Part shown: positions 1 through 64,000 of the stretch, piece by piece
How positions within the stretch are numbered: position 1 is the stretch's first letter
Layout: each line of letters opens with the position of its first letter
NCBI RefSeq assembly: GCF_905475395.1
Contig: NC_058342.1
Span: forward strand, 27,934,640-27,998,639
Length of the DNA: 64,000 bases
Source: Chrysoperla carnea
Lineage: Eukaryota > Arthropoda > Insecta > Neuroptera > Chrysopidae
Direction of reading: 5' to 3'
Notes under the pieces: model-generated
Told to the model about the DNA's origin: nothing
The model's input: the letters and a program-made list of their open reading frames with translations, nothing else
Database searches by the model: none
Position numbers and translations under genes: made by a program

Positions 1-142
1 TCTTATTATTTTGCGTCATAGATGGTTGGGTATGGGGTATGGGAATGGAGGTTAGTGGGCCATGCTCGAGCATTGGGCCTCGAAGCAATGGTTCAGAGCA
101 CCTAGCCAAATAGACCCTTGTACTCTATCCCCGCTATACTTT

Positions 143-490
143 TCAGTGGCTATTATAACCAACTGATGTACTGAAACCCTCGATTTGCCTAGCGCTGAGT
201 TTCCTAATTTTTTCTGGTTCGATTATGGCCGGACCAAACCAATTCCTTCGCTGCTGTATGAGTGCCGGGCAGTAACAGAGAAAGTGGATCGATGTTTCTT
301 CTGAATTTTCTCCGCATCTGTCACACGCAGGAGATTGTCTTTTTCCAATCTGATGTTGGAACTTGTTCAGGTTATCATGCCCTGTGAGTAACTCTACGAT
401 GACTCTTATATCAGCTCTGTTTAGTTTCAAGATCTCCTCGGTTCTGTTACCGAGCGAGTTTCCTTCACCCAACAGGCTTTTGCCGATTCA
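143..490 (-). pseudogene. LINE (non-LTR retrotransposon) polyprotein C-terminal fragment
   Basis: A minus-strand frame of about 115 codons ends at a stop at 143 and reads like the very end of a Jockey/R1-type LINE polyprotein: a leucine-rich stretch ending in LLTGH, then a cysteine/histidine cluster (CX2CX9HX2C), then CPAL. In this family that segment follows the RNase H domain. An in-frame stop at 488-490 and no ATG show that it is a fragment. The 142 bases to the window edge would be its 3' untranslated region. It could belong to a longer LINE cut up by later insertions. Family by recall; no host role is implied. Confidence 0.7.
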
Positions 491-1274
491 CCCTCCCTCG
501 TAGCTGGTCCATGCCTTTAATTGTTGATTTTCCAGATTATCTCCTAATCTGTTAAGACCTTCTTGACTTTCGAAAAGTAATTAGGCATGTGGAGTAGATA
601 AGACGTTCCGATTCATTTTTGATATTTTAAATTAACCGCCTCAAGCTTTTACAAATATGATCGGGTATGAGTGACTTATAGATAAAATTATTTTCTACTT
701 TTTAGAACAATAAAAGCTTGTCCCTTAAAAAGTATTTTTTATTAAAATTTTTTTTAAAACACATCTCAGACTGAACTGAAGCTTATTTAAATAACAGATG
801 ATCTAACAACATAAAACAGTTATTTTCTTTATGAAGCATTTTCATTATGATAAATAATTTCTTAACGAATATTTAATCGTGAATCATAATATACACAAAA
901 TTTACTTCAATATGCCTTCGTTATATAACGTTTTAAACGTTTTGTTGAATAATTCCGTTTGTATCTGTAGCAAGGAATAATTACAAAAGTTTTTATGAAT
1001 GGAAAAATATGGAATTTCATTCTGAATTCATTTGCTTAGTATTCAAGGAAAAGGATATTTGTGTGGAAATTTGTATAATATTGAAATAATTGTTATTTTT
1101 GTGTTGTTGCATAATATTTTCAAATATATTCATAAATATAATTTTTGAAAGAGAAAAATTACAATGACTTCAAGAAAGTGTAGCCACTAAAATATAGTTT
1201 TACTGGATAGAATAGAATAGCTTTTGAGCATTGATGTTAGTGTTACATAGACTGAGTGTCAAACAATTTTAAGC
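491..1274. other. non-coding stretch, no gene seen
   Basis: AT-rich sequence with short homopolymer runs. No frame looks like protein, and I see no RNA gene. Confidence 0.6.
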
Positions 1275-1538
1275 GTGTCAACATCTGAGGTAATTCCTTA
1301 GGTGAAATTCATTATAGATTCGTAAAAAAGAATGTAAAGTGATACCTGATAAGTATTTTTTTAAAGTCAAAAAGCGAAAAAGTTCAGTGAAACCACGATA
1401 TTTTATGTAAAACATTTTGTGAAATGAAAATTTAACATTCAATGTATGTTTTTTTTTTATAAATGTCCCTATTTTCAATGTATATTTTTTTGATAAATGT
1501 CCCTAGCCGACCTAAGCAATTACCTAGGATGTTGACAC
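1275..1538. mobile_element. MITE-like element with about 29-bp terminal inverted repeats
   Basis: The left end begins GTGTCAACATC and continues AGGTAATTCCTTAGG; the right end is its reverse complement with about three mismatches. Inside are two tandem copies of a roughly 45-bp segment ending in ATAAATGTCCCTA. No target duplication is obvious and no transposase is encoded, so the superfamily is unknown. The minus-strand open frame across it is not a gene. Confidence 0.6.
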
Positions 1539-4500
1539 TCTTCTCACCGTACGGAAAGATAGACGATGTTTAGTCCATGTATAACTATAAAGTCAATGCT
1601 TTTGAGTGATTTTAAGGTTCGTTTTCCATGCCTTGTTGAAGTCATTGTACCTACTACACCACTTGTAAGCCTGTATTTTTTATAAACCATGACCGGCCAT
1701 GAAGTTTTTCTGATATTTTTCCCGAGTGGGCATTCGAAACTTTATTTACAACTCAAATATCTAAAAGAAAAAAAGATTGTTTTTTTTTCTTGCCTCTTTA
1801 AAATCAGTTTAAATTTTTATTTTCTTCTATTCATTCATTTTTCATTGGGAATAAAGTTATTTTCTTGTAGTTTTCCTTAGTTTTCTTGATATGACAAAAT
1901 TAAATTAAAAACAAGAGGTGGTATACCCGGTAGGAACTAAGTTCCTATCGTATCTTGCATTTTATACATGTAGCGCTTACTTTTTTACTTAGATTTGCTT
2001 TGATTTTTTTGATGGATTGAATAATTGACTATGCACATGTTCAATTTTGTAAGATCATTTTGTGCTATTTTATATTATACTGTCTTTGTTTCTGTGCATT
2101 GGTAATTTTAGGTTTATTTTTGTCTTTCATTTATTCTCTTACGATACTGTTTGCATATCTGTGCATTGGTAATTCTAAAAATTTAAAGTATTAATTTAAG
2201 AAGTCAAATACTTTAACTCTATACTTCATGAATTAATTGTAACATTAGTTTAAAAAAGACAAAATTTAGTAGTCAACCCAATATATACAGCCTTTCTCGT
2301 CATTATTTTCTAAAATTCAGGGGAGGTCTCGAACTTTTTGAACACTCTGTAAGTCTGTATAACAGAAATCTTAAACCATTGTAAAATGATAAATGTTGAA
2401 ATATGTGCATGATAATTTGGACGTATTATACAGGTAATAAATTTATACAATTAGTGATTTAAACTAAAGTCGACAAATATCAGTTTGTTTGTGCTTTTAG
2501 AAACGTTTGTTTTTTCTCTACAGTGTATTTCGACGTTTCTAGGTTACTTTGTAATTCATGAGATACCATTGTAATATATAACCAGAATCTTTTTTTTTTC
2601 ACTGAATTCAGCAAATTTATCTTGCCTTTTTTTCTAATTAGATAAAATTAGAGTGGATGTTACCAATACAGAATGTTCAAAGTTAAGGGTCACATTTATT
2701 AAATATATTGAATGTAGATCAGGCATATGCAAACGTGACTCAGAGTAGTCCCTCAGACTTATATATCTAAAATACGAGTAAAACAGTGACAACCTAAACA
2801 ATGACAACCAAAAGTACGAGTAAGACAGAGAGACAATATTTTTTTTCTACCTATCCCATTATTATTAGAGAAATTGAGATGGGTAGTTTTTTTTTTTAAA
2901 CTCGCATGCACAAATTCATGAATGTTCAGTTAGTTTTTTGAAAATATCTTAAATGTAGTTTTTTCTAGAATTAAAAAACTTGTTAAAAACACAACAAAAG
3001 GCAACTTTTTCTATGCTCTCCATGTAAATTATCTGAACTTTAATTGCATTTAACTCGAGTTAGAGACGGTCAATCGACTTCAAATTTTTTTGGTTAGTGT
3101 ATTATTATATTCCTAAAAAGTATACACAAATTTAGAATTTTCTGTCGATATGCCTATTGCAAGACAACAACCTTAACACATCGATTCGCTTTCTTTACAT
3201 GATTATACAATCCAATTTTATTTTTCATCAATGAAATGAATGACTTTAAACTAAAATCAATCTCTTTCATAGAAGTAACGATTATGTAAAAATGCGTAAA
3301 AATAAGACACCAATATCTTAAAACTTGCAGTAAAAATATTTATGTAAGCTCTAGAAATGTCTCAGAATCATACCTAATATTAGTGTATATACTCGTCGAC
3401 AACTAGATTTCATATAGTAATTTAAACTAATACTGAAAAGATATGTCTCAAACAGCTATTCGAAAATGTATGTAAATTTATTCCATAGTTAATAATTGTA
3501 TTTAATATGAAACATTTTCATTTCAGTTGAAAAAGATACGATTTTCTCGTGTTTTGATGATGTAAAATTTCATGTTTTAATAGAATTATGGCAAAAGGAA
3601 TATTTTTTTCTTTTTTTTTTTTCGTCATTTCATTTTAAATAAAATATTTTTTGCTTTAAAAAATGAAATTATATGAAATGATATACTGTTTTATATTTTT
3701 TTTATATCTTTCCACCCGAAAGTATAGATTTATGCATTCTATTTAAAGTCAACGGGGAGGGGTTCGGGTTTGTTGAAAATCCGTTTCGGGAACCCCAATA
3801 CAAAGTTTATGGATTTTTGGAGATGCGGCTCTCTTAAGTTCAACGGAGCTAAAAATAGGTTTGTAAGGCTGTTTATAAGGTAAATAAATTTAGTTTTAAA
3901 AGGTTAAAAGAAGGACTGAGAGATTTGGAGATTTACCAGAAGAAAAACCGATGAAAAACCGTATATATGTTTTTCTGGCTTTGAATTTCAGTTCGACCTC
4001 CTCAAATTGAACTAGAGGATTGAAAATTTCGTATAGGGATTAGTGTGTCAAGGATGTGTTTTTTGGAAGTGTCAGCTTTCCTTGACCCCTTCCCCTTTTT
4101 TATGTCGATATATTATGTATTTCACCGGTTTTCTGGAAAGGGTAAGTGCCAAGGATGGGCCAATTTTCCAGCCTCCTTATCGCTCTTTCTTTTAGATATT
4201 GCATGTTTTCAAAAACTGAAAAAGTCACAAGATCTATTTCAATATAAATCACCTTTTAAGAAAAAAATATCTAAGGAGGGGTAAATATAATTTTAGTGAA
4301 GGGGCTTTGCTGCTCAGGAGCTTTATTTTTTTAAATTTATATTTATATTGTTATAATCCGTATTTCGATTTATTTTTAAACGATTTTATTTAATTTGATT
4401 TTCCACATATTTTATTTAAACCCACAAGTTTTCACTTTCTTTTAATCGATTCCCAAGAAACTTTGTTGTCATTGTTAACAGTATTCCCACGGCCGCCACA

Positions 4501-6770
4501 GACTGTTTCGTCTCTGTTCTTAAGAATTTTCATATTGTCTAGCCTGTGAAGTAAGTGATAAAAAACAATTAACTGAATCAATTGTTGAAATACACTGTCA
4601 AGAAAATTTTCGATATCAGTGCTTGCTAATATTTTTTATAAATTACAACTTACAATAAAATAGGATTTTTAGGAGTTTTTAGTTTTATGAAATCTATATC
4701 CATTGAAACGATTTTTTTTAAGAAAAACAGTTCTTTCCTGAAATATAGTTTATGGTATGACGCGTCAAAAAATCCATGAACTTTAACTTTCTGCCTTGTG
4801 GGTTGGGGATGGGCAATTTCTGCTCCTTACCAAAAAAAACTTCTTCTAGAGGAGTTTGCTAGCATTACGTAACATTTGTGTAAGCGTTAGGGATTTTTTT
4901 CAATTTTTTATTCATTTTATTTTCAGTATAATCGAAAGGAATGTAAAGAATGAATATATATAACTACTAAAAAAAATAAACAAGTAAACAAACAAATATA
5001 CTTTCATATTAATAATATAAGCGACATGTAAATAATTCACACAGAAAAATATAATTGAAAACTCCTAAATAAATCCTATTTTAAACATTTCAATAAATAT
5101 TTGAAAAAAAGTAAATAATAAAACAATAAATTAAATATTCATGATATCAAAATAATTGAAAATATATAGTGAGAAATGATTTATGAAAATAAAATTACGA
5201 AGTACCGTCAAATGGTATCCGAATTTGGAAGAGTATGCAGAGTACCGTAAATTATTAGTAATACTATAATAATAATAATAATAATAAAAGTGGTTTAAGG
5301 TATAAAAAGTAAAGTGTTTTATAAAAATCACGAAAATCTCTAATAGACAAATATTTTTAAGAAAGTTCCTGAAATATATATGAGAAATGCTTTGGTATTA
5401 ATTTTTCAGATTTTTTTCAACCTATCTACAGATTTTAAGCATATAATTCTTCCAAGAACTTCAGAAATTGGGAGAATTTCGAAAGTCCCACCACGAGAGT
5501 AAATATGTAAGCGAAAAAAAAATTAACTTATATATTTTTGGGCCTGTTTGTGTACTTTTGTTAGTTTAAAATAAGCCGTACTCAGTAAATTAAAAAAAAA
5601 CTTGTGATAGAAATATGGTAAAATTAGTTAAAATTAGCTAATGCATTAAAAATTACCTATAATATTTTTGATTAGCTAATGCATTAAAAATAAAATTTAT
5701 ATAAAATTATGAAGAGGCTATGATTTCTAAAGTTAATGAATATTAAACGTTCGAAATATTTGACGCATGTGCAGAATGCTTGAGCAAATCTCACATCACG
5801 TGACTATATATCATTGAACGATTGACGCTAGTGTTGACGGGTGAAAACTTTTATTAATAATAAATATATGTAGGTATATATTCTTTTAAATAATTCTTTG
5901 TTTTTTTTTTTCCAGGTAAAAACAATTTGATGTAAATCTACTTTCAAAAACTTGAAATTTTTATCGTAAGTGTATCAATCTTATTTTATTCAAGTAATAT
6001 AATTTTCGAAGGATTGTTCCACAAAAATAGGATTATATTAAGTTTTAAATGCATATTTCATTGGCTTCAAGTCTTTTCTATTTGAACATTTTGTTTATTT
6101 CTCAACATTTTGCGGTAGCTGTTTAAAGTGAAATTAGCACTATCTACTACCGTTACTTCAGTGTAAGAAAGATTATCACGTAGATTTGTCAGACTTGGCG
6201 ACACAGGACATTGTACGCAATCCAGTGCTTAATCTTCCGTTTTCAGCATATCCTACAGATAGTATCAAATCACAAAAATAATAAAAATTAGTAATCAAAT
6301 TCACTTTGTCTTACAAAATAAAGCCCCCAAATATTGGATACGACTTTCGCAAAATAAACATTTTTCTAATAGTCATGTACACCATGCTGCTAAATTTAAA
6401 ACTTGTGGCATTTTAAACATACTAACCAGGATACTCCACCTGTGGCACGTAAATATATATCTCGTTGATGAAATTTTAATGGTCGATTATAAAAAACCGC
6501 CTGTAGCTCTAAAAACGATTTATTTAATAAAAAAAAATCTAATAATAATATTGACATGTTGTATTTTGAAAACAAATATTTTATAACACTTTTATGTTAA
6601 ACAAATAAATCATAAATTCAATGAAAATATATATAAAAAAAAGCTGTAGTAAAACTGACCGCCATAAATATTAGTAATAATCATTTTGCAACCAACAATT
6701 TTCACCAAATTTTAATTTGCCGTAGGTGTAATGTCAAATTATGGGTTCCGTATCTCTGTACCTCAATTAA
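1539..6770. other. long non-coding stretch, no gene seen
   Basis: About 5.2 kb of AT-rich DNA. The only structure I can support is the dispersed repeat at 2886-3140 (listed separately), a 20-bp direct repeat TTAGCTAATGCATTAAAAAT at about 5633 and 5673, and a short ATA trinucleotide run at 5266-5287. Small frames at 1689, 4045 and 5131 lack family resemblance and are rejected. Confidence 0.5.
2886..3140 (+). repeat. dispersed repeat D, copy 1
   Basis: This segment, containing CTCGAGTTAGAGACGGTCAA and TCTAGAATTAAAAAACTTG, recurs in inverse orientation at 20880-21137 with roughly 85-90 percent identity by eye. There is no open frame and no terminal repeat that I could define. Confidence 0.65.
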
Positions 6771-7185
6771 AACAAGTGAAAAACAGTTGATTGTGTTAAT
6801 TGTTGAAATACCATGTGTAGACAGTGTTGATTACTCTGTCACATTACACATACATAAATGTCACACATATATAACTGATATACCCATATAATACTACAAA
6901 CTTGCGCATAATATGCGCTCTCACGGGTGAACACGAAAAAATCTTTCGATCAAAAGTTGTTTATTTTTTTTATAAGAATTATTTTTACATTTAAACTCTT
7001 GTTCTATCTCTAAGGGTTTACAAGATGGGTCCTACAGAAGACCCAATGTTGCTTATTTACGAACTTGACATCATTTTTGAAGTCCTAAGCACGCTATAAA
7101 AATTTCAGCTTGATATCATTTTTCCGTTTTGAGTTATCGTGTTGACAGACAGACAGACGGACAGACAACCGAAAATGTACTTAAA
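6771..7185 (-). mobile_element. HINE/DINE-like non-autonomous Helentron, copy H1 (5' truncated)
   Basis: Minus-strand copy of the repeat family defined by the full copy at 24297-24812. It begins (plus strand) with AACAAGTGAAAA and the palindrome around CAGTTGATTGTGTTAATTG, and runs through to the tetranucleotide tract GACAGACAGACGGACAGAC. The hairpin end (TATACC...GGTATA) is missing. It encodes nothing. Confidence 0.65.
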
Positions 7186-8240
7186 TTTGCAACCTAAAGT
7201 CAGCCATATTTTTTAAGCCAGGCTGAAATTCTATGAAATAAAATAGACAAAATTTACTTTGATACCTTGAATTTTATAATTATTCAAATATTAAAATGTA
7301 TTCTTTTTATTGAAAGATCCTAAAAAGCTGACTTTCCTAGTAAGCTTAGATCCAAGCAAACAGAAGATGTCTTCTAAAAAGCCTACTTCATATTACACGT
7401 TTAACTGATTTTCCAAGAAAGCTCATGTATATTCTCAAATTCTACCTCTTATTCTCCATTTCTTGTTCTAGCAAATTGGCATACTTTGATTTAAATTTGG
7501 CAGGAAAGACTCTTGAATCAGTCTCAAAAAGATACTTCATACAAAAAATCTCATTAGGTATCGGATAAAATTTAGAGGCTTTTCTCTCACGACAATTTAT
7601 TTTACTATTTTGGAAATTAGCAACAAACTTGTTAAGGGTTTGGGCAACGACTGACAAACTGAAAATTGGCAAACTAATACTCACATTCAAATTCCGTACT
7701 ATTTATTATGTTAAATATATCCATAGAATTTCACGGAGTCCGAAATGTTAGTACTTTGTCCGAACTTGACTAATTTTATTTTAATAGTTTGGAAATTTAT
7801 AATAAAATATAAATTTAATGCGGTTTTCATTTGCATTCATAATGCTTCTGTTATATGAAAACAATTTGAAAGGCAGTCATAATAAAACAAAACACTAATT
7901 ATATAAAATTATCTGAAAAAATTGAATGGTTATGAATGGATGGATTTAACTATTTTGATTACCGATTGTATAAAGATTATTTTTACTGTTTGTTAAAGTT
8001 GTTCGGTTATTTGAGCTAGTACAGTGAATGTTCAGTTTTTTGCGGTCAATGACACTTCAAAGTCCCTTTCAATACCAATGGACAATACCACGCAACTACA
8101 AAAATATATAAAATATTGTGTGCAAATGCTGCTTATAAATTTGATAATATAGATATCGCTCTTCAATCATCTACTCTAACTATAGTCGTCTTTGCTCATC
8201 AAATGATGAACTCATAATTAAATTAAAATTTTGTTGTTAT
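7186..8240. other. non-coding stretch, no gene seen
   Basis: AT-rich DNA. The minus frame at 7442-7690 (82 codons) resembles no family I know and has no supporting signals. A short segment near 8030-8080 resembles, inverted, sequence near 43910-43970. Confidence 0.5.
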
Positions 8241-8474
8241 ATCATGCTTATAGTAGCGGGTTCGATTCCCGCCGTCGCAACAAAATTAATTCAATTAATA
8301 GTTGTAATGGGCTGGTGTAGTGCATGAAGGAGGGGCACTCAGCCTCTGAAATTGAGGAGCTGCTAAATGAAATTATCAGCGGAAAAGTGGTAAACCACAT
8401 ACATGGTATCACAATTGACTCTATAGCCTGAGTGTGTTCTTCGTGGACAGCCAATGTAACCTAACCTAACCTAC
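8241..8474 (+). mobile_element. tRNA-derived SINE, copy S1 (5' truncated)
   Basis: Carries the pol III B box GGGTTCGATTCCC followed by the family body (GGGCTGGTGTAGTGCATGA, CAGCCTCTGAAATTGAGGAG, TTCGTGGACAGCCAAT) and the CCTAACCTAACCTA tail. The A box found in the copies at 13845 and 16266 is absent. Non-coding. Confidence 0.75.
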
Positions 8475-9397
8475 AGTATTAAAAAATACAAAAATTGAAC
8501 GAATAATACAGGTATTAACTCAAGAAAACAAAATTTTTAAAAAAAGTTTGAAGATTTAAAAAAATAATCCGCATTATATTTTATAACAAAATATAATATT
8601 TATGAAAATTTTATAAATGAAAAATAATTTTTTTTTTTTTTTGTATAATACTTTGTGTCACAGTCATAAGTCTTACAAACAATTCAACTAATTAGAAAAT
8701 TTGTAATCTTTAGTAGAATTAAGTGAAAGTACTTTCTCTATCAACTTTTCATTTTCAATTTTGTGTAGACGGTTCAATTAAAAAAGTCAAACAACGTTAA
8801 AACGTAATCAGTGCTTTTTTGTTACTTATTGTTTTTGTTGATTTTATTTATTTGAACAATTTTATTTGTTTCTTATTATTGAAAAGAACAATAACTATTA
8901 GATTATTAAGGAAATGGGGAGGGGGGAGGTTGATTCTTATCTTCTCTTATCTTCTTAACAAAAAAAAAAAATCTCTCCTCTGATTTTTTTTTGTTTTCTT
9001 AAGGAAATAACTGTGTTTTTCCGAAATTTTTTCAGCATATTATTAAAGCACAATAATTAAAGTAAAAAAATTAAAAATAAATTTTTTTTGATCCGATTAT
9101 ATAATACTGATAAACTACTAAGCTAGAAATGATTATAAAATTCAACTAACTGGGTAACTAGGATTGACCTTAAGGATTCATGGCGTGGTATTTTAAGACT
9201 ACGTCTGTTTTGCCTCGAAGTCGAGCAAGAGGTTTGCAAATCGGTACCTGTATAGATTGAGTATATCATAAAATCATTTTTTTCGCGGTTTTAAAACTCT
9301 GAATACCCCTGAAGTTGCTCTTTAGTGAATAGTGGGTTATAAAGCTTATTATCCCCCCTTTCCCATTTTATACCACAAATTTTCATTTGCCTCTACT
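8475..9397. other. non-coding stretch, no gene seen
   Basis: AT-rich with poly-A and poly-T runs and a purine tract near 8910. Nothing codes. Confidence 0.55.
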
Positions 9398-9700
9398 GAA
9401 GATATGGCAGTAATGAAAATTCAATATGGAGACTACGAGACGCCATATTGTGAAAATGTGTGTTTCTATGTGGCCCACTAGAGACCAAACCCGCGGACTG
9501 ATTTGGATGATTCTGACGTCGGTTTCTTAATCTTGCAAGGGCTGCTGAAGATATGGCAGTAATAAAAAATTCAATATGGCGATCACCAGACGCCATTCTG
9601 TGGAAATGTATGTTCCTACGTGGCTTAGTAAACCAAAAGCCTAGGCCGATTTTAATGTTTCTGGCGTCAATCCATCAACCAAAAGACGCCAGCTATCTTT
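9398..9700. repeat. tandem duplication, 149-bp period
   Basis: GAAGATATGGCAGTAAT starts at 9398 and again at 9547. The two units share TTCAATATGG, AGACGCCAT, GAAATGT and GGCGTC/GACGTC blocks, at about 75 percent identity. A related, more decayed segment with CAATATGGCGACCACCAGACG lies at 11340-11570. The open frames on both strands here are by-products of the repeat. Confidence 0.6.
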
Positions 9701-9745
9701 CTATACTTACACGACGAAAAGAAAAACTAAATAATTCGTAATCAC

Positions 9746-9808
9746 CAATGTCTATGCATGGTATTTCAACAATTAACTCAGTCAGTTATTTATTTTCACT
9801 TGTTTTTA
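9746..9808 (+). mobile_element. HINE-like element, 3'-end fragment H2
   Basis: Only the last 60 bp of the family: CTATGCATGGTATTTCAACA, the palindromic AATTAACTCAGTCAGTT segment, and the end TTTTCACTTGTTTTT. Confidence 0.6.
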
Positions 9809-10461
9809 TGTATATATCTACGTAAAAAAAGTATAACCAACAATTTATAATGATGACGCGATAAAAACGTTATAAAATCTGCTTACCATTTACTGTCTAT
9901 TTAAAAAAAAAATTTTGTTTTATATTTTCCCACACATAAGGCAACAGGATGGCATGCACATATCATTATAAAATGTTTTCCATTAATAGTTTCTAAACTT
10001 TAAATGTAAATATAGTAAATGGTAACAACCAAACGTAGTTCGTACCTTAACTTGGAGGCGCGTAAGCTAAAAAGAAAGAAGAAAATTTTTCGATTATTCA
10101 TCCGCAAAAATTTGGTTCGAAATCATCGTTTATACTTTGAAGTAAGCGTAATCTTAATGATCGAGTGTTACCTAATTGAACAGCTTGAACTTAACCCTCT
10201 GAACACACTAGATATGAAACTTAAATAATTTGCATGCGTTATTCAATGTTGCAAATTTTCCCAATATTAACCCGGTAGCACTCGTGTCAACCGTTCGGTC
10301 GGTAATATTAAGGCGCGTAATGAGAGATTTTCTTACGCGTTCTGCACAGGCGTCAAATATTTTTGTTAATTATTCTTTAAATTTTGTAAATAACCTCTAC
10401 ATAATTTTATATAAATTGATTTTTAATGCGCTAGTATATGGACTGATGAACATAGTACCAA
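9809..10461. other. non-coding stretch, no supported gene
   Basis: Frames at 10019-10228 and 10230-10628 (plus) have ordinary AT-rich composition and no recognisable domain. The second runs into a transposon end at 10462, so it is not a gene. Confidence 0.45.
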
Positions 10462-10620
10462 TCCCTATATATTATAAATGTGAAAGTAAGGATGTTTTTT
10501 TGTTTGTTTGTTACGCTTTAACGCAAGATCAAAATGCTTATAACTTTAGTGCTGAGGTGTTAATCGTGCTGTCCACTGAAGCTGTGATTACCTTTGGCTG
10601 GTGTTGCATATCGTACAAAT
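10462..10620 (+). mobile_element. Helitron-type element B1, 5' part
   Basis: Begins TCCCTATATATTATAAATGTGAAAG preceded by A, matching copies at 11589, 12216, 34962-35398 (minus) and 37257 (minus). It continues TTTGTTTGTTACGCTTTAACGCAA. No CTAG end is visible, so the 3' boundary is uncertain. Confidence 0.55.
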
Positions 10621-11160
10621 TTTTATAAAAATTTTGTGATTTAAAGTTCGGACACTCTCAATAGGAAACCTTTTATAGCGAACTTAATAGTCGGCAAAGA
10701 GCATATGGTTTGGGTATTATGCGGAATAACTTAATACTCGGAGATTACAGAGCTTTATTTAACAACAACAACAACAAAAAATACTTTTTTCATTAATCAC
10801 ACGTTAATTATTTTTAAAGGGAAATTACTATTTTTTATGTAATTTTTTCTTATCAATAATTATTATTTCATATTAAACCCTTTTTTTCATTAGAACCGAA
10901 AAGGATTTTTTATGACATGTGAATAATTAATCAATTTACACCTTTATCATTTCAAATTAAAAATAAAATTAAAAAACTTGGTTTTAATTTTATCATAAAA
11001 AACAACATATTATTAATTTTATGGTGGTCGATGCAGCACAAAACTTTAAAAGGTTCATGACTGATTTTTAGATAAGTTGTTACAAAAAAAAAATTCTTTA
11101 AAAAATCAAAATTTTCGTAAAATATAAACTGAAAAGAAAAAATGCAATTTATATAGCGAT

Positions 11161-11230
11161 TTTAACAGTCGGGACCCATTATTGGGAAGATCTGAACCGA
11201 TGTAGATTTGAATGGGTCCCGACTGTTAAA
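11161..11230. repeat. perfect 20-bp inverted repeat, 30-bp loop
   Basis: TTTAACAGTCGGGACCCATT at 11161-11180 is exactly complementary to 11211-11230. The arms are GC-richer than the surroundings. This is probably a tiny MITE or a recent hairpin; no flanking duplication is clear. Confidence 0.75.
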
Positions 11231-11339
11231 GTCTTTGTGTAAACTGCTTTATAAATATTTTTTTTTATTTTAACCTTTTTACTTAGGATTTTCAAATACC
11301 TATTCAACGCTACCCCACTTACCATAGTTTGTCGACTTT

Positions 11340-11570
11340 CATTTTCAGTCTATGGATGTATGGTCCTTTGTGGCTCTTTAGAGACCAAACTTTACATAGT
11401 TCGCCGACTTTCATTTTTTCTTTTTCACAATATGGCGACCACCAGACGAATTTGATAAATTTTCATTATTGTCGTATATTCGCAAGGTTAAGGCAAATCG
11501 ATTAACACCCGAATCATGAAAATCGGCCGACGCGTTTAGTCTCTAATGTGGCACATAGGAACACACATAT
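11340..11570. repeat. decayed relative of the 9398-9700 repeat
   Basis: Contains CACAATATGGCGACCACCAGACG, CTCTTTAGAGACCAAAC and GTCTCTAATGTGGCACATAGGAACACACAT, which match both orientations of the 149-bp unit at 9398. No coding potential. Confidence 0.45.
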
Positions 11571-11588
11571 ATAGACTTATATTACCAA

Positions 11589-11745
11589 TCCCTATATATT
11601 ATAAATGTGAAAGAAAATATGTTTTTTGTTTGTTTGTTACGCTTTCACGCAAAAACTACCGAAGGGAAGGAAAAACTGTACAACAATATAGCTTATATAT
11701 CAGAATAACACCTGAAATATAATTTATAAAGACGTATTAAAAAAG
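11589..11745 (+). mobile_element. Helitron-type element B2, 5' part
   Basis: Starts TCCCTATATATTATAAATG after an A, then TTTGTTTGTTACGCTTTCACGCAAAAACTACCGAA, and shares CTGTACAACAATATAG and CAGAATAACAC with the full copy at 12216. No CTAG end found. Confidence 0.6.
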
Positions 11746-12215
11746 AAAAATTAAATTAAATCTGACATTTTACTCCATCTGTGATAATTTTTTTAACCAT
11801 AAATTAAAGATTTTTTGTAAAAATTTTAAATAGTAAATGTCAAATAATTCATAGCCATCTTTTAAAATAAAAGTAATTCATGTTTTAAATCGAGTAAAGA
11901 AAATTTTTTTCTTGTTGATAACAATTTATGTTTAAAAAGAATTCGACTGTCGATAACAACTGTTAGTATTCTAGAAGCTGTCCATAAAGCATTATGTTGA
12001 CCGTAGGCGTTGATGTGCAAAGTAAATAATTTTCAAACAGTCAATTATTCAGGTTTATAATTTTCTATTAAATATGTTGTAAACATATGTTTAATGGATT
12101 TCTGAAAACACTTCTGATTTCCAAGAATTTTCCTTTATAGATATTCTTAGAATAACTATATTATTAGTTTGATATAGTTGACTTTCCTTCAATTACGTAG
12201 GCGATCCATTTTCAA

Positions 12216-12531
12216 TCGCTATATATTATAAATGTGAAAGTAAGGATGCTTGTATGTTTGTTTGGTAGTAACGCTTTCACGCAAAAACTAGCGAATGGAT
12301 TTGAATAAAACTGTACAACAATATAGTTCATACATCAGAATAACACATGAGCTATAATTTCTAAGGTTATTTCTGAAGATTTTTATAAAAATTCATGGCC
12401 ATCTTTTCTGAAATACTTAAAGAATTATGACTTTTTTACACTTAATAAAATTGAAAAGTGTGCATATATTATAGCTGTGTAAAACAACAAATTACTTTTA
12501 AGCCTAGTGAAGCTGGCGAGTATCAAGCTAG
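12216..12531 (+). mobile_element. non-autonomous Helitron B3, complete 316 bp
   Basis: Begins TC (TCGCTATATATTATAAATG) directly after an A, and ends CTAG directly before a T, following AAGCCTAGTGAAGCTGGCGAGTATCAAG. TC at the 5' end, CTAG at the 3' end and insertion between A and T without duplication are the Helitron hallmarks. It encodes no Rep/helicase, so it depends on an autonomous relative. Confidence 0.75.
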
Positions 12532-12923
12532 TATTATAATAGTTCTAGCTAGTATATTTTCGAACGAAATTAACAAAGTTACTTACGGGTTTGATGAACT
12601 GATTTTGACGAAACAATTATAGTAAAGTGTGTTTTTGAAAATAGAATCTATTTTCTTACTTACAAATCAAGCTAATAGATGCGTTTTAAAAATAAAAAAA
12701 AAACATACTCATTTGACAATTGAAGAAAGTATTTTGGATATCGACGAAATCCTATAGGAGAGGGGTATCTCAGGTGTCTAAAAATATGATCTGGTAACAT
12801 TGAAGGCATTGATCACACGGTATAAAACATAATTAAATATAAAAGAGTTGTTATAATACTCGTAAACCCAAAAAAATTATATGCAGAAAACAATATGGAT
12901 AATACATCCCACACAATAAAAAC
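12532..12923. other. non-coding stretch, no gene seen
   Basis: AT-rich, nothing recognised. Confidence 0.5.
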
Positions 12924-13225
12924 ATAGAGATCCATCACTAAAGTCATATTTCCCCCTCATTATCTATATCTTCTTATTAAAAGTCGCAGTTCTTTTGGTG
13001 CTCTCTGTTGATGACGTATTAATATTTGATCTGTCAGTTTTTGACAGTTCAATGTACTGTTTATTACAGGTGTAATAACCACGGATGTAGTAATTATAAT
13101 ATATATCCATGGTAATATCATACAAAATATAAGTTATTAACACCATACATTATGTCAATAAGTCTGACAAACCACATACTATGACGTTACGGTCGTTTTA
13201 AAATTTGAATTTCTCTCACAGAATT
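12924..13225 (-). repeat. dispersed repeat A, copy 1
   Basis: Inverse copy of a family also at 24095-24296/24813-24880, 27625-27960 and 30365-30690. The shared core reads (sense) TGACGTCATAGTATGTGGTTTGTCAGA, then a GGTATTA block, TTATATTTTGTATGG, and an end with AATACGTCATCAACAGAGAGC. No open frame is conserved between the copies. Confidence 0.65.
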
Positions 13226-13844
13226 TTTACTTTTATTAGTTAATTTTTAGTTATTAAAAAAGTATTAATTACTAAAATAATGGTTTTGTTCAAATGCCCA
13301 GTCAATAAAGTTACGGAAAAAAAAATCGTAATACTAGAATGAACCGTAAGTTCATATTTTCGAGGAAAATATGAATAAAAAAGAGAATGATATATAAAAT
13401 AAAGTCGTATTTTTAATTGCATTATAAACGGGACAATTCTTGAGCATACGAAAGGTAACGATGTATGAATCGAGGGGGTTTAAATATACATACTCTCATA
13501 ATGGTATATTTTGTAAGAACCATAAACTACTACAAAAGCCTCCACCATATTCTTTGAGAGTGTAGTATAGTAGTCGTTTTTTTTTTACGATTGTGGCTCA
13601 ACCATAAACTATGACAACTTCTATTTTTAATGTTCACATAAGCCGTTAAGTTTTTATTACATAATATATAATATGACTTCTTAGAAAAAAAAGGATTTGA
13701 ATTACTGGTGAAAGCTTTACAACTTGTGGGCCCACTCAAGCTGTGTATGAATATGTAGACGCAACTGTTTGCTCGTCAAATATAATCTAAATGATATTAA
13801 AGAATTTTAATTCAGAAATTAATTCATTTGAAACGGTACAGACA
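13226..13844. other. non-coding stretch, no gene seen
   Basis: Small minus frames at 13240 and 13530 have no family resemblance. Nothing else is visible. Confidence 0.5.
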
Positions 13845-14076
13845 ACCCACGTAGCTTAATTGATTAAAGTAACCAATTCCGTGCGGTATACCTGGAGTAG
13901 CGGGTTTGATTCCCGCCGTTACAACCAAAATTAATTTAATTAATAGTTGTTATGAGCTGGTGTAGTGCATGATACATGCATGAAGTAAATAAAATATGTT
14001 CTAAAGCTTAAGTAAAAGTACAGCCTAAGTGTGTCCTTCGTGGACAGTCAATATGACCTAGCTTAATCTAACCTAT
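13845..14076 (+). mobile_element. tRNA-derived SINE, copy S2
   Basis: Has both pol III promoter boxes of a tRNA head: an A box (GTAGCTTAATTGATTAAAGT) and a B box (GGGTTTGATTCCC), then the family body GAGCTGGTGTAGTGCATGA and the end TCCTTCGTGGACAGTCAATATGACC followed by a decayed CCTAA-type tail. The middle is partly deleted relative to S1. Confidence 0.75.
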
Positions 14077-14134
14077 AGTACAGGCAATAGAGTCAAATAT
14101 ACATCTTGAGCACAAAATTATTAAGAATATAATA

Positions 14135-14335
14135 TAAATTATTTAAATTTATTGAGTAACAGAAACAATTATATTTAGAGAATAAGTAGTGTAAGAGAGA
14201 TGTCTATTATATACAGAATCACAGATGTCTATTATTATTATTATTTATCATACAGAATGCATGCAGTATAGTACAGTAGAGTTAAAACTTATATTTGAAT
14301 ATGTATGTGTGCTAAGGATGTGTATAATTACAACT
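14135..14335 (+). repeat. dispersed repeat E, copy 1
   Basis: Matches 21180-21362 in the same orientation: AACAGAAACAATTATATTTAGAGAATAAGTAGTGTAAGAGAGATGTCTATTATATACAG in both with few differences (quoted here only to locate it). No coding frame. Confidence 0.65.
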
Positions 14336-15154
14336 TGCTGCTGTTGAAGTAATATAAAACATTTTGACAATATTTTACGGCGACAACAGTCTTTATCAGT
14401 AATTTTGTTTGATTTTCTAGTTCATGAGCTTTTGGACTGATTATTTAGTGCATCGAGATGCATTAAAGAAAACTTTTAACTACTATGTTTTTCATAACAA
14501 AAATATAGAAAGTTTCGATCAAAAAAGTTACAGTTAAATTTTTTTACGAGCTTTTCATTTCATTTGAAAATAAATAAGTTTAATTTTTAACAGTTTTAAG
14601 TACATTTTAAAAATTATGAACACATCAAAGATTTTTTTATAAAGAATACGATAAAGTACAAAAAGTATTCTTTTTTAAAGTTTCCAGAGAGAAGAAATTA
14701 TTTTTCTATGTAAATTTGTTTACGTAATGAATATCGAACTTATTCTTTAAGTGATTTAAGTTTTTTATATTTTGTAACTGTAAGTGATATATACTTTATT
14801 TTAAAGTTGAATAACGTTTGTTTTTATATGAGTATAAATTTTATAAATTGCATTTGTAGATCATGCTTTCAGGGCAATTTTACAGAATGGCTCTTAATGG
14901 TTTGTGCAACGATCTTTCAGACGAAGTACACTTCAAGATAAGTCGAATTAGCTCCACTTGTCAGTACCAAGTTCCTCTGTTTTGGAGTTGGCGGTCCTTA
15001 AGTTGAAATGTTAAAATGGTTTGTGTAACTTAACTCCAAGAAATGTTACTTTAGTAAAATTGATAGATAAATATAAAGTTTACCATCAATTCATTGTAGA
15101 AGAACCTCTGTTCCTATGACATATACATTTATAACAGAGACCACCTACATCATT
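14336..15154. other. non-coding stretch, no gene seen
   Basis: AT-rich. A slightly GC-richer patch at 14880-15020 has no open frame or RNA fold that I could support. Confidence 0.5.
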
Positions 15155-15475
15155 ATTATATCATGCATATATGTAATATGCAAGGTATACTAATTTTAGT
15201 CCCAAGTTTGTAACGTTTAAAAATATTAATGCTATGAACAAAATTTTGGTATATATGTTTTTGGTATAAAATCACCTAATTAGTCCATTTTCGGTTGTCT
15301 GCCGTCTGTTCGTCTGTCCGTCTGTCTGCCAACACGATAACTCAAAAACGAAAAAAGATATCAAGCTGAAATTTTTACAGCGTACTCAGGGTGTAAAAAG
15401 TGAGGTCAAGTTCGTAAGTGAGCATCATAGGTCAATTGAGTCTCGACCTATGGTTCCGTAGGCCTCTCTCTATAA
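15155..15475 (+). mobile_element. HINE-like element H3 (3' truncated)
   Basis: Starts with the hairpin end (TATATCATGCATATATGTAATATGCAAGGTATA) and carries the GTCTGTCCGTCTGTCTG tract and AACTCAAAAACGAAAA core. It stops after the GGTTCCGTAGG segment, without the 3' palindrome. Confidence 0.65.
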
Positions 15476-15831
15476 CGATCAAGCGTTTGATGGCCACATT
15501 ACGGTTCTATGTTATTACTTCTATGGATATAACTAACATTATAAAAAAAAACTCCAAACTAAAAAAATCTATTTAAAAAAAGGAAGATTTGCCGTAGGAA
15601 GCTTTCCAATCAACTTAAGTTTTCCGCCGTCACTGTATAGAAGAATGCTACGATAATGCGGAAAGGACTTGCAAGTAGAACTTTTACGTAGAATTTAGTA
15701 AGTATAAAGATTAATAATAATATTTTTTGAAAAAGTTTCCTGTTATAAGATGCTCCTAATGGCATTTTAAAAATATATACTATCAATGTATATAGACAAG
15801 TCATATATGATGTCTATGGATATCCAACAAA

Positions 15832-16760
15832 GTGGTTATCAAAAATTATACACAGGTGTTTTCATTACCAACATTACTTCGGTCTGGAATGGTTATATCA
15901 AAAGCAAAGGTGACAACACAGCCTTGTAATATTATGATTGATAATACCCCCGTTAAATTTGTCGACAAACATATCTACTTAGGTGCCCTGATATCAAACG
16001 ACGGAAGATTCAATAACGAAATACAGAGACGAATTTCAATAGCCAAAGTTAACAAGCTCAAGAAAATTCTACGCAATAAAAATATTTAAATTCAAACAAA
16101 ACAGTTAGTGTTGAAAACATGTGTGTAGTCAACTTTGACATACAGTTGTGAAAGCTGGACTATTAACAAAAACTTAAAAAAATCTATTGAATCTTTTGGA
16201 GTTTGGTGTCGGAGAAGAATTTTTAAAATAAAATGGAATTAATATGTGACAAATGAAAAGGTGTTAGGTTATATTGGCTGTCCACGAAGGACACACTTAG
16301 ATAATTTAATTTATCAGCTCCTCAATTTCTGAGGCTGAGTGCAACCTCATTCATGCATATACCATACACTACACCAGCCCACCACAAGTATTAACTAAAT
16401 TATTTTTGTTACGACGGCGGGAATCGAACCCGCTACCCTAAGCATACCGCGGACGGAATTGGTTATGCCTTAACCAACTGAGCTAATAAGGCGACTGAAA
16501 AAGTGTTTAAAAAAGCGAAAGTTAAAAAGGAACTTGTTCTTCGCAGGCAATTATCATTCTTAGGTCACATAATCAGAAAGAATGGTTTCGAGGTGATAAG
16601 TTTGACGGGAAAGTTTGAAGAAATAAAGCAAAGGGAAGAAAACGTTAAAGCTATTTGGATAGTTTAGAATTAAAAAACTTAAATTCTAGTGAAACTGTGT
16701 ACATGGGTAGAGACAGAGTAAATTGGAGGAACATGCTGATCAACGTCTGTAGAAAACAGA
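15832..16760 (+). pseudogene. LINE reverse-transcriptase C-terminal fragment, split by a SINE
   Basis: The frame 15832-16089 has the post-palm pattern of non-LTR reverse transcriptases: V...HIYLGALIS.DGR, then an EIQRRI helix. After a stop it continues in decayed form with TYSCESWTI and WCRRRIFKI. Beyond a SINE insert at 16266-16495 it resumes with RRQLSFLGHIIRKNGFE and LTGK. Together these are the thumb and tail of a LINE of the type whose ORF contains YLG, CE.W and GH.R motifs. Stops and frame breaks show that it is dead. The catalytic FADD region is not present. Confidence 0.75.
16266..16495 (-). mobile_element. tRNA-derived SINE, copy S3, complete, with target duplication
   Basis: On the minus strand it starts with a good tRNA head: A box TTAGCTCAGTTGGTTAAGGC and B box GGGTTCGATTCCC. 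It then runs through the family body to TTCGTGGACAGCCAATATAACCT. It is flanked by TGAAAAGGTGTT (16254-16265) and TGAAAAAGTGTT (16496-16507), an imperfect 12-bp target duplication inside LINE coding sequence, as expected of LINE-driven retrotransposition. Confidence 0.8.
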
Positions 16761-17091
16761 CATGATACCCTCATCATCATCTCGTCAATGAGGTAGATAT
16801 TGGGGAGGTTGTTTTCTAGCATAAAGTACATATCGTTTAGAAATTGAAAATCATGAGTGAAAGAAAAACAAGAAAAACGTGTTAGAAAATTTGTTACAAT
16901 AACTAGGAATGATTTGTTTAAATTGACAAGGAAATTTACAAATTGAATAAAACCAATAAAAAACAAAAAATCGTAATTTCCTAATAAATAACATTTACTA
17001 ACGAAAAGTAGAAAATCTTGTAGTACGAAATGTGATCTTTCTCGTAAAATTTGATTTTCTTAGATAAATAATCACGTGTCAATTAAATGAA

Positions 17092-17093
<2 letters not shown>

Positions 17094-17152
<59 letters not shown>
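17094..17152. repeat. (AT)n microsatellite, about 59 bp
   Basis: Uninterrupted alternating A and T. Confidence 0.95.
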
Positions 17153-17155
<3 letters not shown>

Positions 17156-17984
17156 CCGTTGTCTTTACCAAAATTAGTAGAAAGTGTTAATCATTTTAAG
17201 TTAAGGGTGATTAAGGGATTGTTCTACATACACTTAAAAGATGGTATTAGATGAGAAAATAATACAATCAACTTAGAAATAGGTTACATTTGTTGATTGT
17301 GTATTAATTAGTGGTGGTTTTATTTTTGCATAAATTTCACAATGCCTTTCTTTCACTATGTACAAATCACTTGAGAATGTAATAGAAATTGACATACATA
17401 TTAATTCAGTTTCAATCTTTTATGGATCGTATTTCTATGAATTTCTTTAATTCGTTAATAGAAGAAAGTACCTGTGCCTAAGATGGCCCTATTCCTGATG
17501 GCTCACTTTCAGAATCTCATACTTTTGTACTTGATTAAGTTTGAATTTCGCGTTCATGTTTGGTTAGTGCAATAGATAAAACTGAAAGTTGTCCAGGATA
17601 AAAATGGACCTTATCTAGGATAAAAAAGGCGCCAGTCCTTATTGTTTTGTAACAAACCAAATACCTTGGAAAAATTTTTTCAACATGGTGAATGTTTTAT
17701 CAGGAGTTGGGATAATATAGAAATTATGTTCAAGAATGGGGCAGAAGTTTTTGGCTTGTTTTTAAAGGGGTGGGGAGGCTGCCTGATATGCTGATTAGAA
17801 AGTTTCTTCAACTGTGAATTTCGTTGAGCTGTGTTAAGACTTATTAACACTTACAATAAGATGTTTTAAAACTTATTAACTACTTCTTTGAAATATTTAC
17901 AATTTTTAGCTCATTATAATTTTCAGCAAACCTTTTTTTTTCCGCAATAAAAGTAACCTCAGCTATTTTTTAGCAGCTTTGATT
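17153..17984. other. non-coding stretch, no gene seen
   Basis: AT-rich with a mildly GC-richer patch at 17480-17830. No open frame of note. Confidence 0.5.
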
Positions 17985-18180
17985 AGTCAAACCTAGTAGC
18001 GCAGTTGGTTAAAGCTGGCACAATAAAAATTAATTTAAGTCATAGTTGTGATGGGCTGGTGTAGGGCATGGTATATGCCTGAAAGAAGTTAACTCAGCCT
18101 CTCGAAATAGTTTATCACAATAGGCTCTATGGTCTAAGTTTGTCCTTCGTAGACAGCCAATATAACCTAACTTTACCTAA
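17985..18180 (+). mobile_element. tRNA-derived SINE, copy S4 (internally deleted)
   Basis: Has an A box (TAGTAGCGCAGTTGGTTAAAGC) but jumps directly to the body, losing the B box. It ends TCCTTCGTAGACAGCCAATATAACCTAAC. It cannot drive pol III transcription from two boxes. Confidence 0.7.
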
Positions 18181-18504
18181 GTCATTGAGAATTTTGAGTT
18201 TTTTTTTGTGACATAGGCTGTTTAAGTTATGATATTGTTTTACTTATGTGTCAATATTAACTCCGATATTTTGGATTTATTTTAAAAGATATAATGAAAG
18301 CTTGCATACAAGTTGAAGACAGAAAACACGATTAAGAGAAATAATTGTCTAAATTTCATATTGTAAAATATATTATACAAAAAAAAAAAACAGAATATGA
18401 TCCACAAAGATTGACGTCAGGTCTGACAGGCACATTACGTGATTATCTCGTTTGGCACTGAAGAACAGTCACATTTAAATTCAAAGTAGATAAGAATAAA
18501 TGAG

Positions 18505-18562
18505 CTCTATAGCCTAAGTGTGTCCTTCGTGGACAGCCATTATAACCTAACCTAACCTAACT
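18505..18562 (+). mobile_element. SINE 3'-end fragment S5
   Basis: Only CTATAGCCTAAGTGTGTCCTTCGTGGACAGCC and the tail CCTAACCTAACCTAAC remain. Confidence 0.7.
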
Positions 18563-19878
18563 ATGATATCTACACGGGAAAATAAATCTCTTACCTCTAC
18601 ACATCGAGATTTGTCAGGAAAAGTAATCATGGTTTTGAAACTTGACGCTACAACTGAAAGGCTAAAAGAACCGTTGTTTAAAAAAAATGCTAACTCAAAG
18701 AGTGCGAATCAAAGCAATTGCATTCCGAAGTACCCAAAAGTCGATGAGCGACTGTAAGGTTTGCCTCTGATGAGTTTCCAGTTGAATAAGATGGAATTTA
18801 TTTTTGAAACACATTTGGCCTGATGATCTCTGTGAATATTAGATAAAAATATATTCTCTGTGCATATCACATAGAATAAGAGAATAGAAGAATATAAATT
18901 TTCACTCTTGAATACATTAAACAGAGAAAAAACATAATTTTACAAATGCATCTTCTCAGAAGAACATATAACGAATGCATATATTCAAATTGAATATCCA
19001 TTATTATCAATACATGTCACAGGATGTATGTAACTTGAGCATTGGAGGGCATGAATGAAGCTCACAATAGAAAGACTCTGATACATATCTTATAATGCGT
19101 TGGGAGTTTTCATATAAACTAATTACGTATTTTTTCTATTCGTTGTCTGCGTAGTCATGGTAGGGACTATAAAATCGATACCAGGGCTTCTAGTGAAAAA
19201 TTTTGGCGTTAGCGGAGGCTGTTATGACTAATTTGCAATTCTTCACATGTTAATGTTATAGAAAATGTCAAATTAAAATTATTGAAAAACAATAATTAAT
19301 TAAACTTAATGCATTAAAAATTGTGAAAATAAGAAATCAAATTGCTTCAATATTATTTTTTAAATGTAAATTATCATAATTATTTATTTAAATTTGTGAC
19401 AATAATATTAAATTTTCAATGTAAGTCATAAATGCAATTATATATGCATCCATACAATTCTATAATTAAAGTAGTGTATCGTTACCATGGAAACGCCTCC
19501 AAAAAAAAAACTCACGCACGGTGAGAATAAACTAATTACATGTTTCTTTAATTATATAATTCTTCTATATATTGAGAAAAAAAACCAGTTTTTTAGAGAC
19601 TAAAGCAAATGAACATATGTGTCAAAAAAATTATATTTAAATAATTTTTAGAATTATCTTCTTTAAAGAATTAATGATGTGTTTCTAACATGTTAAATTA
19701 GAAGTTTTTGAGTGTCTATCACAGTCCAAAATTATGTGTAAATTGTTCACAATCCAGTATTTTAATTTCATATTATTAAAAACAAAAGAATGTCATATGT
19801 CAAAATACATTTTAAACTTAACCCTTAAATAGTGGCAATATAAGTAGTTAGTAATTTCTTAGAAAGAATACAATTTGA
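18563..19878. other. non-coding stretch, no gene seen
   Basis: AT-rich. The 64-codon frame at 18563 has no recognisable domain. Confidence 0.5.
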
Positions 19879-19995
19879 TCCCGACTTATATATTATAATT
19901 GCGAAAATAACTCTGTTAGTATGTTACGCCACGCCTAAACTATCGAACCAATTTAAATAAAATTTGGTACAGAGACTGAAAAAAGACATGCAAAA
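19879..19995 (+). mobile_element. Helitron-type 5'-end fragment B6
   Basis: TCCCGACTTATATATTATAATTGCGAAAATAAC after an A, then GTATGTTACGCC and AACTATCGAACCAATTTAAAT. This is a diverged relative of B1-B5 without a visible 3' end. Confidence 0.5.
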
Positions 19996-20285
19996 GGGGT
20001 ACGCCTTTGAAAAAATCGGGGAAAATTTGTTATTTCGGAATTCGATAATAATCAGTTTATTAGGTAAATTTGACCCAAATAATTAAAAAATACAGTTCAT
20101 TTGGTGATTAGATGAATTCTTTCGGAGATATGGACGAAAATCGGGTTGATTATGGCTTTAAATCAGAAACTATTCGTCCAATCGTCAAATAAACCCGATT
20201 TTTGAATTTTTTTTTTTTTTTGGTCAAAATTGCCTTAAATAATGAGATTTATCAAAATCAGAGAGAAAATTTTTGCTTCGATTTG
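19996..20285. repeat. imperfect palindrome related to the 33166 array
   Basis: AGGTAAATTTGACCCAAATAATT on the left is mirrored by TTTTTTGGTCAAAATTGCCTT on the right, and CAGAAACTATTCGTCCAATCG plus AACCCGATTTTTG match the unit at 33166. A single decayed unit of the same family. Confidence 0.55.
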
Positions 20286-20879
20286 TAGTAATAAAGCAGA
20301 TTTACTGATCAGGTAACATAGATCTCCATTAAAACATATAAACCCAAGTCAATACATGCATGAGGTTAGGTTAGATTATTTAAGTAATGATGCTATTAAT
20401 TTTTATTACATAACTTTTTCTATATACTATTTGATAATATCATGATATTTTTTCGATATTAGACGAGATAAAATATCTTCGATGAGGTTTTCGATTCTAT
20501 AGTTTGTATTATATAATACATACCAACCATACTATTCAATATAACCTACATATTCGACGTAGGTTTGATCATGTGGAATGCATAAGATTCTGTGAAATAT
20601 GAATGTTTAATACCGTTGGACGGTTTGTCGTATGCAAATCTTAATTTACAATGTGATTCAAAGTATTATTTTTATTATTATTATTATTTTCTATTTGATA
20701 ATAATATTATAATCTTCTTAAAAAGTATTCGTTTATTTATTGATATGGGATTTTTGTTGATTTGTTTTTAAAAAATTATTATTATTTCTTCGACATGTAA
20801 CTGTTAAGTGGCTGCAAATAATTATCCAGAGGCATATACGTCCTTACGGGAGGTACATCCCCCCAATAAATTTCTAATA
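20286..20879. other. non-coding stretch, no gene seen
   Basis: AT-rich, with short ATT runs near 20670-20690. Confidence 0.5.
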
Positions 20880-21137
20880 AAATTCTAAATTTGTGTATAC
20901 TTAGGAATATAATAATACATTAACAACAAAATTTGAAGTCGATTGACCGTCTCTAACTCGGGTTAAATGCAATTAAAGTTCGGATGATTTACATGGAGAG
21001 CATAGGAAAGGTTGCGTTTTGTTGTGTTTTTAACAAGTTTTTTAATTCTAGAAAAAAACTAGATTTAAGATATTTTCAAAAAACTAACTGAACATTCGTG
21101 AATTTGTGCATGTGAGTTTAAAAAAAAACAAAACTAT
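20880..21137 (-). repeat. dispersed repeat D, copy 2
   Basis: Inverse copy of 2886-3140, including GTCGATTGACCGTCTCTAACTCG and TTTACATGGAGAGCATAG. Confidence 0.65.
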
Positions 21138-21179
21138 TGACCGCTTTATTCTTGAGATATAGTCACTTAATCACTCAAA

Positions 21180-21362
21180 GTTATTTAAATTTTTTATATA
21201 ACAGAAACAATTGTATTTAGAGAATAAGTAGTGTAAGAGAGATGTCTATTATATACAGAATTACATATGTTGATTACCATGCTGTTATCATACAGAATAC
21301 GTGATAAATGGACAGTCGAGTTAAAAGCATGTTAAAATTAATACTTATTTGAGTGTGCTATG
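21180..21362 (+). repeat. dispersed repeat E, copy 2
   Basis: Direct copy of 14135-14335. The two copies differ in the middle: an ATT run in the first is replaced here by TTGATTACCATGCTG. Confidence 0.65.
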
Positions 21363-21622
21363 CATATCTACGTACATTCCACTGCTGTATGATGTAGTAC
21401 ACTATTTTTACAATTTGTACAAAGACAGATACCTTAAAATATCTAACAACAGAAAAACAAATGGCATACACATTCAAATGAATCATGTTTTTTCTATAAA
21501 TTAAATGGATACAAAATATAAAGTATCATTGCAATTATTAACTTTAGGAACTCTCAAGATACCATCGAAAAATCGTTGCGTTGCAAGCATGTTGGTCTAT
21601 TTTAAAATATGATTTAAGTTAA

Positions 21623-21742
<120 letters not shown>

Positions 21743-24094
21743 ATTCCTTGGCCAGAGGAAGATAGCACCTGGGATAATCACAGCTAACCAATTCACTCAG
21801 CATGAGTTCTGAGAATGCTATGACCATCCGCCTGATCTTTTTCTTGGTATTGTTAAAGATATTACTTCTTTTGTTTTTGGGCCCTATTATGCACATAAGT
21901 AACTGAGTGTCCATTAATTATTTATTCCGATTTGATTAAAATCCTAGGATACGTTCTGCTATTTTTTCACATTTACATGTATTTGAATCACTGTATACAT
22001 AATGTAATTAAATTGCCTAACGTAATTACTATTATCGAGAAATATTATATAGGATGGCCAATAAATTGGTATTAAAAGTATATCGTTGGATATTGATAAA
22101 TTATTGATGCTTTATTAAAGTTACTGCGTTAGTCTAGAACGTAGGACGGTCTAAGTACCCGAGAAAGGATCAGATGATCAGATTTAACGATAGCATTTTA
22201 ACCATAGAAATTAACACAGTCAATAGTTTGTTTTCAATTGTTTTAATTTTTTCATTTCCCATTTTCGTTTTCGCTTTTCTCATTCTAAACTTTATAATTT
22301 TAATTTTTCGCCATTCTATTTGAGTGGACCAACTCGCAAAGGACTGCGGTTATTCTGCCACTTTATCAGACCGGTTTATCAATCGTGATATTTCAGTTTT
22401 AATACTAGAAAAAAAAATGTTTTGCCACTCGATATACTGAGGTGTAACATATTTTATTTATAATTCATTACTATAATGGCTTCTGAGTTGTCATTGCACT
22501 CTACTATGTCACATAAAGCTTATAGACGTGTAACTAAAGAGGTTTATAGACCATCAATGTTTTTGTCTTACTGTTCAATTTAAAAATAAATAAATTTCGA
22601 TTTTTGCCCCAATTTCCAAGATCAGTTTTTTGTATTTTATAAATACGTATGTCGACTACCAAATAGTCATCATCAGTAAGAATTAGCTAGTCGTGATTAC
22701 TCTTATTATGAATGTTTCTGTTTGCTAATTTGGTGGCGGACTGCACAATGATACTTTCGTGTACCTACAATTTATACTGTTGACAGTATCTGTCAAATTG
22801 TATATCATTGACCCAAGCTTATCAACTTCCATCAGCTGGCTAGTGCTGGGCCAATGAGCATGATTCTTCTCTTCAATAATATTTATATTACAATATATCA
22901 ATTTTTAAATCCCGAACTAAAAAAAACGGGATTGTAAGAAGTTTGACCGCTATGTGTGTGCGTCTGTCTGTCTGTGGTATCGTAGATTTTTTTGATTTTG
23001 TTTGAAAGGTAATTAAATGGAGAGTGTTCTTAGCTATGTTTCAAGTGCGAACTTAGAGTTCCGTACAATAAAACGAAAAAATTTGATGATCTTCCAAAAC
23101 ATCTTAGTTGGAAAATGCTTTAAGGAAGAAGGCAATTTAATGGAGAGTGTTCTTAGATATGTTTCAAATGCGAGTTTATTTGTCGGGGGTTTTCTAAATT
23201 TTGTAAATTTCACTTGCCTATCAACAAATGTAAATCAAATTGAAACGTCTTTAAACAGCTTTATTTAATTTATGTGTATAATATAATCAGTGTTTATTCG
23301 AATTGAATACATATATATACTTCTCGAATTAAGGGATTTGCAAACGTTACTAATATGGCAGCAAAATTAATTAAAGATTATTTTATTATAAAAAAATTTT
23401 TTATACCTAAACCGAGTGTATCATTTTATATAAGGAATCATTTCAAATACGTTCTTTCTACTCCACATGATTTGAAATCCGATTCCTCTTAAATTATCAC
23501 CAATAACTCGTTGTTCTCCGTCGATTCTAATCTAAGTCTAATCAGCCCTAATGAAAGTTATCACAATTAATTTTCCCTTTTTATTCGACTTTTTTCATTG
23601 ATGTCAACAACGTACTGGATATTTGAATAGTTAATCATGTTAGTTGAGCTTTCTTTCATTCAATTCTACAATATAGAAAAAGTCATTTTTCATTTTCCTT
23701 TTAATAAGACGCATTGTCAATTTTCAACAAAACCTTGTAATTATCTTAATTTGATGTCATTTTTTTCTTTCAATTTTCAAAGAAGTTAATTTAAACATCT
23801 ACAATAGACTTTATTTTTTGTTTTACCTAGTTCCTTTGTTTACTTCTCATTTTCGAGGTAGAAAAAAAAAACCAGTTTGTTAGATGAGAAAACTTCCAAT
23901 ATAAATAATGTACTGAGCATTGGAAGTGTGTATTATCAAACAAAAAATACACAATCGAAAAATCTTAGAAAAGGTAATGAATGTTGTTGATTGGGAATCT
24001 AAACGAACGGAACATCCTCCCTCATTCACGATCAAACAATTTTAACAGCTCGTTATTAATAATAAATTAATAGCATCCAATATTAAATATTAAC
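21743..24094. other. non-coding stretch with one small internal repeat
   Basis: No gene recognised. At 23007-23190 a segment with AATGGAGAGTGTTCTTAG.TATGTTTCAA occurs twice about 120 bp apart, which creates the frame at 23017-23268. A similar segment is at 25030-25170. Confidence 0.5.
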
Positions 24095-24296
24095 TTAATT
24101 CTAGCGGATAATAGGAAATATTCATGAAATTTATATTCCGTGACGTCATAGTATGTGGTTTGTCTGATTTGATGACATAGTATTTGTTATTAATTACTTA
24201 TATTTTGTATGGTATTACATTGGAGTTATATTATTCTACGGCTTTTTATTAGAAAACTTAATAATAACGTGAATAAATTCTGTGTTGTAAATTCAT
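24095..24296 (+). repeat. dispersed repeat A, copy 2 (left part)
   Basis: Begins near GGAAATATTCATGAAATTT and includes CGTGACGTCATAGTATGTGG. It is interrupted at 24297 by a HINE-like insertion and resumes at 24813. It lacks the AAAACGGACGTG spacer segment of copies 3 and 4. Confidence 0.65.
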
Positions 24297-24812
24297 TATA
24301 CCATGCATATATGTAATATGATAAGGTATACTAAGTTTAGTCCAAAGTTTGTAACGCTTAAAAATATTGATGCCACGCACAAAATTTTGCTATAGGTGTT
24401 CATAGAATCACCTAATTAGTCCATTTCCGGTTGTCCGTCCGTCCGTCCGTCTGTGTGAGCTGAAATTTTTACAGCGTACTCAGGACGTGAAAAGTGAGAT
24501 CGAGTTCGTAAATGAGCATTATAAGTCAATTGGGTCTTGGGTCTGTAGGATCCATCTTGTAAACCGTTAGAGATAGAACAAAAATTTAAATGTAAAAAAT
24601 GCTCCTTATCAAAAAATAAACAACTTTTGATTGCAACATTTTTTCGTAAACATTACTGTTTACTCGTGAGGGCGCCAATTAGGCGGAAATTTTATAGTAT
24701 GTACCAAACTTGAATATGTATATATGTGTTATGTGATAAAGAAATCAACACTGACTATGCATGGTATTTCTACAATTAATTCAGTCAATTGTTTTTCACT
24801 TGTTTTTTTTTT
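24297..24812 (+). mobile_element. HINE/DINE-like non-autonomous Helentron, reference copy H4
   Basis: Complete about 515-bp copy. The 5' end is a hairpin (TATACCATGCATAT, 5-bp loop, near-complementary arm ending GGTATA). The middle has a GTCC/GTCT tetranucleotide tract. The 3' end has the palindrome AACAATTAATTCAGTCAATTG, about 7 bp before CACTTG and a T-run. The site is proven by the uninterrupted equivalent at about 27870-27885. A GTCY tract, terminal hairpins and insertion in a T-run without duplication fit HINEs (DINE-1 group); that label is inferred. Confidence 0.7.
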
Positions 24813-24880
24813 TAGTGTAAACTATACATTGAACTGTCATTAATTAACAGGTCACATATTAATACGTCACCAACTGAATA
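24813..24880 (+). repeat. dispersed repeat A, copy 2 (right part)
   Basis: AGTGTAAACTATACATTGAACTGTCA...ATTAATACGTCACCAAC continues the repeat broken at 24297; compare 27883-27950. Confidence 0.65.
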
Positions 24881-25019
24881 TTCCCTATTCTAGCGAATTT
24901 CCATGCAATATCATCAACAGGAATGAAACGAGAACTGGTTCAAATCGAAGGTCGTTGCTACTTCGTCCGTGCGCGGTCTGCCTGTTGTGTCTTCGTATAC
25001 TTGCTTAAAAGATGAATCG

Positions 25020-25318
25020 ATTTTAATTTTTTGTTTGAAAGGTTAGTTATGTAATCGATAGTGTTTTTAGGATTATGTTTCGACAAAATCGGTTCACTTT
25101 GTAAGGAGCTACAAGGAAAAACTGCATTTGTCGGTGGTTTGAAATTTTGTAAAGGACTCCGCTCGATTGGATAGAAAAATGGCTTTGTGTGCAACTATTT
25201 CAAATCACCCCCAAAATATTCTTCGGATCGTTCTGATTAAAAGCTGTCATGGCCACAAAATTTTTTAACGAGCAGTTTTGGAGCTACGGGTGATCAAAGG
25301 CACACATATATTATAGTT
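25020..25318 (+). repeat. dispersed repeats G/F, copy 1
   Basis: The left half resembles 22990-23250 (GAAAGGTTAGTTATGTAATCGATAGTGTTTTTAGGATTATGTTTC). The right half (AAAATGGCTTT, CACAAAATTTTTTAACGAG, GAGCTACGGGTGATCAAAG, ATATTATAGTTATA) recurs at 29582-29755. No coding function. Confidence 0.55.
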
Positions 25319-25917
25319 ATAGTATATGACTACTGTGTGGTATGTATGTTTGTATGTTCGTATATAGTTATATTGAGTTGTATTTTCTTGTTAGTTGATG
25401 CGTTGTACGATGTATCATTGTTAAGACGGTAATCATATATTAAATTATAATATATTTGTAGCTTTCGCGCAGCTCGAAAACGCTCCGAAGGACATTTTGG
25501 GAGCGGTTTCCTCTCTTATGTGCTACCTAGTTTCAGTTACATCACCCTTTGATGTTTTCTAGTTGTGGATCTGTTTCATCTCTGAACAAGAATTTCATAT
25601 CTATGTACGTACTTTCTAAATGGTATTTTAGGAAACACAGGTGTTTCATTTTTAATAACTGTCATAAATAGAAAAATAATATTTATTTCAATGTCAATCA
25701 TATCTTGTTATTGTTTTAAATAAAATTGATTATTTTGGGTACATCATAAACGAAATTTATTTTATTATCAAATACGTTAACGACAGTAAGTTACTTCAAA
25801 AAAAAAATTTTTTTTTCTTCACGTATAGTTTCAATAAAAAGTTTTGATAATTTCATTTTTATTGAAAGCTTTTACAAATTTATGTTTCTCTTTTATATTC
25901 ACTGTCTACGTAGTTAA
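25319..25917. other. non-coding stretch, no gene seen
   Basis: AT-rich, nothing recognised. Confidence 0.5.
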
Positions 25918-26446
25918 CAACAAGTGAAAACAAATAATCGACTGAGTTAATTGTTGAAATACCATGTAAAGACAGTGTTGATTACTCTGCCACAGCACAC
26001 ATACATACATGTCACACATATATAACTGATATTTCCATATAATGCATACTATACAATTTGCGCTCCCACGGGTAAACAGTGATGTTAACGAAAAAAATTT
26101 TCAAACAAAAATCGTTCATTTTTTCTACATTTAAACTTTTGTTCTATCTCTATTGGTTTACAAGACCCAATTGACCTATGTTGCTCATTTACGAACTCGA
26201 CCTCACTTTTTAGGTTCAAAGCACGCTATAAAAATTTCAGCTTGATATATCTGTTCGTTTTTGAGTAATCGTGATGACAGACGGACAGACACACGATAGA
26301 CAGACAGACAACCGGAAAGGGATTAATTAGGTAATTTTATGAACACCTATACCAAAATTTTGTTCATAGTATCGATATTTTTAAGCGTTACAAACTTGGA
26401 ACTAAACTTAATATACTATGTATATTTCATATATACATGGTATAAA
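25918..26446 (-). mobile_element. HINE-like element, copy H5, complete
   Basis: Full-length inverse copy: ACAAGTGAAAACAAATAATCGACTGAGTTAATTG at the 3' side, a GACAGACGGACAGACAC/GACAGACAGAC tract in the middle, and ATATACATGGTATA at the 5' side. The small plus frame at 26339 lies across its end and is not a gene. Confidence 0.7.
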
Positions 26447-26769
26447 AGCAGTAGAATAGTGAAAAATTTTGGGATTCTATTTCTTGGTATATTCTCGTTC
26501 GAAATACGACATTTCAGACAGATGTCAAATTAAATTTTTGTTTCGGATCAGTTAACGTCATCAAGATCTCATTTTAATTTTTTCGTAAAGCTCATCGTTT
26601 CGAAATAATAGAACCTCAAATGAGTCATTTTCAAAGCTGAAAAATTTAATAAAATTGAATTTTCGAGCTTACCAAAATCCTTAAATATTTAGTGAATTTT
26701 TGTTAACAAAATCCTGAAGAATAAGTAATCAATTATACAGTTTTATTTATTAAAATGAAGCCATTCTTA

Positions 26770-27095
26770 GACTGTGTTCCGTAATATTCACCAGTTTACT
26801 GACCAGTGCTCATGACGTCAGAAATTGACGCCATATTGTACTGTTAAAACGTTCATGCCAATGTACATGTGTTCACCGATTGTGTTTGTGCAAGAAATTT
26901 ATTTATTTATTGTTCATTAAGAAGGAATAATGGCGTTTGAAAAAGACTCGCAATTAAGGAATACAATAAGAATATATATTTAAGAATATATATACATGCT
27001 GGCCAGTATATTTCGGAACGATTCGCCAGTATTGCGTCGGTTTATGACATCATCAGCACTGGCCAGTATACTGGTGAATATTACGGAACACAGTC
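26770..27095. mobile_element. MITE, PIF/Harbinger type, 326 bp
   Basis: Terminal inverted repeats of about 50 bp: GACTGTGTTCCGTAATATTCACCAG at the left; the right end is its complement, and the match continues through CTGACCAGTGCT.ATGA.GTCA with four mismatches. TTA at 26767-26769 and 27096-27098 forms a 3-bp target duplication. TTA/TAA duplication is typical of PIF/Harbinger, hence the label. No transposase inside. Confidence 0.75.
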
Positions 27096-27624
27096 TTAAT
27101 ATTTCCCTTTATATCAACATATAAGAAAGAGGTTTTAAATAAAGCTATTCGTTAGGTGCGTAGATTTTACAAATTTCGGATCGAGATCAAACTAACTTTG
27201 CTTCGTTTGGCTGTAGAACAACCTATATAACATACAAAAACAAATATTCATAAATAAATAAGTGTTTATTGAAGTGAAAGTCTTTACAAGCATTAGATTC
27301 TAAGATTTAGACAAGGAACACAAGGGTGGGATAATCTACTTGAATTAAACTTTTCATTACATAAACATCTTTTACGCCTACACCAAAAATCTGGTATAGA
27401 CGCCAGACATTTAACTATAACAATATCTTATATTAGATAAAGACGTTTGAATACATTACATAATCTTTGTAACGAAATCTATACTAGAATATGTTTAGAA
27501 TTTCCATATGTACACGCGTCACGCGTTAAGTAGTTTATTACTTACTCTTTTATCCTGAAAAATAAAATGGTTTGTTTATTTTCTACGCAAAAATATCACG
27601 GAATAATTATTTTATCGAACCCAA
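27096..27624. other. non-coding stretch, no gene seen
   Basis: AT-rich, nothing recognised. Confidence 0.5.
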
Positions 27625-27960
27625 TAACTGGGAATATTCATGAAATTTAAATTTGGTTCAAATATTTTCAAGAAATTCAAATTTGTAACACGGAAATTCA
27701 ATTTTTAAAACGGACACGATGTCAAAGTATATCACTTGTCACATTTGTTGACATACTGTATGGTATTAATTACCTACTTATATTTGGTATGGTATTACAT
27801 TGAGTTATATTATTCTACGGCATTTTATTAAATAATTTAATAATTGCTTGTGTAAATTCTGTGTTGTAAATTCATTTTTTTTAAGTGTAAATTATACATT
27901 GAACTGTCACCAATTGACAGCTCACATATTAATACGTCATCAACAGAGAGCGACAAAAGG
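27625..27960 (+). repeat. dispersed repeat A, copy 3 (carries the empty HINE site)
   Basis: Runs from GGGAATATTCATGAAATTTAAATTTG to AATACGTCATCAACAGAGAGCGACAAAAGG. At 27869-27885 GTAAATTCATTTTTTTTAAGTG is the unoccupied form of the site holding H4 in copy 2. Confidence 0.7.
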
Positions 27961-28505
27961 ACTGCGTTTAAACATCTCAAAATTATTCTCTATTTTTAAT
28001 TACAGCATTTTTAAGCAGTATTTATATTTTTTACTATGTTATAACGGCGTAAACAATAAATTAAAAATATTAAAAAAATACATGAATATTCCCACAGGTT
28101 ACTGGGTTGGGTTTATTAAAAATTTAAAAAAGTGAGATAAATATATATAATTAAATGCAACGATAAAGATATCATTCTATCTCTAAGGGCTTTATCATTG
28201 GATAAATTTATTATTTGATTTGGTAATTATCATGGAAGTTAGTCCTCAGATCGATATTTTTAACAGAACTTTTCGTCTTTATAAGCTTCATTAGAAAGTC
28301 AACAGTTCTGCAGCCAATAATACAACACCTTTTATAATCATTATATGGACGTAAACAAAATTCCACACACGTAAATAGGACATAGAATAAATAGAATCAA
28401 AATATTTCATAAGAATAGGAACAAAAACTTAAGAACTTTATCTAAAAACAGCGTTCTTTTCCTTCTTTTGATGGGCAAAACATGTCTATTTTACATGTAC
28501 TTTTT
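27961..28505. other. non-coding stretch, no gene seen
   Basis: AT-rich, nothing recognised. Confidence 0.5.
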
Positions 28506-29112
28506 TATACCATGTATATATGTAACATATATCAAAGTATACTAAATTTAGTCTCAAGTTTGTAACGCTTAAAAATATTGAGGTTACGAACAAAATTTTA
28601 GTATAGGTGTTCATAAAATCACCTAATTAGTCCATTTGCGGTTGTCCGTCCGTCTGTCCGTCTGTCTGTGGACACGATAACTCAAAAACGAAAAGATATA
28701 TCAACATAGGCCAATTTCTCTTAAACAAAAGCTTAAATGTAAAAAATTTTCCCTATAAAAAAATAAACAACTTTTGTTTGAAACATTTTTTCGTTATAGT
28801 TCGTACAAAACGAAGTGGCACCGAGCAAGAGAGAGTGTAGATACGAGTGCACATACATATACATCATACACTCTCTCTTGCTCGGTGCCACTTCGTTTTG
28901 TACGAACTCTAACATCAGTATTTACCTGCGAGGGCGCAAATTTTATAGTATGTATTATATGGGAATACCAGTTATGTGTTTGTGGCTATCTTAGAGTAGA
29001 TGTCTCTCTTTATTTACATGACGTAAAAAAACAAACGATTGAGTCATTAAAACTGTCTGTACATGGTATTTCAACAATTAACTCAGTAAATTTTTTATTT
29101 TCACTTTTTTTT
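28506..29112 (+). mobile_element. HINE-like element, copy H6, with a nested hairpin insert
   Basis: Starts TATACCATGTATATATGTAACATAT, carries the GTCCGTCCGTCTGTCCGTCTGTCTG tract, and ends with AACAATTAACTCAGTAAATT and TTTTCACTTTTT. It is lengthened by the 113-bp element at 28797-28909. The frames on both strands at 28733-29133 are artefacts of the hairpin. Confidence 0.7.
28797..28909. mobile_element. 113-bp hairpin MITE, probable Tc1/mariner type, nested in H6
   Basis: TAGTTCGTACAAAACGAAGT and the next 20 bases (to 28840) are perfectly complementary to the right half ending at 28909, with a loop of about 26 bp. TA at 28795-28796 and 28910-28911 would be the target duplication, and removing the insert restores the HINE sequence CGT-TAACATCA. 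Perfect arms imply recent insertion. Confidence 0.75.
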
Positions 29113-30364
29113 ATACTATTTTACACACTGTGAAAAATATTCAAAATTAAACATTAATACCTTGGCTTAGTTCGGTAAAAATATGTTTGGATCATATTGG
29201 ATAAATAATATCGTTGGAAGGTAATATTGCTCACATCCGTGTATGTGTTTTAGAAACATCAAATGTAAAAAGTTCCAGGTTAATTATTGAAGATTCGTTC
29301 ATTGTACTATTGTTGTATCAAAATTAAATTCATTTATCCTATTCAATTTCAGTGGACTAAACTCTACCTAAAACTTAATTTCAATTTCCTCGCACAGTTG
29401 GTTTAAAAGAAGTTACATAGTTACTTTGATTCCGACAGACTTGTTTGAATCATAATTCTATTAATTCAAATTCGAATTTGTCAACTCCGCGCGGATCGAG
29501 GTGTCACGATTTCATTTCTTCTCAGTGGAACAATGTCTAAGATTTTATTAGAAGTCAAATTTAACCTACTCTTACTGTTCGAATAATTTGAAAAGGACAC
29601 CGCATGATTAGATAGGAAAATGGCTTTCTGTGAAACTTTTTCACAGCCCCCAAAATGCTTTTCTGACCATTCCGAACAAACGCTCTAACGACCACAAAAT
29701 TTTTTAACGAGTAGATTTCGAGCTACGGGTGATCAAAGCATATATTATAGTTATATGGGCGATAAACCATAGTGCAGCAGAATATATTTGAATTTGCGTT
29801 TGCAGGTAATTTGGGTTTGCAGGTAAATAAATAAGAAGATGTTTCGCAAAAAATGTATTATTTTTGTGTGTACACAATCATATTTCAATGGAAGTTACAT
29901 GAGAATTACAAAGGTACCCCTGTTGTTACATTTGTTGCATGGATATTGAATTCATGTTTTAACATTATATTTTCATTATTCCAAATAAAATCACTAAGAA
30001 AATCATATAATCCCCACACAAAAATTATTTTCAAATGAAAATCCTACTGGATCATCACTTATACCGTATGCTTAGTGTAAAATTTATTTTACAATTTTTA
30101 TTCCGATAACATGAAATATTCTTTGTATTTTGTAGATTTCATATAAAAAAAGGTAACAATAGACATATAAAGTATTTCTGCCATCTATTGAGCATATTCG
30201 GGAAATTTAATTTTTAAATAATGAAAAAATCTCTTGAAAAAAATTAATGAGTTGTTTTTTACACGAAAAAATTGATGTTTTCTTAAAAAAAAGGATGGCT
30301 ATTAAAGTTCAAAATTACGTATTAATCATTTACAACTCAAAGTTTCAATGAATAAAACAAAACA
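29113..30364. other. non-coding stretch with one dispersed repeat
   Basis: Contains repeat F copy 2 at 29582-29755 (compare 25145-25318). The frame at 29853-30038 has no domain. Nothing else is recognised. Confidence 0.5.
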
Positions 30365-30690
30365 CTAATAGGGAATATTCATAAAATTTAAATTTGCTCC
30401 AAATATTTTTATTTTCCGAAACTTTATTGGCTGGACATTTCAACTAAACCATTAGTTAAGTAATTAATTAATTTTTAATAACTTAAAATTAATTAATAAC
30501 AGTACAAATTCAGTGAGAAAAATTCTAATTTCTAAAACGAAAATTCATCTTTTAAAACGGACGTGACGTCATAGTATGTGGCTTGTCAGATTTGTTGACA
30601 TACTGTATGGTATTAATTACCTACTTATATTTTGTATGGTATTACTTTGAGTTATATTATTTTACGGCTTTTTATTACAAAACTCAATAT
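30365..30690 (+). repeat. dispersed repeat A, copy 4
   Basis: GGGAATATTCATAAAATTTAAATTTG...AAAACGGACGTGACGTCATAGTATGTGGCTTGTCAGA...TTTTACGGCTTTTTATTA. It ends before the segment that carries the HINE site in copies 2 and 3. Confidence 0.65.
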
Positions 30691-31764
30691 TAAAATCGGA
30701 AAATCGATTTTTTTCAGTTTGTTCTCAGGACTCAGTTCGTAGAGATATTATTTCTTTCTGTTTTAAAAACTGATGTTTTTAAACCATTTTTCACAAAATA
30801 TTGTGTTATTATATTTCAATAAAAATTGTTTTTGTTCAAAAATATTTATTTTTGGTATTGTTGATATAAAAAACAATTGAATTCATTTAGTACATAAAAT
30901 ATATCTTTGAAATTGTAAAGTTATTGCCTAGGAAAATTTAATGAAAACATTTTATATATACTGGAAGTGTAACGAATCATTAGGTATGTCAAATAACAGA
31001 AAATGGGGAAAAATGTCTATAACTCAATACTCAATACAATATAACTTCACTTGAGTTATAGATCTAAAATTTTCGTCCAAGCTCATTTTATGATAAAACC
31101 AACCGTTTTGCTAAAAATAAGGAAAAACCGTTGTTTTTTCCACGTCTCAGATCGAAAAGGGCTTTTTAGATTACATTTATGATGGCGTTTTGAACAATCC
31201 TATACCAAATTTCAACCGGGAATGAATTTTTGTACCTCCAATCATTTTTCTTTTGTTTAATTTTGGCCGAATAAGATTCAATATTTGCATTTAGTTTTAA
31301 GCCATTTGTTATGGATACCAGATTACACATCCGGTATCGAAAGTCGATAGAATAACAATTATTGAGGAGAAAAATATACAATAGAACTTTATACAACAAT
31401 ACCACATGAACAAAATACAAAAAAAAATACGATTGATCTCCGCGTTTCGTTTCGCTCCCTTGTTTATAAATGTTTGAAACATGGAATTTGAAATTGTTTA
31501 AAGCTGCTTGCAGTCAGTGTATTGTGTTCGGTATACCACACACATAACCTATATGGTTAATTTAGCATGCTAGCCACGTTGTTCGCTTTTTGTCATTGAT
31601 ATTAACTTAATTCATGTTCCACAGTTATTTTACCCCAAAAAATCAATTGCAATACCAATGAATTTCAAATGGTAAATGTATAAAGGATGTCTTTTCAGGT
31701 CATTCACTCTAAATAACACGCGTTTTTAATCATTCATCTAGGCCAACAGATGAAAGAACTTCCA
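30691..31764. other. non-coding stretch, no gene seen
   Basis: AT-rich. The frame at 31166-31420 (minus) is unsupported. Confidence 0.5.
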
Positions 31765-32095
31765 GTACCGTAGCGAGCTTAACCTGCGCCCGAGTCACAA
31801 TACCTCCTGCCTAAGGCGTTTTCCTTAGAACGTTGGACTATTTAGTCTTAGGTTGCGGGTTCGAATCCAGGCAGTGGCAGTGTGAACAATTTATAATTAA
31901 TGGGAGTTAAGAATTGATAACATTGTTGTCGCTTGGATAAGAACGAAGTAACCGACTCCACCCACACCAAAAATGTAATTATAAAAAATATGTTTGTTAT
32001 TGAATAAATAAAGATTAACAAATAATGATGTGTGTGGCCTCTGTGATAAGGCGTATGTCACAAAAACGGAGGTAAAACCGCCATTATTATTATAT
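31765..32095 (+). mobile_element. SINE-like element with tRNA-type B box and ATT tail
   Basis: GGTTGCGGGTTCGAATCCAGGCAGTGGCAGTG contains a pol III B box in a tRNA-like arm. Downstream come ACCGACTCCACCCACACC and GTGTGTGGCCTCTGTGATAAGGCGTATG, then a short (ATT)n tail near 32080. The A box is unclear. The same GGCAG.GGCAGTG.GAA motif follows the B box at 36007-36150 (minus), so the two may be related. Confidence 0.5.
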
Positions 32096-32940
32096 TATAA
32101 TATATTTCTTGATCATTCTCTAAAACTTCTTCCCCTGGAATTACTGCTTTAAGTTTGGCAAATAAAAATGAAAGCAAGCAAGAACCTATTTACAAAAGAC
32201 GTAAACCTAGAGTGGAGAAGGTAGCAGGAAAGGTGCCTATCAGGCTTTGTTTTTTGTTTTCAATCAATTCAACAATTTCAATTGTTTTCAATCACTTATA
32301 TAGTCTGATGTGCAGTACAAAGTACGCAACGACCGATGACTGGATTTCGCCCAGATAGGCATAGAATCAAGAGTGCTGAAAATTGTGAACTTCCCTGTAC
32401 AAGCAATTTGGAAAAATCAACAAGCTGGATTTTTTTGTTACAAATATTATTTTAGAATAAGCTGATTAATTTTACGCCTTTTTTGTATTAAAATGTAAGC
32501 GTAGCTTAACTCACACCAAATACGAAAGCGTAAATATAATTACCTCGAAAATCATTCTATGTCAAGTTATTATAAGTTATAAGCATTTCCATAATAGGAT
32601 CACACAACAATAAAAAGAGAAAAAAATTGAAATGGATTTAAAAAAAAATAAATATTCCATTGAACCAAAAACAAACCGATTAGCTATTTTTCACTTACAG
32701 CTTATAAATAATAGCACATCCAATGAAGTACAATTCCCTTTTGCCTCATCTGTGTATGCATGTGTATATTGTTACTGTAGATACACTCGAAACCGGTTTT
32801 AACGACCAGTTGGAAAAAATCAAAATAAATCTGAACACGTAACACATATGTGAATATACCGTTTATAACAATATCGGAAAAAAAAACGCCATATCAGTTA
32901 TGGCTAAGCATCATTAAAAATGGGATGATAAGGAACTTGT
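32096..32940. other. non-coding stretch, no supported gene
   Basis: The plus frame 32155-32358 starts with a lysine-rich stretch but has no family match that I recognise. It is left unannotated. Confidence 0.45.
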
Positions 32941-34008
32941 TTTATACCTCAACTTTTGTTCTATCCCTAACGGCTTACAAGATGGGTCCTATGGACCCAA
33001 GACCCAATTGACCTACATTGCTCATTTACGAACTGGACCTCTCTTTTTACGTCCTGAGTACGCTGTAAAAATTTCAGCTTGATATCTTTTTTCGTTTTTG
33101 AGTTATCTTGTCCACAGACGGACGGACGGACAACCGGATATGGATTAATAAGGTGATACCTTATTATTTTCTCAGAAACTATGCATCCAATCGAAACATA
33201 CACCCGATTTTTGTATTTTTTGGGTCAAAATTACCTTATAAACAGAGTTTTATCGAAATCGGAAACAAAAACTTTTTTCCGATTTTTTCGATTTTTTCAA
33301 AGGGGTACCCCTTAAGAAAAATGCAAAAAATCGAAAAAATTTTTTTGCCTTCGATATCGATAAAACTCTGTTTATAAGGTAATTTTGACCCAAAAAATCC
33401 AAAAATCGGGTTTGTTTAAAGATTGGATGCGTGGCTTTTGAGATATATTCCCAAATTGGGCACAAAGAGTGATTTTCTCAGAAACTATGCATCCCATCGA
33501 TACGTACACCCGATTTTTGTATTTTTTGGGTCAAAATTACCTTATAAACAGAGTTTTATCGAAATCGGAAACAAAAACTTTTTCCCGATTTTTTCGATTT
33601 TTTCAAAGGGGTACCCCTTAAGAAAAATGCAAAAAATCGAAAAATTTTTTTTGCCTTCGATATCGATAAAACTCTGTTTATACGGTAATTTTGACCCAAA
33701 AAATCCAAAAATCGGGTATGTTTAAAGATTGGATGCGTGGCTTTTGAGATATAATCCCAAATTGGGCACAATGAGTGATTTTCTCAGAAACTATGCATCC
33801 AATCGATATATATACACCCGATTTTTGTATTTTTTGGGTCAAAATTACCCTATAAACTAAGTTTTATCGAAATCGGAAACAAAAACTTTTCCCCGATTTT
33901 TTCGACACCTATATCAAAATTCTGTTCGTAGCATCAATATTTTTAAGCCTTACAAACTTGGGACTAAACTTAGTATACCTTGCATATTACATATATGCAT
34001 GGTATAAA
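32941..34008 (-). mobile_element. HINE-like element, copy H7, expanded by an internal tandem array
   Basis: The left part (32941-33140) is the family core with GACGGACGGACGGACAACC. The right part (33905-34008) is the family 5' end, AGTATACCTTGCATATTACATATATGCATGGTATA. Between them lies a 306-bp-period array that is absent from H4-H6. Confidence 0.65.
33166..33905. repeat. 306-bp tandem array with a palindromic unit, about 2.4 copies
   Basis: ATTTTCTCAGAAACTATGCATC begins at 33166, 33472 and 33778, exactly 306 bp apart, with about 97 percent identity. Each full unit contains an inverted repeat: CCTTATAAACAGAGTTTTATCGA against its complement near GATATCGATAAAACTCTG. Near-mirror frames on both strands (33108-33771) are by-products and not genes. 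Confidence 0.85.
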
Positions 34009-34291
34009 AAGGAAACTCACCTCTGTAGTATTTCGGCTAGGATTTCTACAAAAGAAGGAATTTCTTCTGTTAAAAAATTTTTTTTCTGTTGAATATAAAT
34101 AATATCGGATACCAGGACGATAATTATATGTTCGGTTCTTTCAATGTCATTCTAACTGGTTTTGGCTGTATGTATCTCTAAAAAAAGAGTATAGGATAAA
34201 TAATAAAAATCCAATAAACACAATATTCCAATCAATTTTCTACGATGCCAGCATGAGAGCTGGCTGCTATTCGCTTGGTGGTATATAGTCT
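34009..34291. other. short non-coding stretch
   Basis: Nothing recognised. Confidence 0.5.
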
Positions 34292-34809
34292 AAGAGCTGA
34301 ATGGTGTTTTTGAGTACATATTTGAGGCACATTGAAAATATTAAAGTTGATAACTTGCAAATGTTAGGATGGTGAAATCGACAACCTGGCAGGGAGGTTG
34401 GGGGCGTTAGTGACCTATGAAATTTTTAATTTGCAATTTTTCTTGAGGCACTTTGAAATCTACTCCATTTTAAAGTCTTATATTCAATTAGAGGAGTTAT
34501 TATTGCCTGGGATGATTTGTTTGGGGCTAAATAGCCTGGCAGATGATTTAAATAGTGCATTTAAATAATCTGCCAGGCTATTTTAGCCCCCACCAAATCA
34601 TGCCAGGCGATGATATTTCGTATGATTGAATATTAGACTTTAAAATGGTGTAGGTTTCAAAGTGCCTAAAGAACATTTTCTGCATAGAAAGATAGCAAAT
34701 TAAAAATTTCATAGGTCACTAACGCCCCCCAACCTCCCAGCCAGGTTGTCGATTTCACCATCCACAAATATGTGCCTCAAATATGTACTCAAAAAAGCCA
34801 CTCAGCTCT
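34292..34809. mobile_element. foldback MITE, 518 bp, near full-length palindrome
   Basis: The whole element folds on itself about a centre near 34555: the innermost 20 bases CCTGGCAGATGATTTAAATA are mirrored by ATTTAAATAATCTGCCAGG, and the outermost GAGCTGAATGG by CCACTCAGCTC. The left arm has an extra segment of about 30 bp (TTGAAAATATTAAAGTTGATAACTTGC) absent from the right. No coding capacity. Target duplication unresolved. Confidence 0.8.
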
Positions 34810-34961
34810 CCAGCTAATAGAACAACAATTGACGACATTCCTCATATAAAATGTTTTATTGAATCTGCTCGATTTGTGTACACAATTTTAACCAACAAAA
34901 ACGTATTTTATCATTGTGTCAACTTATTTCTGTTTTTATTTTATTTTATTTTATTTTGTTA

Positions 34962-35398
34962 CTAGAATGATACCCACCCGCTTCGCTAGGTTTAAAAGTA
35001 AAGATTGCTCTCGCTTATTCCCTTTCTATAACACTCGAAATAATGGTAGGGATTGTTTTACACAGGTAAAATATATGTATGGTTGTCTATTTTTTTTAAG
35101 TGTATAACAGTCATAATTATTCATTGAGTATATCAGAAAAGATGACCGTGAAATATTTTATATTGACTATTTTTACTCTGTAATGAGAAATCTGTAATTT
35201 ATGGTAATGTCAAATTAAATTAATTTTTATATTTTTTTTAATTATTTATGAATATATCTTTATAAATTATATCTCATGTGTTATTCTATCTATGTATGAG
35301 CTATATTGCTGTACAGTTTCATTAAAAACCATTCGCTAGTTTTACCGTGAAAACGTAACAAACAAACATGCTTACTTTCGCATTTATAATATAAGAGA
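34962..35398 (-). mobile_element. non-autonomous Helitron B4, complete 437 bp
   Basis: Read on the minus strand it begins TCTCTTATATTATAAATGCGAAAG after an A and ends AACCTAGCGAAGCGGGTGGGTATCATTCTAG before a T. Same family as 12216-12531, longer in the middle. Encodes nothing. Confidence 0.75.
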
Positions 35399-35548
35399 TT
35401 TTTGTTTAAGTTTAAATCTGTATAGGAATGCTGTACGAAAGCTAGGAATTCAATTGAGTAAACATATTTCGTGAAATATATCCTTATATTTCAGTTTCAA
35501 GATGTTTCAAATAAAGGAAAATGAAAGAAACCGCTCACATTTTCCGGC

Positions 35549-35606
35549 CTATACATGGTATTTCAACAATTAAGTCAGTCAATTGTTTCTTTTTACTTGT
35601 TTTTAT
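35549..35606 (+). mobile_element. HINE-like 3'-end fragment H10
   Basis: CTATACATGGTATTTCAACAATTAAGTCAGTCAATTG followed by TTTTTACTTGTTTTT. Confidence 0.6.
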
Positions 35607-36006
35607 TCCTTCCTCCCTGCTTCCTGGCGCAATGACTTATAATTATCAATTTGTATAGACCATTAAACATGTTATAGTATAATTCGTTACAATGAAAACT
35701 AATGATACTTAATGGGAAGTGTGAAAATTATTATTTGTATTTAGGACAATTATTTTCCAGTAGATATAACCAATGAAATGGTCAATTTCTTGATCAAACA
35801 TCGAAAACTGAGAGTTTCCTTATACTTATTTGTTTCTATATACGCAGCTAACCTGAACTGGTGAACGGAAATGTTTTACACTACCAATTAAAAGTTTATA
35901 CCCTCGAAAGTGTGTAGCAGATAGATTCTTACATTTCAAAACATATTTCCCCTTTCCGAAAGAAAAGTAAATTTATTTTTAGAATAACATAAGAAAATTT
36001 TCCTAA
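35607..36006. other. non-coding stretch, no gene seen
   Basis: AT-rich, nothing recognised. Confidence 0.5.
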
Positions 36007-36150
36007 GGAGCCTAAATGGTCGAGCGGTCTAAAGCGTTTGTGCAATATAACCTAACCTAACTATTTTGTTTCGCACTGCCGCTGCCTGGATTTGAACCCT
36101 CTCAGTAGTCAAATAAAGACGCCTTAACCCGCTCGGCTACTGAGCCGGTT
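36007..36150 (-). repeat. tRNA-like double-headed element (SINE-derived)
   Basis: Minus strand: GGCTCAGTAGCCGAGCGGGTTAAGGCG is a tRNA-Leu/Ser-like 5' head with an A box, followed by a B box GGGTTCAAATCC. It then runs to TTAGGTTAGGTTATA. On the plus strand the opposite end is another head, GGAGCCTAAATGGTCGAGCGGTCTAAAGCG. Two tRNA-like heads point toward each other around a TTAGG-type core. It is not a functional tRNA: no closed cloverleaf could be drawn. Confidence 0.55.
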
Positions 36151-36563
36151 ATATTTCAACTTTGTAAATGATTTAATACGTAAACTTTTAACCGTATGTG
36201 TAGGAAAACCGTTTGTCGATCATTACTGTCAATGAAAATGGCAAACATACGATCCAATACCAATTATATTATGTGATAAGTTTCACAATCAGTAATGTTT
36301 CCACATAATTGATTAATTCATCAACAGGACATATGGGTTTTTGTTTGTTTGTTGCTGTTTTTTTATTTTTATTTTTTTTGCCATACTTCATTTCACAATT
36401 TTATGTCTGGTCGATCAAAAAAATTTATGATATCTCAAAAAAGTTTATTGACTGGCTATTATAATAATATTTCCTAAAATGGTTATTTAAGTTCACAAAA
36501 AATGTTTCTGTTCTCAGGAAATTCTTTTTTCATAGCATTTCAAATTTATTCAGTTTAAAAAAA

Positions 36564-36812
36564 ACAAGTGAAAATAAACAATTGACTGAGTTAATAGTTG
36601 AAATACCATGTATAGACAGTATTGATGACCCAATCGTTTGTTTTTTTACGTCATTTAAATAGAGAAAGATATCCACTCTTAGATAGCTACACACATGTAA
36701 CTGGTATTCCTATATAAAACATACTATAAAATTAGCGCATATTTGCGCTCTCATGGGTAAACAGTGATGTTTACGAAAAAATGTTTCAAACAAAAGTTGA
36801 TTATTTTTTTGA
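36564..36812 (-). mobile_element. HINE-like element, copy H8 (5' truncated)
   Basis: AACAAGTGAAAATAAACAATTGACTGAGTTAATAG through GTAAACAGTGATGTTTACGAAAAAATGTTTCAAAC. The copy ends before the tetranucleotide tract. Confidence 0.65.
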
Positions 36813-36879
36813 AGATGAACTTGATCCAGCCTCTCTTTGACGACCTTTCGACCTAAAGTCCGTCGACAAAGCACTCCTG

Positions 36880-37013
36880 CTGTTTTTAAACAGCTCCAAA
36901 TAGTTCATGGAGTAGTGGCTGGGAATGAGCCAACCCTTTTTCGGTATCACAACGGACCCTATGGTCTAAGTGTGCCCCACCTCAGGACAGCTACTCTAAA
37001 TTAACCTAACCAT
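36880..37013 (+). mobile_element. SINE-related 3' fragment
   Basis: GACCCTATGGTCTAAGTGTG..CC..C.CAGGACAGCTACTCTAAATTAACCTAACC is a diverged relative of the CCTAA-tailed SINE end. The promoter head is missing. Confidence 0.5.
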
Positions 37014-37099
37014 ATAAGCCTATGTTAAAAGTGCTAACTTGGGGAATTTTTTTAGCGAAAACTGTAGTTGAGAATTTATTTGTTGCATTACAAAAATGT

Positions 37100-37257
37100 T
37101 CATCTCTATAATGTTTTTTTCCATTTTCTTATCGTAAATAAAAAACGCCCTTACTCCCTTACTATCAGTGTGCCAAATCTCATCCAAATGCGTTCATCCG
37201 TTTTTGTGTGATTGAGTAACAAACATTCAAACTTTCACATTTATAATATAAGTAGGA
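37100..37257 (-). mobile_element. Helitron-type 5' part B5
   Basis: Minus strand begins TCCTACTTATATTATAAATGTGAAAGTTTG after an A, then TGTTACTCAATCACACAAAAACGGATGAACGCATTTGG. No CTAG end found; the left boundary is approximate. Confidence 0.55.
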
Positions 37258-37629
37258 TAAAATGTACTCTATAATTTATAATTTTATAATGTTTATTAAA
37301 ATACTACAAAATTAATATAATTATTTTCCATCAATTATTATTATTACAATTAATAATTATAATAGAACAAATATTATTGTGTCTGCTATTAACAATAAAC
37401 TATATTATAATAGTATTATAAATTTTATCTACTAAAATACGTTTAGTAAATGAATATTCTGTAATTCATATCAAAATTATTTATACGTGTTTGATTTAGT
37501 AATGCCGCGAGACCACAAAAGACTATGAATATTTTTTTTAAAAGATTTAATAATTTCGAAAATAATTTTCAATCTTTCAAAAAAAAAAATGTAGGTTTTT
37601 CTATCAAGTTAAATTAGTTGTTTATAAGA
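37258..37629. other. non-coding stretch, no gene seen
   Basis: Very AT-rich with ATTATT clusters. Confidence 0.5.
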
Positions 37630-37843
37630 AACAAGTGAAAACAAACAATTGGCTAGATTAATTGTTGAAATACCATGTATAGACAGTGTTGATTTCTCTA
37701 TCACATTACGCATACACATATGTCACACATACATAACTGATATCCCCATATAGGACATACTATTCAATTTAATTTGTTTTAATTTGCGCCCTCACAGGTA
37801 AACAGTGATGTGTACGAAAAAATGTTTCAAACAAAAGTTGGCT
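37630..37843 (-). mobile_element. HINE-like element, copy H9 (5' truncated)
   Basis: AACAAGTGAAAACAAACAATTGGCTAGATTAATTG through GTAAACAGTGATGTGTACGAAAAAATGTTTCAAAC, cut at the same region as H8. Confidence 0.65.
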
Positions 37844-38200
37844 AAATGAAGTAGTTTTTTATATCCACTAATTTTGAACCAAAATTTACATTTTTGGTTT
37901 TTTTTTTTTTTTTGCTAACATGCACCTTTGTGCGAAATATCGATACTATGACGCCACTATCTTCAAAGTTTTTATTGGTATGTTAAATTTGACCACAAAT
38001 TTGGAAAGTTTGACCCAAATTTAGTAAAAAAATATACTTGGCTTATTGAAATTGGATATAATTTGGATTAGATAGAGCAAAATGAAATTTTTTATATTTG
38101 ATACCCACTAATTTTCGATCAAACTTTTCATTTTTGTTGTTATTTTTTGGCTTACATTCATAGTAAAATAGTAATTTTTAAACTGTATATCACGTGACCT

Positions 38201-38414
38201 AAAACGCGGGCAAGCCCTGATGTGATGTCATATCGGTATGAACCATAGACCATCAGTTAGTTCATTGTAGACAGCTGGGTATAATATATACATAGATAAT
38301 AAATATTTATATTTATTTTAATTACTTGTCTATGCATAAATCTATCTAACTTAGCTGTGTTATTTCGTATAATGATACCGATATAAAGTCACCAAATTGG
38401 ATGCCCGCATTTTT
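38201..38414. mobile_element. MITE-like element with imperfect inverted repeats, about 214 bp
   Basis: AAAACGCGGGCAAGCC...ATATCGGTAT on the left pairs with ATACCGATATAAAGTCACC...ATGCCCGCATTTTT on the right, about 40-bp arms with several mismatches. Target duplication not clear; superfamily unknown. Confidence 0.55.
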
Positions 38415-39029
38415 GACCGTTTAAAAAAAGTTTAAAATTTAATTTAAGTTTTTAACAAGAAAGCGTGTGTATTGTTCCGAAATAAATTTTTGGTGGCTTT
38501 TTATTAGCAAAATCAACACTTTGAAGTACTTTTTCAAATATAGTAGATTACCTGAAATGAGGATAGCGGCATAACTAGTTTATGATTAAAAGCACCATGA
38601 TTGACACAAATAATATAATACATATTTACTAACATTACATTATTTTATTCATAATTGATTTTGGATTATTTATTCGGTTCGAGAAATATTCCATTTTGTT
38701 ATTTAATCTGTTCTATTTAGTATTATGATTTATTTATATTTACAAGTTCAAACCAGAGTTAATTAATATCCAGGTCTAGTTACATATATCAGTTATACAT
38801 CAATGCTTGAAGCATTTTGGTATCAGTGTTTTCGGAATCTGGGCAGGATATATTAGTGCTAATGTTTGAGTGAAACAAGTGAAAACAGTGTTGAAATTTG
38901 GTGCTTATTTCTTATAAATTTGAAGTTTAAAAAACCATAAAACATTTTTAAAGGATAAAATAACGATTTCTGGTCTTATAATTATTTTCTATAACTAATT
39001 TTTTTTCTGATTGAATTCTATTTAACAAC
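38415..39029. other. non-coding stretch, no gene seen
   Basis: AT-rich. A short HINE-like remnant (GTGAAACAAGTGAAAACAGTGTTG) is at about 38872. Confidence 0.5.
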
Positions 39030-39310
39030 GCAAAATCACTTTTTACGTCTTGGGTACGTTAAAATTTAGTTCGATATTTATTGTCGTTTTTGAGTTATCA
39101 TTTTGAAGGGCAGGCGCACGGATTTAGGAAGAAAGACACAGCAAAATTAGACCTAGTTTCAATAAAACGAAAAATTTCTGTAATAGTGTCCTATTTTTGA
39201 ACGCAAGGGCAAAAATCTACAGAATTGAACTAATTGATTACCTTATTTTTAGACGTTACAAATTTTGGAATAAAATTAATATACTCTGATATATTACATT
39301 TGTACTGGAA
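39030..39310 (-). mobile_element. decayed HINE-like element H11
   Basis: Recognisable blocks in family order: TCACTTTTTACGTC, GTCGTTTTTGAGTTATC, ACAAATTTTGGAATAAAATTAATATACT, ATATATTACAT. The oldest-looking copy in the window. Confidence 0.45.
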
Positions 39311-40164
39311 TATATGTATGAAAATGGGAAAATATCATTTTAAAGAACACTTTATGCCACTTCTCAACTTTTGAGTAAATGCTGATATCGAAGGCTATCC
39401 CAGTTTTGACAGCAATTTGGTTAAAAGTTATCTTGGCAATTTTAAGCTACATTTGTAATGAAAAAGATACGTAACCATAGTATTTGGTAAAACTTTTTTT
39501 CTAATAGTATTTAATTTCTAAAAATCTACCTTTCAAAAAACCTAAAAATCGTATTTTTATCAAATTAGGAATATAAATTTTTTCTGTAATGCGAAATATG
39601 AAAACACTAAAGCAGTTTAAAATGGTAGAATTTCCAAAGAATTTTACGATTGAAGTAGAGTTTCTGATTTGTCGACCTTTTTTATTTCTCAAGGCACGAG
39701 AATTCTAGACCAGGACTTCCAGGATGATAGATGCGATTAATTAAATCAGATTGTATATTATGAATTACCATAAATTGCACTTATTCATTAACAAATCAGC
39801 AACAAACAATATATAACAAACTGTCCTCGACTGGTCTATTTGAAAAGTAAAGAATAGGTCAGTACTAAATTTAAATTTTTTACAATTATTGGTGAAAAAT
39901 AGTTTGAAAAAATTGATGGGTTTCTTTTTACAGCGTTTGGAAAATCACACACTTCTCTGCCCAACCCTGTATTTAAAAGGATATACATAATATATTATAA
40001 TATAAATTTTATAGGAAATGATTGGAAAATATTTAAAATATTTCATGTATTCCCTTTTGAAATGTACAAAGGCGTTATTTTGTATATACATAGTATTAAA
40101 AATGTATGAATGTGCAGTTGTTTTTGTTGTGAAAAGAAGTAGCCTGGGTATTAATAGATACAAA
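39311..40164. other. non-coding stretch, no gene seen
   Basis: Small frames at 39501 and 39945-40221 are unsupported. Confidence 0.5.
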
Positions 40165-40375
40165 ATTTTGGATAGATGTTCCTTTTATTTACCGTTGTAT
40201 AGGCACGGGACTCCAACGTAATGTCTAAATTTTCTATTCCAGAAGGATATTATCCTTGCTTTTATAAATAAAACTTGTGAACAGAGGAGCTCCATCATTA
40301 AAGTCATATTTCCTCCTAATTTACCGTTTCTTACTATTCGACGTTTTGCATTGAAATAAAAAACATATGGTTTTT
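40165..40375. repeat. dispersed repeat fragment
   Basis: The block CCATCATTAAAGTCATATTTCCTCC..ATTTA at 40290-40325 matches CCATCACTAAAGTCATATTTCCCCCTCATTA at 12931-12965, at the end of repeat A copy 1. The frames over it (40018-40379) are therefore probably repeat-derived. Confidence 0.45.
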
Positions 40376-41599
40376 TCAAATGAAATTTTTTAATGTAGTT
40401 AAATGCCGAATAAAAAGGGTAAAAGATAGTAGAGCCGCAGCTTTACGCGAGCAGCAAGTTTGAGCACTGACTTAAAACAATTGACCTCCTTCCTCTCTGG
40501 TTACGCGCTTGAAAATTATAGCTATAATAGCTATTAAATCATAGAAATAAACCATACTTTCAAAAGCATCACCGTAAAGTACCTATTCCAGAAGATTGTT
40601 TCGTATGAAAAGCTATGAGCAACTTTATTTATTAAGTCATGTGGATTATTTCAACAACACTGAACTGAATCCCAATTAAAACATGCTTTGAACGTGATAC
40701 CGTAGTAAGGAGCTGACATTTAATTTAGTGTTAAAATGGTTTGATGTTTGGTAAGTTAATAGTTTGTGAAAAATTCGAATAGCTGGTTTTAAAACAAATG
40801 AAAACATGTTTATAATTACATAACAAACGGTTAACGATAAATTTTTTGGACTTTTCACCTTTTTCTAAAGCAAGATATAAACAATACAACTTCTTCGAGG
40901 TTTTACACTGATCTTACAACAAATGCAAATTAAATCTTTATAAATACTTCGACGGTGAGTGACTTACTATTGCACAACTTTTAACCCTTATAATTATTTT
41001 TAAAAAAAATAGTTTTAATAATAAAAAACACAACCTGCCGTGTAAAAAAAAAGCGAACTAAAAAGTAAAAAACAATTTTTATACAAACATCTGTATATTC
41101 AAAGGAAAATGCAACTGCTGACTAGGTAAATAAAATTGGCATTGCAGTCGAGGGACCGTTCTGTGGAACTCTCTTTTTACTTTATAATCGAAGGTATTCT
41201 TCAACTACAATGACAATTTTATTAACCTGTTCAGTACGGGAGTAAATAAGTGACATCTCGTTTTGTATATACAGACTTACTAATGAAACTTGTTTTTTTA
41301 GTTTGCTTTTTGGCAGGAGGTCATGTTTTTTTAATTTTTTTCATAATTTTTATAATGTTCTTTTTCAAAAAAAGGCATTTAGCAGTCATGATGACACAAA
41401 GAAAACACATCTATACATATAAAATGCTTTGTCCTGGATGACTGACGGATCAACGCAAGGCCTAAGCCGCTTAATCAAACACACTTAAAACTTGGAGGGT
41501 GTGTTCTTTGTACGATGCATCCAATAAGAAAGGATCTTCTAAATGTTTACCCCATAGTTTTTATTTTCTATTTTTGACACCCTTAGGGGTGAACAGGAT
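40376..41599. other. non-coding stretch, no gene seen
   Basis: No domain in the small frames at 40676 or 41250; nothing else recognised. Confidence 0.5.
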
Positions 41600-41679
41600 A
41601 GTTAGATCAAGATAGATGAAGGCTATAGCTCGGTGATCTTTACTTTTAAGCCTAGCGAAGCAAATGGGTATCAAGCTAG
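41600..41679 (+). mobile_element. Helitron-type 3'-end fragment B7
   Basis: TTACTTTTAAGCCTAGCGAAGCAAATGGGTATCAAGCTAG followed by T matches the 3' end of the copy at 12216-12531. No 5' end seen. Confidence 0.6.
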
Positions 41680-42201
41680 TATACACGAAAAATTAAAATT
41701 TCTTTCGCGTGGGTATTTAGGTAGGAGGAAAAAAATTAAAAAATTTTAATTTAATTTTCGACAGTAAATCGTCAACTCGACTAGGTTTCCTCAACTAATT
41801 GTAAGAAAAACTAACTAACTATCTTCATGAAAATGCATGTCAGCTCCTAGACGAGTATGAAGGTAGTAAGTAACATAACAAACGGATTTATTATGAAATT
41901 AGTGCCATGAATAAATAGTGAATTCAAATAATTGAATTACATAATCTCTTGCTTCGTATTAAATAATAATAACTGAAAAATAAAACGAATGTTTTCAGAC
42001 AGATAATCTATTCTTATTAAATTAGTATAAATAGATACTGTTTATATCGTTTACAAAATGATTCCAAATATTTTAATACCCGTGTGTATGCATCGCTTTG
42101 TGTACTTTAAAATGGGTTTATTGTATCATCATTTTAGTTCCGAAATTTACAAGCCTATGTCCTTTAGTCCAGTAAAAGATGTTACAAAATTAAAACCGAA
42201 A
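41680..42201. other. non-coding stretch, no gene seen
   Basis: AT-rich, nothing recognised. Confidence 0.5.
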
Positions 42202-43177
42202 CCGCTTTCATTTTGCTAAAACCTCATTGAATGTATTTCTTAGGTGTCAAATATCATTACTAAGCCATGAGTTAGTGGTGCAAATGTTTCTCTTTTTTTT
42301 TTTTTAAATAAATTTTAATTCAATGAAATGATCAATGTTAAAGCTCACTTAAAAAATTAGTAACTAGGCAACTTGTATGACGTGAATGTTAAGTGTATGT
42401 CAAATAATCGAAAACCATTATAGATGTTATACTGTGTCATAAAAATAAGGTGATATTTGAATTTAAACTGCGCGCGTTTGTTGTGCATTATGAATTCCTT
42501 CCGCCTCGTCAAACAGTTGACAAGGAATATTATTTGAACGTTATGCGTCCTTTGCGTAGCGCTATCTGCCTAAAAAGGTCGGAATTGTGGAGAGACAATT
42601 CATGGTTTTTACACCACGATAATACACCATGCCATACTGCACTCATAATTCGTGATAATTTCGCCAAAAACTCAACCCATAACGTTCCGCAACCACCGTA
42701 TACACCTGATCTGGCACCGTGCGACTTCTGACTGCTCAGCAAGCTCAAAAGACCGCTCCGGGGACACCCCTTTGTACTATAAAGGAAATTCAAGCCGCAG
42801 CGAAGACGGAACTGAAGGCAATTCCGGAAAGTGACTACAACCAGTGTTTCGAAGATTGGAAAATCCGTTGGCGTAAGTGAATTGCATCGGGAGGGGATTA
42901 CTTTGAAGGGGATGGAATTGATTTGAAAGAATAAATAAAGAATTTTCAAAATAAATACAATGTGACCTTTTGTGAGCACTAGAACGTATATGCTTCGGAA
43001 ATTCAAGTTGCGAAGTTATTAATTTTGTAAGTCAACTTTAACAATGATCGTTTCGTTGAATTAAAACTTTATTGTTTATTAACAAATAGAAACATTTGCA
43101 TCACTAACTCATGCCTTACTAATGATATTTGACACGTAAGAAACACATTCCATGAGGTTTAAGCAAAATGCGAGCGG
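42202..43177. mobile_element. mariner-like element, internally deleted, with about 180-bp inverted repeats
   Basis: The left arm 42202-42390 (CCGCTTTCATTTTGCTAAAA...) is the imperfect reverse complement of 43015-43177 (...GCAAAATGCGAGCGG). Shared blocks include GTGTCAAATATCATTA.TAAG.CATGAGTTAGTG.TGCAAATGTTTCT. A transposase relic lies between. It is about 976 bp, shorter than a usual mariner of 1.3 kb, because the 5' half of the gene is gone. No flanking TA was identified at these limits, so the true ends may be a little further out. Confidence 0.7.
42440..42935 (+). pseudogene. mariner transposase C-terminal half, frameshifted
   Basis: The frame at 42450-42731 holds mariner hallmarks: TVDKEYYLNV.RPLR, the WFLHHDN block with the second catalytic aspartate, and PPYTPDLAPCDF with the third. 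The family uses a DD34D catalytic triad; the first aspartate and the helix-turn-helix half are missing. After CDF a stop and shift follow, then SKLKRPLRGH and later EDWKIRW-like remnants in other frames. Dead copy. Confidence 0.85.
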
Positions 43178-44533
43178 AAGATCATTTTCCTCTATTTGTA
43201 ACATCTATAACTGTACTAATTATAAAGTTGTACAATCTATTATATCTCACTTGTGTGTGTAAAAAGGCTGGGTTATCTGATATTGAGTTTAGAAAATCGA
43301 AACAAAACGTTATCAGTAAAAATCGAAAAACTTTATTGTGAATGAAAATCAACCACGTTTTTTTGTACAGTCTTCCATTCGAACTATTGATTAAAGTAAT
43401 TACACAGATCAGCAAAGGAAAATATTTTTTCTTATTAGATGAATGAAAATATTTTGTTCAGGCAACGTTAATTTGTTCGTTAGGCAACGTTAATTTGATG
43501 GGATTTGATCACCTGACAATTTCCAAGGCTACGTGGTTCCCTCTTAATTCAAGGAATTACTTTTACATCCATGAAATAAAACTTTTTTAATACGTTACCC
43601 AGTTTCATTGGGAACAAATCTATAAGAATTAGTTAAAAAATCCTGTTTTTTTCAAATTTTGATGAAACTTAATTCACCGTGGGACCCCACGATTTTTTTG
43701 AGAAATGATGAATAACTACTTGAAACTTCGTGAGTGGCTTCCTTTTGACGAGTCTACCAAACTTTTCTCTACGATTTTTTTTCGAAACGACTGTGTTTTC
43801 AAAGGAACATGCTGTAGTTATCTGAGTTATCGTTTTGAAAAAACGCAGCAGGGAATTTGTCGGACACTATGACCACTTGATAACATTAATAAATATTGTG
43901 TTTATTGTGATCAAGGGACTTTGAAGGATCATTTACCGCAAAAATTGGTGCACATTCACCATATTTGCTCAAACAGGCGAACGACTTTAAGTGTTAATTA
44001 CTGAAATACAAGTTAATTTTTGGATAAAAACAGCAAAAGACGATCTCTCTCTACCTTGATTTGGGGGTAGAGCCGGCGCTGTTTTGATTTGCACATTGTT
44101 AAAGATAACCGCTAGCAATTACTATCTTAAACACAATATATTAATACATCACATGATATTTTGACAATTACTAATGTTAGTTGTTCTTTTTTCGCTACCT
44201 ACAAACTTCCATATGTTGTCATTTAAGCGTAAAAATCCTCTTTGTATTTTTTTTAATGGTACTATTTTGCCTAGATTGCACATCTAACAAACAACATATA
44301 TATTTTCAAAACATTATTTATATGTATAATAAATCCTATTATAAAATGATTATTTACCGTTTATTATTATGTGAAAGAGTGTAGAACGAACGAGAAGGGA
44401 TTTGGCGAGTTATTCCTCTCCAACTGTTTCGCACTGGAACCGTATAGAGACAAAATCGGTTACAACGACTTTGAAGAGACGTACACTTGGGTTTTTGAAT
44501 CAAATATTTTTTTTTTTTTCAAAAAAAGTGGAA
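43178..44533. other. non-coding stretch up to the Polinton insertion site
   Basis: No gene recognised. A tandem CAGGCAACGTTAATTTG/TAGGCAACGTTAATTTG pair lies at 43461-43497, and a segment at 43905-43970 matches (inverted) 8030-8080. Unsupported frames: 43182 and 44181. Confidence 0.5.
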
Positions 44534-44539
44534 AACATC
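44534..44539 (+). repeat. Polinton target-site duplication, left copy (AACATC)
   Basis: AACATC immediately before the element end AGTAGATAACC; the identical 6 bp follows the right end at 60871-60876. Six bp is the usual Polinton duplication length. Confidence 0.9.
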
Positions 44540-45151
44540 AGTAGATAACCTATGAGAATACTGGACCAAATTCAATGTTATTTCTCCATAAGAGAAATCG
44601 TCGATAATTTTAAAAAATTGGTATAGGAAAATACATGTTAAATATAAAAAAGGAAAGCGTGTAGAGTGTGGATGACGTAATGGTTCAGTTGTGACGTAGA
44701 CAGGTACCCTTTGAAATTTTGACTATTGGTACGGTTGAGCGGAAGCAAATTTTTGGAAGATAAGAAAGACCTATGAGAATACTGGACCAAATTCAATGTT
44801 ATTTCTCCATAAGAGAAATCGTCGATAATTTTAAAAAGTGGTATAGGAAAATACATGTTAAATATAAAAAAAGGAAAGCGTGTAGAGTGTGGATGACGTA
44901 ATGGTTCAGTTGTGACGTAGACAGGTACCCTTTGAAATTTTGACTATTGGTACGGTTGAGCGGAAGCAAATCAAGGTTAAGGGAAGTTGAATGTAATAAG
45001 AAAAAATTAGTATAGGAAAGAAATTAGGAGGAAATAAATGTGGTTAATAATTGTGGTTATTAAATATTTTAATTATTTCGATATTGTGGATACATAAGTG
45101 GTCTGTGGTATGACATACTTTGTGCGTTGTGGTTAACTGAAGTTGATAATA
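44540..45151 (+). repeat. Polinton left terminal inverted repeat, about 612 bp
   Basis: Complementary to 60156-60870. Starts AGTAGATAACCTATGAG and ends GGTTAACTGAAGTTGATAATA. It contains a direct duplication with a 221-bp offset (ACCTATGAGAATACTGG at 44548 and 44769), so the outer TIR segment is present twice; the copies are about 99 percent identical over roughly 200 bp. Confidence 0.9.
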
Positions 45152-45225
45152 AATCTCAAAAATAATAATTATAAGAAATTGTCGTTTTTTTGCTTAAGGG
45201 AAGTAGATTTTTTTAAATAAAAAAG

Positions 45226-45303
45226 TGGATCATCGAGTTGGGTTCGAACCAACATCTTTCTACAAACTTTGTTTGAATCAAATCATAAGATAGAAGATGT
45301 TTA
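45226..45303 (-). other. tRNA-like 3' half with encoded CCA
   Basis: Minus strand: a perfect T-arm (GTTGG, loop TTCGAAC, CCAAC) at 45253-45237, then TCGATGA (acceptor 3' strand), T and CCA. The preceding 45 bases form no D arm. The acceptor strand would pair with the 5' strand TCATCGG of the unit ending at 45492, suggesting that the three units derive from one tRNA-like gene by tandem duplication and decay. Confidence 0.55.
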
Positions 45304-45308
45304 TACTT

Positions 45309-45402
45309 ACCGTAACTGGGATTCGAAGTCATACTAAACGCATATTTGTAAGCATTCAAAGTGATGTTGAACGCTTTAAACCAATTATTAAGCTATCGAA
45401 TA
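45309..45402 (-). other. tRNA-like unit 2 (decayed)
   Basis: Minus strand: A-box-like TAGCTTAATAATTGGTTTAAAGC and B-box-like GACTTCGAATCCC, with an intervening stretch very similar to unit 1 (GCGTTCAACAT.ACTTTG). Acceptor ends do not pair and the D loop carries a 3-bp insertion, so it is not a functional tRNA. Confidence 0.5.
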
Positions 45403-45492
45403 TCATCGACTGGGATTCGAACTCATAGTACATGAATATTTGTAATCAAACAAAGTAATGTTGAACGCTTTAACCAATTAAGCTACCGATGA
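45403..45492 (-). tRNA. tRNA-like gene or pseudogene, unit 1
   Basis: Minus-strand 90-nt unit. Acceptor TCATCGG pairs with TCGATGA (7 bp, one G-T). The D arm GCTT/AAGC closes on a TTGG-containing loop, giving an A box TAGCTTAATTGGTTAAAGC, and the B box is GAGTTCGAATCCC. The T stem has two mismatches, and the anticodon arm within the 42-nt middle is ambiguous, so identity and function are undecided. Most likely a decayed tRNA captured by the Polinton. Confidence 0.45.
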
Positions 45493-45849
45493 CCCACGTA
45501 TTTAGTTGAAGTTTACTATATATATAAAGATTTTTTTCTTATCATTTTTTCGGTACAGCATTATTAATATTGTTGCTGATTATTAATTATGTATATTATA
45601 ATAAATTTTGTGATTAAAAGTATAAAAATCTACATGTGGTCTTTAAAAAAACTATAAGATGTGATACTAATTATTTTAATTAGATCAAAATAAAGGAGGA
45701 AAAACACAATTTCTTATCAATTTTTGATAGAAAAATATGTTTAAAATAATTATTTTAATTTTATAAAAAGCAGTATGATAATCATTTCAAAATACATATT
45801 AAAACAAAAACGTTATTGAAATCATAATAATATTTTTTGGAGAAAAAAA

Positions 45850-46242
45850 ATGGGTTTAGACGGAACATGTGGCAAGTTTAAATACAATGTATTTATAAGT
45901 TGGTTTATACCAACATGTTTGCAAGTGTTGTTTTTAACACCAAATCATTTTAAAAAATTGGTAACGTCAAAAGAAGCGTGGGAGATATTTGAGGAATTGA
46001 ATACGGTGAGAAAGGATGAAATTAAAAAAATGGTGATGGAACTTAAGGAACTGATGTATGAGTGTGAATATATTATGGAAGAAGAATTTCATCAACATGT
46101 AGGATGGCAGAATTTTGAACTACATTGTTTGAGGCGAGTTACTGATGGCTTATTCCAAAATTATTATGATGGTGAAATATTGGAGGAAATGTCAGCGTTC
46201 CTCAACTTATGGAACACAATAGCAATACAAAGACAAAATTGA
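45850..46242 (+). CDS. Polinton protein of unknown function, 130 aa
   Basis: Intact ATG frame, the first gene inside the left end. The protein is acidic and helical, with a lysine/glutamate-rich middle (residues about 46-80: EIFEELNTVRKDEIKK followed by methionines and glutamates) and aromatic residues spread through the C-terminal third. No signal peptide; residues 12-27 (VFISWFIPTCLQVLF) are hydrophobic but short. I recognise no family. It is followed by AATAAA at 46277-46282. Being intact next to a large intact polymerase gene suggests that it is real. A structural or regulatory role cannot be told from the sequence. Confidence 0.6.
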   Translation: MGLDGTCGKFKYNVFISWFIPTCLQVLFLTPNHFKKLVTSKEAWEIFEELNTVRKDEIKKMVMELKELMYECEYIMEEEFHQHVGWQNFELHCLRRVTDGLFQNYYDGEILEEMSAFLNLWNTIAIQRQN

Positions 46243-46276
46243 AGTATATACTATTATTTTATGTAAACATGTATAT

Positions 46277-46282
46277 AATAAA
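46277..46282 (+). terminator. polyadenylation signal after the 130-aa gene
   Basis: AATAAA 35 nt after the stop at 46242; a second AATAAA lies about 20 nt further on. Confidence 0.5.
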
Positions 46283-46381
46283 TTATGTTTTATGTAATAA
46301 AATTATACAATTAATAATAAATGATATTGAAGGAAAATTTTTTATTTATTTTTTTTTTTTTGATTGAGGATTAGATAAAAA

Positions 46382-46390
46382 GTATAAATA
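46382..46390 (+). promoter_or_regulatory. TATA-like box upstream of the polymerase gene
   Basis: GTATAAATA, 77 nt before the ATG at 46467 and after the preceding polyadenylation signals. Position and context fit a core promoter; not proven. Confidence 0.45.
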
Positions 46391-46466
46391 CTGAATATTG
46401 TAAAAAGTATAAGTTATTTTCTCTTGAAACACTCTAGACTACGTGTGTAAATAGATATTAAAAAAA

Positions 46467-49400
46467 ATGGATTGTGGTATTGAGCTAAGTGGGCAGATAG
46501 TGAAAAAAATGGGGAAAGTTGTGAATATATTAAAAAGGACAAATAATTTAAAAAATTTAGAAAAATGGCTCAAATACTGTTGTCTAAATATTCGTAATTT
46601 CAAAAAATTTCTAAAGAAATGTGCATGTGTTGGGGCAAAAAGCCATTTGGAAGCTTGTATTTTTACAATGATAAGCTTTCGCGAACAAATCAAATCATTT
46701 TTACATAAGGGCGGTAGTTATGTCAATGGGAAAAAAGTTCGTGGAATGAAGTGGGAAGACATCGAGTCAGCATTCGAAAGCCGTTTAAGGACAAGTGTAA
46801 TAGTAAATTTAATTTACAAAGAACCTAAATTTTTTTTGAAGGACGCTGTAATGATGTTTAGTACGCGAATCAAAAACATTTTAAACCGTTTTGAATTTAT
46901 AAAAGTGAATACATCATTATGTTGTCAGTTTGTTAAGCTTATTGATAACGAAAATGTATCTTCAATGAAATTTTTTAATACAAAGAATGTAATAATCGAT
47001 CGTCAAACAGATCTAAAAAAATGGTTTTTGGTGAATGTCAAGGAGCCACTTTTAGCAGAATTGGAAGAATTTCAAGAACGCGATAGTGGATGGGCATTAA
47101 GGGACATAGTTAATTTAAGAATACATATAAACAAATGTCAATTATTAAGAGGCTCATCATACATAGAATTACCAAAATGTATTAAAGCGAAACATGCCTG
47201 TGTGAATGTTCAAAATAATGATGGAGCATGCTTTGCATGGGCAGTAACTTCAGCCCTATATCCAGTAAGAGAGCATTCAAACAGAATGAGCTCATATCCA
47301 CACTATTCGAACGTTTTGAAATTAAAAGGTATTAGCTTTCCAATGACAATAAAACAAGTCCCCAAATTTGAAAAATTAAATGGGTTAAGTATAAATGTAT
47401 ATATTTTGAAATTGTGTAAAAAAGGGAAATATAGTGTTGAGCCAGTGTTTCTAACATCAAAAAAACAATCAATTCATATTAATCTGTTAATGATACAAAA
47501 TATTTATTTAGAAGATCATGATGACAATTTTGATTTTGATAGTATCAAGCATGATAATGATGATATAAATATTAAATATCATTTTTGTTGGATAAAGAAT
47601 TTATCAAGACTCATATCAAGACAAATGAGTAAACATAAAGGGGCAATATATATATGTGATCGATGTCAACAATATTTTGTGTCTGAAATAAAATTAAAAA
47701 AACATAGTGAAGAATGTGGAGAGTATAATAAATGTAAAGTTGTTTTACCAGCTCCAGATAAAAAAATAATGAAATTTAAAAACTTTGCAAATAAAGAGCG
47801 TACAGTCATTGCTGTTTATGTTGACTTTGAGTGTATCTTAGCGCCCATAGACAAATGTGTTGGTAAAAAAGCAAAATGCTATCAAAAACATATTGCTTAC
47901 AGTGTTGGATACTATGTGTGTTGTACATATAAAAATGAACTAAATTATTATAAATCATACAGAGGTGAAAATTGTGAAAGATGGCTTGCAATGGAACTGA
48001 AAACTTTAGCGGACAAAGTTAATGAAACAATTGAAAATCCTGTACCAATGATCAAATTAAATGCTAGTGAAAAAGAAAAAATTAAAATGGTAACTAATTG
48101 TCATATTTGTGGGGAGCCTCTCTCTGCTACGGATCGAGTTTTAGATCATAATCATTTCACAGGCGCGTTTAGGGGAGTAGCCCATTCGGATTGTAATTTA
48201 AATTACCATGAATCCCATACTATACCAATTGTATTCCATAATCTTAGTGGATATGATGCGCATTTAATTATAGAAGAGATAGCTACAGCCTTTAAAGGTA
48301 GTATTAGTTTAATACCTCTGACAAAAGAAAACTATATTTCTTTCATAAAACAGGTGACAGGTACAAAAATCAAATTAAAATTTATAGATTCATTTCGATT
48401 TTTAAGCGCATCGTTAGAAAATTTAGCAGCACTTCTTAGCGAGTATAAAATATTGTATAAAAATTGTTTTGATGGTGATAATGATAAATTTAAATTACTA
48501 ACGCGAAAGGGTGTATTCCCATATGATTATATAAGCGATTTAACTAAATTAGATGAACAATCTCTACCATCAATTGATATGTTTTTTAGTACTTTAACTG
48601 ATTCAAAAATTTCAATTGATGAATACAGACATGCTCAAAATGTGTGGAAAGCCTTTAATATACAAACCTTGGGTGAATATAGTGATTTATATTTAAAAAC
48701 AGATGTTTTATTACTTGCTGATATTTTTGAAAATTTTCGCGATATGTGCTTGGAAAAATACCTCTTAGACCCCTGCCATTATTATACTTTACCTGGGCTA
48801 ACCTGGCAGGCAATGTTAAAATATACGAAAGTCGAATTAGAATTACTAACTGATATTGATATGATAATGTTTGTGGAGCAAGGTACTCGGGGTGGATTAA
48901 GCCAATGCAGTAATCGATATGCTAAAGCAAATAATAAATATATGTCAAATTATGATTGTAATAAAAAGAGTGAATATTTAATGTATTGGGATGTGAATGG
49001 TATGTATGCTTGGGCAATGCAACAGTGTCTCCCATTAAAGAATTTTCAATGGTGTACTGATACGGATATTGATGTAAAGTCTATACCAGATGATAATCCA
49101 GAAGGGTACATTTTTGAAGTTGATTTAAAATATCCAGATGATATACATGATATCCATAATGATCTTCCCATGTGTCCCACTCACGAAAAGCCTCCGGGGG
49201 GGAAAAGTAAAAAGCTTATTGCAACATTGTACGATAAGAAAAAATATATTTTGCATTATAGAAATTTAAAACAGTGTTTAAAATATGGGTTGGTTTTGGA
49301 AAAAGTACATCGTATATTAAAATTTGATCAGTCAGCATGGCTCAAACCATATATCGATTTGAATATAAAAATGAGAGCTGAAGCAAAGAGCAATTTTGAA

Positions 49401-50207
49401 AAAAATTTGTACAAGTTAATGAACAATGCTGTGTTTGGGAAAACTATGGAAAATATTCGAAAAAGAAGGGTAGTAAAATTACGTACACGATGGTTTGGTC
49501 GATATGGTGTAAAAGTATTGATTGCTAAGCCGAATTTTTATAATCGTACAATATTTAGTGAAAATTTAGTAGCAATTGAAATGAAAAATCTATCTTTATA
49601 TTTCAATAGACCGATTATTGTGGGAATGGCTACTTTAGATATTGCAAAAACCTGTTTCAATGATTTTCATTATGGTTATGTGAAACCAAAATTTGGGGAT
49701 AAGGCTAAAGGATTATACACTGATACGGACTCAATAATCTATAGCATTGAGACCGATGACATATATGAGATTAAGAAAGCAGATATAGATAGATTTGATA
49801 CAAGCGATTATGAACCGAATAATATTTATGGTATGCCATTAGTTAACAAAAAAGTGTCTGGATTAATGAAGGATGAATTAAATGGAAAGATTATGACTGA
49901 GTTTATTGGATTAAGAGCAAAAATGTATGCCTATAAGATTGATAATGATAATGAAAATATTGTGAAAAAGATAAAAGGTATTAAGAGAGATGTTGTAAAA
50001 AATCAAATAACTTTTGAAGATTATTATGAGTGTTTGAATAAATCAAAAATTAAAGTTACATCACAAAAATGTATACGTTCATTTAAACATAAATTGTATA
50101 GTATTGAAGAGAGTAAGGTAGCGTTAAGCGGAAATGATGATAAGAGATGTATGATTGATGGTAGTTTTGATACATATGCATGGGGTCATTATAAATTAAG
50201 AAACTAA
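46467..50207 (+). CDS. family B DNA polymerase, protein-primed type (Polinton pPolB), 1246 aa
   Basis: Expected to replicate the element from its terminal repeats. Exonuclease motifs: DFE near D453 (VYVDFECIL), N592...YD (FHNLSGYDAH), and YLKTDV with D746. Polymerase motif A is YWDVNGMYAW (D842), motif B KLMNNAVFGKTMEN (about 983-996), and motif C YTDTDS (D1086, D1088). Before the exonuclease, residues about 95-330 carry the long arthropod-Polinton N-terminal region with the NNDGACFAWAV block (C255), which resembles an OTU-like cysteine-protease-type fold by recall. A C2H2-like finger CDRC...H is near 397-417. A CHIC/HNHF cluster (C545 onward) resembles an endonuclease VII-type zinc/HNH patch between exonuclease motifs I and II. 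The start is the first ATG, after a TATA-like box. Full-length, no stop. Confidence 0.95.
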   Translation: MDCGIELSGQIVKKMGKVVNILKRTNNLKNLEKWLKYCCLNIRNFKKFLKKCACVGAKSHLEACIFTMISFREQIKSFLHKGGSYVNGKKVRGMKWEDIESAFESRLRTSVIVNLIYKEPKFFLKDAVMMFSTRIKNILNRFEFIKVNTSLCCQFVKLIDNENVSSMKFFNTKNVIIDRQTDLKKWFLVNVKEPLLAELEEFQERDSGWALRDIVNLRIHINKCQLLRGSSYIELPKCIKAKHACVNVQNNDGACFAWAVTSALYPVREHSNRMSSYPHYSNVLKLKGISFPMTIKQVPKFEKLNGLSINVYILKLCKKGKYSVEPVFLTSKKQSIHINLLMIQNIYLEDHDDNFDFDSIKHDNDDINIKYHFCWIKNLSRLISRQMSKHKGAIYICDRCQQYFVSEIKLKKHSEECGEYNKCKVVLPAPDKKIMKFKNFANKERTVIAVYVDFECILAPIDKCVGKKAKCYQKHIAYSVGYYVCCTYKNELNYYKSYRGENCERWLAMELKTLADKVNETIENPVPMIKLNASEKEKIKMVTNCHICGEPLSATDRVLDHNHFTGAFRGVAHSDCNLNYHESHTIPIVFHNLSGYDAHLIIEEIATAFKGSISLIPLTKENYISFIKQVTGTKIKLKFIDSFRFLSASLENLAALLSEYKILYKNCFDGDNDKFKLLTRKGVFPYDYISDLTKLDEQSLPSIDMFFSTLTDSKISIDEYRHAQNVWKAFNIQTLGEYSDLYLKTDVLLLADIFENFRDMCLEKYLLDPCHYYTLPGLTWQAMLKYTKVELELLTDIDMIMFVEQGTRGGLSQCSNRYAKANNKYMSNYDCNKKSEYLMYWDVNGMYAWAMQQCLPLKNFQWCTDTDIDVKSIPDDNPEGYIFEVDLKYPDDIHDIHNDLPMCPTHEKPPGGKSKKLIATLYDKKKYILHYRNLKQCLKYGLVLEKVHRILKFDQSAWLKPYIDLNIKMRAEAKSNFEKNLYKLMNNAVFGKTMENIRKRRVVKLRTRWFGRYGVKVLIAKPNFYNRTIFSENLVAIEMKNLSLYFNRPIIVGMATLDIAKTCFNDFHYGYVKPKFGDKAKGLYTDTDSIIYSIETDDIYEIKKADIDRFDTSDYEPNNIYGMPLVNKKVSGLMKDELNGKIMTEFIGLRAKMYAYKIDNDNENIVKKIKGIKRDVVKNQITFEDYYECLNKSKIKVTSQKCIRSFKHKLYSIEESKVALSGNDDKRCMIDGSFDTYAWGHYKLRN

Positions 50208-50247
50208 AAAATATTATTGATTATTAATTATTTATGTATATATTGAT

Positions 50248-50253
50248 AATAAA
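50248..50253 (+). terminator. polyadenylation signal after the polymerase gene
   Basis: AATAAA 41 nt after the stop codon. Confidence 0.55.
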
Positions 50254-50395
50254 TTTTTTTTGATTTTACAATGTAATTTTATTTCTTTTAATTAAAAATT
50301 GTAAGTAAAGTCATTTATCTTCAAAAAAACTTATTGTGGTTTTGTAAAAAGTCGTGTGGCGGATATACTAATCAGGTCAAAGTAGCGTTTAAGAA

Positions 50396-50405
50396 GTATA
50401 TAAGC
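50396..50405 (+). promoter_or_regulatory. TATA-like box for the 96-aa gene
   Basis: AGTATATAAGC about 60-70 nt before the ATG at 50467. Confidence 0.45.
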
Positions 50406-50466
50406 TTGAATTTCTTTAGCCCCATATTCATTTTTTGTAGTATTCAAAATTAAAATTTTTACAAAA

Positions 50467-50757
50467 ATGGCAAAACTGAGTGTAAGTTTTAAAATAGTTA
50501 ACAAGCGAGTGACGGAGGCTAAAATTTTTAAAGATAATGTACCAATGGGACATTGGTACATTAAAAATTATTGGCGTTTAAAAATTTTTGGTGGATGGCA
50601 GAATGAGTGCACTTTGGTGCACTTTATAAATAAATTGGATAGTATAATGGAGTACGAAAAAACGACAACTATTTATGTGGACAAACATGATGATTACATG
50701 TTATGTAAAAAATTGTTGAAAAGTTCACATAATGTTAATGTTGAATGGATTCTATAA
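50467..50757 (+). CDS. Polinton protein of unknown function, 96 aa
   Basis: Short intact frame starting at an ATG (context AAAAATGG) and preceded by its own TATA-like box. The protein has aromatic-rich strands (GHWYIKNYWRLKIFGGW) and a basic helix near the end (CKKLLKSS), and ends VEWIL. No signal peptide or membrane span. I do not recognise the family. Its position between the polymerase and the convergent integrase, together with the promoter signal, supports a real gene. Confidence 0.55.
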   Translation: MAKLSVSFKIVNKRVTEAKIFKDNVPMGHWYIKNYWRLKIFGGWQNECTLVHFINKLDSIMEYEKTTTIYVDKHDDYMLCKKLLKSSHNVNVEWIL

Positions 50758-51045
50758 ATATTTTTTTTGATTGACCAACGACGTTTCTACACCATCTATA
50801 TAATTTTTGTAATTGATACATTTATCATGGACTCTGTGGTGTGGAAGCTAGTGGAATATAATTTAACAGGTTGATTCCGTATTCAGCATTGAGTGGAAAG
50901 TGGAATGGATTTAGAATATTTATGTGGAATTGATGAATGGTTTTTTTAATATAAAAAAAACAAATGTAAATATTTATTGTATTTTTTATTTATTAGTGAA
51001 AAAAAAAATTAAAACATATTTGTTTTTAATATAAAAAAAGTTTTT
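50758..51045. other. convergent intergenic region
   Basis: Lies between the 96-aa gene (plus) and the integrase gene (minus). AT-rich, with no further structure seen. Confidence 0.6.
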
Positions 51046-51996
51046 TTATTTAACAATATCGATTTTATTTACCCACGAATCAAAATCCTTAGAGTATCCT
51101 AACCATCGAACGAACGCCTTATTCTTTTGACGTTTTAGAATTTTCTCCACTAAGAAGATGTTGGGATATTTTACTTTTTGTAGTTCGAATTCATAAAATC
51201 CACCAAGAATTTCAGCTCCATTGGTATCGTTAAGAAGGTAAGTTACAGGATTAGTGTTTCGAATTTTTCTTATTTGAAATATTTCAGCGGTCCATGATGG
51301 TAGGTAGCCTTTGTCAAACAATGATTTATATTTAGAAATTCTAACATAATCATTGATTTTAAACTTTGGTCGATCGGTGATTTTAATATTATTGTAGATG
51401 GTGGAGAGAAGCATTTTTTCATTAGACGCATTAACATCACATGGCTTCATTTTTATAGTACGATGATATTTTTGATTGTAGTTAGTAATCAATGATGAGA
51501 TAAGATTCACCCATTTATATGATCCATTTAAACTGAATTGTTTCCACATTTGCTCCTTTATAGTCCGATTGAACCGCTCAACAATTGCTGCTTTTATTGT
51601 GCTAAATGTTGAATAATGATTTATTCCATATTTTTCCATTAAACTATGAAATTTTTTATTGAAAAATTCCTTACCATCATCTGTTTGGAGATTTTTCGGT
51701 ATACGTCCTTGTTGAAAAATTTTAGTCATAGCATTACAAACCGCTTCACTACTTTTATTTTTGATGGGTGTGGCCCAGGCGTATTTAGAAAATGAATCAA
51801 TAACCGTAAGCAAATATTTGTATCCACTATTTTCTTTAGCATATGAACCCATTTCAACTAAGTCCGCTTGCCATAAATCATCCAGACCTTTTATAATTAC
51901 TCTTCTCCGTTTAAAATTCTTACGTGCAGGTTTATGGAGTTCGTTGACAACTTGTTGCTTCTTAGATATCATATTCGATGAGTTTTTCATTGTCAT
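51046..51996 (-). CDS. retroviral-type integrase with C-terminal chromodomain (Polinton INT), 316 aa
   Basis: Catalyses insertion of the element ends into the host chromosome, making the 6-bp duplication seen at both flanks. Catalytic DDE residues: D45 (WQADLVEM), D106 (LQTDDGKEF) and E140 (IVERFNRT), with 33 residues between the last two, in an RNase H-fold core (about 38-180). The basic N-terminus (KPARKNFKRRR) lacks the HHCC zinc fold of retroviral integrases. Residues about 279-316 (NIFLVEKILKR...FVRWLGY...SWV) form a chromodomain, known in other integrases to guide insertion to marked chromatin. The start codon lies 35 nt inside the end of the coiled-coil gene. The stop TAA sits within an AATAAA (minus strand, 51050-51045). 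Confidence 0.93.
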   Translation of the reverse strand: MTMKNSSNMISKKQQVVNELHKPARKNFKRRRVIIKGLDDLWQADLVEMGSYAKENSGYKYLLTVIDSFSKYAWATPIKNKSSEAVCNAMTKIFQQGRIPKNLQTDDGKEFFNKKFHSLMEKYGINHYSTFSTIKAAIVERFNRTIKEQMWKQFSLNGSYKWVNLISSLITNYNQKYHRTIKMKPCDVNASNEKMLLSTIYNNIKITDRPKFKINDYVRISKYKSLFDKGYLPSWTAEIFQIRKIRNTNPVTYLLNDTNGAEILGGFYEFELQKVKYPNIFLVEKILKRQKNKAFVRWLGYSKDFDSWVNKIDIVK

Positions 51997-52450
51997 TTAA
52001 TAACTTTATATTTTTATTAAATTTAGTTATATATGTAAGCCACTTTTGCTCAATAAGTTTTTCAACATCCGCTCTTAGCTTTTTCACATTTTCATCATCT
52101 TTTAGCTCAATCGATCTTTTAAGAACCTCTAAGCTTTTATCAAATTGTGCAAATAAATTATGAACGCTATTATCGAAATCACCCGTTATGGTTTTTTTAT
52201 AATCATGTACTTCTTTTGTCAACTCCCCCAATGAGTGTGAACTCGTATTCACTGTAGATGTTAATCCATTAAGTTTCACATACAAATTAGCTAGATTTTT
52301 AGCCATGACATCCAAATTGTCTGTTAGTGCAGTAATTTTTTCATTTGTTTTAAGTAGATATTGTTTGAGAGTTTTTATTTCAGAATTAGCTCGAAGTATA
52401 GTTGATGAAGCAGCCGATCTGCTTGAACGCCCAAACTTATCAACACTCAT
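51962..52450 (-). CDS. Polinton coiled-coil protein, unknown function, 162 aa
   Basis: Intact frame with heptad-like hydrophobic spacing over most of its length (about residues 20-60 and 100-160), rich in lysine, leucine, asparagine and serine, and a short basic N-terminus (FGRSSRSAASS). No catalytic motif seen. A minus-strand TATAAATA lies 36-43 nt upstream. It overlaps the integrase start by 35 nt on the same strand, so the two may share a transcript. It could be an assembly or scaffold component; that is only a guess from its shape. Confidence 0.65.
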   Translation of the reverse strand: MSVDKFGRSSRSAASSTILRANSEIKTLKQYLLKTNEKITALTDNLDVMAKNLANLYVKLNGLTSTVNTSSHSLGELTKEVHDYKKTITGDFDNSVHNLFAQFDKSLEVLKRSIELKDDENVKKLRADVEKLIEQKWLTYITKFNKNIKLLNDNEKLIEYDI

Positions 52451-52485
52451 ATTGATTGTGATGGTGATGAGTGATTGGAGCTTGA

Positions 52486-52493
52486 TATTTATA
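52486..52493 (-). promoter_or_regulatory. TATA box for the coiled-coil (and integrase?) gene
   Basis: TATAAATA on the minus strand, overlapping the last codons of the DUF8207-like gene (stop at 52489-52491) and 36-43 nt before the ATG at 52450. Confidence 0.5.
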
Positions 52494-53523
52494 CAATAAT
52501 GTCGGCTTCATATAATTCCTCGAGTATACTCAATATTTCGCTTTGCACATTTGAATGACCTGCGTGTTGGGCTGCAATAAGGACCTTAAGGCGCTGGCAA
52601 AGTTCATTTACGTCGTTCCAGTAGGTGTAATGGACATTATCAGTGAGTTGCATTAAGCCCAAGCCTTCTATTTTCCCATCATTATTATCGTCAGTAGTAG
52701 TTTTAAATCTTTTCCGACTAATTGGTGGTTTGGTAATCGCCGTTGCCGGCTTTTTTTTTTGATTGTTGATGTTTGGAAACATTGGTTTAATAATATGATT
52801 ATACTTGTAACTTTTACTCGATTTTAATTGTAGATTTTCATCATTTTTATGTCTGTGTGCATTTGTTGTTCTCAAAATAAAACCATACTTGATTAGATCT
52901 TCTTGATTGTACAAATCTTCGTCGGGTTTCTTCATAAATAGCAATTCGTATAGACCGCGAGTACCTTTGTACGATGTCTCTCCAATTTCTAAATTATTAT
53001 TGTGTATATGTAACTCAGAATTACCAATATACCATTTACCGTCTTCCCAGCGTGGTCCAAAAGTATGATCGATAGCATTATTTGTGGTGAGCGTACGTTT
53101 TAGATATTCTCCCGCTATATCACCAAAATCTTCATTTTTTGAAAAAAAATTTTCAAGTTCTACATATCCCTGAGCTTTAGGTTGACTCATCAGCCTTCTA
53201 GCCGCTAATTGGGCTGATTCACGACGAACGGGCGTTGTTTGAAAAACTTCATCATTGTCTGAATCTAGCATTAATGGTGTTTTTACCATTTCATATGGAG
53301 GTGTTATGGTTTCTTTTTTAGGTGGTGTCTCCACATTTTTTATATCCAATTTTTTCTTTTTTTCTTTAATTTCTGTTACAATCTCTTCCAACGGTGCGGT
53401 AATTGGTTTCAAGCTTGTTTTAACTAAAAGATCAGATTCAATTTTTCCACTCTTAATTTGTTTATACTTTTCTCGAATTGATTTCGATGCTTTAATTATA
53501 TTTTTTGTAAGCTGTTCATCCAT
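52489..53523 (-). CDS. Polinton DUF8207-like protein, 344 aa
   Basis: Resembles a protein family that I recall from arthropod Polintons under the Pfam label DUF8207. The marks are a DHTFGPRWEDGKWYIG block (about 160 residues in), then SYKGTRGLYELLF, and a C-terminal YWNDVNELCQRL...IAAQHAGHSN...ILEELYEA block. The N-terminal third is lysine-rich and low complexity; KRKR-type basic patches near residue 270 may direct nuclear entry. I take the ATG at 53523 as the start; the open frame extends upstream only through a CA-microsatellite and has no other ATG. Function unknown; its presence in a virion gene set suggests a structural or regulatory role. Confidence 0.75.
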   Translation of the reverse strand: MDEQLTKNIIKASKSIREKYKQIKSGKIESDLLVKTSLKPITAPLEEIVTEIKEKKKKLDIKNVETPPKKETITPPYEMVKTPLMLDSDNDEVFQTTPVRRESAQLAARRLMSQPKAQGYVELENFFSKNEDFGDIAGEYLKRTLTTNNAIDHTFGPRWEDGKWYIGNSELHIHNNNLEIGETSYKGTRGLYELLFMKKPDEDLYNQEDLIKYGFILRTTNAHRHKNDENLQLKSSKSYKYNHIIKPMFPNINNQKKKPATAITKPPISRKRFKTTTDDNNDGKIEGLGLMQLTDNVHYTYWNDVNELCQRLKVLIAAQHAGHSNVQSEILSILEELYEADIIV

Positions 53524-53627
53524 TATTTTTTTGCGTTCACACACACACACACAAATGTAATGTGGGAGGGTAGTTGACCGTTTAACGGCTGATGATGAAA
53601 TGATTTATTTTTCCATGTAACACATCC

Positions 53628-53706
53628 GTTATAAACAGAGATCCGTTGACAACGAACGGAGGGCGTTGTTAACGGGGTGGTGTTATAAACAGACCTGTTA
53701 ACAACG
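53628..53706 (-). promoter_or_regulatory. repeated element upstream of the DUF8207-like gene
   Basis: GTTATAAACAGA.......GTTRACAACG occurs at 53628-53654 and 53682-53706, about 54 bp apart, in the only gap between two minus-strand genes. On the minus strand each holds GTTTATAAC, which could serve as a TATA box. Duplicated promoter element or binding site; inferred. Confidence 0.45.
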
Positions 53707-53749
53707 GGTATGATCGATGATCCGATATAAAAATAGAGCCGATGACAAC

Positions 53750-54532
53750 TTAAATCTGTATGAAAGTATCAAATCCATTACGATAACGTCCTTTATTAAT
53801 TTCACAATCCTTATCTATCACTAGAAATCCATATTTTTGTTTCCAACACTCCGCACACATACTTTTAAATGTATCAAATGACATATCAGTATTGATATGA
53901 TCATTGAATATATGACGTAAATTTAAATCATCCTGTTTGAACAAGATTAAATGATTACAGTTGTCTCTGATTAAGTGTTTTGGAATTGCTGTATATGATT
54001 GGGATAAATAGAGACAATCAATATCGTTATGACGTGACATTGAAAAATACAAACGAATATTATCTTGTTTATCGCAAGCAACATCATCAAATATAAATAT
54101 TGAATTCTTACGCGCCTCTTCCGGTGGTAATACATCACAGTTATTGGAGAATTCATAATAACCTAACCCTTTTACATTTTCCAAGATCTTCTTTAAATAT
54201 TGATATTTTGGCTGATGGAGAGACTTTGAATACACATAGACATTTTCAAATTTTAAACCATTTGGGTGTTCTAGGAGACTTATAACAACATTTGTTTTTC
54301 CTACAACAACAACAACAACAACAACATCAACAATAATAATAATAATAATAATAAAAATTGAAGAAAAAAAATATTATTGTTTTTTAAGAGTACCTGAATT
54401 TGAAGGACCACATAAAATTCCACGTATACTATTTGGTAACAATTCACCATGTTTCTTAACACGATCAGTTTTTGTATTTTCGAAATCGGCGTTTCGTATC
54501 GGTAAAACTATATTTTGTTTTATAAAACGCAT
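53750..54532 (-). CDS. genome-packaging ATPase (FtsK/HerA type, Polinton ATP), two exons, about 229 aa
   Basis: Expected to pump DNA into the capsid. Exon 1 is 54532-54394 and exon 2 is 54300-53750; the 93-bp gap begins GT and ends AG on the minus strand, and removing it keeps the frame with one codon split. The Walker A loop straddles the junction: its glycine-rich part (ILCGPSNS) ends exon 1, and the lysine-threonine opens exon 2. Walker B is FIFDDV, followed by SMSRHNDIDCLYLSQSY, typical of this family. The start is the ATG at 54532; upstream codons are open but have only TTG. Read without splicing, exon 1 meets a stop within seven codons. Alternative: a microsatellite insertion has broken the gene. 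Confidence 0.85.
54301..54393 (-). other. predicted 93-bp intron in the ATPase gene
   Basis: Minus strand: donor CAG|GTACTC, acceptor TTGTTGTAG|GA. The interior is a T-rich tract followed by (ATT)n and (GTT)n microsatellite. It restores a conserved P-loop, which makes a real intron likelier than damage. Confidence 0.75.
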
Positions 54533-54744
54533 TTTTTTTTTTGCGATCGAACTAATTCCATCAAGGTTGTACACGTAATGGGTCAACAGCTAGATGCCGG
54601 CTTCCAGCAGCTAGATGCCGGCTTCCATCATCCGGATTCTAACGCCAGATGGCAGCAGTGCGGTGGTGGGGGGGTTGACATTTTTTGTTATAATATATAT
54701 ATATATATATTTTATGATGCGAAAAAAAAAAATCAATAAATAAT
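54533..54744. promoter_or_regulatory. divergent promoter region between the ATPase and PLA2 genes
   Basis: 212 bp between divergent start codons. Contains two direct copies of CAGCTAGATGCCGGCTTCCA at 54587 and 54608 (21-bp period), a GC-rich patch with GGTGGGGGGG, and TATAATATATATATATATAT at about 54689-54711, 35-55 nt before the ATG at 54745. The small frame across it (54515-54739) is not a gene. Confidence 0.5.
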
Positions 54745-55575
54745 ATGATTTATCGTGATCGAAACGTTAGTCGTTATTCATCGTCGTCGAGGAGAGTTTG
54801 TGGTCGAGGGTTTGTTAATTCCATTATAAATTCCCTACCATTTGAACTACATGTACCCGGCTATCAATTTTGTGGACCTGGTACTGATTTAAAAACACGA
54901 TTGGCGAGAGGTGATCAAGGAATTAACAAGTTAGATAGCGCATGTAAAAATCATGATATTGCATACTCAAAATATAAAGATTTAAATAATCGTCATAGGG
55001 CCGATTTAGAATTAGCCGATAAAGCGTGGAGTCGTGTTAAATCAACGGACGCCGGATTTGGAGAACGAGCTGCTGCTTGGGCTGTAACAAACGCCATGAA
55101 AGCTAAAGTTAAATTGGGGATGGGTTATGTTGATCGGAGCCAGAAGAAGAAGAAGCAGGTGAAAAAACAAAGAAAAATCCCGTTTCGAGCGGCCGTGAAA
55201 AGTGCACGAGATGCTTTAAAGAAAACAAAAGCCACCAACATTAATGATGCAATTAAAGTTGCTATTACTGCTGCTAAAAAAGTAATTAAACGAAAAAATG
55301 TACGAACACCACGAATCATCCCAATTCCAAAAGTTGGTGGTGCACTTCCATTCTTACTTCCCCTATTTGCTGGTCTCTCAGCTATTGGTTCACTAGCCGG
55401 CGGTACTGCGGGCGTTGCTAAAGCCATTACTGATGCTAGTAATGCTAAAAAACAGCTTGCTGAAAAACAACGTCATAACAAGACAATGGAGGAGATTGCT
55501 TTGAAGAATGGTAATGGTTTATTTTTGCGACCCTACAAGACCGGCCTTGGTTTATACATGAATCCAAAAAACTAA
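54745..55575 (+). CDS. phospholipase A2-type capsid protein (parvovirus-VP1-like PLA2 domain), 276 aa
   Basis: Residues about 36-95 match the viral PLA2 domain: calcium-loop motif PGYQFCGPG (38-46) and catalytic dyad H70-D71 in NHDIAYSKY. In parvoviruses such a domain sits on a capsid protein and cuts endosomal membranes during entry; here the role is inferred. A lysine-rich patch (135-145, KKKKQVKKQRK) and a basic helix region follow, then a hydrophobic glycine/alanine segment at 198-226 (GGALPFLLPLFAGLSAIG), and a C-terminal GNGLFLRPYKTGLGLYM. It may be a minor virion component. The protease gene starts 2 nt after its stop, suggesting co-expression and perhaps cleavage by it. Confidence 0.85.
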   Translation: MIYRDRNVSRYSSSSRRVCGRGFVNSIINSLPFELHVPGYQFCGPGTDLKTRLARGDQGINKLDSACKNHDIAYSKYKDLNNRHRADLELADKAWSRVKSTDAGFGERAAAWAVTNAMKAKVKLGMGYVDRSQKKKKQVKKQRKIPFRAAVKSARDALKKTKATNINDAIKVAITAAKKVIKRKNVRTPRIIPIPKVGGALPFLLPLFAGLSAIGSLAGGTAGVAKAITDASNAKKQLAEKQRHNKTMEEIALKNGNGLFLRPYKTGLGLYMNPKN

Positions 55576-55577
55576 CA

Positions 55578-55946
55578 ATGAAGCTACTACCGAAACGTCC
55601 CCTAAATGAACTAGATCTATATAAATATTGTAAAAATATCCCATATTTTCGTGGCGTTTTCATGCGCGACAATTTACCGCAGAGGCCAAGAAAAAATGAA
55701 TGCGCAATTATAAATTTAGATGATTCAGGACATGGGGGGACACACTGGTGCGCTTACAGAAAGTGCGGTGTAGTAGCGGAATATTTTGATAGTTTTGGAA
55801 ATTTACAACCACCGTTGGAGCTTGTTAAATATTTGGGTGCTGATACTACAATAAATTATAATTATATGAGATATCAAGATTTCAACACATACAATTGTGG
55901 ACACCTGTGTATCCAGTTTTTATTAACACCAGAAAATTTTCTATAA
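55578..55946 (+). CDS. adenovirus-type cysteine protease (Polinton PRO, C5/Ulp1-like), 122 aa
   Basis: Cuts virion precursor proteins during maturation, by analogy with the adenovirus protease. Catalytic set in order: H56 (GTHWCAY), D71 (EYFDSFGN), Q100 (RYQDFNTYNCG) and nucleophile C107 (NCGHLC). At 122 aa it is compact, as is usual for Polinton copies. The ATG follows the PLA2 stop after 2 nt (TAA-CA-ATG), and the next gene (minor capsid) starts 38 nt after its stop. Such tight packing is virus-like and unusual for a eukaryotic chromosome. All key residues are present, so activity is plausible. Confidence 0.92.
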   Translation: MKLLPKRPLNELDLYKYCKNIPYFRGVFMRDNLPQRPRKNECAIINLDDSGHGGTHWCAYRKCGVVAEYFDSFGNLQPPLELVKYLGADTTINYNYMRYQDFNTYNCGHLCIQFLLTPENFL

Positions 55947-55984
55947 ATAACTGTGATTTTTTCTAAAAATTTTCATTTGCTATT

Positions 55985-56704
55985 ATGCCATCATCATCGT
56001 ATACACTGACTGTTTGTGGAAACAGTAGTATCATCACCGTCGATTATTTTCCACCCATTGATTTTGGCTCAAAAAACTACAAATGTGCATTATATACTTT
56101 TCAATCGTATAATTCGATCGCTAATGTCGACAGAAGCTGTAATCAAATTCATATTGGTAACATTTTAATTATTATGCTACCGGTTGGAGCCTACGAAATA
56201 CATGATATTAATCAATATGTACAAGAGTTTCTTCAACAATACAATAAGGATCACCCGAAAAAAATTACATTAACAATTCAAGCAAATAACAATACTTTAC
56301 AATGTGAAGTGAGGTGTAGTGAAAAACTCTATTTCAATAGGGAGAATTCGATTGGCTCATTGTTGGGTTTCAGTCGACGTGAATTAGATGCCAATTATTT
56401 ACACTCATCAGATTTACCCGTAAATATTAACAAAGTAGACGTTATCCGTATCGAGAGCAATATTACAACGGGAGCCTATATTAATAACAAATTGGTGCAT
56501 ACATTACACGAATTCTATCCGATGGTGGAGCCAGGCTATAAAATAGTCGAAGTTCCAAAAAATATCATTTATTTGCCTGTGAACGTTAAGAAGCTAACAT
56601 CTCTAACAATTAAAATTACTGATCAAAACGGTAACCTAATTGACTTTCGTGGTGAGAATATTATTGTACGTTTACATCTATGTCATGATAACGTACAACA
56701 ATAG
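55985..56704 (+). CDS. minor capsid (penton) protein, single jelly-roll, 239 aa
   Basis: Forms the capsid vertices in the polintovirus model. The sequence is rich in short beta strands and carries the family pattern LPVGAYEIHDINQY (about 65-78), a NNNTLQCEV strand pair, and NSIGSLLGFS (about 122-131), which I recognise from Polinton penton proteins. No signal or membrane segment. It follows the protease by 38 nt and overlaps the 48-aa frame that leads into the major capsid gene. No stop or shift. Family assignment by recall of motif pattern. Confidence 0.85.
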   Translation: MPSSSYTLTVCGNSSIITVDYFPPIDFGSKNYKCALYTFQSYNSIANVDRSCNQIHIGNILIIMLPVGAYEIHDINQYVQEFLQQYNKDHPKKITLTIQANNNTLQCEVRCSEKLYFNRENSIGSLLGFSRRELDANYLHSSDLPVNINKVDVIRIESNITTGAYINNKLVHTLHEFYPMVEPGYKIVEVPKNIIYLPVNVKKLTSLTIKITDQNGNLIDFRGENIIVRLHLCHDNVQQ

Positions 56705-56831
56705 ACGACAACAATACAGTATCAAGCCGTTATCATCAACACAAGGACAAAAGAAAAACATTGGAAAACTAACGGCAGAGAACAGGGACTTTTTGAAAAG
56801 TTTGGGACTTGTTTTAAAAAACAATGGATAG
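56685..56831 (+). CDS. small overlapping protein before the major capsid gene, 48 aa
   Basis: An ATG frame that starts inside the last 20 nt of the penton gene and ends 8 nt inside the major capsid gene. It is basic (RR, QKKNIGK) and ends LTAENRDFLKSLGLVL; similar short L....FL.SLG peptides sit in Polinton capsid clusters as far as I recall. Since both neighbouring frames are bridged exactly, it is likely translated. Function unknown. Confidence 0.5.
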   Translation: MITYNNRRQQYSIKPLSSTQGQKKNIGKLTAENRDFLKSLGLVLKNNG

Positions 56832-58029
56832 CGCTGAAATGCTTAATATATCCGATGGTGTTCACTTTGATGAAAGTATTACAAAAATTGAGTACCATAG
56901 CTATTCACCATTTCTATCGACGTTTGACAACAATGATGAAATACGAATTTGTATTCAAAATCAAAATTTAAATATTTTAATTTGCGAAAGTTTCCTCTAT
57001 ATTGAGGGGACCGTGAAAAAAGCCAGCGATAATACACTATCAACCACCGCCAAATTGGTAAACAATTATCCAGCTTTTTTATTCGAAGAAATACGCTATG
57101 AGATAAATGGCATTGAAATTGATCGTGTTCGCAACGTTGGACATACTTTAACATTAAAAAATTATATCTCACTTAATGCTAATGAAAGTAAAATGCTATT
57201 AAATGCTGGTTGGTGTCCTGAAAATAATATTGATTTCTCCGATGGTAATATTAATATTTGCATGCCATTAAAGAGAATTCTTGGCTTCGCAGAAGATTAT
57301 ATGAAAATTATTCCAAATGCTAAGCATGAATTAATTTTGAATCGAGCACGAAATGATTTAAATGCAATTATATCGCCAACTGATGAAATGAAATTTGAAA
57401 TCACAAAACTACAATGGCACGTTCCACACGTTCAACTTCATGATGAGCAGAAACTATTATTATATAAATTTATCAATAGCAATCAATCAATTAAGATGAG
57501 CTTTCGTAGTTGGGATATGTATGAATATCCAGTTCTCCCAACTACAACACACCAAGTCTGGGCTGTAAAATCATCGACACGTTTGGAAAAGGGGAGATTT
57601 GTTATCTTTGCTCTACAAACTAATCGACGAAACCTGAAGGAGAAGGATGCGAGTCGTTTTGATCATGCCAATTTGACTGATATAAAAGTGTTTTTAAACT
57701 CGGATGTGTATCCATATAGTGATCTCAATATAGATTTTCAAAATAATCGATATGCTTTACTATACGAAATGTATTCAAAATTTCAAGAATCATATTATAA
57801 AACTAACAGTCAGCCACTCTTATCACCACAACAATTCAAAGAAATAGCTCCCATTGCCCTCATAAATTGTTCACACCAAATGGATGAAATAAAGACGGGA
57901 CCGGTGGATCTTAAAATTGAATTCAAATGTAAATCTAATATTAAGCCTAATACTAGTGCATATTGTCTAATTTTACATGATCGTATTGTTGAATATAATC
58001 CACTTACGAATGATGTAAAAAGATTATAA
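56824..58029 (+). CDS. major capsid protein, double jelly-roll (Polinton MCP), 401 aa
   Basis: Builds the icosahedral shell in the polintovirus model. The length is a little under the usual 450-600 aa for this group, but the N-terminal pattern (DSITKIEYHSY.P, NQNLNILICESFLYIEG), the FLFEEIRYEINGIEID strand pair, the mid-protein WHVPHVQL and SFRSWDMYEYP, and the late YPYSDLNIDF and C-terminal SCHQM-like/DLKIEFKC segments all fit Polinton MCPs as I recall them. It is intact. It starts 8 nt before the stop of the 48-aa frame. Two overlapping AATAAA signals begin right after the stop. Confidence 0.9.
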   Translation: MDSAEMLNISDGVHFDESITKIEYHSYSPFLSTFDNNDEIRICIQNQNLNILICESFLYIEGTVKKASDNTLSTTAKLVNNYPAFLFEEIRYEINGIEIDRVRNVGHTLTLKNYISLNANESKMLLNAGWCPENNIDFSDGNINICMPLKRILGFAEDYMKIIPNAKHELILNRARNDLNAIISPTDEMKFEITKLQWHVPHVQLHDEQKLLLYKFINSNQSIKMSFRSWDMYEYPVLPTTTHQVWAVKSSTRLEKGRFVIFALQTNRRNLKEKDASRFDHANLTDIKVFLNSDVYPYSDLNIDFQNNRYALLYEMYSKFQESYYKTNSQPLLSPQQFKEIAPIALINCSHQMDEIKTGPVDLKIEFKCKSNIKPNTSAYCLILHDRIVEYNPLTNDVKRL

Positions 58030-58039
58030 AATAAATAAA
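58030..58039 (+). terminator. polyadenylation signals after the major capsid gene
   Basis: AATAAATAAA directly follows the stop codon. It could end a transcript covering the whole 54745-58029 cluster. Confidence 0.55.
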
Positions 58040-58155
58040 TTATACTAAAATAACTTTTTTTTCACTTATTTCCTTTCCCAACTCTCCCACACACACACAC
58101 ACACTGAAAAAAAAATTTGTGGATTTTAAAAGAAAACTAGAAATTTTTTGTTTGT

Positions 58156-58866
58156 TTATTTTTTATTTTTAACTATTTTGAATTTTTCCAAATAATCCAA
58201 TTCCTTATTCATTAAAACTTTCAGACGCTGGACTAACTGTAAAGTGCTGCTTTTTAATTTCCCAACAAAAATATTTTCAGTAGACCCATAATACCTTACG
58301 TCATGTAGAAATATTGAACCATCGACGAAATTAATATAAAAATATTTTATATTTTCAATGTAGTTGATACCAAAAAAATCGAGAATTTCCATATTTATAA
58401 TATGTAAAATTTTTGTGTTAATATTTACAACATTTTGTACATGTTGTTGAATATTAAACCGTTCGTTAATACTTCGCCTTTTACGTTCACCCTTTAGATG
58501 GTCATATGTGATGTCATCCAAACGTTCATTGGGTTTCAACACTTCCATTAATTTTTTTAACGTATCCATTTGATTCTCGTTTCTTGTAAAATTACTATTA
58601 AAAAAATTTCTCGAATTTTTCTCAAATGCATCCGATACACTTATTAGGTCGGTTTCGTTTTTCGAATTATAAAAATTGTTATAAACTTTTTGAATTGATC
58701 CATGATTTGTAATCGCCTGTATTTCCGAGTTTTGAATATTGTGTTGAACGGGATATACACTGTCTAACAATGCATTCACTACACTGACGTTACTATTTTT
58801 TAAGAAAATGTAAAACAATGGCAGAGTAATTTTATAATAGTAATTTATAAAAGTAAAATTCGCCAT
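58156..58866 (-). CDS. Polinton protein of unknown function with N-terminal hydrophobic stretch and RKRR site, 236 aa
   Basis: Intact ATG frame convergent with the major capsid gene. Residues about 4-22 (FTFINYYYKITLPLFYIFL) are hydrophobic and could be a signal or anchor. The asparagine-rich middle has several N-X-S/T sites, and GERKRRSIN (about 126-134) contains a furin-type basic motif. The C-terminal half is helical (about 145-225). Such features also occur in viral envelope proteins, but no C-terminal membrane span and no known family is visible, so this stays unknown. A TATA-like TATTTAAA lies about 40 nt upstream. Confidence 0.6.
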   Translation of the reverse strand: MANFTFINYYYKITLPLFYIFLKNSNVSVVNALLDSVYPVQHNIQNSEIQAITNHGSIQKVYNNFYNSKNETDLISVSDAFEKNSRNFFNSNFTRNENQMDTLKKLMEVLKPNERLDDITYDHLKGERKRRSINERFNIQQHVQNVVNINTKILHIINMEILDFFGINYIENIKYFYINFVDGSIFLHDVRYYGSTENIFVGKLKSSTLQLVQRLKVLMNKELDYLEKFKIVKNKK

Positions 58867-59124
58867 AATTATACTATACTAGATATGAAATTCCAATTTT
58901 CGTTGTTTAAATACTCTGAAAATATTGATCTATACTTACGTATTTGAACTTTTTGAATTGCAAACTTTGCAAAATTTTCTTGCGCGTGTGTAACCTTTTG
59001 ATCTTTTTTTTATTTTTGCTGATGTAAGTTTATTTGTAGGAAAATTATTTTCTTAATTAAAACAAATCATTTTTTTTTTTTTTTTTCGTTTATTATATGA
59101 AAGAATACAATTACATAAAAAAAA
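58867..59124. other. intergenic region in the Polinton
   Basis: Between two minus-strand genes. Has T-rich runs, including one at about 59069-59087, and probable promoter sequence for the gene ending at 58866. Nothing else seen. Confidence 0.55.
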
Positions 59125-59700
59125 TTATAATATCAATTTATTAGGATAAAAATATGATATTTCTTTTAAGATTATAAAAGCTAATTTTCCCCAAGATTGA
59201 CCAATCATTTCAAGTGTATACTCAAGTTCAAAATAGGTTGTAGGATGTTTGTTTATCATTCGATATGTGTATACATTAATTTTTTTAATTATTTGTTTTA
59301 TGTCTACTTGAATTAATTGATCAAAAATGGAAGATAACATACCACTTATTTCAAATATTTTAACAATTGATGTATTAGAATAAATTATTTTTTTATTAAT
59401 TATCATAACTTTTTGCTTTTTTATTAAACAAAGTGTTATGGTTAGACCATTTACATCGAAACTTACATTTTCTTCTTCACCCATTGATGTATGCGAATGT
59501 AAATAAACCATTATATATGATTGCAATTCCAAAAACAAATACCACTGTTTTACATCCATAAATATTGAGTACTTTCTCGATGAAAATCTAATCTTCTCTA
59601 CCATAGAAGATGGATCAATACCAACGCCTATTGATCTTGATGGATTTAAAAAATATTTACGTTCCATTATCATTTTTGTTGTTGTTGATGATGTTGACAT
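59125..59700 (-). CDS. Polinton protein of unknown function, 191 aa
   Basis: Intact ATG frame. The N-terminus is serine/threonine-rich and low complexity (MSTSSTTT). Residues about 37-68 (EKIRFSSRKYSIFMDVKQWYLFLEL) look like a beta-beta-helix unit. The rest alternates strands and isoleucine-rich helices, ending YFYPNKLIL. No signal peptide and no catalytic motif. A PC4-like or other nucleic-acid-binding fold is possible from the pattern, but I cannot support it. It sits 58 nt downstream of the 92-aa gene on the same strand. Confidence 0.6.
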   Translation of the reverse strand: MSTSSTTTKMIMERKYFLNPSRSIGVGIDPSSMVEKIRFSSRKYSIFMDVKQWYLFLELQSYIMVYLHSHTSMGEEENVSFDVNGLTITLCLIKKQKVMIINKKIIYSNTSIVKIFEISGMLSSIFDQLIQVDIKQIIKKINVYTYRMINKHPTTYFELEYTLEMIGQSWGKLAFIILKEISYFYPNKLIL

Positions 59701-59758
59701 CCATTACCAAATGATCCACATTTTTTTTTCTTGTAATTGTATTCAAATATGGTTGTTG

Positions 59759-60037
59759 TTATACAAACTCGAGATCAAATGAGCCATACTCATTTTCTCC
59801 CTTCACAATTAAATAAAGTGGTTTTGTTTCCAAAATTTTTTCAACTTCTTCAAGTTTCAATTTTTGATAACGATTTGGTAAAATAACCAATGAATCTTCC
59901 AATTCTAACGTCCATCTACTACCAAATTTGGTTTTATATGATTGAATAAACTGCACTAAATACTTTTTATTCACTTCTAAATCACTAAATTTAGCGAATG
60001 GTTTCAACGTATTACATTCATTTAAAATTGACGACAT
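59759..60037 (-). CDS. Polinton small beta-rich protein, possible OB-fold ssDNA-binding type, 92 aa
   Basis: The gene nearest the right terminal repeat. The pattern KYLVQFIQSYKTKFGSRWTLELEDSLVILPNRY (about residues 25-57, seen in short pieces: YLVQFIQS, KFGSRW, LELED, ILPNRY) is a run of beta strands with conserved FG.RW and LP.R, which I recall as a recurrent small Polinton/parvovirus-associated protein. OB-like single-strand DNA binding is inferred. It ends with a second strand pair (LYLIVKGENEYGSFDLEFV). The ATG is 119 nt inside the terminal repeat boundary. Confidence 0.65.
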   Translation of the reverse strand: MSSILNECNTLKPFAKFSDLEVNKKYLVQFIQSYKTKFGSRWTLELEDSLVILPNRYQKLKLEEVEKILETKPLYLIVKGENEYGSFDLEFV

Positions 60038-60155
60038 TTTTTTGTATTTTTTTTTTTAAAAATAACAATAGTTTGCTTCACTGATTTGACGAATAATAAA
60101 AAATTTTTTCTTAAATTAATCAATTATATACTCCTTTAATGATTTTTTTGTGACG

Positions 60156-60870
60156 TATTATCAACTTCAGTTAACCACAACGCACAAAGTTGGTCATACC
60201 ACAGACCACTAGTTCATCCACATTATTAACCACATTTTATTTCCTCCTAATTTCTTTCCTATACTAATTTTATTCAACTTCCCCTTAACCTTGATTTGCT
60301 TCCGTACCAATAGTCAAAATTTCAAAGGGTTCTTGTCTCCGTCACAGCTGAACCATTACGTCACTTTCCTATTTAATATTTTTACATGTCTGTTCCTGCA
60401 AACCACATTTTATATCCTCTTAATTTCTTATTACATTCAACTTAAGTTCTAATTATTTCTTATCTTCCAAAAATTTGCTTCCGCCGTACCAATAGTCAAA
60501 ATTTCAAAGGGTTCTTGTCTCCGCCACAGCTCTATTACGTCACTCTACACACTTTCCTATTTAATATTTTACATGTCTATTCCTGCAAACCACATTTTAT
60601 ATCCTCTTAATTTCTTATTACATTCAACTTAAGTTCTAATTATTTCTTATCTTCCAAAAATTTGCTTCCGCTCAACCGTACCAATAGTCAAAATTTCAAA
60701 GGGTACCTGTCTACGTCACAACTGAACCATTACGTCATCCACACTCTACACGCTTTCCTTTTTTATATTTAACATGTATTTTCCTATACCAATTTTTTAA
60801 AATTATCGACGATTTCTCTTATGGAGAAATAACATTGAATTTGGTCCAGTATTCTCATAGGTTATCTACT
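60156..60870 (-). repeat. Polinton right terminal inverted repeat, about 715 bp
   Basis: Complement of 44540-45151. Inside, TTTGCTTCCG..GTACCAATAGTCAAAATTTCAAAGGG occurs three times (about 60296, 60476 and 60661), against two in the left repeat. The inner two copies match each other closely and differ from the outermost, which is the one closest to the left end. Confidence 0.9.
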
Positions 60871-60876
60871 AACATC
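60871..60876 (+). repeat. Polinton target-site duplication, right copy (AACATC)
   Basis: Identical to 44534-44539. Confidence 0.9.
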
Positions 60877-60889
60877 ATATATAAGTTTT

Positions 60890-61770
60890 ATAACAAAACT
60901 GGTTTTATTTTTTTCATAACAATTTTAAAGTTACATGTATAGACGAATCATTTTAGATAAAAAAGGCTAAAATGAATAATTATGTACCTTAACCTATCGG
61001 GCCAGTATTTTTTTTAAATGTTCAGGAAGGTCCATATATCAAAATCTACATCTAACTTCTTGCCGCTAGAAAGATTGGCCATTGCTATAAAAAGCCCATT
61101 ATTATAATAGGTGATTTTTGAAAATTTCAAAACCTTGAAAATATGCAACAAACTGAGCCAGAAACGTACAAATGGGGGTTTTCGAGATCGTTGATCACTA
61201 TTCTGAAGTCAGAATTTCGATATACTCCCCCTCTTCTAGGGTAATTCACCCCGCTGGTCCAAATTGAATATTTACAGAAAATTGCAGTGTTAGGTCAACG
61301 AAGGGCCAAAAACCCTAAAAAGGAGGAGTATATTCCCATTTTAACTTCGGAATCGTGATCAGTGACTACAAAAACCCCTGAGAATACTTTTTTGATCCAT
61401 TTTGTTGAATATTTACAGAATATTGCAAATTTGGACCAGCGAAGTAAATTACCCCAAGAGGGGGAGATTGATTATATCGAAGTTCTGATTTGGGAATAGT
61501 GATCAGAAACCCCGAAAACTCCCGAGTATACGTTTCTGGCCCATATTTTCAAGGTTTTATAATTTTCAAAAATCATCTCATAAATGGATTCTAATGATTA
61601 ACCTATTGGACCCATAGCAAAAACCAAAACTTTTTAGCGGCAAAAAGTTAGATGTAGATTCCGATATATGGACCTTCCTGATCATTTAAAAAAAAAATTT
61701 GCTTGATAGGTTGAGGTACAAAAAAATTCTCTATGAAATGCTAAAATGACACGACTAGTAGTTTTAAAAG
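60890..61770. mobile_element. large foldback repeat beside the Polinton
   Basis: GTACCTTAACCTATCGGGCC...GGAAGGTCCATATATC at 60985-61045 is mirrored by GATATATGGACCTTCC...TAGGTTGAGGTAC at 61655-61715. The complementarity continues inward (ACCTTGAAAATATG.....GAGCCAGAAACGTA against its mirror near 61530-61560) toward a centre near 61350, and outward (ATTTTAG...). Arms about 80 percent identical. No coding capacity found. Confidence 0.7.
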
Positions 61771-62005
61771 AACTTTTCAAAATAGAAACGAAAACACCCG
61801 ACAAAAAAATATTCTAAACATTGTTGTGGTGTAATAATGTTACTTGAATAGTAAGCACTGTATACAATCGTTAATTAACATTATGACGCTATACGATCTT
61901 TGCGAACATTTTTTTTATCGGGCGTTTTCATCTCTCATTTGAAAATTTCTTTTAAAACTGCCTGTAACTTTAAAACTACCATGAAAAAATAAAACTAATA
62001 ACAAT
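61771..62005. repeat. second inverted repeat, related to the outer arm of the foldback
   Basis: TTTTCAAAATAGAAACGAAAACACCCGACAAAAAAATATTC at 61778 pairs with GAACATTTTTTTTATCGGGCGTTTTCATC...GAAAA ending near 61950. The following TTTAAAACTACCATGAAAAAATAAAACT is the complement of 60900-60935, so the two structures share ends. Confidence 0.6.
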
Positions 62006-62368
62006 CAGGACCTTGATAATTCAACATAATAACCGATTTGTCGTTATTATCGATTTTGACTATACTTTATTCTGATATAAAATGAACGAACCACTAACAG
62101 TTAAACAACGATGCTCATAACAGCTAAGTACAAAATACAGATTTCAACATTAAATATCATTATTGTTGTTTAAATATTGTAGGGTGTATATTAATTTATT
62201 AGTCTGGCATCTAATGGCATAAAATTCTATTCCATCCATTTTTAGCCATACTTTCCCCGAGATTATGGACTTATGCATTGTATGGAAGGTTACTTAGGAA
62301 GGAAGGATGTAAATGCTACGTCTGTTTTGACCCTTGGAACACAAATTATTTGTTCTTGGAGAAGTAAA
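62006..62368. other. non-coding stretch, no gene seen
   Basis: AT-rich, nothing recognised. Confidence 0.5.
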
Positions 62369-63067
62369 TATATACAGTTTGTTCTATAATTGCCTGCAAA
62401 ACTTTCATTCCCTGAATAAGCTGAGAAAAAAAAGAAAAAATGTTCTTTACCAAATTTGGATCTGAGGCCTTATTTACGAGATAATTAACGTACTCTTATT
62501 ATAATCAATTAATAAAAAATATATTTATCAAAATAAAATTCATCCAATAAAACACTACTTAAATAGAAGTTGTGTTTTATCATAGTGTGGAGGACTCACC
62601 TAAATGTAAAATTACTAAAAAAAAACTCTATTTGGCTACTTTTATTATAAAAATAACCCATAAAACCAAGTTTTATTACAGTCTCCTATCTTTCTTTGTA
62701 AATTAAGTTTTAATTAAGCATGTAGTTAAATGAAACGGACAGTGTACTCACGGACCAACCACACTATGTGTATTGTGCTGAAGTTGTAAGTTGATACGAT
62801 GTACAAGATTTTGTTTTATACGTTTTTTGTGTGTAGTAATTTCGCATTAAGGTCACTCCTTCACACTATGATAAAACACATCCTCTGTTTAAGCAGTGTT
62901 TTATTGGATGAATTTTATTTTGATGAATGAATTTTTTATTAATTGATTAGTATAAGAGTAGGCTAATTATCTTGTAAATCCAAATTTGGTAAAGAACATT
63001 TACTTTTTTTTCTCAGCTCATTTAGGAAGAGAAAGTTCTGCAGAGAATTATAGAACAGCCTGTATAT
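62369..63067. mobile_element. MITE-like element with about 210-bp inverted repeats
   Basis: The left arm 62369-62588 (TATATACAGTTTGTTCTATAATTGCC...GTGTTTTATCATAGTGT) mirrors 62862-63067 (ACACTATGATAAAACAC...TATAGAACAGCCTGTATATA), about 85-90 percent. The unpaired middle (62589-62861) has no open frame. Superfamily unknown. Confidence 0.7.
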
Positions 63068-64000
63068 ATTATATATTATGAAGAAGATTTTGGCTTTAGT
63101 GATGGAACTCTACTACTCACGAACTTTTTTTGTGTTTTGATTGTTATATGGAAATTTATTGTACCTTTGTTTCGTTATTTATAACATTTTTGTTAAGTGT
63201 CCTTTATATTTAATATGACTGTCCCAGACTACTAACCTATAGCTTATACAGTATGTGTTTTGTTTTATATAAGTGTAATTACCATGTCATACGCAGAAAA
63301 GTCAATTTTGCCAAAACAATGGTAAAACTACTAAAACTAGTAATTTTAATAAGTTCATAGTCTACTTTCATAGGAAAGTAGACTACTTAACTATTAGAAG
63401 AGCCTTGCCTAGATTGAAGTCAAAACGGGAAAATATGCCGTCGAGATCAACCCGAAAGAAATGGAGAAGAAAACACTCAAATGATAACTTCTGCGGGGAG
63501 TGAAAGAAGAGGAAGAAGCAAGATCTGTTGTATCGGAAAACGGATATTCGCAAATATTAAGGCAAGATATCTAAATGAGAGAGATTGAGAAAATAATGAG
63601 GGCTGCTTAGGTCTGTAAATACTTCAAGGTAAATATTTATAAAAAGTCTTGGGTTTCTATTTTTAAATAGTGCAACACAATGGACCTAAAGCCTTGAGTG
63701 AGTATTGGCAGTGTCAAACGAGCTTTTCAACCTATCCTTAACTAAAAAAAAACCAAACACTCTTGTTTCAATCATAATAGAATATTTGTTTTAATTTTGT
63801 CTGGGAAAATTATACCTTCTGCTTAGCATTATTTAAGTGGTGAAAATCATTATGAAGTCAATTTTAAACTGTATAAATACACTCATCAAAGCCGCCGAAC
63901 GTTTAGTAAAAAAATTTTAACTCTATTCGTGGAATGTCAAGGGATTGGCATACAAAAGTGTGAAAAGAGAAACAAAAGTTTTTTTCTTCGTATGTCGTTA
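63068..64000. other. non-coding stretch to window end
   Basis: A purine-rich patch at 63410-63600 hints at old coding sequence (possibly a retroelement), but no frame stays open. Nothing else recognised. Confidence 0.45.

What the first reader, a model, noticed from the sequence alone, without database searches (positions are those of the whole stretch)
44540..60870. An apparently intact, recently inserted Polinton/polintovirus with full virion gene set
Perfect 6-bp AACATC duplications, matching AG-start termini, long terminal inverted repeats and uninterrupted frames for polymerase, integrase, protease, both capsid proteins and (with one intron) the packaging ATPase. Most Maverick copies in animal genomes are broken; one with every core gene open is a candidate for a mobile or particle-forming lineage.
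Basis: partly seen in the sequence, partly recalled or inferred. Interest (0 to 1): 0.88.

Follow-up and report, generated by a model that had tools for sequence, protein, structure and literature searches.

The report
Open-frame lacewing Polinton, a recombinant
A virus-like mobile element with its core genes unbroken sits in the genome of the green lacewing Chrysoperla carnea; it is of a known kind, but it is a patchwork of related elements and one of a large, mostly unbroken population in that genome.

Summary
Confirmed. Window 44540-60870 (16,331 bp) is a complete Polinton/Maverick in the Chrysoperla carnea genome: perfect 6-bp AACATC duplications, 228-bp terminal repeats without mismatch, open frames for polymerase, integrase, protease, double-jelly-roll capsid, penton (fold matches mavirus and adenovirus pentons) and packaging ATPase (one 93-nt intron splitting Walker A). 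It is a new member of a known kind (insect group II Maverick, alpha-adintovirus-like); intact insect copies are already in print.

It is not a lone survivor: the genome gave 105 capsid matches (a lower bound), 66 full length, 60 of these without a stop. It is also a recombinant. PolB residues 401-1246 differ from a chromosome-3 element at 11 of 480 synonymous sites, while the hexons of the same two elements have synonymous distance about 2; its virion module instead matches other elements at 94-100%, its left end a third lineage. dN/dS against a sister subfamily is 0.06-0.24 for ATPase, PLA2-domain protein, protease, penton and hexon.

Most likely a recently replicating virus genome, formed in cells holding several Polinton lineages and inserted by Polinton integrase. 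Transcripts, particles and the empty site were not testable. Elsewhere in the genome lie TSD-flanked palindromic PolB-only derivatives.

The parts
44534..44539 (.). left target-site duplication AACATC
44540..44767 (+). left terminal inverted repeat, exact match to right one; a second tandem copy of bases 9-211 follows at 44769-44971 (98.5% identical)
45850..46242 (+). 130-aa ORF of unknown function; shared with x51/x52/x53-type ends and sister copies c6/c8, not found in the pieces of c2, c3, c4, c12
46467..50207 (+). protein-primed-type family B DNA polymerase, 1246 aa, with an endonuclease-VII-like zinc region
   Evidence: Endonuclease_7 E 1.1e-4 to 6.4e-5, just under cutoff; 50% identical paralog is DNA_pol_B_2 E 8.8e-26; motifs seen by eye
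50467..50757 (+). 96-aa ORF of unknown function
51046..51996 (-). rve integrase, 316 aa, weak C-terminal chromo domain
   Evidence: PF00665 E 3.2e-17; Chromo E 0.0045, under cutoff
51962..52450 (-). 162-aa predicted coiled-coil protein, function unknown
   Evidence: only weak coiled-coil-type Pfam matches
52489..53523 (-). 344-aa protein of unknown function, conserved in other elements (57% in c12)
54394..54532 (-). packaging ATPase exon 1, ends inside the Walker A motif (phase 1)
54301..54393 (-). 93-nt GT-AG intron splitting Walker A; absent from the c12 lineage and most other ATPases of the genome
53750..54300 (-). packaging ATPase exon 2
   Evidence: intronless c12 homolog matches Pox_A32 E 4.3e-6, above cutoff
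54745..55575 (+). parvovirus-type phospholipase A2 domain protein, 276 aa
   Evidence: PF08398 E 2.5e-13
55578..55946 (+). adenovirus-type cysteine protease, 122 aa
   Evidence: PF00770 E 0.013, under cutoff; H, D and C signature seen by eye
55985..56704 (+). penton base (minor capsid protein), 239 aa
56824..58029 (+). double-jelly-roll major capsid protein (hexon), 401 aa
   Evidence: PF21738 E 5.8e-121
58156..58866 (-). 236-aa accessory protein without known relatives; replaced by other genes in the sister subfamily
59125..59700 (-). 191-aa protein of unknown function; about 24% identical protein in L011-L014
59759..60037 (-). 92-aa small protein (possibly ssDNA-binding, by recall only)
60643..60870 (-). 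right terminal inverted repeat
60871..60876 (.). right target-site duplication AACATC

Best explanation
A complete provirus-like Polinton of the insect (group II / alpha-adintovirus-like) kind. Shown: the ends, the target duplication, the open core genes, the recombinant make-up, and purifying selection on its genes. Inferred from the family: the genome replicates as linear DNA from a protein primer, is packaged by the ATPase into capsids of hexon and penton matured by the protease, the PLA2 domain helps it leave the endosome, and the integrase cuts staggered by 6 bp to insert it. Inferred from the mosaic: its parent molecule arose by template switching or recombination while several Polinton lineages replicated in the same cells. 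The insertion is young on the genome's scale.
For: Ends and TSD and the same end structure in 7 of 8 other tip pairs. Gene identities. Mosaic: best partner changes along the element; W-c12 synonymous changes 11 of 480 sites in PolB 401-1246 against 164 of 234 in hexon, Fisher p 2e-89, while W-c2 goes the other way (PolB 1-240 dS 0.28, hexon 0.056). Selection: W against c8 dN/dS 0.06 ATPase, 0.08 protease, 0.12 integrase, 0.15 hexon, 0.16 penton, 0.20 ORF 52489, 0.24 PLA2; PolB 0.19-0.25. Recency: 0 mismatches in 228 bp of TIR.
Against: No RNA, particle or replication data. TIR length is short, so 0 of 228 bounds divergence only to about 1.3% (rule of three). Less constrained genes: coiled coil dN/dS 0.44, small 92-aa protein 0.38. 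No empty site found: the left flank is unique and the right flank runs into a repeat family about 60 bp out. dN/dS mostly reports selection before insertion, so it does not show that this copy acts now. The PLA2, protease and PolB steps rest on weak or indirect domain matches.
Confidence: 0.88

Rival explanations
1. Plain transposon: the element moves cell-internally as linear DNA and the capsid genes are kept for something other than infectious particles.
For: Virion function is not shown here or for any Polinton by data I saw; many PolB-only palindromic derivatives spread with TSDs and without hexon in the piece read.
Against: Hexon, penton, protease and ATPase are under purifying selection and 60 of 66 full-length hexons are stop-free; c12 keeps the set with diverged capsids.
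Confidence: 0.2
2. Host-domesticated capsid locus (a virus-like-particle system kept by the lacewing).
For: Open frames in many copies.
Against: Perfect TSDs and exact TIRs, several diverged lineages, dispersed copies with terminal clusters, recombination between lineages: a mobile family rather than one kept locus.
Confidence: 0.03
3. The mosaic is not recombination but uneven synonymous constraint, PolB evolving more slowly than capsid genes.
For: In 9 of the 10 pairs of the five elements compared, some PolB segment has lower dS than hexon; PolB 401-800 is low in all 10 (0.022-0.091).
Against: W-c2 has PolB 1-240 dS 0.28 and 801-1246 dS 0.195 but hexon 0.056; W differs from all four others by 0.27-0.31 at PolB 1-240, where those four differ from each other by 0.02-0.04; W-c12 changes from 0.27 to 0.02 inside one gene, and similarity to c12 ends within about 20 bp after the PolB stop.
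Confidence: 0.03
4. Assembly artefact at the borders or inside the element.
For: Many near-identical copies could mislead an assembler; reads were not available.
Against: Perfect 6-bp TSD, exact TIRs; mosaic patterns recur in copies on different chromosomes.
Confidence: 0.03

Closest known systems
Spodoptera frugiperda Maverick 1 and 2 (PMC5803895, passages seen)
   Same: PolB with a recombination endonuclease VII region, 228-aa packaging ATPase, integrase with chromo domain, adenovirus-type protease, parvovirus-VP1-like (PLA2) protein; reported as apparently intact.
   Different: The paper reports no PY/double-jelly-roll homolog there; here a clear one is present. Different host order. No sequence comparison with them was made here.
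Alpha-class adintoviruses (definition in PMC11071296, passages)
   Same: PolB, rve integrase with chromodomain, hexon, penton, protease, ATPase; linear 13-16 kb animal elements (Drosophila-associated adintoviruses 13.3-14.6 kb, PMC8363768, passages).
   Different: N-terminal OTU domain and BLAST reciprocity to the reference hexons were not tested here; Starrett et al. 2021 itself was not held.
Group II Mavericks of insects (PMC10328495, passages)
   Same: Insect hosts, six core genes and TIRs; 12 intact ones already in that paper.
   Different: Species of those 12 not seen (supplement not read).
Mavirus / Sputnik penton and adenovirus penton base (PDB 6g41, 3j26, 6b1t and others)
   Different: About 11-13% sequence identity; shorter than the adenovirus protein.

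Membership tests
Polinton/Maverick | family B (protein-primed) DNA polymerase | tested here: met
   No direct Pfam match, no PDB match; homologous over 1264 columns at 50% to a protein matching DNA_pol_B_2 E 8.8e-26
Polinton/Maverick | retroviral-type (rve) integrase | tested here: met
   PF00665 E 3.2e-17
Polinton/Maverick | packaging ATPase | tested here: met
   intronless homolog, 76% identical to exon 2, matches Pox_A32 E 4.3e-6 above cutoff
Polinton/Maverick | adenovirus-type cysteine protease | tested here: inconclusive
   Peptidase_C5 E 0.013, under cutoff; catalytic residues seen by eye only
Polinton/Maverick | double-jelly-roll major capsid protein | tested here: met
   PF21738 E 5.8e-121
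Polinton/Maverick | penton / minor capsid protein | tested here: met
Polinton/Maverick | terminal inverted repeats and 6-bp target duplication (6 bp is recalled) | tested here: met
Group II Maverick | no ~140-aa VSR-like insertion in PolB | tested here: inconclusive
   no VSR-type match in Pfam at E<=1; not aligned to a group I PolB
Alpha-class adintovirus | C-terminal chromodomain on integrase | tested here: inconclusive
   Chromo E 0.0045, 17.3 bits against cutoff 25.1
Alpha-class adintovirus | N-terminal OTU-like domain in PolB | not tested
   no Pfam OTU match listed; no fold made
Alpha-class adintovirus | hexon reciprocally recognisable by BLASTP with reference adintoviruses | not tested
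   reference sequences not fetched

The most novel reading that the evidence does not exclude
The lacewing genome records a swarm of co-replicating Polinton viruses that swap a replication module (PolB and ends) against a virion module, and whose linear protein-primed replication also yields inverted-dimer (palindromic) molecules that the integrase inserts with a 6-bp duplication and that then spread as satellites. That would make the genome a direct record of Polinton replication intermediates.
Probability: 0.4. Interest if true: 0.8.

Novelty: new member of a known kind. Interest (0 to 1): 0.55.

Why it matters
Polintons are held to be viruses, but particles have rarely if ever been seen. 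A living, rearable insect with dozens of stop-free capsid genes, recent insertions, constraint on every virion gene and fresh recombination between lineages is a place where the question 'do Polintons still make particles?' can be asked directly by observation (expression, protected DNA, extrachromosomal linear DNA). The palindromic derivatives, if general, would be genomic evidence for the long-proposed linear replication intermediate.

Tried and rejected
Accessory gene 58156-58866: first thought to be an entry protein because of a basic stretch; no homolog at E<=0.001 among 201 candidates, no Pfam match at E<=1, model without information (pLDDT 43, one sequence). Left as function unknown, under constraint (dN/dS 0.06 and 0.08 against c3 and c4). 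Its distribution in the whole genome stayed unknown: the search did not complete.

Empty site: the 800-bp flank query found no paralogous empty site. Viral contigs: a hexon profile found no relative among IMG/VR contigs (14 pattern matches, none confirmed). Solved structures: no sequence match for hexon or PolB. PHROGs: only endonuclease VII, transposase and weak matches. NCBIfam: transposase matches for the integrase, nothing for PolB. First dN/dS run treated reverse-strand loci L003, L004 and L007 as forward; those rows are void, redone for L003 and L004. The strong PolB conservation at 47840-48740 was first suspected to be a hidden element; 12 of 43 DNA matches are 96-100% identical over most of it, but neighbours diverge to 68-70%, so it is taken as recent exchange within one group.

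Literature: no paper held with Polinton+Chrysoperla or Maverick+lacewing; Polinton+Neuroptera gave two papers on other subjects, listing only; Chrysoperla genome papers, listing only; Polinton+palindrome terms gave 11 papers, listing only, mainly casposons and other mobile DNA by their titles. These cover open-licence papers only, so absence in print is not shown.
Full report
What was checked. The window lies at C6:27,934,640-27,998,639 of a 559-Mb genome. Its hexon is 99% identical to a protein of Chrysoperla carnea, and two contig lengths (77,476,099 and 76,427,138) equal those of that species' records, so the host is the common green lacewing.

Ends. The element spans 44540-60870. AACATC flanks it on both sides, the terminal repeats are identical for 228 bp, and related subterminal tandem units follow. 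In other elements the ends are alike: AGTAG tips and a perfect 6-bp duplication for 5 of 5 pairs and for c12 and x53; one doubtful pair (x51) failed. In a more distant Polinton family 9 of 10 pairs had perfect 6-bp duplications, and an eleventh, on C5, did not.

Population. A hexon search gave 105 matches with 103 of 158 candidates scored, so counts are lower bounds. 66 are full length (query start <=10, end >=389) and 60 of these have no stop. Of 94 matches on the six large contigs, 69 lie in the outer 10% of a contig, 18.8 expected; the window copy does not. The nearest eight hexons are 92-99% identical, others fall in groups at 67-68% and 38-55%. In a tree of 48 rows the Chrysoperla hexons need four changes of host label, at least two of them forced by well-supported branches, so several lineages entered or persisted. 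Within the sister copies examined, decay is visible: c2 has stops in PolB, ORF 52489 and the accessory gene and broken integrase and PLA2 frames; c3 has PolB interrupted; c4 has a split integrase; c5 lacks the PolB start. Copies without a stop in the pieces read also exist (c8 with about 3 kb not fetched; c12).

Mosaic. In 300-bp steps the closest of the copies read changes along the element: from 44540 to about 46640 x51/x52 (90-98%); from 46640 to 47840 c5 or c12 (95-98%); from 47840 to 50239 c12 (97-100%); from 51140 to 59839 the best of c2, c3 and c4 reaches 94-100% in each step; the right end (60140-60870) has only poor partners (70-90%). c12 stops matching about 20 bp after the PolB stop codon. 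Synonymous counts make the point without reference to selection: W-c12 has 32 of 137 at PolB 1-240, 7 of 91 at 241-400, 5 of 234 at 401-800, 6 of 246 at 801-1246, and 164 of 234 in hexon. W-c2 has 32 of 137 at PolB 1-240 but 13 of 239 in hexon. c2 against c6 and c8 has PolB dS 0.02-0.08 but ATPase, penton and hexon 0.23-0.40. So PolB, or parts of it, moves between capsid lineages. PolB 401-800 is close in all ten pairs, so slower synonymous change there may add to the signal; it cannot explain pairs that go opposite ways.

Accessory slot. Copies L002-L005 carry the 236-aa gene at 96-99%. In L006-L009, whose hexons are 92-93% identical to the window's, it gives no match; in the three of these whose ORFs were listed (L006, L008, L009) the place holds an ORF that, in L006, resembles the sina RING finger (E 1e-5, 26.0 bits, under the 29.3 cutoff). 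This is a likely gene exchange at one slot.

Intron. The window lineage splits Walker A with a short GT-AG intron (GC-AG in c3): present in 6 of 6 copies read (window, c2, c3, c4, c6, c8), absent in c12. Of 150 ATPase rows listed (158 matches), 90 cross this point without a break and 13 begin at it; the other 47 begin beyond it. A gain in this lineage is the simplest reading. It implies that the ATPase message must be spliced in the nucleus.

Selection. W against c8: dN/dS 0.06 ATPase exon 2, 0.08 protease, 0.12 integrase, 0.15 hexon, 0.16 penton, 0.20 ORF 52489, 0.24 PLA2 protein, 0.38 for the 92-aa protein, 0.44 coiled coil. PolB 0.19-0.25 against four copies. Against c3 and c4 changes are few and ratios run from 0 to 0.45.

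Age. Zero differences in 228 bp allow up to about 1.3% divergence at 95%. No local clock was used. The empty site was not found.

How it works. Shown: complete ends, open genes, constraint, recombination. Inferred: protein-primed linear replication, packaging, integration by a 6-bp staggered cut, all from the family. I rate 'recent provirus of a Polinton virus population' at 0.88 and leave present activity open.

Palindromes. The PolB search showed mirror pairs. The one on C3 (57,692,045-57,706,250) is 99.97% palindromic over 6,751-bp arms, with an open 1303-codon frame holding PolB in each arm and a 59-residue integrase remnant; no hexon, penton or ATPase of the window matched there at E<=1e-3. 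It has AGTAG tips and a perfect TSD. On C6 (2,813,158-2,829,006) the pair also has a perfect TSD, by coordinates only. The C5 pair has lost it. Another mirror pair on C4 holds ATPase and hexon in each arm around a 279-bp spacer with 99.7% identical inner arms (317 bp read). Such inverted dimers are known, by recall, for protein-primed linear plasmids and for defective adenoviruses. This is a lead, not part of the verdict on the window.

Noticed in passing
G000 C3:57692045-57706250 (L062, L063); C6:2813158-2829006; C5:66894029-66907887; C1:138350643-138361651 and C6:5893808-5907868 by coordinates: Palindromic PolB-only Polinton derivatives; two with perfect 6-bp TSD, one without, two not read at the ends.
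   Followed up: partly
G000 C4:50537146-50551786: Mirror pair of ATPase and hexon genes with common axis; 279-bp spacer between 99.7% identical inner arms.
   Followed up: partly
G000 C197:1524240-1525436, C4:36877545-36883139, C3:15586703-15593016, C1:139329907-139331817: Short (1.2-6.3 kb) pairs with Polinton tips; 3 of these 4 have perfect 6-bp TSDs: likely non-autonomous Polinton derivatives.
   Followed up: partly
window 54301-54393: Lineage-specific intron inside Walker A of the packaging ATPase.
   Followed up: yes
L006:3364-4095, L008:3363-4094, L009:2998-3729: Sina-RING-like ORF in the accessory slot of sister Polintons, perhaps a captured ubiquitin-ligase gene.
   Followed up: partly
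G000 C1 last 7 Mb, C5 69.9-74.1 Mb, C6 first 13 Mb: 17, 30 and 28 of 105 hexon matches lie in these three stretches: accumulation near contig ends.
   Followed up: partly
window 60937-61729: Member of a repeat family with inner inverted repeats begins about 60 bp right of the element (about 38 other matches at 86-90% in the capped list).
   Followed up: no
window 143-487: ORF fragment that looks (by recall) like the C-terminal end of a non-LTR retrotransposon protein.
   Followed up: no
P0003: Metagenome-assembly hexon on a contig of up to 6 kb that is nearly identical to the L011-L013 group; source organism unknown.
   Followed up: no
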